From: Psychrobacillus lasiicapitis
GTDB lineage: Bacteria > Bacillota > Bacilli > Bacillales_A > Planococcaceae
DNA: 64,000 nucleotides
NCBI RefSeq assembly: GCF_006861795.1
Contig: NZ_VDGH01000001.1
Location: 376,117 to 440,116 of the forward strand
Direction: 5' to 3'
In this document: positions 1-64,000 of the stretch, piece by piece
Layout: each line of letters starts with the position of its first letter
Position numbering within the stretch: the stretch's first letter is position 1
Program-made: the position numbers and the translations under genes
The notes under the pieces: model-generated
What the model was told of the DNA's origin: nothing
The model's database searches: none
What the model saw: only the letters and a program-made list of their open reading frames with translations

Positions 1-260
1 TCCCCGTCCTACCCCACTGATTGTTAGTTGTGTTCTACACGATGTGGGTCACACAGACGTTGCAAACGCTCTTTTATTTTGCGACTAGCTTTGCGCAGGA
101 GCAACACGATGTTGCGTACTTAGTCTGGGATCATTTCATTGGGCGCATGCCAGCAGTTGATCTCCCACTTATCTTTTCGCTTTTCTTCAATCTTGAAGTC
201 GGAGTCTTACTGCCCGTAAAGCGGGATAAATGTTTTTCAAATTTGAGGATGTTTTAGGCC
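1..260. other. Hairpin-rich non-coding segment at the left edge
   Basis: No convincing gene is seen here. The 78-codon open frame from 21 has no good ribosome binding site and resembles nothing I recognise. The segment holds short perfect inverted repeats at 101-115 (GCAACACGATGTTGC), 185-198 (CTTCAA/TTGAAG) and 213-225 (CCCG/CGGG). The motif at 12-30 (CCCCACTGATTGTTAGTTG) closely resembles one at 52653-52672. This suggests a dispersed structured element cut by the window edge. From 261 to 402 I see nothing beyond AT-rich sequence. Confidence 0.35.
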
Positions 261-402
261 ATTGTATTATTTATTCTATGCATATTCCCTAAATTAGTTC
301 TTCCCTTAATAAAGCATCGCTCCAATTATCACGAGACAAAAAATCCACTCTATGTATGACCATTCTCCTATAAATCCCCAGTAAATAATTTCTTTAAAAA
401 TA

Positions 403-431
403 TTGAAAATTAATTAACTATCGTATATAGT
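403..431 (+). promoter_or_regulatory. SigmaA promoter of the GntR/ABC operon
   Basis: TTGAAA at 403-408 and TATAGT at 426-431 are separated by 17 nt, an almost ideal vegetative promoter. It ends about 40 nt before the first start codon at 474. Confidence 0.8.
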
Positions 432-453
432 GTATATAAAGTATATATACACT
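429..453. promoter_or_regulatory. Palindromic operator for the YtrA-type repressor
   Basis: A perfect inverted repeat, AGTGTATATA / TATATACACT with a 5-nt centre, overlaps the -10 box and the expected transcription start. It has the AGTGTA...TACACT form associated with YtrA-subfamily GntR repressors. Inference: the product of the first gene binds here and represses its own operon. Confidence 0.8.
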
Positions 454-473
454 AATTAAAAAGAGGTTTTTGC

Positions 474-851
474 ATGCAAATTATAATCTCGAATTATTCG
501 AAAGAACCAATTTACGAACAAATTTATACGCAAGTGAAGAAACATATTTTGACGAATGAATTGCAGCCTGGTCAGTCCCTGCCCTCTATGCGCCAATTAG
601 CGAAGGATTTAGATATTAGCGTCATTACAACAAAAAGAGCATACGAAGAACTTGAAAAAAATGGTTTTATTTATTCAGTAGTCGGAAAAGGATCATATGT
701 ATCCGAACAAAATAATGAAATGATAATGGAGCGAAAAATGAAAGTAATCGAGGAACAGTTAATGACTGCGATTCAAAATAGTAAAGAAATAGGGGTTGAA
801 TTATCCGAGTTAAGGGAACTGCTTACATTGTTATATAAGGAGGAAGCATGA
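474..851 (+). CDS. GntR-family transcriptional repressor, YtrA subfamily
   Basis: This is a 125-residue DNA-binding protein with a winged helix-turn-helix over about residues 8-78 (SMRQLAKDLDISVITTKRAY is the recognition region). A short helical C-terminal tail follows, instead of a large effector domain. That short architecture defines the YtrA subfamily, whose members sit in front of ABC transporter genes and usually respond to cell-envelope antibiotics. The start has a good AGAGG site 7 nt upstream. The stop overlaps the next start (ATGA). The palindrome at 429-453 is its probable operator. The inducing signal cannot be read from sequence. Confidence 0.9.
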   Translation: MQIIISNYSKEPIYEQIYTQVKKHILTNELQPGQSLPSMRQLAKDLDISVITTKRAYEELEKNGFIYSVVGKGSYVSEQNNEMIMERKMKVIEEQLMTAIQNSKEIGVELSELRELLTLLYKEEA

Positions 852-1732
852 TGGAAAATATAATTGAACTGCAAGGTGTAAATAAGTCTTTTAACGGATT
901 TAAACTACAGGACTTCACTATATCGGTAAAGAGAGGGTTTGTTACTGGGTTTATTGGTGGAAATGGAGTAGGAAAATCCACCACGATTAAACTAATTATG
1001 AACTTATTGCAACCTGACAGTGGAACCGTTTCTATTTTTGGCTTGGATTACAAAAATCACGAAAAAGAAATAAAACAACGAATCGGTTTTGTGTTCGATG
1101 AAAACATATTATATGAAAATGTCACCTTAAATGAAATGAAGCGAATTATTAAGCCTGCCTATAAAAACTGGGACGATGCATTATTTAACCAGTATGTAAA
1201 AAAGTTTGAACTACCCTTGAATAAAAATATAAAAAACTTTTCCAAAGGCATGATGATGAAGGCTTCTTTAACGATTGCATTATCTCATCATGCAGAATTA
1301 ATTATAATGGATGAACCAACATCGGGACTAGATCCCATATTTCGTCGAGAACTTTTAGAGCTTCTCCATGAATTAATGCAAAATGGGGAGAAAACAATCT
1401 TTTTTTCCACACATATTACAACAGATTTAGATCGGATAGCTGATTATATAACTTTTATTCATAATGGAGAGCATATATTTACTAAAGAGTATTATAAAAT
1501 CGAAGAAGAATATGCGATTGTAAAAGGGGAAACGAATCTATTAGATCGTGATACAGAACGAGAATTTATTGCTATTCGAAAATCCAATTATGGTTTTGAG
1601 GCATTAACGGGAAATAAACAGCGTACAGAAGAAGTTTTTGGAGATGCGGCCATTTTAGAAAAGCCGACACTGGAAGATATTATGTTATATACAAAGAGAG
1701 GAAAAGATAAATATGTTGAATCTCATTCGTAA
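848..1732 (+). CDS. ABC transporter ATP-binding protein
   Basis: A 294-residue cytoplasmic ATPase of a YtrB/EcsA-like transporter. It has Walker A GGNGVGKST (residues 37-45), a signature-like FSKGM (131-135), Walker B IIMDEP (152-157) and the switch histidine in FFSTH. The last 80 residues form a C-terminal extension typical of ATPases paired with ABC-2 permeases. The gene starts inside the repressor's stop (4-nt overlap) behind a strong AAGGAGG. It overlaps the permease gene by 20 nt, so the three genes are translationally coupled. The substrate is unknown; export or envelope-stress protection is inferred from the family. Confidence 0.92.
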   Translation: MMENIIELQGVNKSFNGFKLQDFTISVKRGFVTGFIGGNGVGKSTTIKLIMNLLQPDSGTVSIFGLDYKNHEKEIKQRIGFVFDENILYENVTLNEMKRIIKPAYKNWDDALFNQYVKKFELPLNKNIKNFSKGMMMKASLTIALSHHAELIIMDEPTSGLDPIFRRELLELLHELMQNGEKTIFFSTHITTDLDRIADYITFIHNGEHIFTKEYYKIEEEYAIVKGETNLLDRDTEREFIAIRKSNYGFEALTGNKQRTEEVFGDAAILEKPTLEDIMLYTKRGKDKYVESHS

Positions 1733-2321
1733 AGACATTGCTTTACAGAAAAAAACATTAATAATTTTGTTACTACCTCTATTCGCTTATTTATTTTTTG
1801 GCAGTTCTACAATCTGGATAGGTGTTTTGTTTTGTATCGCCATCATCATGCAAGGTTTTTCAATGGATGAAAAATCCTCTAGCAATCTTTTATTCAATTC
1901 TTTACCTTATACTCGAAAAGAAATTGTTAGTTCTAAATATGTAGGGGCATGTGTTTTTACTTTCCTAGTTTTGGCCACTATTTTCATGGGAAATTTGATT
2001 ATTCATAAAGAAATGATTCAATTGGAACAATTATTGTTCACTATGAGTATCGTGATGCTATTTATTTCATTCGCTTTTCCATTTTCGTACTTACTTAATA
2101 GTCAGTATTTAATGATTGCCTTTGCAGTTTTATTTGTCCTTTACTTTATTATAGTCAATATGTTTATACCAAATTTGAATGATCGAATAAGAGAGCTCGT
2201 TCAAACCGCTTTATCCTTTGATAATTCCCTTTTGTATTTAATTGTTGTAGTTTCCGTTTTACTTATCTATATTGTTTCATGGATGCTCTCCATCCGAATT
2301 TACAGTAAGAAAGTATTTTGA
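1713..2321 (+). CDS. ABC-2 type transporter permease
   Basis: A 202-residue, very hydrophobic protein with about six predicted membrane segments (starting near residues 16, 37, 68, 105, 130 and 176). A short cytoplasmic segment with MDEKSSSN and FNSLPYTRKEIV precedes the third segment. The NSLPxxRxEIVxSKY pattern is typical of the small ABC-2 permease family found with YtrA-type regulators. It is the last gene of the operon and is followed by a strong hairpin terminator. It is likely to dimerise and work with the upstream ATPase. Substrate unknown. Confidence 0.85.
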   Translation: MLNLIRKDIALQKKTLIILLLPLFAYLFFGSSTIWIGVLFCIAIIMQGFSMDEKSSSNLLFNSLPYTRKEIVSSKYVGACVFTFLVLATIFMGNLIIHKEMIQLEQLLFTMSIVMLFISFAFPFSYLLNSQYLMIAFAVLFVLYFIIVNMFIPNLNDRIRELVQTALSFDNSLLYLIVVVSVLLIYIVSWMLSIRIYSKKVF

Positions 2322-2357
2322 AACGTTTGCTTAACGTGATACCATTTCTAGCTAAAA

Positions 2358-2386
2358 AATCCATGTGTTTTGAAAACACATGGATT
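2358..2386. terminator. Bidirectional terminator between the ABC operon and ypwA
   Basis: A 14-bp perfect inverted repeat (AATCCATGTGTTTT and its complement around one central G) lies between convergent genes. T-rich or A-rich flanks serve both strands. Confidence 0.85.
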
Positions 2387-2417
2387 CTTGTCTTTTATAT
2401 TATTTCATTAGAATCGA

Positions 2418-3917
2418 TTAGAGCTGATAGATTTTCGCATATTTCTGTTCTAAATAATCTGCCAGGTAATTGCCGTTAAGCCCTTCTCCCGTTGCATCTT
2501 TTAGTATTTCAAGCGGTTTTTTCAACGCTCCATATTGATGCACATTTTGAGTAAGCCAGTTTTTGATTGGAGACAGATCGGCTTTTTCAAATAACTCATC
2601 AAAATTAGGTATATCTTTTAACATAGCCGCTTTCATTTGAGAAGCATACATATATCCAAGGGCATAGGAAGGGAAATAGCCAAAACTTGCGCCAGCCCAA
2701 TGTACATCCTGTAATATACCTTCCGAGTCATTAGAAGGACGAATTCCTAAATACTCCTCATATTTTGCATTCCAAATTTCCGGTAAATCTTCTACTTGCA
2801 AGTCCCCATTGAACAAGCCTTTTTCAATTTCATAGCGAATCATTATATGCAGCGCATATGTGAGTTCATCTGCTTCTATTCGAATTAAAGAAGGCTTTAC
2901 TTCATTGATACCTCGTAAAAATTCTTCCATCTTAACATCCCCGAATTGCTCTGGTGAATAGCTTTGCAGCTTTTCATAATTTTGCTCCCAGAATTTCGGA
3001 TTGCGCCCTATAAAGTTTTCATAAAAAAGCGATTGCGATTCATGAATACCCATAGAAGCCCCACCTGCTAAAGGCGTTCCATTCAAATCTTCGCTTACAT
3101 TTTGTTCATAAATCGCATGTCCGCATTCATGAATAGTTCCAAAAACAGCGGAACGGAAATCAGACTCATCATATTTTGTCGTAATACGAACGTCACCACG
3201 ATTTAAGCCTGTAGCAAAAGGATGCACGGTCTCATCTAGTCTTCCAGCGTCAAAATCATAGCCTAACTGTTTTAGTACATCTAAGCTAAATGCTTCTTGT
3301 TTCAGTTTATCAAAATGTTTGAATAAGAAATCCGTTTTCGGTTGGTTCGGTGAATCGATTATTTTCTTTAACAATGGAACAATTCGGCTTCTTAACTCAC
3401 CAAATACTTTATCTAAAACATCCGTCGTCATACCTGGTTCATATTGATCTAATAGCACATTGTATGGATTATCGTCTTTTACTCCCCAATAGTTAACAAA
3501 CTGCTTTAACGTTGCGACCATTTCCTTTAAATAAGGCATGAACATAGCCCAATCATTGGTTGCTTTAGCGTCTTCCCATACAGATTCAGATTTAGATTGA
3601 AGAATAACGAACTTTTTATATTCCTCTGCGGGAATCTTTTTACTCATATCATACTCTTTCTTCACTTCTTCGTAAGTACGTTTCGTTACAATGTCCGCTT
3701 CGTCAAGAGTTGACTCTACCCCGTCCAATAAACCTTTTAGTTCCTCTGAAGTAGACAAGTTAAACACGTCGGTAGCAAGTATCCCTACTACTTCCGAACG
3801 TTGATCAATCCCTTTTTTGGGAGCCCCTGTGCGCATATCCCAATATAAAACCCCTAATGCTTCATTGTAGGCACCAATCTTTTTCACATAATCTAAAAAC
3901 TGTTGTTCCACTGTCAT
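2418..3917 (-). CDS. ypwA: Metal-dependent carboxypeptidase, M32 family (YpwA-like)
   Basis: A 499-residue cytosolic zinc carboxypeptidase of the Taq/YpwA family, which removes C-terminal residues from peptides. The catalytic HEXXH motif is HECGH at residues 263-267. It is followed by the family-typical IHESQS (near 293) and GIRPSNDSEGILQDVHW (near 397). Length matches B. subtilis YpwA (about 500). A GGGGGAA-type site precedes the ATG. The gene begins 24 nt after the ypvA-like helicase ends, so the two are probably cotranscribed, as in B. subtilis. There is no signal peptide. Confidence 0.95.
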   Translation of the reverse strand: MTVEQQFLDYVKKIGAYNEALGVLYWDMRTGAPKKGIDQRSEVVGILATDVFNLSTSEELKGLLDGVESTLDEADIVTKRTYEEVKKEYDMSKKIPAEEYKKFVILQSKSESVWEDAKATNDWAMFMPYLKEMVATLKQFVNYWGVKDDNPYNVLLDQYEPGMTTDVLDKVFGELRSRIVPLLKKIIDSPNQPKTDFLFKHFDKLKQEAFSLDVLKQLGYDFDAGRLDETVHPFATGLNRGDVRITTKYDESDFRSAVFGTIHECGHAIYEQNVSEDLNGTPLAGGASMGIHESQSLFYENFIGRNPKFWEQNYEKLQSYSPEQFGDVKMEEFLRGINEVKPSLIRIEADELTYALHIMIRYEIEKGLFNGDLQVEDLPEIWNAKYEEYLGIRPSNDSEGILQDVHWAGASFGYFPSYALGYMYASQMKAAMLKDIPNFDELFEKADLSPIKNWLTQNVHQYGALKKPLEILKDATGEGLNGNYLADYLEQKYAKIYQL

Positions 3918-3941
3918 CCCAATTCCCCCTTGATAGTCACT

Positions 3942-5837
3942 TTATATTGTTGTTGGCAATATCCCTGTAAAACGATTTTCAAGTTTTGCTTCTTCTTCAT
4001 TTAATAGAAGATGAATTTCCCCATGGTCACTCGAAGTACGAATTAATCGTCCGATTCCCTGCTGAAGACGTAACAGCATAAACGGTAGCTCCACTTCTTC
4101 GAATGGATCATTTGAAAATGATCGTTTTGCATCAAATAATGGATCTGCTAATGGGAACGGCAAATCGTAAATAATTACTCTCGTTAAAGCTTCTTGTGGC
4201 AAATCGAGCCCTTCCCATAAATGGTAAGAACACAACGTTGCATAATCACCATTTTGGAACTCTTTAACAATCGTCGAAAGCTCACGATCCCCTTCAAATA
4301 CAATATTAGCAGAAATTGCAGTTTGAGAGCGGAATTGCTCCATCGCTGCTTTGGATTTAAACAATATCAATGTTTGCTGCGTATTTTCTAATAATGCATC
4401 TACATTCTTCACTTTGTCTTCTTGACTTGTCTTATGAGCATAAATTTTCATTACTTCATCGTAGTCAAAAGGAGATTCAACTGAAAATGATTGGTACTTT
4501 TCAATCCCTAAAGAATCTGCAATATACGTAAAATCTTTTTCAATTGATAAAGTTGCAGAAGAAAAAACAATTGGTAATTTAGCTGTAAATAATTTTTCGT
4601 GCAAAATATCTGTGACTAGACGTGGCATCACTATCAGTGTTTCGTGTCCATCAATGATTTCCAACCACTCTACACCGTCCCCTTTTTCCGTAAATAAACG
4701 TAAAGAAAATGCATATTGCTCCAAAAATTCCTCCACCATACGAAGTTCATATTCAGGAATCGTAAACAACTCCGATTCAAATACAAATTCCTCTAGCAAA
4801 TCGTCTGTAATCCGAATCGCTTGTTTACACATTTGTATAAGCTCTGGCGTTTTATTGATTTTCATCCGTTCACTTTCTTCTTCTGTACTGTTTTTTCTTA
4901 GAATGCCGAAAATACGGTCATGTGTTTCTTGTAGCACTTCCATTAAATGCAATGTTTTTTCACGAACTCCATCGACCATTACGCGTTCTAACAACTGTAT
5001 CAACGTTTCACTTTGTACTTCATACGTCAACGCTTTTTGTGCTGCATACTCAAGCAGATGCCCTTCATCTAACACAATCATCGACACATCTGGTAAAAGT
5101 GGCATTTGTCCTTCTCGTACGCGAGACTCTTTCGTCCAAATATGCTCCATAAGGAACTCATGCGAACATATGATTAAATCCGTTGACTCTCGGTAGTTTT
5201 GACGATGGATCGTTTGACCACATCGATTTCTCAGATCACAAACTGTACATTGCTGTGTCGGATGATAATTTACCTTTTGCCAGTCCGTATCACTTACACC
5301 TGGAAACTGGCTTCGTTCACCATAAGGATAAATTTTTTGAAGCGAAGAATGGCCATACACAAAATCAGGAATCAAATCTTCAATCTCTTCTATAAAGAAA
5401 TCGTTATCTCCGTCTTTTTGTGCTTCTTCTAAACGCTTCATGCATAAATATTGGTCGCGTGATTTCGCTAAACGTACATCTATTTTAATATCTAAATAAT
5501 TTTGTAGCTTAAAAATATCCCCAGCTTCTTTTACTAGCTGCTCGATCAGCGTTTCATCCGCACATGCGATTAACGCTGGTTTCCCAGTATAACGTGCGTA
5601 AGATATGGCAGGAAGTAAGTAGGCAATCGTTTTGCCTGTACCTACGCCAGCTTCTGCAAATAATACATTTTTTTCTTTTAATGTTTTTTCAATTTGATAA
5701 GCCATGAAAATTTGTTCATCGCGGCATTCAAATCCTTTTTCGGGTAATTCATCGTATAGAACGTCCCCCATCCAATCTCCTAACGACTCGAAGAAAGAAC
5801 GGTCTTTTGATAATTGAAACGGTAACGCATTTTTCAT
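3942..5837 (-). CDS. ypvA: DinG/XPD-family ATP-dependent helicase with Fe-S cluster (YpvA-like)
   Basis: A superfamily 2 DNA helicase of 631 residues. From the chosen start, Walker A AGVGTGKT is at 63-70 and the DEGH box at 257-260. Four cysteines at about 132, 197, 200 and 206 (the last three in CTVCDLRNRC) fit the 4Fe-4S cluster of XPD/DinG helicases. The late motif QGIGRLIR is present. The start at 5837 has AGGGAG 7 nt upstream; an ATG at 5858 with a weaker site would add seven residues. It lies just upstream of ypwA in one transcription unit. The window has a second DinG paralogue at 21.7-24.5 kb that lacks these cysteines. Confidence 0.9.
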   Translation of the reverse strand: MKNALPFQLSKDRSFFESLGDWMGDVLYDELPEKGFECRDEQIFMAYQIEKTLKEKNVLFAEAGVGTGKTIAYLLPAISYARYTGKPALIACADETLIEQLVKEAGDIFKLQNYLDIKIDVRLAKSRDQYLCMKRLEEAQKDGDNDFFIEEIEDLIPDFVYGHSSLQKIYPYGERSQFPGVSDTDWQKVNYHPTQQCTVCDLRNRCGQTIHRQNYRESTDLIICSHEFLMEHIWTKESRVREGQMPLLPDVSMIVLDEGHLLEYAAQKALTYEVQSETLIQLLERVMVDGVREKTLHLMEVLQETHDRIFGILRKNSTEEESERMKINKTPELIQMCKQAIRITDDLLEEFVFESELFTIPEYELRMVEEFLEQYAFSLRLFTEKGDGVEWLEIIDGHETLIVMPRLVTDILHEKLFTAKLPIVFSSATLSIEKDFTYIADSLGIEKYQSFSVESPFDYDEVMKIYAHKTSQEDKVKNVDALLENTQQTLILFKSKAAMEQFRSQTAISANIVFEGDRELSTIVKEFQNGDYATLCSYHLWEGLDLPQEALTRVIIYDLPFPLADPLFDAKRSFSNDPFEEVELPFMLLRLQQGIGRLIRTSSDHGEIHLLLNEEEAKLENRFTGILPTTI

Positions 5838-5907
5838 CGTAAAACTCCCTACTTCCATCAATTTTACCTTCGTATCTAAAAATCCAATATGGGAATAACG
5901 TAAAAGA

Positions 5908-5929
5908 AAGGGAGAACCAAGTCTCCCTT
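5908..5929 (-). terminator. Terminator after the methyltransferase gene
   Basis: Inverted repeat AAGGGAGA/TCTCCCTT with a 6-nt loop lies directly downstream of the gene ending at 5935. On the minus strand it is followed by TCTTTT. Confidence 0.75.
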
Positions 5930-5934
5930 ACTTT

Positions 5935-7062
5935 TTAAGAACGTTTACCCCAAAACTGATAATAATCTGTTCGGATAAATCCATTAAATAATTTCCGTTT
6001 TTTCGTTGCTTTTCTTCCGTATGCATTTTCAAAGTTTTCCATAGAAGAAAGCATATAAACTGACCAAGAAGGATATTGTCCCATTAAATGACCTAAATCA
6101 CTAATAACTTGCTCAATTTCTTCAATTTCCCCAATACGTTCACCGTAAGGAGGATTTCCAATCATTACTCCGTCTGTTAAGGATGTGGTAAAATCACGGG
6201 CTTGCATTTGCTTAAACGTGATTATGTCGCCAAAGCCTGATTCAAATGCATTTTGCTCTGCCATTTGAATCATTTTATGATCGATATCAGATCCAATTAT
6301 TTGAAGCTCCTGATCATAGTCAGCAAGGTCTTCTGCTTCATTGCGTACATCATCCCAAATCGTATTAGGCATCCAAGACCAAGCCTCACTATGAAAATCA
6401 CGATTGAATCCTGGGGCAATATTTTGACCAATCATCGCTGCTTCGATCGGTATCGTTCCTGAACCACAAAATGGATCTACGAATGGACGATTAGGACTCC
6501 ACTTGGAAATTTTCACTAGTGCCGCAGCTAACGTCTCTTTTAAAGGAGCTTCCCCTTGATCTTGGCGGTAACCACGCTTGTGGAGGCCTGCTCCACTCGT
6601 ATCTATTGTTATAGTCGCCACATCTTTTAAAATACTTATTTCAATTTTATAAGTGGCACCAGATTCATCCAAAAATCCAATACGCTTATATGCAAGTTTT
6701 AAACGTTCTACAATTGCTTTTTTCACGATTGCCTGACAGTCGGGAACACTGAATAGCGTAGACTTAACAGATTTCCCTTGTACCGGGAATGCCGCATCTA
6801 CTGGTAAAAACTTTTCCCACTGTATCGCTTTTGTCCGCTCAAAAAGCTCATCAAATGTTTTTGCAGGGAACTGAGCAGCTACAATTTTCACACGATCAGC
6901 AACACGTAGCCATACATTTGCACGAGCAATGGCACGTTCATCCCCTTCAAAATATACTTTTCCGTTTTCCGTAGTTGTTTCATATCCTAATGCTTTTACT
7001 TCATCGGCAACGATGGATTCTAATCCCATCGCAGCTGTCGCTACTAATTTAAATGTTGTCAT
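5935..7062 (-). CDS. ypsC: THUMP-domain class I RNA methyltransferase (RlmL/YpsC-like)
   Basis: A 375-residue enzyme with an N-terminal ferredoxin-like/THUMP RNA-binding region (about 1-155) and a Rossmann methyltransferase domain. The SAM-binding segment is FVDPFCGSGTIPIEA (near 193), and the N6/N2-purine catalytic motif GNPPYGER is near 302. By homology it methylates guanosine in 23S rRNA, like the N-terminal half of E. coli RlmL. It lacks the second methyltransferase domain of the E. coli fusion, which is normal for Bacillales. Its ATG overlaps the stop of the upstream GGDEF/EAL gene by one base (TAATG), so translation is probably coupled. The target base is inferred from family only. Confidence 0.9.
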   Translation of the reverse strand: MTTFKLVATAAMGLESIVADEVKALGYETTTENGKVYFEGDERAIARANVWLRVADRVKIVAAQFPAKTFDELFERTKAIQWEKFLPVDAAFPVQGKSVKSTLFSVPDCQAIVKKAIVERLKLAYKRIGFLDESGATYKIEISILKDVATITIDTSGAGLHKRGYRQDQGEAPLKETLAAALVKISKWSPNRPFVDPFCGSGTIPIEAAMIGQNIAPGFNRDFHSEAWSWMPNTIWDDVRNEAEDLADYDQELQIIGSDIDHKMIQMAEQNAFESGFGDIITFKQMQARDFTTSLTDGVMIGNPPYGERIGEIEEIEQVISDLGHLMGQYPSWSVYMLSSMENFENAYGRKATKKRKLFNGFIRTDYYQFWGKRS

Positions 7063-8783
7063 TATATAGTCCTTTCTTGCTTATGGATCTCCCATAGCTC
7101 TAAAAAATCCAAAAACGCAGCACTCGAAATTGGTTTGCTAAAATAATACCCTTGCACAATATCGCAGCCCATTTCCTTTAAAAGTTTCACTTGATCTTTT
7201 GTTTCTGCGCCTTCAGCTATTACCTTTATATGTAATCGATGCGCCATTAAAATAATGGTATCTACTATTGCTTGCTTATCTTGTAATTCTGTCATTTGTT
7301 GAATAAAACTACTATCAATTTTTAAATAGTTTAAAGGAAATCTATTTAAATAACTTAAGGAAGAATAGCCTGTTCCAAAATCATCGATCGATAGTTTGAA
7401 TCCCATACGCTTTAATTTCACTAATTTATGGACAATGCTTTCAGAATCCTCCATCACCGTTCGCTCTGTCAGCTCCAGCTCTAACAGCTGCGGACTACAA
7501 TTATATTTCGTAAGGATAGCATTTATTCGTTCCATAAAATCATCTTGTTGAAAATGAAGTGCCGCAATATTGATAGAGACCGGTATATGCTGGATACCAC
7601 GTGAACGCCAATCCACTATGTCCATGCATACTTTTTCTAAAATGACTTCACTAATAGGAATGATTAACCCCGTATCTTCCGCAAACGGGATAAACTCTGC
7701 CGGTGACACAACTCCTAGTGTGCCATTTGCCCACCTAACGAGTGCCTCCACTCCAATTATTTGGTTCGTATCTAAAGACACTTTCGGTTGGTAATGGATG
7801 ACAAACGCTTTTTGTTGAATCGCTTTTCTCAGTTCTGATTCTAACAAAAGTAATCGTTCTGCATCAGTCTGTAATTCATCAAAGTAAAACGCATATTGAT
7901 TTCGTCCGTTTTGTTTGGCAAAATACATCGCTTTATCCGCTTTTTGTATAAGTGTTTCTACTTCTATTCCATCTTGCGGATAAAAACTAATTCCTATACT
8001 TGATGTAATGTAAATTTCTCTATCCTGTATATAAAAAGGCTTATTTAGCTGCTTATTTAGCTTCTCAGCGAAGTGTACAGCATCTTTTTGAAAGTTCAAA
8101 TCGGTGATCGTAACTAAAAATTCATCTCCCCCGTATCTAGAGACTAAATCATTAGCCCGAACAATGGAATTTATTCGATCGGCGACTTCTGTTAATAGGA
8201 AGTCCCCTACTTCATTTCCTAATGTTTCATTTATTTGTTTAAAACGATCTAAATCTACTACTAGCATCGCATGCTCACTATTTTCCGTTGATGTTGCGAT
8301 CAAATCTTCTAGTTGTTCATAGAATGTATGTCTATTCATCGTATTGGTCAATGTATCTGTAAACGTCAATTCTTCGATTTCTTTTTCAATTACTTTATTA
8401 TGTGATATATCAGAAAAAACGCCGAAATAGCTTATTACTATCCCTTCTTCATTAACGATTGTATGTATCGTTAAGCGTTCCGGATAGATTTCTCCATTTT
8501 TGCGTTTGTTCCAAATTTCCCCTTGCCATGAACCTTTCACTCTTATGTCTTTCCACATGTTTTGATAAAAGCTGGCATCTTGTTTTCCAGATTGGAGTAT
8601 TCGAGGCGTTTTTCCTTTTACTTCTTGCAACGTGTATCCTGTCAATGATTCGAAGGCGGTGTTGACAAGTGAAATAGTCATCTTATCGTCTGTAATCATG
8701 ATGCCTTCCTTGGTGGCGTTTAAAATTTGATCAATGACCTGATTAGGCAAAGATGAAAAATTCTCAGCTGATAGTTGTTTCAC
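7062..8783 (-). CDS. PAS-GGDEF-EAL cyclic-di-GMP signalling protein
   Basis: A 573-residue soluble protein with a PAS sensor (about 10-125), a GGDEF domain with intact RYGGDEF (218-222) and an EAL domain starting near 325 with EALVRW (346-351). The downstream phosphodiesterase motifs DDFGTGYSSL and EGAET are present. Both catalytic signatures look intact, so it may make and degrade c-di-GMP, with the PAS domain setting the balance. No membrane segment is seen. The start is GTG behind AGGTAGGTG. It is translationally coupled to the RNA methyltransferase gene, though no functional link is obvious. In B. subtilis this neighbourhood does not carry such a gene, so it looks like a lineage-specific insertion. 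Confidence 0.93.
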   Translation of the reverse strand: MKQLSAENFSSLPNQVIDQILNATKEGIMITDDKMTISLVNTAFESLTGYTLQEVKGKTPRILQSGKQDASFYQNMWKDIRVKGSWQGEIWNKRKNGEIYPERLTIHTIVNEEGIVISYFGVFSDISHNKVIEKEIEELTFTDTLTNTMNRHTFYEQLEDLIATSTENSEHAMLVVDLDRFKQINETLGNEVGDFLLTEVADRINSIVRANDLVSRYGGDEFLVTITDLNFQKDAVHFAEKLNKQLNKPFYIQDREIYITSSIGISFYPQDGIEVETLIQKADKAMYFAKQNGRNQYAFYFDELQTDAERLLLLESELRKAIQQKAFVIHYQPKVSLDTNQIIGVEALVRWANGTLGVVSPAEFIPFAEDTGLIIPISEVILEKVCMDIVDWRSRGIQHIPVSINIAALHFQQDDFMERINAILTKYNCSPQLLELELTERTVMEDSESIVHKLVKLKRMGFKLSIDDFGTGYSSLSYLNRFPLNYLKIDSSFIQQMTELQDKQAIVDTIILMAHRLHIKVIAEGAETKDQVKLLKEMGCDIVQGYYFSKPISSAAFLDFLELWEIHKQERTI

Positions 8784-8843
8784 TTAAGTACACCTACCTT
8801 TTTATCAAAATAAGTTACCGCTAATTTTCTTATGTAGAACAGA

Positions 8844-8869
8844 AAAGCTCTCCTAGATTGGAGAGCTTT
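8844..8869 (-). terminator. Terminator of RNase P RNA
   Basis: Perfect 10-bp inverted repeat AAAGCTCTCC/GGAGAGCTTT with a 6-nt loop, followed on the minus strand by TTTTC. It lies 11 nt beyond the rnpB 3' end. Confidence 0.9.
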
Positions 8870-8880
8870 GTAATTATTAA

Positions 8881-9292
8881 GTATAAGCCACTCATACACC
8901 CAATAAGCCATGTTTTGTTTCTACGGTACTCAAACGGTGCTTTACCTCGTACGATGTAGATGGCAATCATCTATCTACGAAAATTACTTCTCGTTCTTCT
9001 ATCCGTTCATTTCCTTCAAGAAAATTCCCCTACCATAATTTGGGTTTCTCACTCGTGGGGTTTACCTCGTTCCACCTGTAAAGTTTCCAATACAGCTTCG
9101 TCACTGTGGCACTTTCAGAGATTGTCAGCCATATCCTAAGACTTAGGCCTTCATCCCGCCGTCAGCTAAATTAGCTGCCTTAGTTTATTTTTTCACTAAG
9201 CACGAACACTACATTCATCTCAGAATTGTGTGAGCATGGACTTTCCTCTACAATTTCTAGTATTGCAGCGATTGCCCGGATATATAAGTGGT
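8881..9292 (-). ncRNA. rnpB: RNase P RNA, Bacillus type (class B)
   Basis: The catalytic RNA subunit of RNase P, which cleaves the 5' leader from pre-tRNAs. On the minus strand the universally conserved GAGGAAAGTCC follows GGGCAATCGCTGCA near the 5' end. GACGGCGGGATGAAGGCC, GAGTGAGAAACCC and ACAAAACATGGCTTA follow in the order found in B. subtilis. The ends can pair (GTATACCACT near 9292 with GTGGCTTATAC near 8881). The length of about 410 nt matches class B. It has its own promoter (9299-9327) and terminator (8844-8869), and lies immediately downstream of gpsB as in B. subtilis. Confidence 0.97.
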
Positions 9293-9298
9293 ATACCT

Positions 9299-9327
9299 AG
9301 TATATACGATGTGCTTGTTAGATTCAA
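9299..9327 (-). promoter_or_regulatory. Promoter of rnpB
   Basis: On the minus strand, TTGAAT (9322-9327) and TATACT (9299-9304) are spaced 17 nt apart. A start near 9292 matches the predicted 5' end of the RNA. Confidence 0.8.
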
Positions 9328-9346
9328 TCGATGTGAATAAATATAA

Positions 9347-9640
9347 TTATTCGTACAATTTACTGCCGAATACATGCTTTTCTAAATGAGAAAGTCTTTT
9401 TAATATATCAAAGTTCGTCGCTCCTGCTTGAGGCGCTGGCGCCGTTCTTTTAGGTGCTTCTGCAATTTCCTCTTTCAGTTGGTTAATCTCTGATTGTAGT
9501 TGGGCAATTTTCTTTTCAAATGCCTCATAATCTTGAATGATGTCGTCTAAGAAAATATCAACTTCTTCTTGGTTATAGCCTCTTAGGCCCGTTTTAAATT
9601 CTTTTTCAAGTATATCTGAAGTTTTTAATTTTGTTTCCAT
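9347..9640 (-). CDS. gpsB: Cell division protein GpsB
   Basis: A 97-residue DivIVA-family adaptor that shuttles PBP1 between side wall and septum and tunes peptidoglycan synthesis. The N-terminal membrane-proximal domain has the family signature [19 protein letters not shown] (residues 16-34). A coiled coil follows (about 38-62), then a Pro/Ala-rich linker and a short C-terminal helix ([17 protein letters not shown]) used for hexamerisation. Length and order match B. subtilis GpsB. It sits between mrfB and rnpB. Its partner PBP1 (ponA) is encoded 6 kb away in the window. Confidence 0.96.
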
Positions 9641-9708
9641 ATGGTATCTTCCTTCCGTCTGTTCACTTAATCGTATTATAGCATAGTGATGTCGAATAAA
9701 GGAGCATT

Positions 9709-11004
9709 TTAAGACTGGAAAACTCGCTTTTTGTTAGGTTGTGCGCTTTCCCGGGAAATAGTTAATTTCCGAATTATTCTCGCTTCTCTCTTCTGTAAGT
9801 CCTCATGCAGGCGTAATTGCTGTTTTTCACTTCCCACATCTGGTGTTTTCGCTAGATAATCTGCGCATTCCCTCGTCATCTCTAATGCTTTCTCTAAATA
9901 TTTTAGCTGATGTTCGTAAAGTTTTGCTAGTTCCATATAAACTTCGATACGATATTTCCCAACTATTTCTGTTAAGGATGCGTGAAATGCTTTGAGACTT
10001 TCATCAAATAAATGCTTTCTTTTCAGGTGCAAGCCGATGTAATAATAGGCAATACTAACTTCATCATCTGCAAACTTTTCAATAACAAATTGGAACCAAT
10101 CCTGACTAGCATCTACCGATTTTAAATCACGAAACCATTTACCAATATTCGTATACGTGATAGAAGACTCTACTACTCTATCTTCTTTTAATAACTTCAC
10201 AGATAAAATATATAAAGTTACCAAAGATAAAATATCCCACTCATTATGCTTTAACACTTTCATTAAGTTTGCGGGATCCCCATGCTTCACCGCATCGAAA
10301 TAAATTATAGGTGCAAGATGACCAGGGATATCATTTTCCCTGACAAAGCCTAGCTTTTGTTCTTCTAACTGTTTTAACTTAAATCGCTCTAAATCACCTT
10401 TCCAAATTCTTTTAGAGGAGTGCATTAAATCAATGTGCTGATGTCCCTGTAGCGGGGGAATGGTATTTCGGTTCATCGTCCATCTGGAAACAAGTTGAGG
10501 GAAATCGAAACTTTTCCCATTGTATGTAATGATGGACTTCGACGTTTTCCAAAACTCAGAAGCCAATAAAAACGAAGCCTCTTGACCCGGTTCCGCTAGC
10601 ACATACTGCGTTAACAAAAAGCCATTTTCCACTTGCTTTAATAAACCATTTAAAAAAATGAGTACACCTGTCCCTTTCAATCCTGTTGTTTCTGTATCGT
10701 AAAAACAAAAAGGGGTACCAGGCGCTAGAGTAAGTGGATGATCAGGATACTTTTTCTGCATGAACGTTATGGCTTCATGCAAATGATGTAGCCCAATGTT
10801 TCCATGTATATGCGACTGTTCATAAAAAGTTTCTTTCACAAACAAAAAACCTTTATCATTTTGGATAAGTTTTAGTCCTGCTGATTTCCATTGTTCCGTA
10901 TAAAAAGGAAGTGTTGCTGTAGGCACTTCCTTTTTAGGGTCTTCATTTAATGGTTTCTTTTTTACAAGACCTTTCATTTGCATCAGTTTCTTTTCATACG
11001 ACAT
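9709..11004 (-). CDS. mrfB: Mitomycin repair exonuclease MrfB (YprB-like)
   Basis: A 431-residue protein with a DEDD-type RNase H-like exonuclease domain. The first catalytic motif is [11 protein letters not shown] (near 108), with GKSFDFPQL and HNEWDILSL supplying later acidic positions. The C-terminal part (about 280-430) is helical and TPR-like. In B. subtilis, MrfA and MrfB form a two-protein excision pathway for mitomycin C lesions independent of UvrABC. The gene overlaps the 3' end of mrfA by 11 nt, so the two are translated as a unit. Function is by homology and by the conserved pairing. Confidence 0.9.
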
Positions 11005-13273
11005 GCTCTTCCACCTGCAATAAATGAAATAATTTGATCACTTCTTTTTTTAAATTTAACTCAGCGTCCTGGGCACCAATGCATGCAGGGCACCCATTTG
11101 AACATGGGCAAGCCTCTACTTGCTCCGTCACTTTTGGAACTAAAGCATTCCATAAATCAAACATTCTTTCCGACAATCCTATTCCACCTGGATAGCTATC
11201 GTATATATAAAAAGTTGGTTTTTCTACATTGACAGATTTTACTTGTGGTACAACATGAATATCCTTTGCATCACAATGGATAAATAACGGAATAAATGCA
11301 TGCAGCGCATAAGCAACCCCAGTCATTGCATCCGATAATAGCATCTCTGTCCAATCACTTGGTTTATCAAAACTAAACCAGGTCGAAGATGTATGCAATT
11401 CAAGTGGAGGCAAATGAATTTGCCCAGAGCCGATATTGTCATGCGTATCAAACTTTATCTTTTTGAAAATCGTTGGCTGTGCCAAGACGATAATATCACC
11501 AAATCGCAAAGTTCCAATATTCGCTTCTCTTTCCTTATCTTCACTTAACACTTTTAACTCTACTGCAATATTGGCATCTGTGAAATAATCCACATCCACT
11601 TCTTTCACAAATGCTTTCTTTTCTTCCCAATCGAGTATTTCCACTTGAAACTGAGTCCCTTGATGCAAGTATATCGCTTCTTCATGGAGTAAAGTCATGG
11701 CACTATATAAATCCATTTCTCCGATTACTCTCGTTTTAGTTGGGATCGTTTGGTCTATAATAATAACGTTTTCCTGGGAAGCAGAACGCAAGCTAATATT
11801 ACTTGCGGGAAAGCTTTCCGACATCCAATGCCATTTATCTGATGTTCTCAATAAAACCCCTTCACTTTCTAAATAAGCGAGTAATTCTTGAATCGAAAAC
11901 TCTGCATAGGAATCTAGCGTTGTAAACGGAAGTTCAAATGCTGCACATTTCAAATGATCCATTAAAATAATCATATTATCAGGATGAATACGTACTTCTT
12001 CAGGAGACTGACCTAGAAAATATTCCGGGTTTTTCACCACATATTGATCGAGTGCAGTTGACTGAGCTACATATATAATGAGCGCCTCGTCCTGCCTTCT
12101 TCCTGCGCGTCCAGCTTGCTGCCAAGCACTCGCAATATTTCCCGGGTAACCTGTCATAATACATGCCTGCAGCTGGCCAATATCGACACCAAGTTCAAGG
12201 GCGTTTGTACTAACAACCGTACGAATAATGCCGTCTCGTAGCCCTTTCTCAATAGTCCTTCTCTCTGAAGGTAAGTAACCACCTCTATAGCCACGAATCG
12301 TTTGGTCATTTATCTTTTTGCTAACTAACGCTTGTAAATAAGTAACAAGCATTTCTACACGGACCCGACTTTTCGCGAATACAATAGTTTGAATACCATT
12401 TATATACAATTCCTGAGCGATATCTCGCACTTCTAAAATGGCGCTTCGCCGAACATTAAATACAGGATGAACTATTGGTGGATTGTAAAAGACAAAATGT
12501 TTTTTCCCAGATGGTGCTCCATTTTTATCAATTAATTCATGGGTTGTATTCGTTAAACTTTCGGCTAATTCTTTTGGATTTTTAATCGTTGCGGAAGTAC
12601 ATATAAATTGCGGATTGCTTCCGTAAAACGCACATATCCTTTTTAATCGTCGAATAACATGTGCCACATGACTTCCAAATACACCTTTATATGTATGAAT
12701 TTCATCAATCACAATATATTTTAGGTTTTCAAAAAGGGATACCCATTTTGTATGATGAGGTAATATCCCTGAATGGAGCATATCAGGATTAGTTAAAACA
12801 ATATGACCTGATTTACGTACTTTTTGTCGAATCCCAGGCTCCGTATCTCCATCATACGTAAAGCTTAATATTTCTTCCCCGCTTGCTTTAATAAGATCAT
12901 TTAAATCACTTTTCTGGTCTTGAGCTAATGCTTTTGTAGGAAATAAATAAATTGCGCGCGAGGTTGGGTCTTCTAATATCGATTGAAGAACCGGCAGATG
13001 GTAACAAAGCGACTTTCCGGAGGCGGTTGGGGTTATCGTTGTATAGGATTTCTTTTCTGTTGCCGCATCAAACGCTAGCCGTTGATGGAGATATAATTGT
13101 TCTACCCCGCGGCTCTTTAATGCTTTTTGAATGGATGGATGCATGTTTGCAGGAAAAGGCGCATATATTGCTTCTTTCTCTTCTGTTACATGAATATGCT
13201 CGATTCTAGAAAACCTATTGGCATCGACTTTCCAGTTATCTAGCAGTTCTTGTATGCTTTTATTCGCTAGCAT
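10994..13273 (-). CDS. mrfA: Mitomycin repair helicase MrfA (YprA-like, DUF1998)
   Basis: A 759-residue superfamily 2 helicase. It has Walker A TPTASGKSL (near 80), the DEIH box in VIDEIHTYKG (near 190), motif III CTSATI, and QQAGRAGRR of motif VI (near 390). The C-terminal DUF1998 zinc site has four cysteines in CPCSNGCPACIG near residue 732. This matches B. subtilis MrfA, the DNA translocase of the mitomycin repair pathway. The chosen ATG has GGGGG 6 nt upstream. An upstream frame to 13300 exists, but that ribosome binding site would fall inside it. The gene overlaps yppE by 14 nt and mrfB by 11 nt. Confidence 0.93.
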   Translation of the reverse strand: MLANKSIQELLDNWKVDANRFSRIEHIHVTEEKEAIYAPFPANMHPSIQKALKSRGVEQLYLHQRLAFDAATEKKSYTTITPTASGKSLCYHLPVLQSILEDPTSRAIYLFPTKALAQDQKSDLNDLIKASGEEILSFTYDGDTEPGIRQKVRKSGHIVLTNPDMLHSGILPHHTKWVSLFENLKYIVIDEIHTYKGVFGSHVAHVIRRLKRICAFYGSNPQFICTSATIKNPKELAESLTNTTHELIDKNGAPSGKKHFVFYNPPIVHPVFNVRRSAILEVRDIAQELYINGIQTIVFAKSRVRVEMLVTYLQALVSKKINDQTIRGYRGGYLPSERRTIEKGLRDGIIRTVVSTNALELGVDIGQLQACIMTGYPGNIASAWQQAGRAGRRQDEALIIYVAQSTALDQYVVKNPEYFLGQSPEEVRIHPDNMIILMDHLKCAAFELPFTTLDSYAEFSIQELLAYLESEGVLLRTSDKWHWMSESFPASNISLRSASQENVIIIDQTIPTKTRVIGEMDLYSAMTLLHEEAIYLHQGTQFQVEILDWEEKKAFVKEVDVDYFTDANIAVELKVLSEDKEREANIGTLRFGDIIVLAQPTIFKKIKFDTHDNIGSGQIHLPPLELHTSSTWFSFDKPSDWTEMLLSDAMTGVAYALHAFIPLFIHCDAKDIHVVPQVKSVNVEKPTFYIYDSYPGGIGLSERMFDLWNALVPKVTEQVEACPCSNGCPACIGAQDAELNLKKEVIKLFHLLQVEEHVV

Positions 13274-13634
13274 GCTCATCCCCCACTTCCTTGATCGCAT
13301 GAATAATTGTTTCTAATGTATATTTGGATGAATGAATCGATTTTAAAAATCGTTTCTTACTTGTCCCTTTATAATACGATTGAACGATGAATTGCTTCAT
13401 GGATTCGAGTAAAGAGTCAATTTGACTTGGATGTACATATTTTGGACGCTTCACTTGAATCCATGTTCGAACGAGTTTTTCCCATTCGAGCAATAATTCA
13501 TCTAGTTTATAGGCATGTGGTTTTACATCCTTAAAAAAATCTGGTTCTTTATCTTCTTCTCTATAAAATTGAAAACGCAATATGCTTTCATCACATTCTT
13601 TTAGTAATTGTTCAGTTAAACGCAATAACGACAT
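13260..13634 (-). CDS. yppE: DUF1798 family protein (YppE-like)
   Basis: A 124-residue helical cytosolic protein of the YppE family, of unknown function. No catalytic motif is visible. The sequence is rich in charged and aromatic residues (FQFYREEDKEPDFF, YKGTSKKRF), as in its Bacillus relatives. The start at 13634 is preferred because GCGGGGG lies 7 nt upstream; the longer frame to 13649 would contain that site. It is the upstream partner of mrfA and overlaps it. In B. subtilis yppE lies next to recU-ponA; here it is also close to recU but in the mrf transcript. Confidence 0.8.
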   Translation of the reverse strand: MSLLRLTEQLLKECDESILRFQFYREEDKEPDFFKDVKPHAYKLDELLLEWEKLVRTWIQVKRPKYVHPSQIDSLLESMKQFIVQSYYKGTSKKRFLKSIHSSKYTLETIIHAIKEVGDEHASE

Positions 13635-13709
13635 TATAATCCCCCGCATTCTAGTAATAGTGTACCAAATTATAGCTCATATTACTAGTTGCAAACGAAC
13701 GTACATTCC

Positions 13710-13865
13710 TTATAATTGGTTCTCGATTTTCTCTAATTTCCCAAGCAATCGAAAGGATGATTTACTAAAGTCTTTTTCAAACTGATCTTGTTCATCACTT
13801 AGCCGATCTTCAAGTAAAAATTCTAATAGCTCCAATTGGTCAATAATACGTTCGATTTTGTTCAT
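13710..13865 (-). CDS. Small protein of unknown function, 51 residues
   Basis: A short gene reading MNKIERIIDQLELLEFLLED at its start. It has an excellent ribosome binding site (GGGAGG, 8 nt before ATG). The product is acidic, fully helical in appearance and without cysteines or membrane segments; it is probably a small coiled-coil or adaptor protein. The position upstream of yppE resembles that of the small yppF-type genes of Bacillus, but I cannot confirm homology. It ends 75 nt before the yppE start, so the two could share a transcript with mrfAB. Confidence 0.65.
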   Translation of the reverse strand: MNKIERIIDQLELLEFLLEDRLSDEQDQFEKDFSKSSFRLLGKLEKIENQL

Positions 13866-14055
13866 GTTTATTACCTCCCTTTTTAGAGTATGTTCCTTCT
13901 TTTTTTAGAAATCCCTTCCCACTCGACAAACGTTCTTTCCAATGGACAAAACTAGTAAAATGTCGACAAGTTCTAGCAGAATCATAGCTTTACTTTGTGA
14001 GTTAGTACTTTGTAGGGTAGCCACTAGACCTGATCCGAGCTATTTAGAAGTATTA

Positions 14056-14130
14056 GTTGCTCTCATCTCGGTTTAGTTGCTTTCTGAGCTTTGGACGATT
14101 GGTTAGTTGCCCTAAGCCATTTACTGAATA
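14056..14130. repeat. 21-bp-period AGCAAC array, copy 1 (complement strand)
   Basis: GTTGC cores at 14056, 14076 and 14106 lie in the divergent region between the small gene and recU. The right end (TTGCCCTAAGCCATTTACTG) matches the head element of the other copies. It is the most degenerate copy, with spacings of 20 and 30 nt. The rest of the 13866-14421 gap shows no gene; a possible operator lies at 14376-14395. Confidence 0.55.
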
Positions 14131-14375
14131 AAAACAAGGGATAAACACGTATAAAATTTTGATAAAGTGAGGCGATACTGAGTAAATTAGCAATTTCTTT
14201 TATTCCGTAGCAGATGGTTCTCTTAGCGAAAATCCTGTCAGATACCTTTTTGCATACTATTTCTACAGTACCCAGAAAAACTTAGAATACACTGTGAAAC
14301 TAAATAGAATCGACTGGCGTCTAATTATCTTGTGTTGGTCAACATCCTCTTCATTTGGCGATTAAGAGTGGAGTC

Positions 14376-14395
14376 TTATCACCTAGAAGTGATAA
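14376..14395. promoter_or_regulatory. Inverted repeat upstream of recU
   Basis: TTATCAC and GTGATAA, separated by 6 nt, lie about 27 nt before the recU start and close to a plausible TAGTAT -10 box. Its placement suggests an operator or a 5' hairpin for recU-ponA. The binding factor is unknown. Confidence 0.4.
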
Positions 14396-14421
14396 ACTAA
14401 TAGTATAGAGAGGTGAATATC

Positions 14422-15021
14422 TTGGCTATTCGTTATCCAAACGGGAAACTATACACGCCCAAAAAGGAAACTGAGACTAAAAAAAGAAAAGATTATTCCT
14501 TTAGTAATAGGGGTAAAACATTAGAAGATGAAATCAGCGATGCAAATGAATACTATCTCGTTCATGAAATCGCAGTCATTTATAAAAAACCAATACCGAT
14601 ACAAGTCGTGAAAGTCGATTATCCAAGCAGAAGTAGCGCCGTTATTAAAGAAGCCTACTATCGAACTCCATCTACAACCGATTTTAATGGTGTTTTTGAA
14701 GGGAAATATATTGACTTTGAAGCAAAAGAAACGGAAAATAGAACAGCGTTTCCTTTAAAAAACGTCCATCTTCATCAAGTCGAACATATGAGTAAAGTAG
14801 TGAAGCAGCAGGGTATCAGTTTTTTACTCGTGCGTTTTTCTGCAGTTGACCGTTATTTTTATTTACCTTTTGACCAATTAAAGGAATATTGGGATAGAAT
14901 GCTAGCAGGAGGTAGAAAGTCTATTGCTTTAGCGGAATTCGAGGAACACGCAATAGAAATAATACCCAAATATGCACCTAGGATTGATTATTTAAAAATA
15001 GTTAATGACTTACATGCATAA
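14422..15021 (+). CDS. recU: Holliday junction resolvase RecU
   Basis: A 199-residue homodimeric nuclease that resolves Holliday junctions during recombinational repair and chromosome segregation. The family core is clear: YSFSNRGKTLEDEI near the N terminus, TDFNGVFEGKYIDFEAKET with the catalytic Asp/Glu/Lys residues (about 90-108), and the C-terminal YAPRIDYL. I take the TTG at 14422 (MAIRYPNGK) because AGAGAGG is 7-8 nt upstream; the in-frame GTG nine bases earlier overlaps that site. The gene precedes ponA by 21 nt, the standard recU-ponA pair of Bacillales. Confidence 0.95.
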   Translation: MAIRYPNGKLYTPKKETETKKRKDYSFSNRGKTLEDEISDANEYYLVHEIAVIYKKPIPIQVVKVDYPSRSSAVIKEAYYRTPSTTDFNGVFEGKYIDFEAKETENRTAFPLKNVHLHQVEHMSKVVKQQGISFLLVRFSAVDRYFYLPFDQLKEYWDRMLAGGRKSIALAEFEEHAIEIIPKYAPRIDYLKIVNDLHA

Positions 15022-15042
15022 AGTGAAAGTGAGGAGAAGTTT

Positions 15043-17745
15043 ATGAGTGAGCAAAGACAAACTCGTGAACAAAGAAGAAAGCAATTACAACAAAAGAAGA
15101 AAAAAACGTCAAATATACCAGCTAAGCTCTGGATTAAACGAATATTATTAGCAATAGTTGCAGTTGGTATCGTAGGTCTTATTGCAGGAGGGTCACTTTT
15201 TGCTTATTACGCGAGCTCAGCTCCTAAATTAGATGAAAGTTCATTAAAAGATCCAATTAGTCCTAAACTGTTAGATGCCAACGGAGAACTATTTGCCACA
15301 CTTGGCGCAGAAAATAGAGAATATGTACCTTTCGATGAAATACCTCAACAAATGCATGATGCAATTATCGCTACCGAGGATTCACGTTTTTACGAACATT
15401 TTGGGGTGGATTTTTTACGATTAGGTAAAGCCGTACTTGCCAATCTCACCCATGGTTTTGGTGAACAAGGAGCTAGTACTATTACGCAACAAGTAATTAA
15501 AAACTCTTTTTTAACAAATGAAAAAACGTTAAAACGTAAAGCACAAGAAGCATATTTATCAGTTCAATTAGAACGAAAATATGAAAAAGAAGAAATTTTT
15601 GAAATGTATTTCAATAAAGTGCTCATGTCCGGAAGAGTTTACGGATATGGAACGGCTGCCAAGTATTTTTATGGTAAAGAGCTTAAAGATTTAACATTAG
15701 ATCAGTACGCAGTTTTAGCTGGTATATCGCAACGACCAAATGCATATAATCCGTTTAAAAATCCTGACCTTGCTGAAAAACGTAGAAATACAGTGCTACA
15801 TTTAATGAATCTACATGGCAAAATAACAGATGAAGAAATGAAAGCTGCACAGGCAATTCCAATAGGGGATTCTTTACTTCCTGAGGAAGAACGTGTAGCA
15901 AAACAAAACACAAAATATGATGCATTTATTGATGTCGTTTTGGATGAGTTAGAAAAACATGGTGACGGTGATACCATTTCAGAAGGAATTACTATTCATA
16001 CAACACTTCAACCAAATGCTCAAAAACAAGTGGAAGACACATTAAATTCAGATATGTTCCCTACAGAAGATATTCAATCAGCTGTGGCGGTTATTGATAC
16101 GAAAACAGGTGCAATTGCTGCAGTTGGCGGTGGCCGTAATTACGGGGTAGAACGTGGCTATAACTACGCATATGATATGAAAGTTAGATCTCCAGGTTCA
16201 ACTATTAAGCCGTTGCTCGATTATGGTCCAGCTGTTGAATTTTTAAATTGGTCTACCGGTCAAACGATTGTAGATGAACCAATGAAGTATACAGGTACTG
16301 AACAAAATATACGTAACTTTGATGGGAAATATAAAGGTGCTATGACTATGCGTGAAGCACTTTATAACTCTAGAAATGTTCCTGCCGTGAAGACTTTAAA
16401 AGAAGTTGGCACGAAAAACGCGAAAGAGTTTATAAATCGTTTTGGAATCGATTTAGGAGAAGTGCATGAAAGTTCTGCAATCGGTGGCATTGATAAACCG
16501 ATGTCCCCTGTTCAAATGGCTGGTGCATACGCAGCATTCGGAAACGGCGGTGTGCATACAGAACCTTATGCGATCAACAAAATTGTCTATCGAGACGGAA
16601 AGACTGAAAAAGATTACCGTCCTGAATCAAATGCGGTTATGAAAGATTCTACTGCATATATCGTAACAGACGTTTTACGTGATGTATTAACAAAAGGAAC
16701 AGCTAAAACTGCTGCAATAAGTGGTTTAGATATTGCCGGCAAGTCAGGTACTTCTAATTATGACTCTAACCAAATGAAGGAATGGGATTTACCAAGCAGT
16801 GCATTTCCAGATGTTTGGTTCGCTGGATATACAACCAACTACTCGATTGCAGTATGGTCTGGTTATCCAGAAATGAAAACACCAATGACAACGAATGAAG
16901 AACGTTATTTGCCACAAAAGATTTTCAAGAAAGTAATGGCGAATATTTCAGAAGACAAGACTACAGAGAAATTTAGCAAGCCAAATTCGGTTGTCGAAGC
17001 GACAATCGAAAAAGGTACGAATCCACTTCAATTAGCAAGTGAATATACGCCAGATGAGTTAAAAAGAACTGAGTTATTTGTAAAAGGTACAGAACCAACA
17101 ACAGTGTCCGAGGAATTTGAACAATTAGAGCTAAATGCTCCAACCAATTTATCCGTTGATTTAGACGAAACTGCATTAACCGCAACATTAATGTGGGACT
17201 ACGAACAGCCGGAAGATGCTGAACAAGAAGTACAATTTGAAGTATCCGTAGCAGTTGATAACGGACCTTCAGAAATTTTACAAACAACTAATCAGACAGG
17301 GTTAATTGTACAAAGTCTCGTCCCAGGAAGTACGTATGTATTCTCTGTAACAGCAGTTTCTGGTGAAGTAAGAAGTGACCCCGCTTCCGTATCACTTACA
17401 TTAGAAGGATATGAAGAGGAGAACATGGAAGAAGAACCTCCTGCTGAAACCGATGAAGATGAAAATTCCGGCGATTGGAATAACAACGGAAACGGGAATA
17501 ACAACGGCAATGGTAATAATAACGGCGGCAACTGGAACAATAATGGAAATAACAATAACAATGGCAATTGGAACAATAATGGTAACAATAATAACAATGG
17601 TAATAATAATGGAAGTGGCAACAATGGTGGCAATGAAAGCAATGACACTTCCGATGGAGAAGCAAATCCTGATGACTATACGAATCCGGATGGTACGGAT
17701 GGAACTAATGGCAGCGGAGAAGAAAATTCTGGCACCACTCCATAA
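15043..17745 (+). CDS. ponA: Class A penicillin-binding protein 1 (PBP1A/1B)
   Basis: A bifunctional peptidoglycan synthase of 900 residues. It has a Lys-rich cytoplasmic N terminus and a single membrane anchor (about 33-56). The glycosyltransferase domain has EDSRFYEHFGVD and GASTITQQVIKN, and the transpeptidase domain has SPGSTIKP (SxxK), SRN (SxN) and KSGTSN (KTG box). A fibronectin type III-like domain follows (about 700-790). The last 100 residues are an Asn/Gly-rich tail built from WNNNGN units. GpsB, its usual partner, is encoded nearby. Transcription ends at the 17751-17784 hairpin. The low-complexity tail may span the wall; that is inference. Confidence 0.97.
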   Translation: MSEQRQTREQRRKQLQQKKKKTSNIPAKLWIKRILLAIVAVGIVGLIAGGSLFAYYASSAPKLDESSLKDPISPKLLDANGELFATLGAENREYVPFDEIPQQMHDAIIATEDSRFYEHFGVDFLRLGKAVLANLTHGFGEQGASTITQQVIKNSFLTNEKTLKRKAQEAYLSVQLERKYEKEEIFEMYFNKVLMSGRVYGYGTAAKYFYGKELKDLTLDQYAVLAGISQRPNAYNPFKNPDLAEKRRNTVLHLMNLHGKITDEEMKAAQAIPIGDSLLPEEERVAKQNTKYDAFIDVVLDELEKHGDGDTISEGITIHTTLQPNAQKQVEDTLNSDMFPTEDIQSAVAVIDTKTGAIAAVGGGRNYGVERGYNYAYDMKVRSPGSTIKPLLDYGPAVEFLNWSTGQTIVDEPMKYTGTEQNIRNFDGKYKGAMTMREALYNSRNVPAVKTLKEVGTKNAKEFINRFGIDLGEVHESSAIGGIDKPMSPVQMAGAYAAFGNGGVHTEPYAINKIVYRDGKTEKDYRPESNAVMKDSTAYIVTDVLRDVLTKGTAKTAAISGLDIAGKSGTSNYDSNQMKEWDLPSSAFPDVWFAGYTTNYSIAVWSGYPEMKTPMTTNEERYLPQKIFKKVMANISEDKTTEKFSKPNSVVEATIEKGTNPLQLASEYTPDELKRTELFVKGTEPTTVSEEFEQLELNAPTNLSVDLDETALTATLMWDYEQPEDAEQEVQFEVSVAVDNGPSEILQTTNQTGLIVQSLVPGSTYVFSVTAVSGEVRSDPASVSLTLEGYEEENMEEEPPAETDEDENSGDWNNNGNGNNNGNGNNNGGNWNNNGNNNNNGNWNNNGNNNNNGNNNGSGNNGGNESNDTSDGEANPDDYTNPDGTDGTNGSGEENSGTTP

Positions 17746-17750
17746 TATTG

Positions 17751-17784
17751 AAAAAGAGCAATCCAGCGCTGGATTGCTCTTTTT
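17751..17784 (+). terminator. Terminator of recU-ponA
   Basis: Perfect 17-bp inverted repeat centred on CCAGCGCTGG, ending in a run of six T. It starts 6 nt after the ponA stop. Confidence 0.95.
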
Positions 17785-17821
17785 TGGTCGCTTTGATATA
17801 CCTACCTAGATATAGTGGCTG

Positions 17822-17930
17822 GTTGCTCTCCTAAAGCATTTGGTTGCTTGCATGGATGAAATGGTTGCTTTCGCGAAGAGTTTGATTGCTCTCATCGCTA
17901 TATTGGTTGCTCTATGCCAGATATTTACTT
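17822..17930. repeat. 21-bp-period AGCAACCA array, copy 2 (complement strand)
   Basis: GGTTGCT-type cores start at 17822, 17843, 17864, 17885 and 17906, an exact 21-nt period over five units. The sequence between cores is not conserved. The right end resembles the head element of other copies. The array lies in the convergent gap between the ponA and ypoC terminators, which holds no gene. Confidence 0.85.
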
Positions 17931-18017
17931 TTCCACTCGTTATTTTTATTTTTTTTGGAATTGGTACTCAAATATAGATATTGATTTCAGCTTGATCCTT
18001 GTTAGCTTTATCCACAA

Positions 18018-18048
18018 AAAAAGAATGAGCCATGTGCTCATTCTTTTT
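18018..18048 (-). terminator. Terminator of the dinG-ypoC operon
   Basis: 13-bp inverted repeat AAAAAGAATGAGC / GCTCATTCTTTTT with a 5-nt loop. It overlaps the last codons of ypoC. Confidence 0.9.
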
Positions 18049-18322
18049 TCTGTGCTCGTAGGCGTGCAATTTTTTTCTTCGTTTCTTTAAATAGCTCGTC
18101 CAATTGTTTGAAGGCGGTATAATTATGTTTATTGTTACGAATAAAAGTAAAGCGCTCTGCAAAATTAATAGGAGCTGCTTGCCCTTCTTGTTCTACAATT
18201 GCTTCTAGGAGCTGTATACCTTGCTCCATTAGTTCCAATCTAGCAGTATCTTTTTCTTTAAAAAGTACTACTAACTGAATTTGCAAATCATTCCACTTAT
18301 CGAATGCATTATGCAGTAACAA
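18038..18322 (-). CDS. ypoC: YpoC-like protein of unknown function
   Basis: A 94-residue helical, charged protein in the position of B. subtilis ypoC, directly after nth. It starts at TTG behind AAGGATG, and its start lies inside the nth 3' end (14-nt overlap). No enzymatic motif is visible; INFAERFTFIRNNKHNYTAFKQL is its most conserved-looking stretch. Its last codons (RAQKKE) lie in the terminator hairpin. Function is unknown. Assignment rests mainly on gene order. Confidence 0.75.
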   Translation of the reverse strand: MLLHNAFDKWNDLQIQLVVLFKEKDTARLELMEQGIQLLEAIVEQEGQAAPINFAERFTFIRNNKHNYTAFKQLDELFKETKKKIARLRAQKKE

Positions 18323-18965
18323 TTTTCTTCATCCTTTTAGCACCTTCTCGACAGACAGATAGCAAAGGACATTCAGGACAGTTCGGATTTTGAGCCTTAC
18401 AGTGATAACGACCAAAGAATATCAACTGATGATGTGCCTTTGACCATAATTCGATTGGCGTTTTTTTCATGAGTGTTTCTTCCACCTGAAGTACAGAATC
18501 TTTCCATCTGCATAGTCCTAATCGTTTTGTCACACGTTCTACATGTGTATCGACTGCGATTGCAGGAATATCAAATGCAACAGAAACGACGACATTCGCC
18601 GTTTTGCGTCCTACCCCCGGAAAAGTCGTAAGCAAATCTCTGTCTACGGGTACTTCTCCATCATATAAGTCGATCAGCTGTTGACTTAATGCTTGAATAT
18701 TTTTTGCTTTGTTACGATAAAGTCCAATTGATCGGATATCATTTTGTAATTCTTCAATCGGGACGGCTAAATAATCTTCGGGCTTTGTATATTTTTGAAA
18801 TAAGTCTTTTGTTACTTTGTTCACCAGTACATCTGTACACTGAGCGGATAATAACGTTGCAACTAATAGCTCAAATGGATTTTTATGAACGAGTTCACAA
18901 TGCGCATCTGGGAACATTCGCTCCATCTCATCTAGGCAATAATGCCATTGTACTTTCGTAAGCAA
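18309..18965 (-). CDS. nth: Endonuclease III (DNA glycosylase/AP lyase)
   Basis: A 218-residue base-excision repair enzyme that removes oxidised pyrimidines and nicks abasic sites. The helix-hairpin-helix GVGRKTANVV (near 115) precedes the catalytic Asp in VDTHVERV. The C-terminal 4Fe-4S loop is complete (C-x6-C-x2-C-x5-C in CKAQNPNCPECPLLSVC, near 190-206). The catalytic Lys lies in LLSAQCTDVLVNKVT. The start is TTG with AGGTGG upstream. It is in the dnaD-nth-ypoC order of Bacillales and begins 11 nt after dnaD ends. Confidence 0.97.
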   Translation of the reverse strand: MLTKVQWHYCLDEMERMFPDAHCELVHKNPFELLVATLLSAQCTDVLVNKVTKDLFQKYTKPEDYLAVPIEELQNDIRSIGLYRNKAKNIQALSQQLIDLYDGEVPVDRDLLTTFPGVGRKTANVVVSVAFDIPAIAVDTHVERVTKRLGLCRWKDSVLQVEETLMKKTPIELWSKAHHQLIFFGRYHCKAQNPNCPECPLLSVCREGAKRMKKIVTA

Positions 18966-18976
18966 AATTCTTCCAC

Positions 18977-19687
18977 CTACTCTCTCTCTTCTAACCAGTT
19001 ATAAAATGAAACTTTTGTAGTTCTGGTTGGCATTTCCATTTGTTTTTGAACTGGTATTTGCTGTCTAAATTGTGCCGTCTGATTTTCGGCTGCATCTACC
19101 GTTTTAATATTTTTCTTTTTCCACTCAAATAAAATACGATCAATATAACGCAGGCTTAGTTTTTGTGATAACACCGCTTCTTTTAATGCTAATCGAATTA
19201 AAGCTGCTGAGTGTTTATCTTGGTCAAACCACATACCAATTGTTTCGTATTCCATTGGTGATAACAGCCTGCCAAATTCTGATTCAAACAGTTTATAGAT
19301 TTCACCTTCATCTTCTTTTACTTGCTCGTTTTCGACTCGATTTTCTTCTTGTTCCACATGATCTACCAAAAGCTCCCATAAATGATGGAAAGCATAATAT
19401 TCAAAGTGAACTCCGTCTGCGTCCATATGCTGATCAATTTGCACTAGCCCTTTTTGAACGAGACGTTGTAAGATAGTGACTACTTTATTTTCATTGAAAT
19501 GCGTGCGATCTGCTAAATTTTGTGGCGTTGGAAAATGATTTCCTGCTTCTCCATAAGCGATTAAATGTAATAAAAGAATCGCTTCTTCATCTTTAATATT
19601 AATCGCTTTGTAATGACTAAAAAAAAGCTGGGAAATGGTTACATTTCCCTGCTCAGTCCAGATACGGAGTCGATCTCGCTTTTGCAT
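18977..19687 (-). CDS. dnaD: DNA replication initiation protein DnaD
   Basis: A 236-residue primosomal protein that acts with DnaA, DnaB and DnaI to load the replicative helicase and remodel DNA. It has an N-terminal winged-helix oligomerisation domain (about 1-115) and a C-terminal DnaD/DnaB2 domain. The family motif ALKEAVLSQKLSLRYIDRIL is present, and the end YNWLEE matches B. subtilis DnaD. The start at 19687 has GGAG 9 nt upstream; the frame extends to 19717 without a better site. It lies between asnS and nth, as in B. subtilis. Confidence 0.95.
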   Translation of the reverse strand: MQKRDRLRIWTEQGNVTISQLFFSHYKAINIKDEEAILLLHLIAYGEAGNHFPTPQNLADRTHFNENKVVTILQRLVQKGLVQIDQHMDADGVHFEYYAFHHLWELLVDHVEQEENRVENEQVKEDEGEIYKLFESEFGRLLSPMEYETIGMWFDQDKHSAALIRLALKEAVLSQKLSLRYIDRILFEWKKKNIKTVDAAENQTAQFRQQIPVQKQMEMPTRTTKVSFYNWLEERE

Positions 19688-19730
19688 ACCCATCGTCTCC
19701 TTTTTCTTAAATTGCAATGTGATTAAATTA

Positions 19731-21026
19731 TTACGGATATAAACGATTTAACAGACGTGGGAATGGAATCGTCTCACGAATATGCTCCACTCCACTTAGC
19801 CATGCTACTGTACGTTCTAAACCTAGTCCAAATCCAGAATGCGGTACAGAACCTTGCTTGCGAAGATCTAAATACCAAGCATAAGCAGCTTCATCTAAAC
19901 CATGCTCTTGTATACGTTGTTTTAAAAGATCATAATCCCAAATACGCTCGGAACCACCAATGATTTCTCCATATCCTTCTGGAGCAATTAAGTCGGCACA
20001 TAATACAACATCATCGCGTGTTGGATGTGGTTGCATATAGAATGGTTTAATCCCTACTGGATAATGTGTGATGAATACTGGTTTATCATAACTTTCAGCA
20101 ATTGCTGTTTCATGAGGAGCACCGAAATCATCTCCCCACACAATGTCATCGAATCCTTTTTCATGTAAAAGTTTAATCGCATCATCATAAGTAATACGAG
20201 GGAACGGCGCTTGAATATTTTCTAATTTCGATAAATCGCGACCAAGACGCTCTAACTCGATTTTACAGTTTTTCAAAACAGCTTGCGCGATAAATGCGAC
20301 ATATTGTTCTTGAATTTCTAAGTTTTCTTCCAGTTCACAAAAAGCCATTTCTTGTTCAATCATCCAGAACTCGATTAAATGACGACGTGTTTTCGATTTT
20401 TCTGCACGGAAAGTTGGTCCGAAAGAAAATACTTTTCCAAGTGCCATTGCTGAAGCTTCTAAATATAATTGTCCAGATTGAGAAAGATATGCATCCTCGT
20501 CAAAATATTTTGTATGGAATAATTCAGACGTTCCTTCTGGAGATGAACCAGTTAAAATAGGCGGATCTGCTTTAATGTGACCATTATTATTAAAAAACTC
20601 ATACGTTGCACGAATAATTTCATTACGGATTTTCATAACGGCATGTTGTTTTCTTGAACGTAACCATAAATGACGGTTGTCCATTAAAAATTCAGTTCCA
20701 TGCTCTTTTGGTGTAATTGGGAAATCAACAGCAGCTTGTATAACTTCAATTTCTTTTACTTGTAATTCATAACCAAATGAAGATCTTTCATCTTTTGTTA
20801 CTTCTCCAATTACATACATAGAAGTTTCTTGTGTTAACCCTTTTGCTTTTTGGAAAATATCTTCTCCCACTTCTTCTTTTACTACTACACCTTGTACAAA
20901 GCCAGAGCCATCACGCAATTGTAAAAAAGCAATTTTTCCACTTGAACGTTTGTTAGCAAGCCATGCGCCAAGTTTAATTGTTTCGCCTACATGGTAAGAC
21001 ATCTCATTAATCATTATTTTCTTCAT
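19731..21026 (-). CDS. asnS: Asparaginyl-tRNA synthetase
   Basis: A class II aminoacyl-tRNA synthetase of 431 residues that charges tRNA-Asn. It has an N-terminal OB-fold anticodon-binding domain (about 1-110, with [16 protein letters not shown]) and a catalytic domain with [11 protein letters not shown] (motif 2) and [15 protein letters not shown] (motif 3). The start at 21026 has GGAGG 6 nt upstream; the longer GTG start would contain it. In B. subtilis aspB lies between ypmB and asnS; here the gap is only 27 nt and aspB is absent. No T-box leader is seen upstream. Confidence 0.97.
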
Positions 21027-21053
21027 AGTTTCCTCCACAAGTCAAAAGTTTAA

Positions 21054-21542
21054 TTATAAATTCGAGATTTTTTTCCACCAATCTCCATTATCAAAAAGAA
21101 GATATACATAGTTGAGATTGTTTTTTTCGTTTACATACGTTATTTCCCAAACAGGACCAACTTCTTCCACGCCGAGCTTCGCATGCAATAATTCACCATT
21201 TTTTTCATTGCTCATGGCAAGTTCTATTGCTTTCTCTTTCGATATACCATCCCGTAATTTAACTTCCATTATCGCGTCATCTGTTTTTTTCTCTGGAAGA
21301 AAGAATGCTTTTTCTTCTCCCTTTGCCGTTTTACCGATAACGGTATGGAAAGTATTTGTACTATTGTACACATAGGAAGCATCTACTTGAGCGAGTAAAT
21401 GGTTTTTTGTTACATAGGTTTCCGCGTTTTCATTTGCTTCTTTAAATGGTATTTTCGCCTGAAAATAAATAAGTAAACTAAGTATCACGGTTAAGCTGAA
21501 TGCAAATACAACGATAAATAGGAGCCATCTTTTAAGTACCAT
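21054..21542 (-). CDS. ypmB: YpmB-like membrane-anchored protein
   Basis: A 162-residue protein with one N-terminal membrane anchor (about 5-28, FIVVFAFSLTVILSLLIYF) and an extracytoplasmic PepSY-like domain. The domain contains KEKAIELAMSNE and ends in VYLLFDNGDWWKKISNL. It matches the YpmB/DUF5590 family, whose function is not established. It lies between ypmA and asnS in the dinG operon with 3 nt from ypmA. PepSY-like folds often inhibit peptidases or sense the wall; nothing here proves that. Confidence 0.85.
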   Translation of the reverse strand: MVLKRWLLFIVVFAFSLTVILSLLIYFQAKIPFKEANENAETYVTKNHLLAQVDASYVYNSTNTFHTVIGKTAKGEEKAFFLPEKKTDDAIMEVKLRDGISKEKAIELAMSNEKNGELLHAKLGVEEVGPVWEITYVNEKNNLNYVYLLFDNGDWWKKISNL

Positions 21543-21545
21543 ATG

Positions 21546-21716
21546 TTAAGTCCTATAAATTGTAAAAACGCACTTTTCTTGATCTTCTTTATCAAGCGCC
21601 AAGCCAAACATCAAATCCTGCTGTTTTAATGTTCGATTTAATGCATCCACTAGTTTGTATAAGTCCGATTGATAATTGACAGTAACAGTAGATAGCACTT
21701 CAATTTTGTTTTCCAT
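21546..21716 (-). CDS. ypmA: YpmA-like small protein (DUF4264)
   Basis: A 56-residue gene that is easily missed. It starts MENKIEVLSTVTVNYQ and ends KCVFTIYRT, matching B. subtilis YpmA in length, sequence type and place between dinG and ypmB. The sequence DLYKLVDALNRTLKQQDLMF suggests a small alpha/beta fold. The ribosome binding site (GCGGGTAG) is weak, so translation may depend on the upstream dinG, which ends 22 nt before it. Function is unknown. Confidence 0.85.
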   Translation of the reverse strand: MENKIEVLSTVTVNYQSDLYKLVDALNRTLKQQDLMFGLALDKEDQEKCVFTIYRT

Positions 21717-21738
21717 ATTTCTACCCGCTTTCTAAATC

Positions 21739-24495
21739 TCATCCTTCATTAGTATACCAATTTTCAAGCTCTAAGACCATATTTTCGAGCGTAACTTTCT
21801 TAACAGGAATATTAGGAATTGCCTGTAAAAAGTCACTTCCATAGGATTTTGTTTCTATTCTTCTATCTAAAACGATAAATACTCCCTTATCATTCGATGA
21901 GCGTATTAAACGACCGAAACCTTGTCTAAATCGTAAAACAGCTTCTGGTAGTGAATATGCGGTAAACGGATTTTGACCGTTAACGCTGAGCAATTCTGCA
22001 CGCTTTTTATATAAAGGGTCATCTGGTGATGAAAATGGCAGACGAACCATTATAATAACCGACAGTGCATCCCCTGGAACGTCCACTCCTTCCCAAAAAC
22101 TGTTCGTTCCAAATAAAACAGATTTCGAGAAACGTTGAAAGGATTTTAATAGACGCATTCTACTTCCAGAAGTCATACCTTGAGCAAATAACATATAGTC
22201 TTCAAGTAAATTGGTATCTTGAATGATTTCTACTGTTTTCCTTAACATATCTTGCGATGTAAATAAAACAAAGCATCTGCCTTCTGTTATAAGTACAGTT
22301 TGAACAATCGCTTCAGCCACTGCCTCAATATAATCACTTTGAGAAACTTGCTTAATATCTGGCATATCTTCCATGATTAATAGCTCTGCTCCATTATAAT
22401 AATCAGCAGCCGCCCGATATTGCTGAATCGGAATATTCGTACTTAACCCTAATTGAGAAGTTATAAAATGACGATTAGATGGCACAGTGAGTGTACCCGA
22501 CGTCCAAATAACTGCACCAGCTAGCCTCAATGGGTCTACTGCTTCTTTAATATCTTTTTGGTAATTTAACGGTCGTTTAATAATGGTCAAACTGCCCGGA
22601 ATACTTCTCGTATCAATTTCTAACCATTTAGCCTCCACCGCTTCATCAATTAAGAAGATTTCATCCCATTCGCTTACTTTAATCTCAAGCTCTCTTATCC
22701 AATATTCCCACTCGTTCAATAGCACAACAGCTTCATCATCCAGTTTATTTTTCACATAAGTAGCTAATATTGATTTTGCAGAGAATATATACGATTGCAT
22801 TGCTGTCGCAACTGCACGGAAAATCGATGTGTCCAAGTTTAAATCTTCTAAGGTTGCCGTTCTTTTTGTACTTTTCGAATGTCCCTTTGTAGGTGGGATA
22901 GCATCTGTAATAGATGAAATAGCTTGATCAAAGGTCTCGACTACATCTACATATAGTTTTTCCAGTCGAATTCGTAGCGCTAAAGGTATATGCAGAAGTG
23001 CCAATCTAGTAAGCAGTTGGTCGGTATCTAGTGTTCCAAACTGGCCTAATACATATTTCCAAGTTGTATAAGAAAAAACGCGTTCTTTACGGGACATGCT
23101 TGCATGAATGACTTGATGAGCTTCGTCTATAATGGTTGCACAACCATGTGCTAATAATTTTTTCTCTCGTTCTCGTTCTGCCATAATCATGGCATGATTT
23201 GTAACTAAAATATCACATTTTTCACTTTTACGAAGTGCTCTTTCATAAAAGTCCATTTCTCGCTCTTGCAATACTTTCGAAAGCGCCGTTTTTCTAATTT
23301 TATCTACGAATAATTGGCCGCCTCCAGAAACATTTAACTCGGTTAAATCCCCTTCATCTGTTAATGTCAGCCAAACTAATATTTGCATAATCGTAAATGT
23401 TTCGTCGTACGATTCATCATCTAGTTGTACATGCTGCCAGAATCGATACAAGTCTATATAATGTTGCATTCCTTTTAGTTTTGCTACACGTATTGGAGTG
23501 CCTAAAATAGATTTTAACTTCGGGATTTCCTCCAACACCAGCTGATCGATCAAATGAGTTGTATAAGTACTTATAATGACTGGCTTTTGGTGATTAAGCC
23601 CGTATATTGTAGCAGGCAATAAATACCCTAATGTTTTTCCGATGCCAGTCTCTGCTTCACATACCGTTTCTGCTTTATTATCTAGCGCATGTTGAATTTC
23701 ATCCATAAACGCAAACTGCCCTTGTCTCTCTTCAAAACGGGTAAGTCCTTTTTGAAACAAGTCAATTTTAAGCTCTTTTGTTCTTGGATAAGAAATCGAT
23801 GTAAGACTTGTATCATGTTCTTTTTCCAATTCTTTTAATGGAATTCCCCGGTACGTCGGATAGTTAGTAGCATCATATTGCTTTCTTTTCTCGGCTAGTA
23901 CATCAAAAAATAATATCGATAAATTTGATTTTAACTGAAAGGATCGTTTATGTAATAATTCGATTGTTTTTACTGGTAAGCTTTTTAATCGTTCGATACA
24001 TTTTAATAATAAATAGGCAGTAGCTAACGCATCATCGTCTGCCCGATGTGCTGCCTCTAACGGGATATGTAATTCGGTTGCAATATCCTGTAGTTTATAA
24101 CTATACAGATTTGGAAACATAAGCTTAGCAAACTCTACTGTATCCATCGTTTTACATACAAGCTTTGGAAGCCCTACACGTTGTAATTCTTTTTGCAAAA
24201 AGGGCAGGTCAAAGTGAATATTATGTGCAACAAAAATATGGTCTTGCAGCAAATCTAACACTTTAGACCCAATTGCTTCGAACAATGGTGCATGTTGTAC
24301 ATCTTTGTCTTTAATTTTCGTTAAATCTTGTATAAAAAAAGGGATTGGTTTTTTGGGATTGATAAAGGTTGTAAACGTATCCACTATGTTGCCGTTTTCA
24401 ATAAATACAATTGCAAGTTGAATAATACGGTCACCACTCGTCGATGAATGGCCTGTTGTTTCAATATCAACAACTGCATATTTATGATTTTCCAT
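21739..24495 (-). CDS. dinG: DinG-family helicase with N-terminal 3'-5' exonuclease domain
   Basis: A 918-residue fusion of a DnaQ-like exonuclease and a superfamily 2 helicase. The exonuclease (about 1-170) has VDIETTGHSS, AHNIHFDLPF and HRADDDALAT carrying the DEDDh residues. The helicase has AETGIGKTLGYLLPA (Walker A, near 280), IDEAHQ (near 457) and FGRLIRSS (motif VI). The four-cysteine Fe-S site of Gram-negative DinG is absent, as is usual for Firmicutes. It probably degrades or unwinds nucleic acids in repair; the S. aureus homologue acts mainly as a nuclease. It heads the minus-strand operon that runs down to ypoC. Confidence 0.95.
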   Translation of the reverse strand: MENHKYAVVDIETTGHSSTSGDRIIQLAIVFIENGNIVDTFTTFINPKKPIPFFIQDLTKIKDKDVQHAPLFEAIGSKVLDLLQDHIFVAHNIHFDLPFLQKELQRVGLPKLVCKTMDTVEFAKLMFPNLYSYKLQDIATELHIPLEAAHRADDDALATAYLLLKCIERLKSLPVKTIELLHKRSFQLKSNLSILFFDVLAEKRKQYDATNYPTYRGIPLKELEKEHDTSLTSISYPRTKELKIDLFQKGLTRFEERQGQFAFMDEIQHALDNKAETVCEAETGIGKTLGYLLPATIYGLNHQKPVIISTYTTHLIDQLVLEEIPKLKSILGTPIRVAKLKGMQHYIDLYRFWQHVQLDDESYDETFTIMQILVWLTLTDEGDLTELNVSGGGQLFVDKIRKTALSKVLQEREMDFYERALRKSEKCDILVTNHAMIMAEREREKKLLAHGCATIIDEAHQVIHASMSRKERVFSYTTWKYVLGQFGTLDTDQLLTRLALLHIPLALRIRLEKLYVDVVETFDQAISSITDAIPPTKGHSKSTKRTATLEDLNLDTSIFRAVATAMQSYIFSAKSILATYVKNKLDDEAVVLLNEWEYWIRELEIKVSEWDEIFLIDEAVEAKWLEIDTRSIPGSLTIIKRPLNYQKDIKEAVDPLRLAGAVIWTSGTLTVPSNRHFITSQLGLSTNIPIQQYRAAADYYNGAELLIMEDMPDIKQVSQSDYIEAVAEAIVQTVLITEGRCFVLFTSQDMLRKTVEIIQDTNLLEDYMLFAQGMTSGSRMRLLKSFQRFSKSVLFGTNSFWEGVDVPGDALSVIIMVRLPFSSPDDPLYKKRAELLSVNGQNPFTAYSLPEAVLRFRQGFGRLIRSSNDKGVFIVLDRRIETKSYGSDFLQAIPNIPVKKVTLENMVLELENWYTNEG

Positions 24496-24730
24496 TATTC
24501 CTCAACTCGCTATCCATTATGTTCTAAAAAAATTGTACCACATTCGGGAAACAGAAACGAAAAATATGTGAAAAAGAAAAGCTGGTTTTTTAGGGTTACT
24601 TCTTTAAAAATGCATCGTAAATAGTGACCGCTGTGATTTTCACTTCAGACGTACGCTTTCTACTGGTTGGCCGCTTAGTCGCTCAATGCTAATTTCCCAA
24701 TATAATGTGATGGCAGGATAAAAAATTCCT

Positions 24731-24836
24731 TAAAATGGTTAAGGGCAACCAACCGACTGTTGAAAGCAACCAGTTCAAGTCTGAAAGCAACTATATTAAC
24801 TCTGAGAGCAACCAGCTGTTTAAAAAGCAAGTTTCT
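24731..24836. repeat. 21-bp-period AGCAACCA array, copy 3
   Basis: GCAAC cores start at 24745, 24766, 24787 and 24808, exactly 21 nt apart. The head AAAATGGTTAAGGGCAACC precedes them and the tail AAGCAAGTTT (core at 24827) follows. The 24496-24965 gap between dinG and the panD terminator holds no gene that I can support. Confidence 0.9.
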
Positions 24837-24965
24837 ATAGATTGAGTCGAGGATATCTGTTACAACATTGCGCGTAGTGGATGTTACGTTGCGCGTTTAT
24901 AAAAGTGAGGATACTTTGCCCTACGACCATTATTTCTATAAAGTAACTTTAAAAAAGCGAAAAGA

Positions 24966-24989
24966 CTCCCGAAATTTAATCTTCGGGAG
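24966..24989 (-). terminator. Terminator of panBCD
   Basis: CTCCCGAA/TTCGGGAG stem, followed on the minus strand by TCTTTTCGCTTTTTT. It begins 15 nt after the panD stop. Confidence 0.9.
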
Positions 24990-25004
24990 CCTGCTTTTAC
25001 AATA

Positions 25005-25388
25005 TTACATTACTGTTGCTTCTGGCTCATAATGAATAATCTGTTTAATCGTGTTGTCTTCATTCATTATAGCAACGGTAGGTTGATGAGATGATGCTTC
25101 TTCGTTCATCACATAGGCATACGATAAAATGATAACAATATCTCCACGTTGTACGAGACGAGCAGCTGCTCCGTTTACACAGATAACCCCGCTCCCTCTT
25201 TCTCCTGAAATTATATACGTTTCAAAGCGCGCGCCATTATTATTGTTTACGATATGCACTTTTTCATTTGGCAGCATGCCTACCGTGTCTAAAATATTTT
25301 GGTCAATCGTAATACTTCCAACATAATTTAAATCCGCTTCAGTTACAGTTGCACGATGAATTTTACCATTTAACATCATTCTTAACAT
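25005..25388 (-). CDS. panD: Aspartate 1-decarboxylase (pyruvoyl-dependent)
   Basis: A 127-residue proenzyme that makes beta-alanine from L-aspartate for pantothenate synthesis. Self-cleavage between Gly24 and Ser25 (YVGSITID) yields the pyruvoyl group; Lys9, His11 and Tyr-containing motifs of the active site are in place ([14 protein letters not shown]). Length equals the family norm. The gene begins 3 nt after panC ends, with AAGGAAG upstream. It is the last gene of panB-panC-panD. Confidence 0.98.
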
Positions 25389-25391
25389 AGC

Positions 25392-26237
25392 TTACACTTC
25401 CTTTACATCTATAAGAATATTATCTATTAAGCGCGCTTTTTCGAAAAATACAGCCGTTGCAAATAAGAGCTGCTCCGCATGCTCTGAAACTTGCTGCAAT
25501 AACGGGTATGTCACAACTTCAAAATAATCTATTTTACCAGATGTATTTTCCTCGATATGAGCTTTTCCTATCTCAATCGCTTCAGCTATATTCTTCGTTT
25601 GCTTCCAGTGCTCTGTTGCTAGTGTTAAAGCTTTATGCAGATGAATTGCTTCCACACGTTCTTGTTCACTCAAAAACACATTTCGAGAGCTTTTCGCAAG
25701 TCCGTCTTCTTCACGAACTGTTGCAACACGAACAATATGAACAGGGAAATTATATGCCTTAGCAAATGTTTCGATAATGGCTAGCTGCTGCGCATCTTTT
25801 TGTCCAAAATAGGCATTTGTTGGTTGGATAAGATTAAACAATTTTGTGATCACTTTTAATACACCATCGAAATGACCTGGTCTACTTTCTCCACATAGTT
25901 TGGTAGAAAGCTCCCCTACTTGAATGGTAATCCCACTTTCAAATGGATACATTTCTTCTGGCGTAGGATTAAAAACAAGATCCACCCCAGCTTCTGTAGC
26001 AATTTTTACATCGCGCTCAATATCACGTGGATATCTATCTAAATCTTCATTTGGTCCAAATTGTGCCGGATTGACGAAAATGGTCGCAACTACAAATTCA
26101 TTTTCTTTTCTTGCTTTATTTAACAATGCTTGATGACCCTCATGTAAATAACCCATAGTTGGGACAAGACCGATTGTTTGATGTTTATGTGCTTCGAGAA
26201 TAGTTTTTAACTCATCGATTGTTTGAACTGTTTGCAT
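25392..26237 (-). CDS. panC: Pantothenate synthetase (pantoate-beta-alanine ligase)
   Basis: A 281-residue ATP-dependent ligase joining pantoate and beta-alanine. [14 protein letters not shown] holds the HxGH nucleotide-binding motif (near 33). [11 protein letters not shown] and the KSSRN loop ([11 protein letters not shown]), equivalent to KMSKS, complete the active site. The start lies 26 nt inside the end of panB behind GGAGG, so translation is coupled. It has standard length and a cytosolic location. Confidence 0.98.
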
Positions 26238-27072
26238 GAGTGGTGCCTCCGTACAATTGGTTTAGTTGCTCTTCTTTCATTGTAAATGAATGCTCTAAAG
26301 CAGGAAAACTTCCACTTTTCACTTCTTCCACATATTGCTGGATACCTGCTGCGATCGGTCCACCAACATTCGCAAATTCCTTTACAAATTTCGGAATATG
26401 ATGCGTGCCGTATTTTACTAAATCGTGAAATACTAATACTTGACCGTCGGCCGTAGCACCGGCCCCGATACCAATAGTCGGGATGATTAGCTCTTCCGAA
26501 ACTTTTGCCGTTAATTGGTGCGGAATACATTCTAAGACGACCGCGCAAGCACCTACTGCTTCACATTTTTTCGCGTCTTCTATTAATTTTTCTGCCGCTT
26601 CTGCCGTTTTTCCTTGCACTTTATATCCTCCAAGCACACCAGCAGACTGAGGTGTTAAACCAAGATGTGCTACAACCGGAATTCCTGCTGAAGTCAACTT
26701 CTCGATTACTAATAAAACATCGTCAGCGCCCTCTACTTTTACCGCTTGTGCTCCAGTTTGTTGCATAATTCTTACAGCATTCGCAAGCGACTGATCTAGT
26801 GAGCCGTGATACGTCCCAAATGGCATATCCACGACTAAAAATGTATTCGGTGCCCCTCTTCTTGCTGCTTTTCCGTGATGAATCATATCTTCCATTGTTA
26901 CTAATACAGTAGAGTCATAACCTAGCACAACCATTCCAACAGAATCTCCAACCAATAGCATGTCGATTCCCGCTTCTTCCGCAAATTTGGCAGTCGGATG
27001 GTCATACGCTGTCATCATCGTAATCTTTTCTTCTTTTTTCTTCATTTCTACAAAATTACTCGTTGTTTTCAA
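26212..27072 (-). CDS. panB: 3-methyl-2-oxobutanoate hydroxymethyltransferase
   Basis: A 286-residue enzyme using methylene-tetrahydrofolate to convert alpha-ketoisovalerate to ketopantoate, the first committed step to pantothenate. Family motifs include [36 protein letters not shown] and [19 protein letters not shown]. The start is TTG behind an ideal GGAGG, seven nt away. It is the first gene of the operon and is preceded by a leader with an intrinsic terminator, so expression is probably controlled by attenuation. Confidence 0.98.
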
Positions 27073-27111
27073 TGAAATTCCTCCTCTTTTTAAGTGAAGA
27101 GAAAACCAACT

Positions 27112-27262
27112 AAAAAGCCCTTCGTTCCAAAAGAGGACAGAAGGGCAGAAAATGTAGATTCATAGGTTTTCTCCGTCCCTGTCATATGCAGATCAAGGCA
27201 GACTATTCAATTATTTGCTCGCCTGAAACTGGTGCAGTTCAACAAAGGATACTGCCCAACGG
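27112..27262 (-). promoter_or_regulatory. panB leader with attenuator; candidate pan RNA motif
   Basis: On the minus strand, a terminator stem GCCCTTC/GAAGGGC (27117-27146) followed by TTTTT lies about 40 nt before the panB start. Upstream, GGACGGAGAAAA (around 27166-27177) can pair with TTTTCT and GTCC of the terminator region, giving an alternative fold. Further upstream are GGGCAGT/ACTGC pairings. A pan RNA motif is known upstream of panB in Bacillus; I infer this leader is its equivalent, but I cannot verify the consensus bulges. Confidence 0.6.
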
Positions 27263-27266
27263 TTAT

Positions 27267-27296
27267 AGAATAACAGAAAATTAGTTTGGCGTCCAA
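27267..27296 (-). promoter_or_regulatory. Probable promoter of panBCD
   Basis: Minus-strand TTGGAC (27291-27296) and TATTCT (27267-27272) are 18 nt apart. They would give a leader of about 190 nt. Confidence 0.5.
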
Positions 27297-27377
27297 GTGA
27301 TTTTACTCAATGTAAAAATTGAATACTTAAATGGAAAAAGACCATCATATGTTCAACCATTAAAATGAGGTGAAAGA

Positions 27378-27822
27378 ATGAATACAATGTTACTCGCATT
27401 AATATCCTTAAGTTCTATTCTTTAATTCCAACCACTAGCATCCAACCAAGTATTATTGGCCTCTGAAACCTCCTCTTTTCAAGTCGAATACCCGGATAAT
27501 CAGAGTAAAACTTTTATAAGCGAAAATGAGTTTTATGCCAAGTTAGATAAAAAGCTCTACATGGAATATGAAAATGCATCTTACAGTATGCGCAAAAAGA
27601 TTTTCTTTCATGAGGTACCAGATACAGAATTAATATTCCGGAGGAAAATGGAACATTTCCAGCTTTCCTTTTATCCATCCCAATAGACAAGTATATTTTC
27701 TGGCATCTTTTCAACAAAACGAAAAGGAAGAATTTCATAAATATACTATAATAGACGCAGAAACAAATACCGCACTTCTTGGTGGGAATCACTATCATCT
27801 TTATGATAACCCATATAAATAA
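27378..27822 (+). pseudogene. Decayed gene for a small secreted protein
   Basis: A GAGGTG ribosome binding site and ATG at 27378 begin a hydrophobic leader (MNTMLLALISLSSIL) that hits TAA at 27423. The same frame continues without a start as FQPLASNQVLLASE and runs to 27686. A different frame then carries HPNRQVYFLASFQQNEKEE and IIDAETNTALLGGNHYHLYD to a stop at 27820. Joining these parts would give a protein of roughly 145 residues with a signal peptide. At least one nonsense change and one or two frameshifts are needed. I do not recognise the family. Sequencing errors remain possible but would have to be several. Confidence 0.6.
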
Positions 27823-27860
27823 CTTGTTTAGATTTAGTTATTTTTTCTAAAACGCAAAAA

Positions 27861-27888
27861 AGCTCCCGAAAACATATTTTCGAAAGCT
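27861..27888 (-). terminator. Terminator of birA
   Basis: AGCT-CGAAAA / TTTTCG-AGCT stem with a small internal loop, followed on the minus strand by TTTTTT. It lies 8 nt after the birA stop. Confidence 0.85.
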
Positions 27889-27895
27889 GCTTTAT

Positions 27896-28882
27896 CTATT
27901 TATTCATCAAATGGATATCAGCTGAGTAGATACCGCGAATTTGGCCATTATCCAGTTTAAGCTCTAGCACGCCATCATTCGTAATGCCCATTGCAACACC
28001 CTCTAATGTTTCACGTAGCATATTGGCGCGAATTCGTTTACCGATGGTACAATTATAGCTTTCCCAAAGTAATTTAATCGGCTCGAAGCCATTTTCCACA
28101 TATATATCTGCATACTTCTCCAAATAATATAGTATTTTAGCAACTAACTCCGCACGGTTCACCTCCTGTCCAGTTTCCATTTTTAAAGAAGTGGCAATGG
28201 ATTGAATCGATTCATCGAAAGCCTCTAGCTCTTGATTGACGTTTACGCCAATGCCGATAATAATCGCTTGCACGCGGTCCATATCTGCTTGGAGTTCTGT
28301 CAAAATGCCGGTCACTTTTTTGCCGTTGATCAATAAATCATTTGGCCATTTGATTGCTGGAGAACAATCGGTCAACTCTTCTATTGCGCGTGTAATCGCG
28401 ACTGCGGATACTAATGTAAATTGAGCCGCATACTGAGGACTAATTTCTGGGCGGATGATTACGCTCATCCATATTCCTTTATTAGCTGAAGAATCCCACG
28501 GACGTTCTAGTCTACCGCGACCTGCTGTTTGCTGTTCCGTAATGACAACTGTTCCATGAGCGGCATGATCACTTGCTTTTTCAGTTGCAATCGTTTGTGT
28601 AGATTCACAAACAGGATAATAGAATATATTTCTTCCAATAGACTTCGTATCTAAATAAGAGGAGATACGTTCTGGCGACACAATGTCCGGTATAGATTGT
28701 AAAACATAACCCTTTTTCTTAATTGCCTCAATTACATATCCGTCTTCCTCAATGCTTTTTAAATGTTTCCAAACCATCGTACGTGAAATATTCAATTGGT
28801 CCGCAAGCTTTTGACCTGAGATTGGTTCACCATTTGCATGAATAAGTTGGGAAAGTATCTTTTCTTTTATGGGCATATTCAC
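27896..28882 (-). CDS. birA: Biotin-[acetyl-CoA-carboxylase] ligase and biotin repressor
   Basis: A bifunctional protein of about 328 residues. The N-terminal winged helix (GQKLADQLNISRTMVWKHL) binds biotin operators. The ligase domain has GRGRLERPW (biotinyl-AMP loop) and KWPNDLLINGKKVTGIL, and a C-terminal SH3-like domain follows. It attaches biotin to acetyl-CoA carboxylase. The start is uncertain: GTG 28882, ATG 28876 and longer TTG/ATG starts (28918, 28894) are in frame, and the AAAGGA site lies 12 nt before the GTG. Length agrees best with 28882 or 28876. In B. subtilis birA follows cca; here two plus-strand genes separate them. Confidence 0.93.
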   Translation of the reverse strand: MNMPIKEKILSQLIHANGEPISGQKLADQLNISRTMVWKHLKSIEEDGYVIEAIKKKGYVLQSIPDIVSPERISSYLDTKSIGRNIFYYPVCESTQTIATEKASDHAAHGTVVITEQQTAGRGRLERPWDSSANKGIWMSVIIRPEISPQYAAQFTLVSAVAITRAIEELTDCSPAIKWPNDLLINGKKVTGILTELQADMDRVQAIIIGIGVNVNQELEAFDESIQSIATSLKMETGQEVNRAELVAKILYYLEKYADIYVENGFEPIKLLWESYNCTIGKRIRANMLRETLEGVAMGITNDGVLELKLDNGQIRGIYSADIHLMNK

Positions 28883-29019
28883 GAAAAAAATCATTCCTTT
28901 ATCTGTTTGTATTGTCAAATCATCAAGGCATTAACCTTGTCTTCCTGATGAATAATCCTTTGTCCCATGCACACCCTATTTCCGTACATTATAAAACAAA
29001 TGGAAAAGAGGAACGCTAA

Positions 29020-29877
29020 TTGTATTACTATAAGGAAGAATTAATAAATGTTATCGCTCCAGACAGACCAGATCCTGCAGCTGCGAAAGTATTACAAGAG
29101 ACTTTAGGTGGGCATTATGGTGAAATGAGAACGATGATGCAATATTTTTTTCAAAGTTCAAATTTTCGCGGGAAAGAAACTCAATATAGAGACTTAATTC
29201 GTGGTGTATTCTTAGAAGAAATCGCACACGTTGAACTAGTCCAAAATACCATCAATCAATTACTAAATGATTCGGGTGAATCTGCTGTTCCAGGTAACGG
29301 CGGTATCGACGGGGCTCCTCTAAACAACGCCGTAAGACATGCAAATCCCCACCACTATATTATTGGTGCACAGGCTTCCCTTCCAGTTGATGCAGGTGGT
29401 ATGCCTTGGAACGGGTCTTGGGTTTATGCACACGGAAACTTAATAGCAGATTTATTGGATAATCTTGTACTAGAATCGACAGGAGTACTGCAAAAAACCC
29501 GTATTTATGAAATGAGTTCGAATAAAACACTTCGAGAAACGCTTGGTTTTCTAATCGTTCGTGATAACGCCCATCAAAATGCCTTTGCAAAAGCTCTCGA
29601 AACACTCGGCGTAGATTGGGGTAAACTATTCCCTGTACCGAATTACGATATAAATAAATACCCAGAGTGTAGAAAGTATGTCGAGATGGGATACCATAAC
29701 GCACAATTTAACTTCAGATTAGATCCTACTCGAATCGGCGAAATATTCCAAGGTCAAACTCCTAGTAGAAATAATGAAACACTTTCCGTAATAGATCCTC
29801 CAGCAGGTTTTCCGGTGCCATTAATGCCTGAAATGCCAAATGAACATAGTCCCGGTCTTCAAGATATGAATAACTAA
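29020..29877 (+). CDS. Manganese-containing catalase family protein (YdbD-like)
   Basis: A 285-residue ferritin-like protein of the Mn-catalase family. Metal ligands fit the family pattern: Glu in GGHYGEMRTMMQYFFQ (near 35), EEIAHVELV (EExxH, near 67), then the later ExxxxH-type set around VYAHGNLIADLLDNLVLE and RDNAHQNAF (near 187). It would dismutate hydrogen peroxide with a dimanganese centre. The start is TTG with AGAGGA 7 nt upstream. It is monocistronic with its own terminator. Relatives include CotJC and YdbD, so a spore or stress role is possible. Its insertion between birA and cca is not the Bacillus order. Confidence 0.88.
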   Translation: MYYYKEELINVIAPDRPDPAAAKVLQETLGGHYGEMRTMMQYFFQSSNFRGKETQYRDLIRGVFLEEIAHVELVQNTINQLLNDSGESAVPGNGGIDGAPLNNAVRHANPHHYIIGAQASLPVDAGGMPWNGSWVYAHGNLIADLLDNLVLESTGVLQKTRIYEMSSNKTLRETLGFLIVRDNAHQNAFAKALETLGVDWGKLFPVPNYDINKYPECRKYVEMGYHNAQFNFRLDPTRIGEIFQGQTPSRNNETLSVIDPPAGFPVPLMPEMPNEHSPGLQDMNN

Positions 29878-29889
29878 CTATTTGATTAG

Positions 29890-29918
29890 CTCCCTAATTG
29901 CCATCGGTGATTAGGGGG
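29890..29918 (+). terminator. Terminator of the Mn-catalase gene
   Basis: CTCCCTAAT/ATTAGGGGG stem with an 11-nt loop followed by TTTTAATTT. Confidence 0.85.
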
Positions 29919-30066
29919 TTTTAATTTATCTTCTCACAAAAAAAATATTTCTATTTTTAAAATAATCAAAAAGTTTTATCTATATATGGTATGCTAGTAT
30001 AAATGATTTTTTAAAAAAATTCTTTTATAAATAGAAAGTACTAGTCTTTTCTAAAAGAGGTGAATT

Positions 30067-30627
30067 ATGGGCGTACTATCTGAATGTGAATATAAAAAAA
30101 TTTCTATGGGGCATATTTATTATCGTTTTAAGGACGAAAAAGCATACATGGATAATATTTTTTCTTTTATACAAGCTGGTATAGAAAATAAGCAACAAAT
30201 ACTTATAATTGAAAATATGCGAAACCTACCGAAGGTACAAGCGTTTATTGATTCGTCTTTTATAGAGCCTATAAAATCTAGTATCAGGTTGGTTAATAAC
30301 TATGAGTATTACTTATCTCATGGAGATTTTAGTACACAAAACATCGTTAGCCATTTCGCAAAAGATCTTTCCTATTTACAAAAATGTAAATGTACGATTC
30401 GGACATGGGCGCATGTAGAATGGTCTTCATCAAAGCCATCCGAAGAGTTAGCCAAGGAATTTGAGTGTGTTGCAGATAACTTTGTAAAAGATTCACAAAT
30501 ACTTTCAGTTTGTGCTTATCCTTCTGCAAGGCTCTCCACAGGTTTAAATTTGGTACTTGAGGAATTTCATCAATATGTTATGACTGACGGCACTTTGTCT
30601 TTATCGTCCATATATCGGAATCTTTAA
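30067..30627 (+). CDS. MEDS-domain sensory protein
   Basis: A 186-residue soluble protein consisting of one MEDS domain (DcmR-type sensory domain, a RecA/KaiC-derived fold). Typical features are GHIYYRFKDEKAYMDNIFSFIQAGIENKQQILIIE near the N terminus, RTWAHVEW in the middle and VCAYPSARLS near the C terminus. No output domain, DNA-binding motif or membrane segment is present. In Bacillus such stand-alone MEDS proteins occur near sporulation or anti-sigma genes, but the role is not established. AAGAGG precedes the ATG. A hairpin lies downstream. Confidence 0.8.
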   Translation: MGVLSECEYKKISMGHIYYRFKDEKAYMDNIFSFIQAGIENKQQILIIENMRNLPKVQAFIDSSFIEPIKSSIRLVNNYEYYLSHGDFSTQNIVSHFAKDLSYLQKCKCTIRTWAHVEWSSSKPSEELAKEFECVADNFVKDSQILSVCAYPSARLSTGLNLVLEEFHQYVMTDGTLSLSSIYRNL

Positions 30628-30682
30628 ATAGCATTTGGATTTCTTTTACATATTCAACAGATAATATACTTAAGTAGTCTGA

Positions 30683-30701
30683 AAGGGGTTTATCACCCCT
30701 T
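30683..30701 (+). terminator. Possible terminator after the MEDS gene
   Basis: Perfect AAGGGGT/ACCCCTT stem with a 5-nt loop. The following sequence is only moderately T-rich (CTGTCTCATTT). Confidence 0.5.
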
Positions 30702-30784
30702 CTGTCTCATTTATAAAAGTAATTCGGCGGTTCAACGTATATTAATCGCTTTCTGGTCACTTGTTTGATAATCCATAGTTTCTA

Positions 30785-31984
30785 TCAAATTTGAAGATCA
30801 TCAACATTATATTCCTGAAAAAACCACTCCATTATTTCCGTTCGATCATTGACCAACTTACCATTTACAATCATCACCGTTATTTTTTCCATGGCATCTC
30901 GAATCCATGGACCTCTTTTTTTCTTTGCCCAGTCCATTAGATCGTTACCATTTACAACTATTTCTTTAGTGGATGAAATAGGAAGCCTAGCTTTTATTTG
31001 CTGAATTAGTTCTTCTGTGTATATTACTTCCATGTTCAATAGCTGTTTAGCATAGCTTGCCGCGGCAACAAGCACTTCTTCCGTAAACTGAAAAAAGTTA
31101 TAAAGACTCCAGCAGCCTTTTTCTAGCTGTTTCAGAGCCCCTAACACCTGCTTTACATGTGCTTTTTCAGCGTTTGAGCATTTATAATAAGACAAAATAG
31201 ATTCAACTTCAGCAGGTGCCTGCATAATGGCAAAAAAAGCCCAGCCATTTGCAGTGTTGCCGAAGCTCGAAAAACCTTTCCAGCAATTTCGAAACGTTTC
31301 CCATTCGCCTGGAAAATTATCAGCTAAATGACTAGAAACAAATAAATGCATGCCATTTCCCACAAAGTCACTGATCCAAATTTTTTCTAGCTCCACTTTC
31401 ACGCGCTCCATTGAAACATGCGCAACTAAATGATGAAGCGATTGAATCGCTTCCATCGTTTCTTGTTCAAGTGAATAACTCAGCTGCGCGGAAAAACGAA
31501 TAGCTCGTAGCATACGAAGTGCATCCTCTGCAAAGCGCTGCGCCGGATCTCCTACAGCTTTTATAATTTTGTTTTCAATATCTTCCCTACCGCCAAAATA
31601 ATCGATCAGCTCATCCGATTTGGATAATGCCATTGCATTCATGGTAAAATCACGGCGCTGTAAATCTTCGTGAAGTGACCGAACAAACGTAACAGCATCC
31701 GGTCTTCTATAATCGGAGTAGTTAGTTTCGGAACGGAACGTTGTTACCTCAATAGTCTCGTTCAATACCACTAGCACAGTACCATGTTCGATACCGACAT
31801 CAATTGTATGCGGAAATAACTGTTTGACCTCATTCGGTGTAGCATTGGTTGTCACATCCACATCATTTGCATCCACGTTTCGAATAAAATCACGGACTGC
31901 ACCCCCGACAACATAAGCTTCAAAACCAGCATTCTCCAGTTTTTCAATTACTTTATAAGCTTCTGGCCACCGAGTTTTCATCAT
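30785..31984 (-). CDS. cca: CCA tRNA nucleotidyltransferase
   Basis: A 399-residue class II nucleotidyltransferase that adds or repairs the 3' CCA of tRNAs. The catalytic head has FEAYVVGGAVRDF and the acidic NDVDVTTNA. EHGTVLVVL, RRRDFTMNAMA-like RRDFTMNAMA and EDALRMLRAIRFSAQ follow in family order. The C-terminal arm (about 240-399) is less conserved. The start is within a base or two of the bshA stop; ATG at 31984 or 31981 are both possible, and the longer frame to 32029 would lie inside bshA. It is last in ypjD-dapB-mgsA-bshA-cca. Confidence 0.95.
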   Translation of the reverse strand: MMKTRWPEAYKVIEKLENAGFEAYVVGGAVRDFIRNVDANDVDVTTNATPNEVKQLFPHTIDVGIEHGTVLVVLNETIEVTTFRSETNYSDYRRPDAVTFVRSLHEDLQRRDFTMNAMALSKSDELIDYFGGREDIENKIIKAVGDPAQRFAEDALRMLRAIRFSAQLSYSLEQETMEAIQSLHHLVAHVSMERVKVELEKIWISDFVGNGMHLFVSSHLADNFPGEWETFRNCWKGFSSFGNTANGWAFFAIMQAPAEVESILSYYKCSNAEKAHVKQVLGALKQLEKGCWSLYNFFQFTEEVLVAAASYAKQLLNMEVIYTEELIQQIKARLPISSTKEIVVNGNDLMDWAKKKRGPWIRDAMEKITVMIVNGKLVNDRTEIMEWFFQEYNVDDLQI

Positions 31985-31985
31985 C

Positions 31986-33116
31986 CTACTTCTTCGCCAC
32001 TCTTTCGTACATCGCTTCGTACTGTTCAACGATTTTTTTGGAACTAAATCGTTCTTCGATAAACATTAACGAAGTTTCCACCATTTGTTTATGTAAAATA
32101 GGATCTTGCAACAATCGAATTCCATACTCCGCTACTTGTTCAATATCTCCAAGCTCGGCTAAATAGCCGTTTTCTCCGTGAATAATGACTTCGGGAATTC
32201 CACCGACATTGGTGCCTATGCATGGCACTTCACACGCCATCGCCTCTAATAAGACTAAACCGAATGATTCCTTTTGGGAAAGAAGGAGCATTAAATCCGA
32301 AATAGCATAGAGTTCAGACAAATTTTCTTGTTTTCCCAGAAATAGAACATCGTCTTCAAAAGAGGTCCCTTTTACATATTCCATTACTGGATGTTTTTCA
32401 GGACCATCCCCTACTAACAGAAGTTTTGCCGGCATCTCTTTACGAATCAATTCAAAACTTTTCACGATATCTGGAACTCGCTTCACCTTTCTGAAATTAG
32501 AAACATGAATGACTACTTTTTCATCTGGTCGGATCCCTAATAATTCTTTCAAATTTCCTGCATCTTTTTTGGAATATTCTTGTTCATCTACAAAGTTGTA
32601 GATTGTTTCAATTTCTTTTTGGGGAGCGATTAGTTCCATCGTTTGACTAACCAATGAATGTGATACTGCTGTAACAATATCCGACTTTTCAATTCCATAC
32701 CGAATAGCACCGGACAAGGAAGAATCATCTCCTAATACGGTAATGTCTGTTCCATGCAAGGTCGTTACGATACCTATATCGGATTTTGCCATGTCCTTTG
32801 CCAAAATAGCACATACAGCATGAGGCATTGCATAATGCACATGCAGTACGTCTAATTCCTCATCTATTATTACTTCTGCCATTTTATTTGCCAAGGCAAT
32901 ATCATACGGTGCATATTGAAAGACAGAATAACTATTTACCTCTACTTGATGAAAGGTGATGGATGGATACATCTTGTTCAAACGAAAAGGCATGCTGGAA
33001 GTAATGAAATGTATTTCATGACCTTTTTCCGCAAGCATTTTACCAAGTTCAGTGGCGATTACACCCGATCCTCCTACAGAGGGGTAACAGGTAATCCCAA
33101 TTTTTAATTTACGCAT
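31986..33116 (-). CDS. bshA: N-acetyl-alpha-D-glucosaminyl L-malate synthase (bacillithiol)
   Basis: A 376-residue GT-B glycosyltransferase that joins UDP-GlcNAc and L-malate, the first step of bacillithiol synthesis. The N-terminal [18 protein letters not shown] and HVHYAMPHA are diagnostic. The C-terminal Rossmann domain has [15 protein letters not shown] and the [17 protein letters not shown] donor-sugar motif. In B. subtilis bshB1 (the deacetylase) lies between mgsA and bshA. Here mgsA and bshA are only 12 nt apart and bshB1 is missing, so the second step must be encoded elsewhere. Confidence 0.96.
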
Positions 33117-33128
33117 ATTTTCACTTCC

Positions 33129-33536
33129 TTAACGAGCGCGTCTTTCTTCCAATAAACGCCAATCTAAAAATCCTTCTTCGATTCCTTTTAATAAAATCTC
33201 TGCTGTTCCCATATTCGTTGCAAGCGGAATTTGGTATACATCGCAAAGTCGTATAAGAGCAGATACATCCGGTTCATGTGGCTGCGCAGTTAAAGGATCT
33301 CGGAAAAAGATAACCATATCCATTTCATTGTTTGCGATTGCCGATCCGATCTGTTGATCTCCACCTAGTGGCCCTGATTTATATCTAAAAACTGATAATC
33401 CAACTTCATTGATAATGCGCATACCAGTCGTTCCTGTTGCAAATAATTCATGCTCTTCTAAAATAGATTTGTAGGCCGTTACAAATTGGACTAAATCCTC
33501 TTTTTTCTTGTCATGTGCCACTAATGCAATTCTCAT
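33129..33536 (-). CDS. mgsA: Methylglyoxal synthase
   Basis: A 135-residue enzyme that converts dihydroxyacetone phosphate to methylglyoxal plus phosphate, relieving sugar-phosphate stress. Phosphate-binding and catalytic motifs are intact: [31 protein letters not shown] and [15 protein letters not shown] (the catalytic Asp and His). Length is standard. Methylglyoxal is detoxified with bacillithiol, which makes its pairing with bshA sensible. It lies 10 nt after dapB. Confidence 0.98.
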
Positions 33537-33546
33537 ACCTTCACTC

Positions 33547-34323
33547 CTATAAAATAATCTCTTCTAAGCCGTAAATAAGTGTATTTCGCTTCATTACTTC
33601 ATGAATCGACAAAACAACACCCGACATGAACGAAGTACGGTTAAACGAATCGTGACGAAGTGTGAGCAGTTGTCCATCTCCACCAAGCAAAACTTGTTGG
33701 TGTGCCACTAAACCTGGCAAACGGACACTGTGAATATGCATCCCCTCTATATTAGCACCCCTTGCTCCAGCAAATATTTCTTCTTCCTCCGGGTGACCCT
33801 GTTCAAATGGATTTCGAGTATCTTGAATCATTTGCGCAGTTTTGATCGCCGTACCTGACGGAGCATCTACTTTTTGATCATGGTGCATTTCAATGATTTC
33901 TACGTCTGGTAAGTATTTTGCTGCTGTTTGAGCAAATTTCATCATCAGAACCGCCCCAATGGAGAAGTTTGGAGCAATTATACATCCAACCTGTTTTTCT
34001 TCTACTTTAGTGCGTATCTCGTCTAATTGTAAATCAGTAAAGCCTGTAGTACCAATAACTGGTCTTACACCATATTGTAGAGCAGTCATAGCATGCCCAT
34101 AAACAGCTGTGGGAATCGTTAAATCCACCAACACATCCGGCTCCGTTTGTTCAATAAGCTCCTCAAGTGAGGTGAAAATTGGAATCATATCTCCTAAATA
34201 TTCTTCTTCTTTTTTATGATCTAATAACCCGACTAAAAGAAATTCCTCGTTTTCAATAACGGTTGCCACCGCTTCTTTCCCCATTCTACCTCTTGGTCCT
34301 GCTATTGCTACTTTGATAACCAT
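33547..34323 (-). CDS. dapB: 4-hydroxy-tetrahydrodipicolinate reductase
   Basis: A 258-residue NAD(P)H-dependent reductase of the lysine and diaminopimelate pathway. It feeds cell-wall cross-links, lysine and spore dipicolinate. The nucleotide-binding turn is [13 protein letters not shown]. The catalytic and substrate segment [15 protein letters not shown] (near 150-164) is present, as is TTGF in the hinge. It begins 2 nt after ypjD ends, behind GGAGG. Typical length. Confidence 0.97.
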
Positions 34324-34325
34324 AG

Positions 34326-34658
34326 TTAGTCCTCCTTTTTAGTCCATCGATCTTTATCACGTGTATTGTATTTATGTAATACGTTTTGTAAGGTTTCTTG
34401 TAAATCTATACCCTCTGCATTGGCTAAGCATATTAAAACAAAAAAGAAATCTCCCAATTCCTCTGCAAGTTCTTTCTCTACTTCTGTATGCTTCTTTTTC
34501 TTCGCGCCATACTTATGTTGAACTTCTCGTGAGAGTTCTCCGAGTTCCTCTGTTAATCTTGCTAGAAGTTCCATCGGAGGAAAGTAACCTTCTTTAAATT
34601 GACTTATGTATGCATCCACTTCATGCTGAAGTGCAGATAATGTTTTCTTTTCCGACAT
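34326..34658 (-). CDS. ypjD: MazG-type nucleotide pyrophosphohydrolase (YpjD-like)
   Basis: A 110-residue all-alpha NTP pyrophosphohydrolase. The MazG metal-binding motifs are visible: RLTEELGELSREVQH (ExxE) and EKELAEELGDFFFVLICLAN (ExxD). Such enzymes remove non-canonical or damaged nucleotides. The start at 34658 has GGAG upstream at 10 nt; the GTG nine bases earlier is too close to that site. It is the first gene of the ypjD-dapB-mgsA-bshA-cca operon, in the B. subtilis order. Confidence 0.9.
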   Translation of the reverse strand: MSEKKTLSALQHEVDAYISQFKEGYFPPMELLARLTEELGELSREVQHKYGAKKKKHTEVEKELAEELGDFFFVLICLANAEGIDLQETLQNVLHKYNTRDKDRWTKKED

Positions 34659-34765
34659 ATTTTTCACTCTCCTCTCTTCATCGTAATAAATTTACACACC
34701 AGTTGTCAAAAGCTATTAAATAAAAGATAATAACTTTAGTATGAACTATTGAAAGAGGTGGGACA

Positions 34766-35635
34766 ATGGGGCTTGGCTTAAAATTAAAAAATATTATTAT
34801 GATTGTAATTGGTTCTGCCATTTATAGCTACGGATTTGTTCATTTTAATATGCAAAATGAGCTCGGAGAAGGCGGTTTTGCAGGGATCACGTTAATCTTA
34901 TTTTTCGTATTTAAATGGGATGTAGCTTTAATGAACCTGTTATTAAATATTCCGATGTTCATCTTAGGATGGAAGCTTTTAGGTAGAAAAGTGTTTATGT
35001 ATACAATAATAGGCACTGTGGCTGTCTCTATATTTCTGAAAATATTTCAGATTTACGAAGTACAAATTGGGCTACAAGATGACATGTTTCTTGTTTCTTT
35101 ATTTGCAGGGGTATTTGTCGGGGTTGGATTAGGTATTATTTTCAGATTTGGTGGAACTACTGGTGGCGTAGACATTCTCGCAAGACTTGGGCAAAAGTAT
35201 CTCGGCTGGAGCATGGGGAAAACGATGTTCATGTTTGATGCAATTGTCATTTTACTTTCCTGGCTCACGTTTTTAGATATCCGATCGGTGATGTATACGC
35301 TAGTAGCAGTTTTTGTTGGAGCACGTGTAATCGATTTCGTACAGGAAGGCGGCTATGCAGCGCGTGGCGCATTTATCATATCTGAACATCAAGATGCGAT
35401 TGCAAACCGTATAACGAACGAAATGGACCGTGGAGTGACTGTATTAAAAGGGTATGGGCATTATACGAAGAAAGAACGCGAGATTTTATATTGTGTGATT
35501 GCTAAAAATGAAATTGTTCGCCTTAAATCAATTATTACAGCAGTCGATCCACATGCGTTTGTGTCTGTTACAGAAACGAATGATGTAATGGGTGAAGGAT
35601 TCACGTTGGATGAAGAGAAAAGACCGATTGATTGA
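34766..35635 (+). CDS. ypjC: YitT-family membrane protein (YpjC-like, DUF2179)
   Basis: A 289-residue membrane protein with five or six N-terminal membrane segments (about 5-200). The family motif FRFGGTTGGVDILA lies near residue 130. The C-terminal cytoplasmic DUF2179 domain (about 205-280, with TVLKGYGHYTKKEREILYCVI) follows. The transported or sensed substrate of the YitT family is unknown. AGAGGTGGG precedes the ATG. It is divergent from ypjD and ends in a strong terminator. In B. subtilis ypjC also lies next to ypjD. Confidence 0.9.
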   Translation: MGLGLKLKNIIMIVIGSAIYSYGFVHFNMQNELGEGGFAGITLILFFVFKWDVALMNLLLNIPMFILGWKLLGRKVFMYTIIGTVAVSIFLKIFQIYEVQIGLQDDMFLVSLFAGVFVGVGLGIIFRFGGTTGGVDILARLGQKYLGWSMGKTMFMFDAIVILLSWLTFLDIRSVMYTLVAVFVGARVIDFVQEGGYAARGAFIISEHQDAIANRITNEMDRGVTVLKGYGHYTKKEREILYCVIAKNEIVRLKSIITAVDPHAFVSVTETNDVMGEGFTLDEEKRPID

Positions 35636-35679
35636 GAATTTGCTAGAACCTTTTAAAAACCTGTTTTGTATCTTTTTTA

Positions 35680-35717
35680 GAGAGGCTGGTAGTGACTATA
35701 GTCATTACCAGCCTCTC
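35680..35717 (+). terminator. Strong terminator after ypjC
   Basis: 12-bp perfect arms (GAGAGGCTGGTA and complement) enclose a further palindrome TGACTATAGTCA. TTCTAATTCT follows. Confidence 0.85.
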
Positions 35718-35792
35718 TTCTAATTCTATGGCGTATGTATGTCCTAAGCTCCTTCAACAATATGAAAAAGGTTAAGTTCTTTTTGGTTAATA

Positions 35793-35895
35793 AGACGCTT
35801 TCCGCGGGCACGGCTTCAATCTCCTCGTCGCTCACGCTCCTGCGGGGCTTTCAGCTCGTACTGTTCCCGTTGGAGTCGCCACCCTTTCACTACAA
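35793..35895 (+). repeat. GC-rich dispersed repeat, copy A
   Basis: GACGCTTTCCGCGGGC at the left and GGAGTCGCCACCC at the right bracket a GC-rich core, against AT-rich surroundings. The pattern (GACGCTTTCCGYGGG ... GGAGTCGCC) matches a repeat family I know from Bacillaceae intergenic regions. Copy B lies inverted at 36250-36343. The open frame over this stretch (35735-35977) is therefore not regarded as a gene. Confidence 0.75.
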
Positions 35896-36100
35896 TCCAA
35901 TAAAGATAAGGCTACATAATTGGTGTCACTGTTTAACAGAACTAATCAAACTTCTTCAGAGATATTCTAACTTTTAAGTGTCAATAAATGTTGTAATATG
36001 ACAAAGCCGAGCAAGCGGAAGCTTTTTGAAAAGTAATCTTATTTAATGCTCTATTATTATTGCCTTCCCAATCCTAGTTAACTTGTTTTGCGGAAAATTG

Positions 36101-36160
36101 GTTGCTGTCAGACTACAACTGGTTGCTTTCGACATCTGTTTGGTCGCCCTTATCCTTCTT
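36101..36160. repeat. 21-bp-period AGCAACCA array, copy 4 (complement strand)
   Basis: Cores start at 36101, 36122 and 36143 (GTTGC, GTTGC, GTCGC), exactly 21 nt apart. It lies between the two inverted GC-rich repeats. The left flank (AACTTGTTTTG) resembles the reversed tail element. Confidence 0.8.
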
Positions 36161-36249
36161 CTGAATTTATATAGTGGAAAACTGTTGATAATTTTGTTTG
36201 TAGTAAGTCGATCATAAATAAAAAGAATTTATTATTGATTTTCGCTACA

Positions 36250-36343
36250 GTCGGCGACTCCTGTGGGATGAGTGGGCTAATGAGACATCCCAACGACGCC
36301 CAAAGCGGAGGGGATGGCTCATCGCTCACCCCACGGAAAGCGT
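36250..36343 (-). repeat. GC-rich dispersed repeat, copy B (inverted)
   Basis: Read on the minus strand it runs from GACGCTTTCCGTGGGG to GGAGTCGCCGAC, matching the ends of copy A with a diverged centre. With copy A it makes an inverted pair about 550 bp across that encloses array copy 4. The whole 35718-36490 stretch holds no supportable gene. Confidence 0.75.
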
Positions 36344-36436
36344 CCGAATGGAGTGAAAATCACGGCGGACACCTACCTATATGAAGCCTTACCACGCAGT
36401 TTCCCTATAAGGTGAAGTATCTTGGCATACTATCAT

Positions 36437-36484
36437 CCAGTTAATGGTTAAAGGCAATCAATTCTATTCGAAAGGCAGTCAATT
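36437..36484. repeat. 21-bp-period array, copy 5 (short)
   Basis: Head CCAGTTAATGGTTAAAGGCAA, then GGCAATC and GGCAGTC cores starting at 36454 and 36475 (21 nt apart). It ends against the yugP terminator. Confidence 0.7.
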
Positions 36485-36498
36485 TATTGATAAAAAAA

Positions 36499-36524
36499 GA
36501 TTGCTCAACTTTCATCGAACAATC
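36499..36524 (-). terminator. Terminator of yugP
   Basis: GATTGCTC/GAACAATC arms (one G-T pair) with a 10-nt loop. On the minus strand TTTTTTT follows. It lies 14 nt after the yugP stop. Confidence 0.85.
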
Positions 36525-36537
36525 CTTTGTCTTAATT

Positions 36538-37218
36538 TTAATCGTTTCTTGACATACCTGTGTAGATTAATACTAAACGCAGTAATTCAAGTACAGCGAC
36601 TGCTGTAGCTGCAACATATGTTAACGCGGCAGCACTTAATACTTTCTTCGCATGACGCTCTTCTTCGTTACGAATAATTCCTAACGAAACCATCTGGTCC
36701 ATTGCACGATTCGATGCATTAAATTCAACTGGCAAAGTTACAATTTGGAATACTACACCAGCAGCTAATAACAAAATACCAAGTAACAGCAATCCGCTCA
36801 TAGAAGCAAATATACCAATCATAACGAAAATCCATGATGCGTTAGAAGAAATATTCGCAATAGGTACTAGTTTATGGCGTAAAGTTAAGAAGGAATAAGC
36901 TTCTTTATGTTGAATCGCATGTCCCACCTCATGTGCAGCGATAGCGGATCCTGCAACAGAAGCTTCATGATAGTTATGGGAAGACAATGCGACAATCTTA
37001 GTCATTGGATTGTAATGATCACTTAAAAAACCGCTACTTTCCACTACTTTCACTTCGTATAAACCATTCGCATCTAAAATAGTTCTTGCTACTTGTGCAC
37101 CTGTCATACCAGAAGTGGAGCGAACTTTTGAATATTTTTTATACGTGCTTTTTACTTTCATTTGTGCATATATCGGCAATAACAAAATTATTGCAAAATA
37201 TATGATATAAGAAATCAC
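36538..37218 (-). CDS. Zinc metallopeptidase, YugP family
   Basis: A 226-residue membrane protein with an N-terminal membrane segment and two or three C-terminal ones (from about residues 125, 150 and 200). The neutral zinc metallopeptidase motif is AAHEVGHAIQH (HEXXH, near 94-98). A downstream NASNRAMDQM could supply another ligand. It belongs to the YugP/Zn_peptidase_2 family; substrates are not known. The start is GTG behind AAGGGG. It is not in this place in B. subtilis. Confidence 0.88.
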   Translation of the reverse strand: MISYIIYFAIILLLPIYAQMKVKSTYKKYSKVRSTSGMTGAQVARTILDANGLYEVKVVESSGFLSDHYNPMTKIVALSSHNYHEASVAGSAIAAHEVGHAIQHKEAYSFLTLRHKLVPIANISSNASWIFVMIGIFASMSGLLLLGILLLAAGVVFQIVTLPVEFNASNRAMDQMVSLGIIRNEEERHAKKVLSAAALTYVAATAVAVLELLRLVLIYTGMSRND

Positions 37219-37275
37219 GAAGCATTTCCCCTTTCTTATCTATACTTATTATTTTAATAGGTTATCCATTCTCAT

Positions 37276-37872
37276 TCAACTAATTCGCTTTGACCATTTT
37301 TGATAAACACCAATTGCAATACTAATACATGCAATCGATAACCAAAAAGTAAAATAGCCAATTTGACTAGCATATTCGCTTAAACTACGATATACGGGCA
37401 TCTGACCGAAAACATAGTCGATAACATCGTTATGCAATGTCCAAACCGCGGCAATAAAAATATGTACGAATGTAAATCGATAAAATGGGATATAAAGTAT
37501 AGCCTGTAATGCCATCGCAAAATGAGAAACAACAAGCATCCATCCCATCCATCCAATGGAACCAGTCTCCATATATGTCCAAATGTTCATGACGACTGCC
37601 CATACTCCATATTTAACCAATGTTATAAGTGCAAGCGCCTCTATCAACTTCCAATTTTTCTTCATTAACCAACCGAATAATGCAATCGTAAAAAATAAAC
37701 TAGCTGTTGGACTATCGGGAACGAAGAGAAGAAATTTAGGTTCTGTCACTGAGAGTTGGCTTTCATACCAAATGTACCCATAAATTGTCCCTAATAAATT
37801 TACTACGAACAATAACCACATAAACGACTTATTAAAAAGCACTAACTTCCCATACGCTATCAGCTCTTCCAT
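37276..37872 (-). CDS. ypjA: DUF1405 membrane protein (YpjA-like)
   Basis: A 198-residue integral membrane protein with about six hydrophobic segments and no enzymatic motif. The pattern WYESQLSVT and LLFVPDSPTASLFF near the N terminus is characteristic of the YpjA/DUF1405 family. The chosen ATG at 37872 has GGAG 7 nt upstream. It follows qcrC after a terminator-like hairpin, the same order as qcrABC-ypjA in B. subtilis. Function is unknown. Confidence 0.85.
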   Translation of the reverse strand: MEELIAYGKLVLFNKSFMWLLFVVNLLGTIYGYIWYESQLSVTEPKFLLFVPDSPTASLFFTIALFGWLMKKNWKLIEALALITLVKYGVWAVVMNIWTYMETGSIGWMGWMLVVSHFAMALQAILYIPFYRFTFVHIFIAAVWTLHNDVIDYVFGQMPVYRSLSEYASQIGYFTFWLSIACISIAIGVYQKWSKRIS

Positions 37873-37902
37873 CAAAACGCTCCTTTATTGGGTAAGTAAA
37901 AA

Positions 37903-37928
37903 AAGAGAGCCAGTTACCTGACTCTCTT
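37903..37928 (-). terminator. Terminator between qcrC and ypjA
   Basis: AAGAGAG-CAG / CTG-CTCTCTT stem with a 4-nt loop. Seven T follow on the minus strand. Confidence 0.85.
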
Positions 37929-37959
37929 AACTTTTATTATATCTAGCTTGTATAAATGA

Positions 37960-38739
37960 TTATTCCGTTGGTTGAAGCGTTGTAATAAACTCCGCTAATT
38001 TGTGAAGCTCTTCTTCCGTACCTTGGTAAGTGCCACCTGGCATCCCACCTAAACCTTCATGTGCAATGTTAACAATTTCATCAGGAGTATATTCTAAACC
38101 GATTAACGGCTTACCTAAACCACCTTCGAATGCATTACCATGACAGCCAATACAAGACGATGCTTGGTATAGCTGATAGCCTTCTGAAGTTTCATCAATT
38201 TCAACTGCAACTTCTTCTCTAATCTCACCATATGCTTTAGCTTTTTCCCAGTCATGATTAACAACAGATTCCCATGTTAAGAAAATCATTGCAGCGATTG
38301 CTAAAAGCATAAAACCAGTTGGTAAAGGACGTTTAAATGGACGTCTTTCTTTACTAGTGTCTAGGAATGGTACCAATAGAAGTGCACCAAAAGCTAAACC
38401 TGGCATAATGATTGCTCCGATAACGTTAAACGGACCTGAAGCAAACTCATATTTTAATAGCTGGTATAAGAACAAGAAATACCAGTCTGGTACTGGAATA
38501 TAGCCAGTGTCCGCTGGATCAGCAGGACGTTCCAGTGGAGACGGATGTGCTACAGTTAATACTAGATAACCTACTAAGAAAACAGCACCGACTAACCATT
38601 CCTTCAATAAAAAGTCTGGCCAGAAAGCTTCTGTTTTACCCGGATACTCAGAATAATCTTTCGGAGTTTTCTTTGGTCTGCTAGCTGGATCTGTTACACG
38701 TGAGTCACCAACAAATTTCATACCTTTACCGCGATGCAT
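37960..38739 (-). CDS. qcrC: Menaquinol:cytochrome c reductase, cytochrome b/c fusion subunit
   Basis: A 259-residue fusion of cytochrome b subunit IV-like membrane helices (about 50-165) and a C-terminal cytochrome c domain. The haem c site is SSCIGCHGNAF (CxxCH, near 195), with an axial Met in GGMPGGTY. It is the third subunit of the Bacillus-type bc complex, which passes electrons from menaquinol to cytochrome c. The start has AAAAGGAGGGG. It is the last gene of qcrABC, and menaquinone genes occur elsewhere in the window. Confidence 0.97.
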   Translation of the reverse strand: MHRGKGMKFVGDSRVTDPASRPKKTPKDYSEYPGKTEAFWPDFLLKEWLVGAVFLVGYLVLTVAHPSPLERPADPADTGYIPVPDWYFLFLYQLLKYEFASGPFNVIGAIIMPGLAFGALLLVPFLDTSKERRPFKRPLPTGFMLLAIAAMIFLTWESVVNHDWEKAKAYGEIREEVAVEIDETSEGYQLYQASSCIGCHGNAFEGGLGKPLIGLEYTPDEIVNIAHEGLGGMPGGTYQGTEEELHKLAEFITTLQPTE

Positions 38740-38780
38740 AATGTCCCCTCCTTTTAAGAATTATCTGTGCCACTTACCCA

Positions 38781-39455
38781 TTATAGTGGTCCAGAAATAC
38801 CTTGACGACGAATCATGATAAAGTGTGCTGCAAGTAAACCAAATAATGCAGCTGGTAAGAAGAACACATGAATCGCAAAGAATCTTGTTAAAGTTTGTGC
38901 ACCGATGATATGCTCATCACCAGCAAGTAATGTTTTGATTAGTCCACCAATAAATGGAACTGATGCAGCAATTTCGATACCTACTTTTGTTGCGAACAAT
39001 GCTTTCATGTCCCAAGGTAGTAAGTAACCCGTAAATCCTAAACCTAACATAACAGCGAAGATTAATACTCCAACCATCCAGTTAAGTTCACGAGGTTTTT
39101 TATAAGAACCAGTAAAGAATACACGTAATGTATGTAAGAACATCATAACAATAACAAGCGATGCTCCCCAGTGATGCATCCCACGCACTATTTCACCGAA
39201 TGCTACTTCATTTTGAAGGTAGTAAACAGATTCCCATGCATTTTCAATATCTGGTACATAATACATAGTTAAGAACATACCGGATAGAATTTGGATTACT
39301 GTAATGAAGAATGTTAATCCCCCAAAACAATAAACAAATGCAGAGAAATGGTGTGCAGGGTTTACGTGTTCTGGTACTTCGTGGTCTGCGATATCACGCC
39401 ATATAGGTGTAATATCAAGACGTTCATCCACCCAATCATAGATTTTATTAAGCAC
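38781..39455 (-). CDS. qcrB: Menaquinol:cytochrome c reductase, cytochrome b subunit
   Basis: A 224-residue cytochrome b6-type protein with four membrane helices and the conserved haem-ligating histidines (RGMHHWGASLVIVMMFLH and FFAIHVFFLPA). FTGYLLPWDMKA is the quinol-site signature. It starts at GTG with GGGGG about 10 nt upstream. It sits between qcrA and qcrC and forms the membrane core of the complex. Confidence 0.97.
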   Translation of the reverse strand: MLNKIYDWVDERLDITPIWRDIADHEVPEHVNPAHHFSAFVYCFGGLTFFITVIQILSGMFLTMYYVPDIENAWESVYYLQNEVAFGEIVRGMHHWGASLVIVMMFLHTLRVFFTGSYKKPRELNWMVGVLIFAVMLGLGFTGYLLPWDMKALFATKVGIEIAASVPFIGGLIKTLLAGDEHIIGAQTLTRFFAIHVFFLPAALFGLLAAHFIMIRRQGISGPL

Positions 39456-39476
39456 TGATGTCGTACCCCCTTACTT

Positions 39477-39980
39477 TTAAACTAATGTGTTAGGTATAGC
39501 TTTTCCAATTTCTAAGAAACCGTCATTTTCACGAATTTCAAATTGATCCAACGGACCTAGAGGTGGTGTTTTTGGAACGTTCTCTCCATTTTTCTCATAA
39601 CGACCATTGTGACATGGACAGAAGAATTGATTTTTGTGAGCTGGGTCACCTTCCCAGTTTACAGTACAACCTAAATGCTTACATACTGGAGAAAGTGCAA
39701 TAATTTGATCTCCTTCTTTATAAACCCATGCAGCATTTGTTATATCAGACTTGTACCATGCATCCACCTGTTCAAAAGTGAAATCTACACGCTCAGGAAC
39801 ATCCGTAATATCGGCAATTTTCTTCTCCGTTAATACGAAATCTCCACCTTCTGATTTTTGCAATACAGGATCAATTGCAAAACGTACCATTGGCATTAGC
39901 ATCCCTGCCGCCATGAAACCGCCAACACCAGTTAATGTATAACTTAGAAATTGACGTCTTGATACTTTATTGTTACTCAT
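39477..39980 (-). CDS. qcrA: Menaquinol:cytochrome c reductase, Rieske iron-sulfur subunit
   Basis: A 167-residue Rieske protein with an N-terminal twin-arginine-like signal (SRRQFLSYTLTG) and anchor helix. The 2Fe-2S site is CKHLGCTVNW (near 108) and CPCHNGRYE (near 129), giving the two Cys-His pairs plus a disulfide pair. It transfers electrons from menaquinol to the c haem. It is the first gene of qcrABC, with AGGGGGG and a clear upstream promoter. Confidence 0.97.
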   Translation of the reverse strand: MSNNKVSRRQFLSYTLTGVGGFMAAGMLMPMVRFAIDPVLQKSEGGDFVLTEKKIADITDVPERVDFTFEQVDAWYKSDITNAAWVYKEGDQIIALSPVCKHLGCTVNWEGDPAHKNQFFCPCHNGRYEKNGENVPKTPPLGPLDQFEIRENDGFLEIGKAIPNTLV

Positions 39981-40054
39981 CCTTTTCCCCCCTCTTACTT
40001 AAAGGTCAGTCCAATGGACATACTTGCTTGAAATAATAATACTAGGACATATCC

Positions 40055-40083
40055 ATGATATATCAATAAAAAAGGAAGGTCAA
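40055..40083 (-). promoter_or_regulatory. Promoter of qcrABC
   Basis: On the minus strand, TTGACC (40078-40083) and TATCAT (40055-40060) are 17 nt apart, about 75 nt upstream of qcrA. Confidence 0.65.
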
Positions 40084-40138
40084 TATTCCTTTAACATGAA
40101 TTATGAACTTTGTGAACATTTCATGCAACAATTTGTCA

Positions 40139-40585
40139 CTAATTCGCCCATTTTTTCGCGAAAATTGGAATGAGCTGTCGTAGCTGATCTTCCAACACAG
40201 AATTTCTCATTTTTTGATCCATCGAATCTAATGGGACGGATGGTGTCCAAATTACGTCATGTTCATCCCCCATTGTACTCCACTCACGATCTGAAGTAAT
40301 AAAAAATATGTATTTAAAATCGGCTTTTAATAGTTCCTCTTTCCAAATTTCTAATAGTGACTGCTTGTCCTGTCCTGTTGTATAAGAGAAGGAAGGAAAT
40401 AATACAATCCTTCCTTTAAACTGATTTTCAATTAAGTTAGCCAAAGATAATGTATAATCTGCTGCAGATGCAGCAAAACCAAATCCATGCTCTGAACCAT
40501 CTATAACGATTAATGGGATGACTGCTGTATCTATATATTCTTTTTGTGCTTGAAATACTGCACTATCTTTTCCGTTCCAATGCAT
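40139..40585 (-). CDS. ypiF: DUF2487 protein (YpiF-like)
   Basis: A 148-residue soluble protein of unknown function. The sequence looks like an alpha/beta fold (IPLIVIDGSEHGFGFAASAADYTLSLAN, RIVLFPSFSYT, YIFFITSDREWS). It occupies the ypiF position after ypiA-ypiB and before qcrA, as in B. subtilis. It begins 13 nt after ypiB ends. No catalytic motif is recognised. The conserved pairing with qcr genes hints at respiration, but that is only context. Confidence 0.8.
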   Translation of the reverse strand: MHWNGKDSAVFQAQKEYIDTAVIPLIVIDGSEHGFGFAASAADYTLSLANLIENQFKGRIVLFPSFSYTTGQDKQSLLEIWKEELLKADFKYIFFITSDREWSTMGDEHDVIWTPSVPLDSMDQKMRNSVLEDQLRQLIPIFAKKWAN

Positions 40586-40598
40586 GGTTATCTCTCTC

Positions 40599-41150
40599 CT
40601 AATTTCCTCTTTGTTGTAGTTGTTTCCATAATGCTGAAAGCTCTAGAAATCTTTCCTTGTTATTTTCATCAATCGCTTCATCAATTTGTTTTTTTAATTG
40701 CTCTACTTGAAAGGAATGAAGACTTTCTGCTACCATATCCTCCGCGATTCGTTTATCCTTTTCGCTAATATGCAAATACTTTGGCATAAAAGGATTTTCT
40801 TCTAACACCGCTAAATACTCTGGGCTAGGTGGTAATGTTTGAAAATTCAATTGAATGTACATGTCTTCTTCTGGGTGTAGACGTAGGTCATGAAATGACT
40901 TTTCCGCATCTGCAGTCATCACACTACCCTTGTAAAAGCGAAATGGGATACCAGAGGATGTTGTAACCGACATAATCATCGCTCGAGGACAATAGTGAGC
41001 TTCCTCTACAAAATGGACATTATTCAACAGTGTTTCGTGACTTATTAAGTAATTCAAAATCCAGACGCACTCTCTTCTTTTCATTTGATATTTTTTTAAA
41101 AACCAGCGAACAAATTCTTTTTTCTCCCCAACTGAAACAGAAGCAGTCAC
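40599..41150 (-). CDS. ypiB: UPF0302 family protein (YpiB-like)
   Basis: A 183-residue protein matching B. subtilis YpiB along its length: KKEFVRWFLKKYQMKRRECVWILNYL at the N terminus, then HYCPRAMIMS and VMTADAEKSFHDLRL. The C terminus has the IDxAxDxxxxxxFxxLSxxL pattern (QIDEAIDENNKERFLELSAL) of UPF0302/IDEAL-type segments. It is cytosolic and of unknown function. GTG at 41150 is preferred because GGAG is 7 nt upstream; the frame extends into ypiA to 41192 without a better site. Confidence 0.88.
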   Translation of the reverse strand: MTASVSVGEKKEFVRWFLKKYQMKRRECVWILNYLISHETLLNNVHFVEEAHYCPRAMIMSVTTSSGIPFRFYKGSVMTADAEKSFHDLRLHPEEDMYIQLNFQTLPPSPEYLAVLEENPFMPKYLHISEKDKRIAEDMVAESLHSFQVEQLKKQIDEAIDENNKERFLELSALWKQLQQRGN

Positions 41151-41170
41151 GTAACCTCTCCTTCCTTTTT

Positions 41171-42415
41171 TTATTCCACTAAGTCTAACCAAGTACTATT
41201 TTCAGGCTGTAATTTTTGCAGTATTGCTACTACTTCCATTGCTTCGTCTCTTTTCCCTTCTTCTAGCAGGAAATAGACGTATGTTTCCAAAAATGCAGCA
41301 TCCTCTTTATGTTCATTATATGCTAGCTTATAAAATGCATATGCTTCATCGTACAATTCTAAACGCTCATAGCTTTTTGCGATAAATGGATACATTGATG
41401 ACCACTCAAAGTGTTGTTCCTTCAACGTTTCATACAGTTCGATTAACTCCTCATCCATCTCTTCTGTCGAAAATAACGAAGAAAGAATAAAAATGGCATC
41501 CATATATTCAGGATCCAAAACAATCGCTTCTCGTAAAAATGATTCCGCTTCTTTCACTCTACCCAATTTAAGCGCAATTTTACCTGCAAATAAATAATAT
41601 TCTTTCTCAAATTCATCTCTTGCAATACCATCTGTGATTGCTTTCAATGCTTCTTCATTTTTCTCAAGCATTGCATATGTTTCCGCAAGCAGCATATACC
41701 CTGAGAAATAATCTGGATCGATTTCAAGTAAGCTTTCTAAATGCTTCACTGCCGTTTCATAGTGCTGTACTTGGAAAGAAGCATATGCAGCATGAAATAG
41801 AATATCCGGAGCTACTTCCTTTTCTAACGCCTCCGCATAGTAGGGAATCGCTTCTTCATAAGCCGCTCCCGCACTATAGATTTCCGCAAGCTTAAGTGAT
41901 AAATCCACTGCAGGAATTGCCTCTTGCTGCGGAATTAAATCTTCCATGATCCTTGCAGCTTCTAAATATCTGCCAGTTTCGAATAATAGTTCCCCTTTTG
42001 CATAAAGAAGTAATGGCTCATTTGGCATAATGCCGATTGCTTCATTAATCTTTTGCTCAGCGACTTCGTATAATCCAATCATTTGATAATAATCAGCTAG
42101 TGTTAGAAGCGCTTGTGGATATGCTTCACTTGATTTCTCGACTTTTGTAAGCAATTCAAGTGCCGCATCTTCCTTATCCATTTCTAGATAAAGCTGTGCC
42201 TGATCAATCTTCAGCTGATTTTCTTCCGGAAATAAATAGTGTAGATGTTCTAATACATGTACCGCTTGCTGTAAAAAACCATATTGAGCTAACAAATCCG
42301 CAAGTTCGTATTGTTCATCTGGATTACCTTCCAATAAAAATGCTTCTAGCAGCTCTTCTAATTTTTCTATGTCTCCCTCTTCCATTGCACGGATAAAAGG
42401 CATCATTTTTTCCAT
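41171..42415 (-). CDS. ypiA: TPR-repeat protein (YpiA-like)
   Basis: A 414-residue protein made of about ten tetratricopeptide repeats, for example ALLTLADYYQMIGLYEVAEQ, LLYAKGELLFETGRYLEAAR and DYFSGYMLLAETYAMLEKNE. It has no signal peptide and is acidic. TPR arrays serve as protein-protein scaffolds; the partner is unknown. It leads ypiA-ypiB-ypiF, as in B. subtilis. There it follows aroE (EPSP synthase); here a chemoreceptor gene intervenes. Confidence 0.9.
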   Translation of the reverse strand: MEKMMPFIRAMEEGDIEKLEELLEAFLLEGNPDEQYELADLLAQYGFLQQAVHVLEHLHYLFPEENQLKIDQAQLYLEMDKEDAALELLTKVEKSSEAYPQALLTLADYYQMIGLYEVAEQKINEAIGIMPNEPLLLYAKGELLFETGRYLEAARIMEDLIPQQEAIPAVDLSLKLAEIYSAGAAYEEAIPYYAEALEKEVAPDILFHAAYASFQVQHYETAVKHLESLLEIDPDYFSGYMLLAETYAMLEKNEEALKAITDGIARDEFEKEYYLFAGKIALKLGRVKEAESFLREAIVLDPEYMDAIFILSSLFSTEEMDEELIELYETLKEQHFEWSSMYPFIAKSYERLELYDEAYAFYKLAYNEHKEDAAFLETYVYFLLEEGKRDEAMEVVAILQKLQPENSTWLDLVE

Positions 42416-42480
42416 ATCATCACCATACTTTCTCTATGTCTTTATCGTACAAGAACTATCGAATATGAACAAGAAAAAAA

Positions 42481-42500
42481 CTCTCCCATTTGGTGGAGAG
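42481..42500 (-). terminator. Terminator of the chemoreceptor gene
   Basis: CTCTCC/GGAGAG arms with an 8-nt loop, followed on the minus strand by a run of seven T. It lies 115 nt downstream of the gene. Confidence 0.85.
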
Positions 42501-42615
42501 CTTTAAAAATTGCCTTAAAGTTCGGTTCTAGCTAAGCATACTTCCTTTTTCTTTAATTAATAAGTGTAATTTGCTACGCTAACTTTAACAGGGAAGAAGT
42601 GCTCTATTAGATTTA

Positions 42616-44307
42616 TTATAGCTTGAATTGTCTTACGATCGCTTGTAAGTCCTCTGCCATTTTGGATAGGCTGGTTGCGGAAGCTGTAATCTCTTCCATT
42701 GAAGCAAGTTGCTCCTCGGAAGCAGAAGCTACGTTTTGAGTATTAGAAGCGGAATATTGCGCAATTTTGGCCATTTCTTCTATGGAAGCGTCCACCTCTT
42801 CTACACCTGCGGACATTTCTTCGGAAATAGCGGAAACTTCTTGTATTTGTGCAGTAACTTGTTCGATGGAAAGTAAAATTTTCTCAAAACGCATTCCAGT
42901 CTCATCAACTATTACTTTTCCGGCAGCCACTTCTTTTGTTCCAACTTCCATTACGTTTACTGCTTCGCTTGTATCTACTTGAATCTGATTGATAATTCCT
43001 GCAATTTGGTCTGCTGAGTCTCTAGACTGTTCTGCAAGCTTACGAACTTCATCCGCTACTACTGCAAAGCCTTGTCCATGTTCTCCAGCACGAGCGGCTT
43101 CTATCGCTGCATTTAAAGCCAGTAAATTTGTTTGGTCAGCTATTCCGGTAATAACCGCAATAATATTGCCGATTTCCTGAGAGAGGTTTCCTAATTTTTT
43201 TATACTGGAAGCAGACTCTGCTACTGCATTGTGGATGTTGTCCATTTGGTGAATCATTTGGCGAAGTGATTCATTCCCGAGGTTAGCTTCTTTATTTGTC
43301 TCAATTGCTGATTCAGAAACAGTGGAAGAAGTTTCTGCTACTCGTTGAATTCCAACAGCCATTTCTTTCATGGCTTCGGATGATTCATTGGCGTTCATAA
43401 CCTGCGTTTCCGACCCACTCGCAATATCCTGAATAGATGCTGCAATTTGTTCAGTTGCTTGGGAAGTCTGTTCCGCACTTGCTGTTAGTTCCTCTGCGGA
43501 AGCTGCTACATGATTTGAGTTCATACTAACTTGTTCAATTACTGCACGAAGGTTTTCGGCCATAAGATTAAAGGAGCCAACTAAATCTCCTATTTCGTCT
43601 TTGTTTTTCACTTTTACCATTTCACCAGAAAGATCCCCATCTGCCATTTTTTTAGCTGAATTCGCTAGTGCTACAACCGGTTTGGATATAAGACGACCTA
43701 TAAAAATAGCGATGGCAAATCCTACTAAAACTGCAATAACTCCTATACCTAGTACTAACATGATTGTTTTTTTGACCAATGAGGTGTTGTTAGCCCCGCC
43801 TTTGTTTAACAAATCGTTTTGATAATTTGAAAGTTTAGCAACGGCCTCATCAAGTTTGACAACAATTTCTCTACCTTCTGTAGATACGAGTGCTTCATAT
43901 TCCTCATATTTATTCTGTTTTCTTAAATCGAATACCTTTTCTGAAAACTGCTCATAATCAGCTTGAATCTGATCGATATCTTCAAGCATCTCAATTGCTT
44001 CTGGAATTCTAAACTTTGACAATAAGGCATCATATGCTTTTCTATAATTAGAAACAGCGTCCATATGCTCTTGTAGGGAACGATCGTCACCTAAAATTAA
44101 ATATCCCCTCATCGCAATTATTTCTTGCTTAACTGCCACTTGCAATTCTCTTATTTCAACAGCTTTCATTGCTTTATCGTCTAATAAATCAGTATAGGAA
44201 TTATTTACAGCTGTAATTTGGCTGTAGCTAATCCCAATCATAATGACTAGTAATAATAGAACCGCTGAAAAACCTCCTAGTAGTTTTTTGTTAATCGTCC
44301 ATTTCAT
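42616..44307 (-). CDS. Methyl-accepting chemotaxis protein
   Basis: A 563-residue transmembrane chemoreceptor. It has a first membrane helix at about 8-28, a four-helix-bundle (4HB_MCP) ligand domain at about 30-180 and a second membrane helix at 183-205. A HAMP linker ([22 protein letters not shown]) and the signalling coiled coil follow, with the conserved hairpin tip containing [20 protein letters not shown]. It would control CheA kinase activity; the ligand is unknown. AAGGAG precedes the ATG. Its position between aroA and ypiA is unlike B. subtilis, though cheR lies 7 kb upstream in the same region. Confidence 0.96.
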
Positions 44308-44614
44308 ATGTAAAACTCCTTAATACTTTTATATTTTTTCAACTGATTCAAACCTAATGTATAACAATAAGTCTAAAGTCTTGAAAATACACCTTTATCA
44401 AGTTAGCACAAAGAACTATAAAAGGGAAGTTCATTTATGATTTTTTAATAGATTAGTCCGCAAATTAGTATGTATTTAGACACAATTCCAGTGAAATTAT
44501 GGAAGGTTTACATCTATTAATAGTTCTAAGCGACAGATTGTGATAAATCTGAATTGTAAATCCGCTTTGGCAAGTTCGCCAGGCTTTAAAAAGCGGTATC
44601 TCGCTACACTATTA

Positions 44615-44686
44615 TCCAATTAATGGTTAAGAGCAATCAATCAGTCAGTAAAAGCAACCAATTCCTAAAATAACAAGTTACTTTGA
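44615..44686. repeat. 21-bp-period AGCAACCA array, copy 6
   Basis: Head CCAATTAATGGTTAAGAGCAA (core 44633), one unit (core 44654, 21 nt on) and tail AACAAGTTACTT (44673). The 44308-44819 gap between the chemoreceptor and the aroA terminator holds no gene that I can support. A short GGGTAG/CTACCC hairpin lies at about 44745-44760. Confidence 0.8.
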
Positions 44687-44819
44687 ACGAGACAAAGACA
44701 AATGTTTCGCATATTTATTAGAAGACCTTCGAATAAAATAGAGCGGGTAGTTTCCTACCCTAAAAAATTATCTTCTTCGTGTTGGTTAACCAATCAGTTC
44801 TAGTAAATGAAATACAAAT

Positions 44820-44851
44820 AGACCAAGGACCTTTTCTCGGTCCTCGGTCTA
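44820..44851 (-). terminator. Terminator of the aro operon
   Basis: 12-bp AGACC-AGGACC type stem (one G-T pair) with an 8-nt loop, beginning 14 nt after the aroA stop. The following sequence is T-rich. Confidence 0.8.
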
Positions 44852-44865
44852 TAAAAATTTCTTGT

Positions 44866-46155
44866 TTAACTGTTTCGTACACTATCCAATTGTTCAAAAA
44901 AAGTTGGATATGATACAGCTATGCATGCTGTATCATCTAATGTAACCGGACTTGATGTGATTAAAGAAGCGATAGCCGCCATCATTCCAATACGGTGATC
45001 ACCATAAGACGTTAGGTCGCCCCCATGAAGAGGGGTTGGCCCCTCGATAATCATTCCGTCATCCGTTGCAGTAATGTTCGCTCCGAGCTTTTTAAGTTCA
45101 TTTACAACCGCATCGATACGGTTTGTTTCTTTTACTTTTAGCTCTTCAGCGTTTTTAATGATTGTTTTTCCTTCTGCTTGTGTTGCAAGTAAAGCGATAA
45201 CTGGAATTTCATCAATAAGTCGAGGAATTAAATCTCCGCCTATTTCTGTCCCTTTTAGTGAAGACGACTCGATTCCAATTGTCCCCATTTCTTCATGGCT
45301 ATTATTGTCGGAATCATTAATCGACATTTTTGCACCCATTGCTTGCAGTACATCGATAATACCTGTTCTTGTCTTGTTTAGCCCAACATTCGTTAGTGTT
45401 AGCTTACTATTAGGAACAATCGCTCCAGCAACTAAAAAGAAGGCTGCAGATGAAATATCACCTGGTACAACGACATGCGTTCCGTGAAGCTTCTGTCCAC
45501 CTTTTAGACGAATCGTTTTGTTATCAACCGAGATTTCCGCACCAAAATGTTGTAGCATCTTTTCCGTGTGATCACGAGAGGTTTCCATTTCCTCTACGAC
45601 TGTTTCACCTTCCGCATGTAAAGCAGCAAGCAAAATCGCGGATTTCACCTGTGCGCTTGCAACTGGCATTTGGTAGTGGATTGCGTTCAATTTTGTTCCT
45701 TCCACTGCAATTGGTGTAAATTGTGCATCCTCTCTACCGATAAAATGCGCGCCCATTTGTTTTAATGGAGCTGTTACCCGTTTCATTGGACGTTTTTGGA
45801 TAGACTCGTCCCCGATTAATACGGACGAAACATTGGAACCCGCTAAAATGCCGAGCATTAGTCTAGTAGTTGTTCCTGAGTTACCTGTATATAAAATTTC
45901 CCTCGGTTCTTGCCATGCACCGATTCCATCACTTTTAATTTGAACGCTTTCTCCATCTACTGATATTTCTACACCAAGCTTAGAGAAGCAATCAATTGTT
46001 GCTAAGCAATCATCACTTTGTAAAAAGCCTTCGACAGTTGTGGTTCCTTCACCGATTGCCCCAAACATAATGGAACGATGAGATACAGACTTATCGCCAG
46101 GAATTCGCAAAGTACCTTGTAATGATGGCTGTGCATAATCTAATATTTTTCCCAT
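44866..46155 (-). CDS. aroA: 3-phosphoshikimate 1-carboxyvinyltransferase (EPSP synthase)
   Basis: A 429-residue shikimate-pathway enzyme that transfers enolpyruvyl from PEP to shikimate-3-phosphate (called aroE in B. subtilis). Motifs: [15 protein letters not shown] near the N terminus, [15 protein letters not shown] (near 90), LPxRPMKRV-like [11 protein letters not shown] and [16 protein letters not shown] near 385. The chosen ATG has GGGAGG 8 nt upstream; a long upstream frame to 46272 overlaps tyrA and is not used. The sequence near GNSGT suggests a class II-type enzyme, which I infer only. Confidence 0.97.
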
Positions 46156-46168
46156 AACGATTACCTCC

Positions 46169-47269
46169 CTAAGAAATATATGTTTCAAATGTTGTATTCT
46201 TCGCAATACATTCGACTGCTTTTGCACGATCTTCCATCGTTTGAAAGCTAATGACCAAAATACCAAAAACATCTACTCGAGTCTCGACAATTCGCAAGTT
46301 CGTAATACTAATACGATCCTTCGCTAAATATCCAGTGATTTCTGAAATAACCCCTGGATAGTCTGGTACATCCACATACAAATCATATACAGCAAACATT
46401 GCACCTTGCTCGTTGATCGGTAGTTCATCCCGTACTTTTTTTGCTGTCCTAAAATAAGTTTCAATATCTTCTGCATCCGACTGTAATAGTAGATTTTGAA
46501 GCTTGATCATTTCATCAATCCAAGCTTGAAGCTGATTACTTAACTCATAACGGTTTTGAAGGGTAATATCTCTCCACATAATTGGATTCGACGAAGCAAT
46601 TCTCGTTAAATCCCGAAATCCTCCTGCAGCAAGTTGCTTCGTGAAAGGAAATTGCTCGTTCTCAACAGCAAGCTGATGTACCAGTGATGCTGCTACTAAA
46701 TGCGGGAAATGGCTCACTACTGCTGTCATATGATCATGCTCTTCTGCACTCACTTGCACTACTTTTGCTTTTGTTACTCCCAACAAACTCGATAATCTAT
46801 TCATATTATCCTTACTCTCATTTGGAAAAGGAGTGAGCAAATAATACGCATTTTCAAAGAGATGCGCTCTTGCTGCTTCTATTCCACTTTTATGAGAACC
46901 AGCCATGGGATGTCCACCTATAAAAGTAATGCCTTGTTCTTTTAAAGTTACAGCAGCTTTCATGATTTCATTTTTCGTGCTTCCAGTATCGGTTACAATG
47001 ACCTGTTCTTTTAGTTTCCAGCTTGCCAACTCGTTCATCAATCGAATGGTTTCATTTACGGGAGTAGCAAATATGATGATATCTGCGAACCCTGCAGCAT
47101 CTTTCATATAAACCGCCATCTCATCGATGACACCAATCCTTTTCGCTGTTCGAAGTGCATGCGTATTTGCGTCATAACCAATAACTTTTACATCATTATT
47201 TCTTTTTAAACCGAGCGCTAGTGATCCGCCTATTAAACCAAGTCCTATGATGAAAACCGTTTGTTTCAT
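46169..47269 (-). CDS. tyrA: Prephenate dehydrogenase with ACT domain
   Basis: A 366-residue NAD-dependent enzyme that makes 4-hydroxyphenylpyruvate for tyrosine. The Rossmann turn is [17 protein letters not shown]. The catalytic segment [16 protein letters not shown] carries the active-site His. A C-terminal ACT domain (about 298-366, [20 protein letters not shown]) probably gives tyrosine feedback inhibition. The start overlaps the hisC stop by one base. The gene precedes aroA by 13 nt. Confidence 0.97.
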
Positions 47270-48369
47270 TATAAAATGCCTTCCTCGTGTAAAACTTCAT
47301 CTAATTTTTGCAATAACTCTGCGTTTTGCTCTTCTGTTCCAATCGTAATTCGAAGGTATCCAGGTTTGCCAAGCGCATTTCCGCTACGAACGATAAATCC
47401 ACGTTTCATCAATCCTTGGAACACTGCATCGCTATCAGCCTTCACTTCCATGAATATAAAGTTTGTGTGGGAAGGATAAAAATGTAGATTGCGTTCTGTA
47501 CAATAAGCTTCATATTGTGCTTTACCCGCATTATTCTTTTCTCTACACGATTCGATAAATGCTTGGTCCTCTAGCCCGATAATTGCGACTTCTTGGCTTA
47601 ATACCGTGTTATTAAATGGCTCACGCGTAGGCTCTAATTGACTAATTACTTCTTCCGAACCAATTGCATAACCTACTCGGAAACTAGCTAAGCCGTAAGC
47701 TTTAGAGAAAGTACGCATGATTAATACGTTAGGGTGCTTGTCTAGTAATTGAATAGAGTCTTCATATGTTTCATCTGTTATGTATTCTGTATAAGCTTCG
47801 TCCAATACGATTAATACATCATTCGGTACTTTTTCTACAAATGCTTTAATCTTATCACTAGCAATAAGTGTTCCAGTTGGATTATTCGGATTACAGATCC
47901 ATACGATAGCGGTATTTTCATCCACTGCTTCCGCCATTTTATCTAAATCATGCTCGCCATTTTCAAGTAAAGGAACCGTTCTAACTTCTGCTCCTTCTAC
48001 AATCGCATTATGCTTGTATTGGCCAAATGTTAGATCTGCAACTACTGTATTTAAGCCTGGTTGTAGTAGTGCTCTTGAAACGATTAAAATATTTTCGTCT
48101 GAGCCATTTCCAAATAGTAATTGCTTTTCCGAAACGTTTAGATACTTTGCGACAGCTGTGCGAAGTTTCGATGCATAACCATCTGGGTAAATAGCGTAGT
48201 TGATATTGGCACTATCTAAGTACGCTTTAACTTTAGAAGATGCTCCGTAAGGATTTTCATTCGATGCAAGTTTTGTTACCGTACTTAAGTTGAACATTTT
48301 TTTTACTTCGTCTGTTGTTTTTCCCGGCTGGTAAGCTTGTAATCCAGCAATTTGTTTTTTGAATTTCAT
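47269..48369 (-). CDS. hisC: Histidinol-phosphate / aromatic aminotransferase
   Basis: A 366-residue class I/II PLP enzyme. Recognisable segments are KLASNENPYGAS, ICNPNNPTGT (near 160), VLDEAYTEY and the PLP lysine in RTFSKAYGLASFRVGY (Lys near 224). In Bacillus this HisC serves both histidine synthesis and the last step to tyrosine and phenylalanine, which explains its place beside tyrA. In B. subtilis trpEDCFBA lies between aroH and hisC. Here only 24 nt separate aroH and hisC. Confidence 0.95.
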   Translation of the reverse strand: MKFKKQIAGLQAYQPGKTTDEVKKMFNLSTVTKLASNENPYGASSKVKAYLDSANINYAIYPDGYASKLRTAVAKYLNVSEKQLLFGNGSDENILIVSRALLQPGLNTVVADLTFGQYKHNAIVEGAEVRTVPLLENGEHDLDKMAEAVDENTAIVWICNPNNPTGTLIASDKIKAFVEKVPNDVLIVLDEAYTEYITDETYEDSIQLLDKHPNVLIMRTFSKAYGLASFRVGYAIGSEEVISQLEPTREPFNNTVLSQEVAIIGLEDQAFIESCREKNNAGKAQYEAYCTERNLHFYPSHTNFIFMEVKADSDAVFQGLMKRGFIVRSGNALGKPGYLRITIGTEEQNAELLQKLDEVLHEEGIL

Positions 48370-48393
48370 CTCACAGGTCCTCGTTTCTATAAG

Positions 48394-48756
48394 TTATTTC
48401 ACCAAGTCTGGTCTTAATGTAACTGCATTATTTAAATAGATGTGCTCGATATCTTGTTGGTTTTTTTCCGTATTTATATGCATTAAAAGCCGAACGCATT
48501 TTTCAAGCGAGTTCGGCACATCCATTTCATGTGTGCACATTACTGGTACATAGGTCCATCCTTCTAAGCTTCTCACCGCTCTTGCAGGAAATGCGGATGT
48601 TATGTCTGTCGTCGTTGAAATTATAACGGATGCAATATCCTCGGGCTGTACATCGTTTGCTTTAGCCATTTCTTGTACAAGACGACTTGTTTCTAACAAT
48701 ACTTCTTCATTTGAATCGGCTGTTACCGTTGTTGCCCCTCTTACTCCCCTGATCAT
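48394..48756 (-). CDS. aroH: Chorismate mutase, AroH type
   Basis: A 120-residue trimeric chorismate mutase that makes prephenate. The N terminus RGVRGATTVTADSNEEVL (Arg7 of the active site) and FPARAVR (Arg90 region), with CVRLLMHINT near 105, match B. subtilis AroH. It begins 4 nt after aroB, with AAGGAG upstream. It is a single-domain enzyme without an ACT or DAHP-synthase fusion. Confidence 0.97.
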   Translation of the reverse strand: MIRGVRGATTVTADSNEEVLLETSRLVQEMAKANDVQPEDIASVIISTTTDITSAFPARAVRSLEGWTYVPVMCTHEMDVPNSLEKCVRLLMHINTEKNQQDIEHIYLNNAVTLRPDLVK

Positions 48757-48760
48757 CTAA

Positions 48761-49843
48761 TCACTCCTTGATCCACTTTCTCAGCTGCTCGTCGCAATGT
48801 TGCACATCGCTCATCGAAATTACTTGTACAAATGGCTCTCCAATTACTTGAAGCAAAGCAAAATGAAGCTCTCCATTCGTTGTTTTCTTATCCTTTAACA
48901 TAAACCCTGCTAATTGCTCAAACGAACAATTAAGTACATGCTGAAAATTGTATCCTAGTCTAGTAGCAAGCTCATATACTTTTTGGGCATAACCTGCTTC
49001 TACATTCCCGTGCATTTCGCTCAACATTAAAGCGGGAATCATACCAATCATAACGGCTTCACCATGTGTAATTTTTCCGTATCCAACAGTTGCTTCAATC
49101 GCATGTCCATACGTATGCCCAAAATTTAAATATTTGCGGTACGATTGCTCTTTTTCATCGAGTTCCACAATACGCGCTTTCACACGAATCCCTTTTTCAA
49201 GCCATTGTAATAATGTTTCATTGTCGATAGATGCGATAGTAGGTAATGCAAAAAATTCATTCACCCACTCAGCATCACTAATTAGTGCATGTTTAATCAC
49301 TTCTGCAAGTCCTGAACGCGTTTCTGTCTCTGGTAAAGTAGCTAGAAAATGAAAATCATAAACGACCGCTTGAGGCTGATAAAAAGCACCAATCATATTC
49401 TTGCCATTCGGATGATTAATGGCAGTCTTTCCGCCAACCGCACTATCATGTGCCAAGATAGTTGTAGGTATTTGATAGAATGGAATGCCGCGCATAAAAG
49501 TAGCCGCAACAAATCCCGTTAAATCTCCTACTGCTCCTCCACCTAAAGCAAACAACACCGAGTTTCTTGAACAATTTTCTTGTAATAAAAAGGTTTGCAC
49601 ATCAAAATATGCCTCAAACGTTTTACACGCTTCTCCATTTGGCACTATATATACTTTAAATGGGAATGAAAAATGCTCGCGAACATATTGTTCATGCAAA
49701 CTCCACACATGCTCGTCCGTAATAATAACTAATTGATCTGCTTTTTCTAAAGCAGTCTTATACTGTATACAAAAATCTTTTAATATATTTTCTCCTAAAT
49801 GCACTTCATACGAAGCATCGGTTGTTTTTACTGGGATATTCAC
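48761..49843 (-). CDS. aroB: 3-dehydroquinate synthase
   Basis: A 360-residue NAD- and metal-dependent enzyme that cyclises DAHP. Motifs: FALGGGAVGDLTGFVAATFMRG (near 100), PTTILAHDSAVGGKTAINH, the metal ligands in ETRSGLAEVIKHALI and LNFGHTYGHAIE (HxxxGH, near 250). It starts at GTG behind AAAGGGG. The stop of aroC lies only 3 nt before its start. Length is normal. Confidence 0.98.
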   Translation of the reverse strand: MNIPVKTTDASYEVHLGENILKDFCIQYKTALEKADQLVIITDEHVWSLHEQYVREHFSFPFKVYIVPNGEACKTFEAYFDVQTFLLQENCSRNSVLFALGGGAVGDLTGFVAATFMRGIPFYQIPTTILAHDSAVGGKTAINHPNGKNMIGAFYQPQAVVYDFHFLATLPETETRSGLAEVIKHALISDAEWVNEFFALPTIASIDNETLLQWLEKGIRVKARIVELDEKEQSYRKYLNFGHTYGHAIEATVGYGKITHGEAVMIGMIPALMLSEMHGNVEAGYAQKVYELATRLGYNFQHVLNCSFEQLAGFMLKDKKTTNGELHFALLQVIGEPFVQVISMSDVQHCDEQLRKWIKE

Positions 49844-49846
49844 GAC

Positions 49847-51028
49847 TTAAAACCCCTTTGTATAAGCTCGATGTCTTTCTATTTCCGCTTTTAGTGAGTC
49901 CATTTTATCGCCATTGAATGTATCTAATACGGCTTGAGCAATTTCCCATGCGATGACTGCTTCCGCAACTACAGAAGCTGCTGGCACTGCACAGCTATCC
50001 GAACGTTCAATACTCGCTTTAAACGGTTCTTTTGTATCGATATCGACGCTTTGTAATGGCTTATAAAGTGTCGGAATCGGCTTCATAACCCCTCTAACAA
50101 CAATCGGCATTCCTGTCGACATACCGCCTTCTAAACCGCCTAAACGATTCGTATCACGCGTATATCCTTCTTCCTCACTCCAAGAGATTTGATCATGGAC
50201 CTGACTACCAAATAAATTTGCCATTTCAAACCCTAAACCAATTTCTACACCTTTAAATGCATTAATACTCATCATAGCCATTGCCAGTTTCGCATCAAGC
50301 TTTCGATCGTAATGAACATAGCTTCCAACACCTGCAGGCATTCCTGAAATAATTACCTCTACAACACCACCGATTGTATCGCCCGCTTTTTTCGCATTGT
50401 CGATCGCTTCCACCATTTTTTCAGAAGCTTCAGAATCCAAACAATAGACAGGATCCGCTTCAACAATTTCACGAATCTCTTCGACCGATTTGCCGGTAGC
50501 TAATCCTAGGTTCGCTTCAATCCCACCGATTTTCGTTACATGGGCAACAATCGAGATGCCTAATTCGCTTAATAATTGCTTTGCCACCGCTCCTACTGCA
50601 ACTCGTACCGTCGTTTCACGTGCCGAAGAACGCTCTAGTACATTGCGCAAATCACGATGACCGTATTTCATCCCGCCAACTAAATCGGCATGTCCTGGAC
50701 GTGGTCTTGTAATTTGTCGTTTAATATCTTCTGGTTCCATATCTTCACTTAATGGTTCAATACCCATAATATTTGTCCAATGTTTCCAATCATCGTTGTT
50801 TACGACAAGACACACCGGTGATCCTAATGCTTTCCCATGGCGTACACCTGCAGTAATGGCTACTGTATCCTTTTCAATCTGCATTCTTCTTCCACGACCG
50901 TGGCCACCTTGGCGACGTTTCAATTCCTTATTTATCTGTTCACTTGTAATTTCTAATTGGGCTGGTAACCCTTCAATAATTGCTGTAAGTTGTGGTCCAT
51001 GTGACTCACCTGCTGTTAAATAACGCAC
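49847..51028 (-). CDS. aroC: Chorismate synthase
   Basis: A 393-residue FMN-dependent enzyme forming chorismate from EPSP (aroF in B. subtilis). Signature segments are [44 protein letters not shown] and, near the C terminus, [15 protein letters not shown]. The start is taken as GTG at 51028, where homologues begin ([11 protein letters not shown]) and GGGGG lies 8 nt upstream. The frame continues to 51070 without support. It is the first gene of aroC-B-H-hisC-tyrA-aroA. Confidence 0.97.
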
Positions 51029-51068
51029 AACACTTTCCCCCTTCAACTCGCTAAAGTATTTATATTCC

Positions 51069-51097
51069 ACTATAACATAGAATCTATCTCAAAGTAA
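51069..51097 (-). promoter_or_regulatory. Probable promoter of the aro operon
   Basis: Minus-strand TATAGT (51069-51074), with TTACTT 17 nt upstream (51092-51097), lies just after the cheR terminator. The -35 box is weak. Confidence 0.4.
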
Positions 51098-51103
51098 GAA
51101 GAA

Positions 51104-51126
51104 AACTGTCTATTTTTTTAGACAGT

Positions 51127-51127
<1 letters not shown>
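51104..51127 (-). terminator. Terminator of cheR
   Basis: Perfect AACTGTCTA/TAGACAGTT stem with a 6-nt loop, touching the cheR stop codon. TTCTTCTT follows on the minus strand. Confidence 0.75.
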
Positions 51128-51921
<794 letters not shown>

Positions 51922-51961
51922 CTATGTATAGTATATCGCAATCAGTCCATTTCGAATATAG

Positions 51962-51999
51962 AAAAAGACAGACAAATGTGAACACTTGTCTGTCTTTTT
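51962..51999. terminator. Strong hairpin terminator between ndk and cheR
   Basis: 14-bp perfect arms (AAAAAGACAGACAA and complement) are closed by GTGAACAC. A T-run serves the minus strand (ndk side). It lies about 140 nt after ndk, beyond a dispersed repeat. Confidence 0.9.
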
Positions 52000-52015
52000 A
52001 AAATTGGATTCAAAA

Positions 52016-52136
52016 ATTTTCTAGTTGCACCGCCTAGCTCCTCTGGGTCAAATAACCTTCCCTCAATAAAGTCAAAGAGTGACTTCTTTGAGGATAGAAC
52101 ATTTGCCTCTCAAAGTTGCCGTGGACAGTCCACTTT
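52016..52136. repeat. Dispersed structured repeat downstream of ndk
   Basis: Starts TTTTCTAGTTGCACCGCCTA and ends GTGGACAGTCCACTTTTC. It contains a large hairpin at 52061-52093 (CCTCAA-AAGTCA / TGACTT-TTGAGG) and a small one, GTGGA/TCCAC. The opening CTAG-GCCTAGCTCCTC resembles an intergenic repeat family that I know from Bacillales. It separates ndk from its terminator. No gene is present. Confidence 0.6.
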
Positions 52137-52141
52137 TCTTA

Positions 52142-52588
52142 TTAGTTAATCCAGTTGTTAGCGTCTTTAGCGTATGCTACTAATTCTTCTTGTTTGAAGA
52201 ATAAACCGATTTCGCGTTCAGCGCTTTCTGGTGAGTCAGAACCGTGGATAATGTTTTTGCCAACAGTTACTGCGAAGTCTCCGCGGATTGTTCCTGGAGC
52301 TGATTCTTTAGGGTTTGTAGCACCCATCATAAGACGAGCTGTTGAGATAACGTTTTCCCCTTCCCAAACCATAGCGAAAACTGGTCCAGAAGTGATGAAT
52401 TCTACTAATTCACCAAAGAATGGGCGTTCTTTGTGTTCTCCGTAATGTTGTTCTGCTAATTCAGTTGGAATTTGCATTAATTTTGCTCCAACTAATTGAT
52501 ATCCTTTTTTCTCAAAACGACTTACGATTTCACCGATTAGGTTACGTTGTACGCCATCAGGTTTTACCATTAAAAATGTTTTTTCCAT
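52142..52588 (-). CDS. ndk: Nucleoside diphosphate kinase
   Basis: A 148-residue hexameric enzyme that equilibrates NTP pools through a phospho-histidine. The N-terminal [20 protein letters not shown] and the active-site [20 protein letters not shown] (His near 115) are canonical. The ATG at 52588 has GAGGAG 7 nt upstream; the frame upstream adds only three residues. It follows hepT, as in B. subtilis, but with 195 nt of structured sequence between. Confidence 0.98.
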
Positions 52589-52616
52589 GATTAACACTCC
52601 TCAAATAAATATAATA

Positions 52617-52717
52617 AGCTTAAGTGAAACTTCCATCAGTCGGGGTTCTTTCCCCCTACTAATGGTTAGTTGAACCAATCGTGGTTTCACAAGCTGTAAG
52701 TTTAAGTAGGATCTTAC
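52617..52717. other. Branched hairpin element between ndk and hepT
   Basis: The outer arms AGCTT..GTGAAAC (52617-52630) and GTTTCAC..AAGCT (52684-52695) enclose a hairpin at 52633-52665 (CCATCAGT-GGGG / CCCC-ACTAATGG) and a small GGTT/AACC loop, giving a cloverleaf-like shape. A further TGTAAG/CTTACA hairpin follows. The motif at 52653-52672 recurs near 12-30 of the window. It could act in the 5' region of ndk mRNA or as a mobile repeat; its function is unknown. Confidence 0.6.
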
Positions 52718-52783
52718 AACTGTTAAACCGGGATAAAATTCTCCACCGTTAAAAATAGTATCACTATGAGCTATCTTTTTCAA

Positions 52784-53758
52784 TTAAAACTTACGCTTAC
52801 TCATAAACAATGCGATATTTTGCAATGATTTTTTAGCAGAGTTCGCTGGTAATTGCTTCACTTCGTTCAAGGCTTTTTGTAAATATAAATTACTTAGTTG
52901 TTTGGCCTTCGTAATCCCTTCCGATTTGCGAATTTCTTTTAATAGATTTTGTTGATCGTCGGAAGAAATAGTTCCATTAAACATCGCATGAAGTAATGGA
53001 GCTACTGCTGGCTCATTTTTTGCATAGAGAACTGGTAATGTAATATTCCCTTGCAATAAATCGCTTCCAGCCGGTTTACCTAACTGCTCATCTGTTGAGA
53101 CAATATCTAATATATCATCGATAATCTGGAATGACATCCCAACGTAATAGCCAAAAAGCTTTAAATGTCTAACCGTTTTAGCATCCGTTCCAGAAGCAAT
53201 GGCCCCAAGCTCGCAACTTGCAGAGATTAAGATAGCGGTTTTGCGCTTTATTCTTCTTAAGTAATCTCGCACCGTTTGGTCTAAGAAACGCTTATCCTCC
53301 ACTTGAATAATCTCTCCGATGCAAAGTTCAATCATGGTGTGAGATAACACTTCATGTGCATATGTATTTTGTACTTCTGTTATGTATTCCATCGCCTTTG
53401 CAAAGAGAAAATCGCCTGTATACATGGCGACTCGATTATTCCACTGGGCTTTGACTGTTTCTCTACCTCTTCGTGTTTCTGCATCGTCTATTACGTCATC
53501 ATGTACAAGGGACGCCATATGTATGAGCTCTACTGGTACAGCAACATTCTTAATGGATTCAATCGAATAATTTCCGAACTTCGCTGCAAGTAGAACAAAG
53601 ACGGGGCGAATTCGTTTTCCTCCAGCGAGAAGTAAATGAAGAGAGGCTTCATTCAATAAGTGAGAGGAAGAATTCACAGCAACTGCTAGCTCTTTTTCTA
53701 TGACTTCTAAATCCGACTTTAAATCGGAATAAAGTAATTTCAACTTCATCTTATCCAC
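52784..53758 (-). CDS. hepT: Heptaprenyl diphosphate synthase, component II
   Basis: A 324-residue trans-prenyltransferase catalytic subunit making the C35 side chain of menaquinone-7. Both aspartate motifs are present: HDDVIDDAETRRG (near 87) and QIIDDILD (near 212), with GGKRIRP upstream. It needs HepS (component I), encoded two genes upstream. It follows menG by 20 nt. Confidence 0.96.
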   Translation of the reverse strand: MDKMKLKLLYSDLKSDLEVIEKELAVAVNSSSHLLNEASLHLLLAGGKRIRPVFVLLAAKFGNYSIESIKNVAVPVELIHMASLVHDDVIDDAETRRGRETVKAQWNNRVAMYTGDFLFAKAMEYITEVQNTYAHEVLSHTMIELCIGEIIQVEDKRFLDQTVRDYLRRIKRKTAILISASCELGAIASGTDAKTVRHLKLFGYYVGMSFQIIDDILDIVSTDEQLGKPAGSDLLQGNITLPVLYAKNEPAVAPLLHAMFNGTISSDDQQNLLKEIRKSEGITKAKQLSNLYLQKALNEVKQLPANSAKKSLQNIALFMSKRKF

Positions 53759-53778
53759 AGATCCAAACCTTCTCCCAC

Positions 53779-54483
53779 TTAAATATCTTTTTTGAAACCA
53801 ATATGCCTTGCTGCTGCACCGCCACTATATGGTTTACTTGTTACATCCTTCATACCAACTTGTTCAAATAAATTCTTGAGCTCCGCTCTATTTGGAAAGT
53901 CTTTCGCTGACTCTTGTAACCAAGAATATTCTTTATAGCTTTTCGCAAATAGTTTACCGAACAGCGGCATTATATAGCGGAAATAAAAACGAAAACCAGT
54001 ATTAAAAATTTTGGAATCTGGTTGTGATGTTTCTAAACATACAATCATACCACCAGGTTTTGCCACCCGATTCATCTCGCTAAGTACTTGCTTATAATCA
54101 GGTACATTTCGAAGACCGAAACCAATCGTGACATAGTCGAATGTGTTGTCCTCAAAAGGTAACTCCATGGCATTTCCTTGTAATAATTCAATTTGAGGAA
54201 GATGCTTTACTTTTTCTTTTCCAACATTCAACATGTTTTGACTGAAATCCAGCCCTTTTACGGTGCCGGTCGTTCCAGTTGCATTTGCTAATGCAATCGT
54301 CCAGTCGGCAGTACCGCAGCAGACATCTAATGCCGAGCTGCCTGGTTTTACTTGCATCGCTTTCATCGTGTCACTACGCCATATTTTATGTTGTTGAAAA
54401 CTGATCACAGAGTTCATTGAATCATAGTTATCTGATATTTTTTCAAACACTTCATGTACATGTTGCTCTTTAGATTTTCCCAC
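53779..54483 (-). CDS. menG: Demethylmenaquinone methyltransferase
   Basis: A 234-residue SAM enzyme (UbiE/MenG family) performing the last step of menaquinone synthesis. [16 protein letters not shown] (near 48) binds [19 protein letters not shown] and the C-terminal [15 protein letters not shown] are family signatures. It lies between hepS (3 nt) and hepT (20 nt), so the operon makes the side chain and methylates the ring. QcrABC, encoded 14 kb away, uses the product. Confidence 0.97.
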
Positions 54484-54486
54484 TGT

Positions 54487-55248
54487 TTAACCTTCTCTCA
54501 ACTGCGTTTCCAGCGAACATTTCGTTACTCGTTCTACTATTGCGTGTTTTACATGTTCTTTTAATAATTCAGAAGAACGAACATCCTGAATTAAACTGTT
54601 TTCTATTTTTTTAATCTCCGTCTGAAGCAAGTTTACATTCGTTTTCAAAACGGTTGACTTATCGATATAAAAAGTAGCTTCCATTCGTTCGTAAGCAGCA
54701 ATCTCTTTTTTCAATGAAGCTAGTAATAACGCTTCTTTCATAAAAAATACATAGTCATGAAAAGAATAGTATTCCATAAACTGCTCAATGGGTTTACTTT
54801 CTATTAGTTGAATAGATCCGACCAATTGTTCAAACGTATAATTTTGTTGATCGTAAAATCTCGTTTTGTGCTCGGTAATAGAAGCGACACATTCTGACAA
54901 TTGTTGTATCAAATCTATCTTTTTATCTTTTGCCAACAGCTGATAGTATTTCCCACTGTAATAGTCTCCTGCAAGCACTTGTAATTGCTGTTCTCTCGAC
55001 GTGGCATTTTGTTCTTTCACTAAATCATGTGCAGCAAGTGCTGAGAAGATAAGAGAAATGGCGATAACAGAAATTCGTTCTGACTTGTCCCAATCCTCTC
55101 CATTGAGTAGTGGTAAAAGTGTAAAAAACAAACGTTCTTCGTCAATGATTGGAGTCCCTGTATAATTTAACAAAGTACTTTGCCGAGTTTGCATGAGAAT
55201 ATCGCTTTTGAATTGATTTACCTGTTGTGTGATCATTGTTTCGTTCAT
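54487..55248 (-). CDS. hepS: Heptaprenyl diphosphate synthase, component I
   Basis: A 253-residue helical regulatory subunit (HEPPP_synt_1 family). With HepT it sets the C35 chain length. Motifs include RQSTLLNYTGTPIIDEERLFF near the N terminus and LAGDYYSGKYYQLLA (near 103). There are no aspartate-rich catalytic motifs, as expected for component I. The start at 55248 has GGAG 8 nt upstream; the frame extends to 55269 without a site. It begins 51 nt after mtrB. Confidence 0.93.
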   Translation of the reverse strand: MNETMITQQVNQFKSDILMQTRQSTLLNYTGTPIIDEERLFFTLLPLLNGEDWDKSERISVIAISLIFSALAAHDLVKEQNATSREQQLQVLAGDYYSGKYYQLLAKDKKIDLIQQLSECVASITEHKTRFYDQQNYTFEQLVGSIQLIESKPIEQFMEYYSFHDYVFFMKEALLLASLKKEIAAYERMEATFYIDKSTVLKTNVNLLQTEIKKIENSLIQDVRSSELLKEHVKHAIVERVTKCSLETQLREG

Positions 55249-55299
55249 ACACTTTACTCCATTTCCCAACCGCGCTTACTTCACTTTAGTGTAGGTCTT

Positions 55300-55521
55300 T
55301 TATTTTTTAGATTCACTTTGAATGACACCGTTTGCAGTGTGAACCGATGCTTTTCCTCTTATTTTCATAGCTGAAGTGTGCTCTGTGAACTGCGCAATCA
55401 TCACTTCACCAGTATCTAGTTTTTCAGAATGATGGAACTTCGTATCCGTGCCACGAGTAAGTCCAATAACATGCACGCCATCTTCTTCTGCTTTAATAAC
55501 GATAAAATCTGAACTAGACAT
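55300..55521 (-). CDS. mtrB: TRAP, tryptophan-activated RNA-binding attenuation protein
   Basis: A 73-residue protein that assembles into an 11-mer ring, binds tryptophan, and wraps RNA with repeated GAG/UAG triplets to stop trp operon expression. Key segments: [20 protein letters not shown] (Trp pocket) and [18 protein letters not shown], carrying the Lys and Arg RNA-binding residues. It lies between folE and hepS, as in B. subtilis (mtrAB). No trp operon is present at its usual place in this window, so its targets lie elsewhere. Confidence 0.97.
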
Positions 55522-55588
55522 TATCTATTCTCCTTTACAGAACAATCTTTTTTCATCATACCATATTCTAAAACATTCGCCAAAGCTG

Positions 55589-56158
55589 TTACTTCATCTG
55601 TATAAAAGATAATATTTCGGATCGTTTCACTTCGTCTGTTTCTAAAATCCCTCTAGCTACTGCTGTTACCGTTTTTGCACCTGGTTTTTTAATTCCGCGC
55701 ATCGTCATACACATATGTTCCGCTTCAATGACAACATATACGCCGTGTGGATTTAACATTTCCATAATATCATCTGCAATACTAGATGTGATTCTCTCTT
55801 GGAGCTGTGGTCGTCTTGCCGTTGTTTCGACAGCTCTCGCCAATTTACTCAAGCCAGTTACCACTCCATCGCGTGGAATATATGCTACATGTGCTTTTCC
55901 GTAAAATGGAACTAGGTGATGCTCACACATGGAATGGAAAGGAATATCCTTTACCAACACAAGTTCTTCATGATCTTCGTTAAATACGGTTTTAAAATAT
56001 TCTTTTGGATCTTGATGCAATCCTTCGAACATTTCTGCATACATTTTAGAAACTCGCTTTGGTGTTTCAAGCAATCCTTCTCTTTCTGGATTTTCGCCCA
56101 CAGCTTCCAAAATCATTTTTACTGCTTCTTCTATTTTTTTCAGATCGACATTCGTCAT
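55589..56158 (-). CDS. folE: GTP cyclohydrolase I
   Basis: A 189-residue homodecameric zinc enzyme that converts GTP to dihydroneopterin triphosphate, the first folate step (mtrA in B. subtilis). The zinc site is built from Cys and His in [13 protein letters not shown] (near 80) and the later Cys in [16 protein letters not shown] (near 152). Length and motifs are those of type IA. GGGGG precedes the ATG. mtrB follows 67 nt downstream. Confidence 0.98.
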
Positions 56159-56280
56159 CTGTTAACCCCCTAGACCAAACTATATATACCATTAGCATCT
56201 TAGCATACGAATCGAATATAATAAATATTTTTAACTATGTATCATCGTTATTTCTTTTTACCCTACGCTCTAATTGAAAA

Positions 56281-56320
56281 GAACGGCTACTATGAAGCAA
56301 GCTTCACAATAACCGTTCTA
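56281..56320 (-). terminator. Terminator of hbs
   Basis: A long, slightly interrupted stem (AGAACGG / CCGTTCT outer, TGAAGC / GCTTCA inner). TTTTC follows on the minus strand. It is 17 nt after the stop. Confidence 0.8.
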
Positions 56321-56336
56321 TGTACTACAACATCAG

Positions 56337-56609
56337 TTATTTAACTGCGTCTTTAAGTGCTTTACCTGGTTTAAAAGCAGGCACCTTGCTAGCAGCGATG
56401 TCGATCTCTTCACCTGTTTGAGGGTTACGTCCTTTGCGTGCTGCACGTTCACGAACCTCAAAGTTACCAAAGCCGATTAATTGAACTTTACCTCCATCTG
56501 CAAGAGCAGCTTGAATTGATTCAAATACAGCTTCAACAGCTTTAGATGCGTCCTTTTTAGAAAGTTCTGCAGCTTCTGCAACAGCGTTTACTAATTCTGT
56601 TTTATTCAT
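56337..56609 (-). CDS. hbs: DNA-binding protein HU
   Basis: A 90-residue histone-like nucleoid protein that dimerises and bends DNA. The N-terminal [20 protein letters not shown] and the DNA-binding arm [20 protein letters not shown] with its intercalating Pro are typical of Bacillus HBsu. It ends with [12 protein letters not shown]. The ATG at 56609 has GGAGGTG 6 nt upstream. The gene stands alone between spoIVA and folE, as in B. subtilis, with its own terminator. Confidence 0.98.
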
Positions 56610-56741
56610 ACCATTCACCTCCTCTCAAAGGAAGATAGCTTTAACTCTTTAAAAAGAGTATCACAACAGAAATGGCTTCGCAACACTATTTGCACGCGTT
56701 TAGGGAAGATTCCTCAAAAAAAGGTGTTTTTCATAAAATAA

Positions 56742-56773
56742 CAGGACTTTTCGCTTAGTCGCGAAAAGCCCTG
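56742..56773 (-). terminator. Terminator of spoIVA
   Basis: 13-bp arms CAGGACTTTTCGC / GCGAAAAGCCCTG (one mismatch or G-T pair) with a 6-nt loop. TTATTTTA follows. It lies 9 nt after the stop. Confidence 0.9.
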
Positions 56774-56781
56774 TATCATAT

Positions 56782-58260
56782 TTACAGTATGAATGTTACC
56801 ATTCCTCGGTCGCCTTCGTTTACCATTCGTTCGATTGTTTGACGCATTCTGTTCTTCGCAACTGCCGAAACGCTTTCTGTTTTGTAACGCAAGCTTTCTT
56901 TCATCACTTCGACTAATGAGGTGCCAAAAACTTGTGTTTGCCACAATGCATCTCGGTCGTGCAAATACCCATGCTTTAAATCTTTTAATAATTGCTGACT
57001 ATGGAACTCTGAACCGATAAGCGGAGCAAACTCTGCCTCCATATCGACACGAATGATGTGAAGAGAAGCGGCTTTTGCCTTTAAACTAACCCCGTAGAAA
57101 TTATTTTGTTTAATAATTTCTGGTGCAGAAGGCTGAAAATCTTGAATTGTTGGAAGCGATACCCCGTACCCATGGGTTTTAGCTGCTTCCAGCGCATCCG
57201 AGAATTTGTTGTATGCTTTTTTCGCCGTAGACGCATCTTTGACAAATAAAAGCCAGTCTTTTTTAGATTGAATTGGTTCTTCTAACCACTCATCACACAC
57301 TTCTTGGAACACTTCAGGCTTTAATCCAATTTGAATACAAGCTGAGCCTCTTCCTGGATTCGCTTCTACTACTTCCGCTGATTGGATAAACGGAACTTGT
57401 TTGAATCGCGTAGCAAGCTCTTTTACATCCTTCATTTTAGACACAATTTGTAGCCATTCGTGTAAGGATGAAGTAATGGCATTATTCACAAAATGATCCG
57501 GTTCCAGTACATCTGTCCAGTCAGGCTTCACAACCTCGATATCGGTAATCGGAAATTCATAAAGTGCTTGTTGGAGTATGTACTGAATTTCCTCCGCGGT
57601 CATTCGGTCCACAGCCACTGCTATTACAGGCACTTCATGTTTTTTCTGTAGTTCTTCACTCAGGTGAATGGTGTCAATATGACCAGGGGTTTTGCTATTT
57701 AAAACAATAACAAACGGTTTGCCAATTTCTTTTAACTGGGAGATTATTTGCTCTTCTGCTTCTTCCGCTGCTTTTCGCGGAATATTATTTACTGTGCCAT
57801 CCGTCGTTACAACAATACCAATCGTTGAATGATCACGGATTACTTTATCTGTACCAATTCGTGCCGCTTCTTCAAATGGAATTGCTTCACTATGCCAAGG
57901 AGTGTGCACTAGTTTCTGTCCATCTTCCCCTGAACCCGTGTTAATCCCATCAATCATGTAGCCGACACAGTCCACTAACCGGATTTGAAGTCGTAATTGA
58001 TCTTCTCCAAGATGAATATTCGTTCCATGTGCTGGGACAAATTTAGGTTCTGCGGTCATAATTACATTTCCTGGAGAACTTTGCGGAAGCTCATCTTGCG
58101 CTCGTATTCTTTCTGCTTCTTCTTGGATGTTCGGAATGACTACGAGCTCCATTACTCGTTTAACAAACGTAGATTTCCCTACCCTAACTGGACCTACAAC
58201 ACCAATATACACATCTCCATTAGTTCGCTCTGCTATTTGTTCATAAAGTTGATTTGACAT
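56782..58260 (-). CDS. spoIVA: Stage IV sporulation protein A (coat morphogenetic ATPase)
   Basis: A 492-residue ATPase that polymerises on the forespore surface and forms the base of the spore coat. Walker A is GPVRVGKSTF (near 24-33). The TRAFAC-class switch and Walker B-like VDCVGYMIDG (near 95) follow. The C-terminal segment ending NEGDRGMVTFIL is typical and binds SpoVM on the membrane. GGAG lies upstream. Its presence shows that the organism forms endospores. Mother-cell (SigE) transcription is expected; a CATATATT box is near 58290 but is not conclusive. Confidence 0.98.
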   Translation of the reverse strand: MSNQLYEQIAERTNGDVYIGVVGPVRVGKSTFVKRVMELVVIPNIQEEAERIRAQDELPQSSPGNVIMTAEPKFVPAHGTNIHLGEDQLRLQIRLVDCVGYMIDGINTGSGEDGQKLVHTPWHSEAIPFEEAARIGTDKVIRDHSTIGIVVTTDGTVNNIPRKAAEEAEEQIISQLKEIGKPFVIVLNSKTPGHIDTIHLSEELQKKHEVPVIAVAVDRMTAEEIQYILQQALYEFPITDIEVVKPDWTDVLEPDHFVNNAITSSLHEWLQIVSKMKDVKELATRFKQVPFIQSAEVVEANPGRGSACIQIGLKPEVFQEVCDEWLEEPIQSKKDWLLFVKDASTAKKAYNKFSDALEAAKTHGYGVSLPTIQDFQPSAPEIIKQNNFYGVSLKAKAASLHIIRVDMEAEFAPLIGSEFHSQQLLKDLKHGYLHDRDALWQTQVFGTSLVEVMKESLRYKTESVSAVAKNRMRQTIERMVNEGDRGMVTFIL

Positions 58261-58299
58261 GGATAGTCTCCTTTCTTCGCAATCTAATATATGTGCCGA

Positions 58300-58334
58300 A
58301 AAAACGTTTCATGCATAAAGCATAAAACGTTTTT
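58300..58334 (-). terminator. Orphan terminator-like hairpin upstream of spoIVA
   Basis: AAAAACGTTT-ATGC / GCAT-AAACGTTTTT arms with one mismatch and a 5-nt loop; TTTTTT on the minus strand. The nearest upstream minus-strand gene (yphF) already has its own terminator at 58865-58891. The hairpin would therefore end an unannotated transcript, or insulate spoIVA. Confidence 0.7.
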
Positions 58335-58518
58335 CTGAGTAGGGATTATCGTATATTCAATATAGGTGGTAAAGTTTTAACAGGTGACTACTGCAGTAGG
58401 ATACTTTCCACGAGGCATATTTGCTTCTAGTGGAACGCGACCAACACCACAAATCCGAATATGCTATTCTTACCGCACAGTGTTGCCTCCAAATGAGGTA
58501 TCTTGCTACGCTATTATT

Positions 58519-58650
58519 CAGTTTATGGCTAAGAGCAACCAGTCAGTCATTGAAAGCAACTTATTTCTATTCGGAAAGCAACCAAATCACCCCTGAGAGC
58601 AACCAGATTCATGGTGAAAGCAACCATTTCTCAGATAACAAGTTTACTTG
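58519..58650. repeat. 21-bp-period AGCAACCA array, copy 7
   Basis: Five cores start at 58535, 58556, 58578, 58599 and 58620 (spacings 21, 22, 21, 21). The head CAGTTTATGGCTAAGAGCAA precedes them and the tail AACAAGTTTACTTG follows. It is the longest copy with both ends intact. Open frames across it read repeated ESNQ-like heptads, an effect of the 21-nt period. Confidence 0.9.
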
Positions 58651-58705
58651 AAGTGGGACATCGTTAAATTTAAGCAATATCACCTTTACAAAGCTACACA
58701 TTTTT

Positions 58706-58820
58706 CCAATTAATGGCTAAGAGCAACCATTCAATCATTGAAAACAATTAATTCTATCCGAAGAGCAATCAGATTCATAGTGAAAGCAACCAGTTTCTCA
58801 AAATAGCAAGTTTACTTCAA
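58706..58820. repeat. 21-bp-period AGCAACCA array, copy 8
   Basis: Cores start at 58723, 58744, 58765 and 58786, exactly 21 nt apart, then the tail AGCAAGTTTACTT (58806). It is a close relative of copy 7, sharing inter-core sequence such as GATTCAT-GTGAAAGCAACCA, but has one unit fewer. The 58335-58864 gap holds no gene that I can support. Confidence 0.9.
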
Positions 58821-58864
58821 GCAGACGCCCATAAATACCAGCAGTATCCCCTTATCAACGAAAA

Positions 58865-58891
58865 TAGGGAGGTGACAAAGTCACCTCCCTA
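58865..58891 (-). terminator. Terminator of the yphE-yphF unit
   Basis: Perfect 12-bp arms TAGGGAGGTGAC / GTCACCTCCCTA with a 3-nt loop. TTTTC follows on the minus strand. Confidence 0.9.
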
Positions 58892-58942
58892 ACTATTATT
58901 CAGCTCCAAGTGTACCAAAAACCAAGTCTAAGTAAATAGTCT

Positions 58943-59659
58943 TTACTTAGCAGGAGTAAGCATGAATACAGGCTCGTTATTTTCATCTACCGTATATGGT
59001 AGCGAATATGCAGGAACAATGGCAAAATTATCCGTGAGTAAAAAGCGAATGTCATCTCCTGGTTTCACTTCTACCTTATTTTCTTGAAGCAGGCGGTGTA
59101 ACTCGATGGAATAGTCCACATACACTTTCCCATCTCCAGTCGCTACTAAAGGCAATTGCGTGTCGGAATAAGGGCTTTGTACGGATAACTCGTTTTTGTA
59201 GCCCATTTTCTTGTAGTCTAGTTTATATACACCTTCGGCAATTATTTCTGCTACAGGTCCATATCCATTGATTCCTTTACGATAGTTAATGTCCCGTATT
59301 GCATCTGCAAGGCGCAAATCTACTAATTTCACCGTAGGATTTTCCTCTACGTCCATTAATACATATTGGTAAATTCCTCCTGCTTCATAGGAGTTTGCTG
59401 GTACTTTCCCCATATATGCGGGTACTACTTTTTTAAAATCAATCGGGTATTTAATATATTGATCCGTTTCCATATCACGTGTTTTTATCGGTAGTAATCC
59501 AGCCGAATCTTCTTTAAAGCTATTGACTGCATTTTGTACAGCATTCAATTGATCTTCATATGGCAATAAATTCTCTGGCTCATATCCACTTTTATAACTA
59601 CAACCTGCTAATACTAGTATTCCTATTGTAAGGATCGCTAGTAAACGTAATTTTTTCAT
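58943..59659 (-). CDS. yphF: Lipoprotein, YphF-like
   Basis: A 238-residue lipoprotein of unknown function. The N-terminal signal ends in a lipobox (ILVLAGC, lipidated Cys near 20), so it is anchored to the outer face of the membrane. The mature part has no recognised catalytic motif. Its position between yphE and spoIVA matches B. subtilis yphF. It starts 13 nt after yphE ends. A role near sporulation is only a contextual guess. Confidence 0.8.
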   Translation of the reverse strand: MKKLRLLAILTIGILVLAGCSYKSGYEPENLLPYEDQLNAVQNAVNSFKEDSAGLLPIKTRDMETDQYIKYPIDFKKVVPAYMGKVPANSYEAGGIYQYVLMDVEENPTVKLVDLRLADAIRDINYRKGINGYGPVAEIIAEGVYKLDYKKMGYKNELSVQSPYSDTQLPLVATGDGKVYVDYSIELHRLLQENKVEVKPGDDIRFLLTDNFAIVPAYSLPYTVDENNEPVFMLTPAK

Positions 59660-59672
59660 ATGAATCTCCTTA

Positions 59673-59888
59673 CTAAGCTTTTGTTGGATTAAAAATAATA
59701 TAAATCATCGTGATGAAGCCTATAAATAACAATATGTATGCGATTAGACCAAAGATAAATTTTAAGAAAGCGTTTTTAAATTTTGTTTTCACAAAAAACA
59801 TAAAAAGCATGGCTAAAAACATAGAACCCATGGAACCAAATGATATCCACATTTTATCCATTGACGATACTAACAATACAGGTAACAC
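59673..59888 (-). CDS. yphE: Small membrane protein YphE-like (DUF2768)
   Basis: A protein of 62-71 residues with two membrane helices (FGSMGSMFLAMLFMFF and FGLIAYILLFIGFITMIY). This is the DUF2768/YphE pattern. GTG at 59888 is chosen because AAGGTGGGG lies about 6 nt upstream; an ATG further in (MDKMWIS) would give 62 residues. The frame runs on to 59972, but that part overlaps the GC-rich intergenic element and looks unlike protein. Function is unknown. Confidence 0.7.
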   Translation of the reverse strand: MLPVLLVSSMDKMWISFGSMGSMFLAMLFMFFVKTKFKNAFLKFIFGLIAYILLFIGFITMIYIIFNPTKA

Positions 59889-59937
59889 AAACTTCCCCAC
59901 CTTTCTAAATACGACTTGGCGTATGTTCGTCCAGATT

Positions 59938-60045
59938 TTTCTCGAGCTAAGGGTCTGCACGTTGTTGGTCACTCAGGCATTGACGCAGGACGCGGCAATC
60001 TTAGCTAGAGTTCCTCAAAATTCAGCGGTGGCCCACGGACCATAG
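59938..60045. other. GC-rich structured element between gpsA and yphE
   Basis: It stands out from its AT-rich flanks. On the minus strand AGCTAAG (near 59992-60010) can pair with CTTAGCT plus CGAG at the 59938 end, enclosing GC-rich sequence with ATTG/CAAT pairing. GGTCCGTGGGCCACC near 60030-60045 is self-complementary. No gene is evident. It may be a dispersed repeat or the leader of yphE-yphF. Confidence 0.5.
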
Positions 60046-60074
60046 GTGAATTAAGTTAAATTATAACATTTCAA

Positions 60075-60102
60075 AAAAGAGTTGCTATTCAACAACTCTT
60101 TT
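60075..60102 (-). terminator. Terminator of der-gpsA
   Basis: AAAAGAGTTG/CAACTCTTTT arms with an 8-nt loop and a T-run, 14 nt after the gpsA stop. Confidence 0.9.
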
Positions 60103-60115
60103 CTTTGTGACAAAT

Positions 60116-61135
60116 TTAGAACGATTTATAATCATCTAACTCATGCTTTTTCGTGCGATGCATCAAAATATCGACTGCTTCCTTCGGATGAATACCTTCA
60201 AATAACACCGAATACAAGGCTTCCGTAATCGGCATATCTACTTGTTGCTCTTTCGCTAGTTGATAAGCGGCTTTCGTCGTACGAACACCTTCTACGACCA
60301 TTCCCATCTCATCTAATACCGTTTGGAGGCTTGCGCCTTTACCAAGCATATTTCCAGCTCGCCAGTTTCTAGAATGGACACTTGTACAGGTCACGATTAA
60401 ATCACCCATGCCAGTTAAACCTGAGAACGTGTAGGCATCCGCTCCTAAGCTGATGCCAAGTCTCGTGATTTCTGCTAGCCCTCTTGTAATAAGTGCAGCC
60501 TTTGCATTGTCTCCGTAACCAAGACCATCTACGATTCCAGCAGCTAATGCAATGACATTTTTTAATGCTCCTCCTATTTCTACACCTACAACGTCATCAT
60601 TGGTATAGACACGGAAAGAATTATTCATGAATAAATCTTGCACTTTTTCTGCTGCTTCCATTTTTTCGCTTGCTACAGTGACTGTAGTAGGATGCTGCAA
60701 AACTACTTCCTCTGCGTGACTAGGTCCAGATAACACTACAATCGCATCTGTGAAATCAGCAGGTAGTTCCTCCTCTAGCATTTCAGAAATGCGCTTTAAT
60801 GAATCGGGTTCAATCCCTTTTGAAACATGTACAAATAATTTTTTCTCCATTAAAAAAGTTTTCATATCATGACAAACTTCTCGAATCGCTTTTGTTGGTA
60901 CTGCGATCACGATAGTAGATGCATGATGAATCGCTTCCTCAAAATGACTTGTAGCTTTTAAATTGCTTGGTAACAAAGTATCTGGTAAATACTTTTTATT
61001 TGTATGATGTTCGTTAATTTCTCTTGCTTGATCTTCCCGATGGGACCACAAAAGACAATCATTATCATTATGGGCAAGCACCATTGCTAGCGCTGTTCCC
61101 CAGCTACCTGCACCAAGTACAGTTACTTTCTCCAT
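60116..61135 (-). CDS. gpsA: NAD(P)-dependent glycerol-3-phosphate dehydrogenase
   Basis: A 339-residue enzyme reducing dihydroxyacetone phosphate to sn-glycerol-3-phosphate for phospholipid synthesis. The Rossmann motif is [16 protein letters not shown] (residues 5-20). The substrate-site Lys is in [14 protein letters not shown] (near 190), and [16 protein letters not shown] is the family signature. The ATG at 61135 has GGGGG 9 nt upstream. It lies 20 nt after der, as in B. subtilis. Confidence 0.97.
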
Positions 61136-61155
61136 TTCATTACGCCCCCTTACAC

Positions 61156-62466
61156 TCAAGTTCTTGCGCGAGTAATGATGCGTATTGGAGTCCCTTCAAA
61201 ATCAAAGGATTCACGAATACGGTTTTCTAAAAAGCGCTCGTATGAGAAATGCATCATCTCTGGCTCGTTTACAAACACAACAAATGTTGGTGGTTTAATT
61301 GCCACTTGTGTTGCATAGTAAATACGTAATCTTTTTCCTTTATCTGTTGGAGCTGGATTACGTGCTACTGAATCTTCAATTACTTCATTTAAAACAGAAG
61401 ATTGCACGCGTAGTGAATGATTTTCGCTTACTTTGTTTACGATTGGCAACAAGCTATGCACACGTTGCTTCGTTTTCGCAGAAACGAACACGATCGGCGC
61501 ATAATCTAAAAATTGGAAATGTTCACGAATCGATTTCGTCATTTCATTCATTGTTTTATCGTCTTTTTCAATAGCATCCCATTTGTTCATGACGATGATA
61601 ACTGCTTTACCGCCTTCATGGGCATAGCCTGCAATTTTCTTATCTTGCTCTTGAATACCCTCTTCTGCGTTTAGAACGACTAACACAACGTCGGAGCGTT
61701 CAATCGCCTTTAAAGCACGAAGCACACTATATTTCTCCGTCGTTTCGTATACTTTTCCTTTTTTACGCATTCCAGCTGTATCGATCATGACGTATTCTTG
61801 CCCGTCAAACGAATACTCTGTATCAATTGCATCACGAGTCGTTCCAGCGATATCACTGACAATGACACGTTCTTGTCCTAAAAATGAATTGACTAAAGAT
61901 GATTTCCCAACATTCGGTCTTCCGATTAAAGAGAATTTAATGACATCTTCACCGTATTCTTGATCTTCTACATTAGGGAAGTTTTTTGCTACTTCGTCAA
62001 GTAAGTCCCCTAATCCTAATCCGTGAGATCCTGAAATAGGAAATGGTTCGCCCATTCCTAATGTATAGAAATCATAGATCATTTCACGCATATCCGGATT
62101 ATCAATTTTGTTTACGGCCAAAACAATTGGCTTTTTCGTTTTATACAAAATTTTAGCAACATACTCGTCTGCTGCTGTAACACCTTCTCGTCCATTTGTT
62201 AAGAAGATAATTACATCCGCTTCATCCATTGCGATTTCTGCCTGTTGTTTAATTTGTTCTAAAAAAGGTTCATCGCTTAGTTCGATACCACCTGTATCAA
62301 TAATATTAAATTCATGTGTCAACCAATCGGCAGAACTATATATACGATCACGTGTTATACCCGGAATATCCTCCACGATAGATACACGTTCTCCTACGAT
62401 ACGATTAAATATAGTCGATTTGCCGACATTTGGCCTACCAACGATTGCTACTACTGGTTTTGTCAT
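61156..62466 (-). CDS. der: Ribosome assembly GTPase Der (EngA)
   Basis: A 436-residue protein with two tandem GTPase domains and a C-terminal KH-like domain, needed for 50S subunit assembly. Each G domain shows its P-loop ([11 protein letters not shown] near 10, [11 protein letters not shown] near 183). Each also has DTxG (DTGGIEL, DTAGMRK) and N/TKxD motifs (NKIDN, NKWDAI). The ATG at 62466 has GGAAGGATG upstream; the longer frame to 62520 runs into the preceding terminator. Length equals B. subtilis Der. Confidence 0.98.
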
Positions 62467-62495
62467 TACTATTTCATCCTTCCAACTTCGTCTAA

Positions 62496-62510
62496 GTTGT
62501 ATTATACAAC
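62496..62510. promoter_or_regulatory. Palindromic -10 region of der
   Basis: The minus strand has a consensus TATAAT within the perfect 15-nt palindrome GTTGTATAATACAAC, about 30 nt before the der start. No good -35 box is seen at 17 nt. It may be a promoter with an overlapping operator; the regulator is unknown. Confidence 0.45.
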
Positions 62511-62519
62511 AAAAAGACA

Positions 62520-62555
62520 AAAGCAGGCGACTTCTTTGTCGAAGTCAACTGCTTT
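62520..62555 (-). terminator. Terminator upstream of der
   Basis: AAAGCAG-GACTTC / GAAGTC-CTGCTTT stem with an internal mismatch, then TTGTCTTTTTG on the minus strand. It would end a transcript arriving from the small frame at 62680-62907. Confidence 0.8.
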
Positions 62556-62679
62556 GTGAATTATAAGACTATTATATAAATATCAATAAGTGATTAGTTT
62601 AGCGTAGTTCAACTCACTTATTCCTTCTAAATAAGGCATTACGGGTGAAGAAACAATTGTTGCTCTTCAGTACAATATT

Positions 62680-62907
62680 TTAAGTTTGAAGATTTCCTAA
62701 ATCCTTTAAATGCATCAATAATAGCTTTCTTATCTCTGTTTCAGATTCAAACGTGTCTAACGAATAAAGATCAACGATTTCATTTGTTACTTTATTCGAT
62801 ATTTCCCAAATTGACGACGGACTAGTGGTTCCATATTCAAGAAATACCTTAATAGTTTCTTCTATTGCTAGTACTTCAATATTTTTCGTAGAAATACTAT
62901 CCCTCTT
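62680..62907 (-). CDS. Possible small protein without a normal start codon
   Basis: An open frame of up to 75 codons with ordinary, protein-like composition (EVLAIEETIKVFLEYGTT, SIWEISNKVTNEIVDLYSL, LLLMHLKDLG). It sits between rpsA and der and is followed by a terminator at 62520-62555. AAGAGGG lies just before an ATT codon at 62895, but no ATG, GTG or TTG occurs near the 5' end. Either a rare ATT start is used or the gene has lost its start and is a pseudogene. I do not recognise the family. The remaining 62556-62679 shows nothing clear. Confidence 0.4.
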   Translation of the reverse strand, partial: KRDSISTKNIEVLAIEETIKVFLEYGTTSPSSIWEISNKVTNEIVDLYSLDTFESETEIRKLLLMHLKDLGNLQT

Positions 62908-63018
62908 TCACTCAAATTTTGACGTTATTAATATATTCCAGAATCGTCCACTACATACCAAGTTATTGAGATTCATATAAAGCGTTCCTTACTTGTGACA
63001 AATTAATGCATAAATTAT

Positions 63019-63055
63019 TAAAGGCCAGATGCACTTAATGAGCATCTGGCCTTTA
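63019..63055 (-). terminator. Terminator of the S1-like gene
   Basis: TAAAGGCCAGATGC and its complement form a 14-bp perfect stem with a 9-nt loop. It starts 11 nt after the stop codon. Confidence 0.95.
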
Positions 63056-63066
63056 TATGTCTTATC

Positions 63067-64000
63067 TTATTTTGTAAAGTCTTTTAACTTGTCTCCAAGT
63101 ACATCACTAATAGAGAAGCCTCTAGATTCTTCAGGTAACTGATAATCTGCCAAATCGAATGCTTCTTCGTTTTCGATCAAATCTTTAATACTTAGAGATA
63201 GCCTTTTTTCACTGCTATTAACGTCTAGCACTTTAACTTGTACTTCATCGCCTTCTTTTAACACTTCTTGAGGTGTGCCGATATGCTTGTGGGCGATTTG
63301 TGAAATATGAACAAGCCCTTCCACACCTGGAAGCACTTCTACAAATGCTCCGTAAGAAACCAGTCGTTTTACTTTACCAGTTAAAACAGATCCTTTTGCA
63401 GCCTTTTCTGCAATTTCATCCCATGGTCCAGGCAATGTATCTTTGATCGATAATGAAATTCTTTCCGAATCACGATCAATCGATAATACTTTAACTTTCA
63501 CTTTCTGTCCTTCTTTTAAAACGTCCGCAACATTATCTAAATGCTCGTAGGATACTTGTGAAATATGCACAAGTCCGTCTACTCCACCGATATCCACGAA
63601 CGCTCCAAAGGACGCTAAGCGTTGAACTGTACCATCTACAACATCTCCAGGCTGGATAGCCTCTAATGTTTTTAGTTTGCTAACCGATTTTTCATCTTCC
63701 ACCACTGCTTTATGGGAAAGGATTAAACGATTTTTATCTTTTTCTAATTCGACAATTTTAAAGGTTAAAACTCTTCCTTTATAATCATCAAATGATTCAA
63801 CGAAATGGTCTTCTATTAGAGATGCAGGGATAAATCCACGCACACCTAAATCGACTACTAGTCCGCCTTTAACTACTTCTTTTACTTCTGTTTCAATAAT
63901 TTCTCCTGATTGGAATTGCTTTTCAAGTTGATCCCATGCTTTCTCGGCATCCACTTTTCGTTTAGAAAGAACAAAATTAGCTTCTTCCACTTTTGTAATC
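63067..64000 (-). CDS. rpsA: 30S ribosomal protein S1 homologue (YpfD-like), 5' end outside the window
   Basis: At least 311 residues of an S1-domain RNA-binding protein. Three S1 repeats are complete or nearly so (GLVVDLGVRGFIPASLIEDHF, FGAFVDIGGVDGLVHISQ, YGAFVEVLPGVEGLVHISQ), after the end of another before LSKRKVDAEKAWDQ. B. subtilis YpfD is about 380 residues and has some 70 residues more at this end. The apparent start at 63990 is internal: the frame stays open to the window edge (ITKVEEANF). It probably binds mRNA and rRNA; its role in Firmicutes is not essential S1 function. A strong terminator follows. Confidence 0.93.
   Translation of the reverse strand, partial: ITKVEEANFVLSKRKVDAEKAWDQLEKQFQSGEIIETEVKEVVKGGLVVDLGVRGFIPASLIEDHFVESFDDYKGRVLTFKIVELEKDKNRLILSHKAVVEDEKSVSKLKTLEAIQPGDVVDGTVQRLASFGAFVDIGGVDGLVHISQVSYEHLDNVADVLKEGQKVKVKVLSIDRDSERISLSIKDTLPGPWDEIAEKAAKGSVLTGKVKRLVSYGAFVEVLPGVEGLVHISQIAHKHIGTPQEVLKEGDEVQVKVLDVNSSEKRLSLSIKDLIENEEAFDLADYQLPEESRGFSISDVLGDKLKDFTK

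Follow-up and report, generated by a model that had tools for sequence, protein, structure and literature searches.

Intergenic GGTTGCT cores recur every 21 bp in a 64-kb window from the soil bacterium Psychrobacillus lasiicapitis (Planococcaceae), and where a few arrays of two closely related species could be aligned, the core has changed less than the remainder of the unit. The window is the whole stretch of DNA analysed here, 64,000 nt (assembly GCF_006861795.1, contig NZ_VDGH01000001.1, positions 376,117-440,116). As the first-pass annotation of this DNA had proposed, the arrays belong to a genome-wide, intergenic and periodic family that is not due to chance and that comes and goes among relatives. 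Arrays with the same 21-bp period and quite different cores are present in other genomes and in the window's own genome. The kind of repeat is already published, and the arrays extend a little-known class of bacterial repeats.

Array sites in the window

Arrays were found at all eight sites annotated previously, at or a few bases from the places given; all are intergenic and, across the eight sites, both orientations are seen. The stepping described for four of them was reproduced: five cores in 21-bp steps at 17821..17911 (+ strand), in the convergent gap past the PBP1A gene (15043-17745) and its terminator; four in 21-bp steps at 24744..24813 (- strand); two degenerate cores one 21-bp step apart at 36453..36480 (- strand; GGCAATC and GGCAGTC on the + strand); and two cores one such step apart at 44632..44659 (- strand), a site that also carries the leader (AAGTAACTTG) and tail (CCATTAATTGGAT) of a longer element. 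Three cores had been placed at 36101; two are in step in this array (36100..36148, + strand), and the third, in register, reads GGTCGCC. The array at 14055..14111 (+ strand) is degenerate, as had been noted, with AGTTGCT at 14055 and 14075 and AGTTGCC at 14105 (steps of 20 and 30); it is followed by the element tail CCTAAGCCATTTACTG, and the orthologous site in G013 holds a fuller copy of the same element. The remaining two arrays, copies 7 and 8 of the earlier annotation, share one gap on the - strand: five cores at 58534, 58555, 58577, 58598 and 58619, with one step of 22 (58534..58626), and a second array at 58722..58792 with cores at 58722, 58764 and 58785 and a weaker one between. Another 21-bp family, with core AYRTTGCGC, is represented by two units at 24865..24894 (+ strand; L352:6195), and by more units at the orthologous G013 site.

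Period and abundance

With at most one mismatch allowed, the window contains 13 pairs of GGTTGCT at lag 21, against a mean of 0.15 and a maximum of 2 in 100 Markov shuffles; the other 29 lags from 12 to 41 hold 12 pairs in total. The genome-wide count returned 42 exact pairs, compared with 1 for the reversed-pattern control, and 212 compared with 71 when up to two mismatches were accepted. The period therefore stands out over both shuffles and control, and arrays also occur beyond the window. Five of the 42 exact pairs fall in the window, which is 1.4% of the genome, so its array density is above the genome average and the hundreds of copies per genome that had been extrapolated from it were not recovered. 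P. soli has 157 exact GGTTGCT pairs.

A scan in which no core was named picked out 21 bp in three of four samples: lag 21 counted 5 in the window, one of them inside the PBP1A coding tail (other lags, mean 0.18), 11 in 320 kb of G013 (mean 0.76) and 4 in 80 kb of G014 (mean 0.29), and it was not raised in 160 kb of other Psychrobacillus genomes (3; other lags, mean 0.8, maximum 5). Adjacent GGTTGCT cores were 21 bp apart in 255 of 367 cases, 20 in 39 and 22 in 2 (20-21 together, 294/367), a peak that is partly by construction because the loci were picked with 21-step patterns. The step was 21 in 80/115 spacings for core TACGAGAG (20-21 together, 85/115) and in 88/122 for CGTTGGA (20-21 together, also 88/122). 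Shorter steps of 20 and 19 are seen and 22 is nearly absent, an asymmetry not expected from simple helix phasing.

The consensus of 262 distinct units, selected by their core with at most one mismatch, is GGTTGCTtTca......A.tT. Tandem Repeats Finder, with the score lowered to 30, reported period 21 at only two of the eight window sites (24761-24815 and 36450-36488), and it misses most arrays because just about 7 of 21 positions are kept. Counts of such repeats may well be too low, since software for tandem repeats overlooks most units that conserve just one letter in three.

Other cores in other genomes

The 21-bp architecture recurs in relatives around different cores: TACGAGAG, CAAGTAA, and GTTGS with other extensions. 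Among 19 Psychrobacillus genomes, the TACGAGAG family occurs in nine, with up to 210 pairs (G014), and it is absent from six of the eight genomes that carry GGTTGCT; the two families are nearly mutually exclusive, both being present at low count in G008 and G018. At two orthologous gaps the array is kept and the core is different: the site of the 17821 array, past PBP1A, has the GGTTGCT type also in G013, G007 and G009 and core TACGAGAG in G014, and the gap orthologous to that of the 36100 array holds a TTACTTG (CAAGTAA) array in G014. G000 also matches candidate TTTAGTTGGAATTTT, AAGTTGGACAATC and GTTGCGC arrays. Of the 19 genomes, G004 matched no array pattern that was tried; members of the genus can therefore do without the arrays.

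Across the GTDB family, the exact four-unit GTTGS pattern was found in 80 of 261 genomes and 12 of 19 genera; the order-level search returned this same single family. A sample of the class outside the family gave candidate GTTGS matches in 12 of 139 genomes, 1-8 each and in one or two places. The reversed GTTGS pattern is an unclean control, since it contains GTTG too, and it scores high in array-rich genomes. Seven non-Psychrobacillus loci, inspected among the matches listed by a scan of named genomes, were exact, short-period or coding-type repeats and were rejected. Viral contigs yielded 40 GGTTGCT hits (one match shown per hit), mostly near-exact or short-period repeats; the spacers differ in L381, L407 and L417. 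The two viral TACGAGAG hits, both near-exact repeats, were discarded.

Conservation of the core

Since blastn alignments break inside most arrays, the gaps between flanking genes were compared instead. Partners in G013 were found by synteny, and four of the eight syntenic pairings, all from one species pair, were usable. In these four G000-G013 orthologous arrays, changes affected 2 of 105 core sites, 28 of 154 sites in the rest of the unit and 47 of 200 flanking sites, the G000 arrays having been selected for good cores; when half of the changes were assumed to be hidden, the core test gave P=0.003. Both core changes fall in L022, which is among the four and aligns poorly. The 24744 array, compared with G013, has 0/28 changed sites in the core and 5/42 in the rest. 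This synteny-based test supersedes a first one (4/176 versus 37/252) that was biased on both sides, and a multiple alignment of 21 array copies with long flanks was uninformative. In units 3 and 4 of 25 P. soli rows, TTGCT, which played no part in locating the copies, is conserved at 0.95-1.0, and the remaining positions average 0.81-0.85. The leading GG of the same units reaches just 0.70-0.91, and in the last unit the core mean (0.82) is below that of its tail (0.90).

Relation to known repeats and proposed role

A 2020 paper in J. Bacteriol. is reportedly the source of the constant-length tandem repeat class. Subirana and Messeguer described constant-length, species-specific, non-coding tandem repeats of 20-21 nt in Bacillus, their units marked by a short conserved motif (TCGCGG for B. 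weihaiensis), with several families per genome, unevenly distributed across species and present in other bacterial groups as well; they noted the two helix turns and proposed a polymerising protein or a small RNA (PMC8161180, in the parts covered here). The present arrays share the fixed unit length, the non-coding location, the short signal in every unit and the several species-specific families per genome, whereas their units are more degenerate and the arrays short compared with the repeats in those parts of PMC8161180. Psychrobacillus, Planococcus, Lysinibacillus, Sporosarcina and Planococcaceae are not mentioned in its main text, and core replacement at orthologous sites and slower change of the core, both seen here, do not appear in those sections. 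Degenerate units in short arrays leave few of them visible to standard tandem-repeat calling. Iterons and other phased direct repeats to which Rep or AraC-type proteins bind likewise have a short core repeated about two helix turns apart; iterons sit at one origin, whereas the arrays are dispersed over the chromosome and their binding protein is putative. Constant and variable segments also recall CRISPR, but here the constant part is just 7-8 bp, the loci are many and the repeat has no palindrome.

Our preferred reading, which we hold tentatively, is that the arrays belong to this constant-length class and serve as a helically phased platform for a putative lineage-specific DNA-binding protein. 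The DNA itself would be the working form, because just the 7-8-bp core and the two-helical-turn step are kept. Every core would be recognised by a sequence-specific protein; with all bound copies on the same side of the helix, the protein could assemble along the array outside genes and so structure the nucleoid locally or separate one gene from the next. Core and protein would form a pair particular to each lineage. Units are gained and lost within arrays, blocks of about 100-190 bp are duplicated, and P. soli arrays move as part of a larger dispersed repeat. Nucleoid organisation or insulation, both raised in the first-pass annotation, are possible functions in line with the fixed two-turn period. 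It is rather unlikely that the arrays form a lineage-switchable phased binding code, a single conserved intergenic architecture of two helix turns per unit whose word has been replaced genome-wide several times, even at the same sites, which would imply a fast-evolving family of chromosome-coating or anchoring proteins; if true, the code would resemble satellite DNA and its binders in logic. What constant-length bacterial tandem repeats do could be tested on these array families, which provide related species whose cores differ at one and the same place, the close G000/G013 pair for measuring core constraint, and a species in which none of the patterns tried matched.

Alternative explanations

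The arrays have spread in part through the copying of a larger repeat. Anchor hits in P. soli number 29, distributed over 25 of 27 loci; one hit is counted twice and a few are truncated. Most have a common five-unit design, with CAAGTAAACTTG as leader and CCATTTACTGGAT as tail; the element carries, besides the array, a Bacillaceae-1-like part, and its copies seem, by eye, to end in ATAATGCGTC/GACGCATTAT, candidate terminal inverted repeats of a MITE-like element. The selfish repeat suggested earlier thus holds in part, as dispersed similar copies in this species. Selfish or neutral repeats, spread by block duplication and mobile repeats and of no use to the host, might also explain the whole family, with cores shared through youth or through a need of the copying machinery, and this would fit the side-by-side blocks of about 100-190 bp (L031-L035), the patchy presence of GGTTGCT in 8/19 genomes and the turnover of units between G000 and G013. 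We regard it as possible but somewhat improbable: several arrays have unique units and no leader (17821, L019, L022, L029 and L030, though several keep a trace of the tail), the core is constrained at orthologous sites, and descent from a single selfish element would hardly account for one period being shared by unrelated cores across many genomes. REP/BIME repeats with their RAYT are, like the arrays, intergenic and near gene ends, with several families per genome and a presence that varies among strains; REPs are palindromic and lie beside their RAYT gene. Maintenance by a RAYT-type Y1 transposase would agree with the distribution of Y1_Tnp (PF01797), which all Psychrobacillus genomes but one (18 of 19) contain, the exception being G004, where no array pattern matched; but of 27 matches, the 24 Y1 genes that were inspected (the other three are fragments) all lack a three-copy lag-21 array within 420 bp, Y1 copy number (1-3) does not track array number, and the arrays lack stable hairpins, with fold z near 0 and no imperfect palindrome per unit. 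This reading is largely refuted and very improbable.

Instead of the DNA, an RNA transcribed from the repeats could be the working form, as a small RNA, a sponge or a 3'-UTR element. Tandem repeats of 52 nt in B. coagulans are reported to be transcribed (in the parts of PMC8625621 and PMC8161180 covered), and the TACGAGAG arrays of L320, L332 and L339 sit, by eye, between a stop codon and a terminator. Folding, however, lends no support to the small-RNA family that had been suggested: in three families, sampled with 16, 15 and 14 arrays, neither strand differs in fold energy from its dinucleotide shuffles (mean z between -0.45 and 0.58), and an Rfam search of the window and nine loci gave no match on the arrays; both measures argue against a structured RNA family. 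Array orientation relative to neighbouring genes has no firm bias (G000, 17 tandem-sense and 13 tandem-antisense), and an unstructured RNA needs no fixed 21-nt step, which makes an RNA unlikely. As 21 nt are seven codons, the arrays might also be remnants of a gene for a heptad-repeat protein: some can be read through in one frame (ESNQxxx, for instance, from the minus strand of GGTTGCT units), a plain test places 19/120 merged arrays within an open frame of at least 80 aa, and the TACGAGAG pair L349 (G015) lies in a frame spanning the whole 3-kb locus. This is hardly credible given that stop depletion against column shuffles never exceeds about 2 sd in any frame, that stops occur in 10-41% of GGTTGCT units per + frame and 16-53% per - frame (9-82% for TACGAGAG, 5-16% for CGTTGGA), that steps of 20 and 19 occur, and that a codon score places 0 of 111 merged arrays inside a gene, L349 and the CGTTGGA loci being left out of that test.

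Genomic context

The arrays had been described as lying mostly next to terminators, and an association is seen, weaker than claimed: a terminator-like hairpin lies within 150 bp of 25 of 59 arrays and in 5 of 26 control gaps (p=0.05). The enrichment at convergent gene ends that was to be checked is not significant (13/45 arrays versus 25/127, p=0.21), and divergent ends are scarce at arrays (2/45 versus 22/127, p=0.043); for both comparisons genes were called by a simple codon score that is known to overlook some, and 3 of 48 arrays at locus edges were left unscored. Bacillaceae-1 RNA (RF01690) adjoins arrays in L003 and L037; unlike the arrays it is structured, and it also occurs away from them, at 34-139 and 59954-60020 of the window.

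Arrays in the window and in the genome

The first-pass annotation had claimed eight intergenic sites with 21-bp arrays in the window, and both a reading of the sequence and a core scan bore this out. In the orientation of the main core, GGTTGCT, the consensus drawn from 262 distinct units (picked by their core with at most one mismatch) is GGTTGCTtTca......A.tT; some seven of its 21 letters are firm. At lag 21 we counted 13 core pairs in the window, whereas 100 Markov shuffles gave 0.15 on average and never more than 2. In the whole genome (G000; 4.49 Mb, 28 contigs) we found 42 exact core pairs, versus 1 for a reversed-pattern control, and, among the matches listed, 212 versus 71 at two mismatches. 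The genome-wide copy number that had been extrapolated from the density of the window is not supported for this genome, because 5 of the 42 exact pairs fall in this 1.4% of the genome. Three further candidate 21-bp families appeared in G000 among the matches listed.

We also counted triple matches at each lag from 12 to 63 without specifying a core. Lag 21 gave 5 matches for the window, 11 for 320 kb of the close species G013 and 4 for 80 kb of a further Psychrobacillus genome, G014, compared with means of 0.18, 0.76 and 0.29 at the other lags; part of these matches are coding, such as the tail of the PBP1A gene at 17550. In eight 20-kb stretches from seven other Psychrobacillus genomes (160 kb) lag 21 was not elevated (3 versus a mean of 0.8; lag 12 gave 5). 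The scan uncovered additional cores in G013, TCTTGCGATT and AYRTTGCGC, and two units of the latter lie in the window at 24865-24894.

Arrays are rare in divergent gaps (2/45 versus 22/127, p=0.043), and the enrichment at convergent gene ends that the annotation had proposed checking was not significant (13/45 versus 25/127). Its placement of the arrays mostly next to terminators stands in part: terminator-like hairpins are somewhat more frequent near arrays than in the control (25/59 versus 5/26, p=0.05), short of "mostly". The strand of the arrays follows no firm rule relative to the neighbouring genes (17 versus 13 in G000; 37 versus 21 with all sets, which are non-independent, pooled). An Asn/Gly-rich repeat (17479-17610) with an 18/36-bp period, which varies between species, forms the end of the PBP1A gene, and the stem of the gene's terminator (17754-17784; AGCAATCCAGC/GCTGGATTGCT) resembles the letters of the array core (GGATTGCT), possibly by chance. 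The window also holds a class B RNase P RNA (8899-9283, minus strand) and a pan motif (27169-27258, minus strand).

Different cores within Psychrobacillus

Eight of the 19 Psychrobacillus genomes contain the two-unit GGTTGCT pattern without mismatch (pair counts: P. soli, G007, 157; G009, 75; G000, 42; G013, 40; G003, 16; G017, 7; G008, 5; G018, 1). Pairs of another core, TACGAGAG, were found at one mismatch in nine of the 19 (G014, 210; G001, 89; G012, 48; G016, 25; G006, 13; G015, 6; G018, 4; G005, 3; G008, 1; reversed control, 0-2) and were absent from G000, G003, G007, G009, G013 and G017. G008 and G018 carry both families, with few copies of each. The gap after the PBP1A gene, compared by eye in a 530-bp slice per genome that arrays further out would escape, holds GGTTGCT-type arrays in G000, G013, G007 and G009 and, in G014, an array whose core, CTATACGAGAG, is unrelated; the slices of the other 14 genomes contain no array, one showing perhaps a remnant. 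In the gap corresponding to window position 36101, G014 has an array of TTACTTG (CAAGTAA), a core present also in G005 (L321). Two orthologous sites shared with different cores could be a chance number, and we attach no significance to it.

Anatomy and copying of the arrays

By eye, many GGTTGCT copies have a leader, CTCACTCCAAGTAAACTTGTTATTTTAAGAATT, in common, as well as a tail, GGTTGCCCTTAACCATTTACTGGAT. Others lack the leader (for example the array at 17821, L019, L022, L029 and L030); these start at, or soon past, a terminator-like hairpin, and several retain a trace of the tail. In P. soli, 29 anchor hits (one counted twice, a few truncated), lying in 25 of the 27 loci examined, mostly follow a single design of five units, the second of them 20 bp long, with a variable portion specific to the position of the unit. 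This array is embedded in a longer dispersed repeat, which includes a Bacillaceae-1-like part as well. Entire arrays are duplicated in neighbouring positions, at about 100-190 bp, in L031-L035. Bacillaceae-1 RNA (RF01690) was detected in the window at 34-139 and 59954-60020 (-), in L003 at 1715-1781 and in L037 at 1512-1578; some copies immediately adjoin 21-bp arrays, and this RNA looks like a component of a dispersed repeat in Psychrobacillus. Between L209 and L369, the array-bearing intergenic stretch is apparently inverted relative to a neighbouring repeat in G000 compared with G013.

Slower change of the core and its possible meaning

Eight G000 arrays were paired with the syntenic G013 stretch, and four pairs could be compared letter by letter; we excluded L210 because of a deletion in G013, L208 as another copy related to L209, and L211 and L006, which were unalignable at the unit level. 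Changes affected 2/105 core sites, 28/154 sites in the rest of the unit and 47/200 in the short flanks (core versus rest, Fisher 1.9e-5; P=0.003 assuming that choosing good cores in G000 hid half of the core changes). L022, which could be aligned over units 2-4 only, accounts for both core changes. In units 3 and 4 of the P. soli design, TTGCT, which played no part in finding the copies, is conserved at 0.95-1.0 versus 0.81-0.85 for the remainder; the leading GG reaches merely 0.70-0.91, and in the last unit the core (0.82) is less conserved than the tail (0.90). Four of the 29 rows, one duplicate and three truncated or misaligned, were dropped from this count.

What the arrays keep is a core that is short and asymmetric and that returns every two helix turns; the intervening DNA varies freely. 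Direct-repeat protein sites on one face of the helix are known for iterons and AraC-type operators. It is for this likeness that we favour a platform for a putative protein, in which the cores would serve as direct-repeat binding sites along one helix face; that 22-bp steps are almost lacking (2, 0 and 1 in three families) is something such a platform gives no account of. Its main rival is a selfish repeat, and the two can be compatible. Coding repeats were rejected: in three families, stops are not clearly scarcer in any frame than in column shuffles, steps of 20 and 19 bp occur, and, although 19 of 120 merged arrays fall inside an open frame of at least 80 aa, a codon score places none of 111 inside a gene (L349 and the CGTTGGA loci excluded). 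At least one TACGAGAG pair (L349, in G015) does lie inside a long open frame. A structured RNA was also rejected, as fold energies on both strands equalled those of shuffles (16, 15 and 14 arrays); Rfam matched no array in the window and nine loci.

A REP/RAYT system was rejected too. Of the 19 Psychrobacillus genomes, 18 have Y1 transposase genes, and G004, where they are missing, has no match to any array pattern tried; but no lag-21 array lies within 420 bp of any of the 24 Y1 genes inspected, out of 27 matches. The genomes retain one to three of these Y1 (HUH) genes. Those inspected (L443-L466) have frames of 191-265 aa; most sit at a single conserved locus and several close to a palindrome like TGGTGCCAGGCACCA, and they form a RAYT-like system separate from the arrays. 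No phage-borne array was recognised among 42 viral hits, all but a few of which were followed up; one viral contig (L421, IMGVR_UViG_3300032038_000436) has three near-exact 21-bp repeats, TACGAGAGTATGATATCATCG, near 821-870, probably unrelated to the arrays.

A known repeat class and its spread

Subirana and Messeguer described two tandem-repeat classes, of 20-21 and 52 nt, in 176 Bacillus genomes, constant in length and variable, species-specific in sequence; a genome holds several families, and short signals in them are conserved (PMC8161180; PMC6749651 and PMC8625621 are cited alongside it as known work). They compared B. coagulans strains for the 52-nt class, remarked upon the two helix turns of the 20-21-nt class, and put forward a polymerising protein or small RNAs. 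The window arrays fit this 20-21-nt class. In the parts of PMC8161180 consulted we found neither core replacement at orthologous sites, slower core change, carriage inside a larger dispersed repeat nor Planococcaceae, and an open-literature search does not prove these unpublished.

Within the GTDB family, an exact four-unit GTTGS pattern matched 80 of 261 genomes, in 12 of 19 genera (109 genomes and 14 genera at one mismatch); some matches, in G037, G079 and parts of G062 and G069, look like coding repeats. The reversed pattern is an unclean control because it contains GTTG, and it scores high in array-rich genomes. The letters 3' of GTTGS vary by lineage, such as AAGTTGGTMGATAAA in g8, AAAGTTGCCCCAATA in g12 and TTCGTTGGACAACT in g17, and the shared GTTG is partly a product of the search condition. 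In a class sample outside the family, 12 of 139 genomes had matches, 1-8 each in one or two places. As 20-21-nt repeats are also reported from other bacterial groups in PMC8161180, the class is not limited to Planococcaceae; within the sampled genomes, the GTTGS type alone appears to be. Matches lie almost wholly on one strand in G200 (0 versus 109), G259 (44 versus 0), G184 (32 versus 2) and G217 (12 versus 86), which could reflect either a small number of large arrays or a rule tied to the replication strand; in G190 the strand of the listed places flips along the contig.
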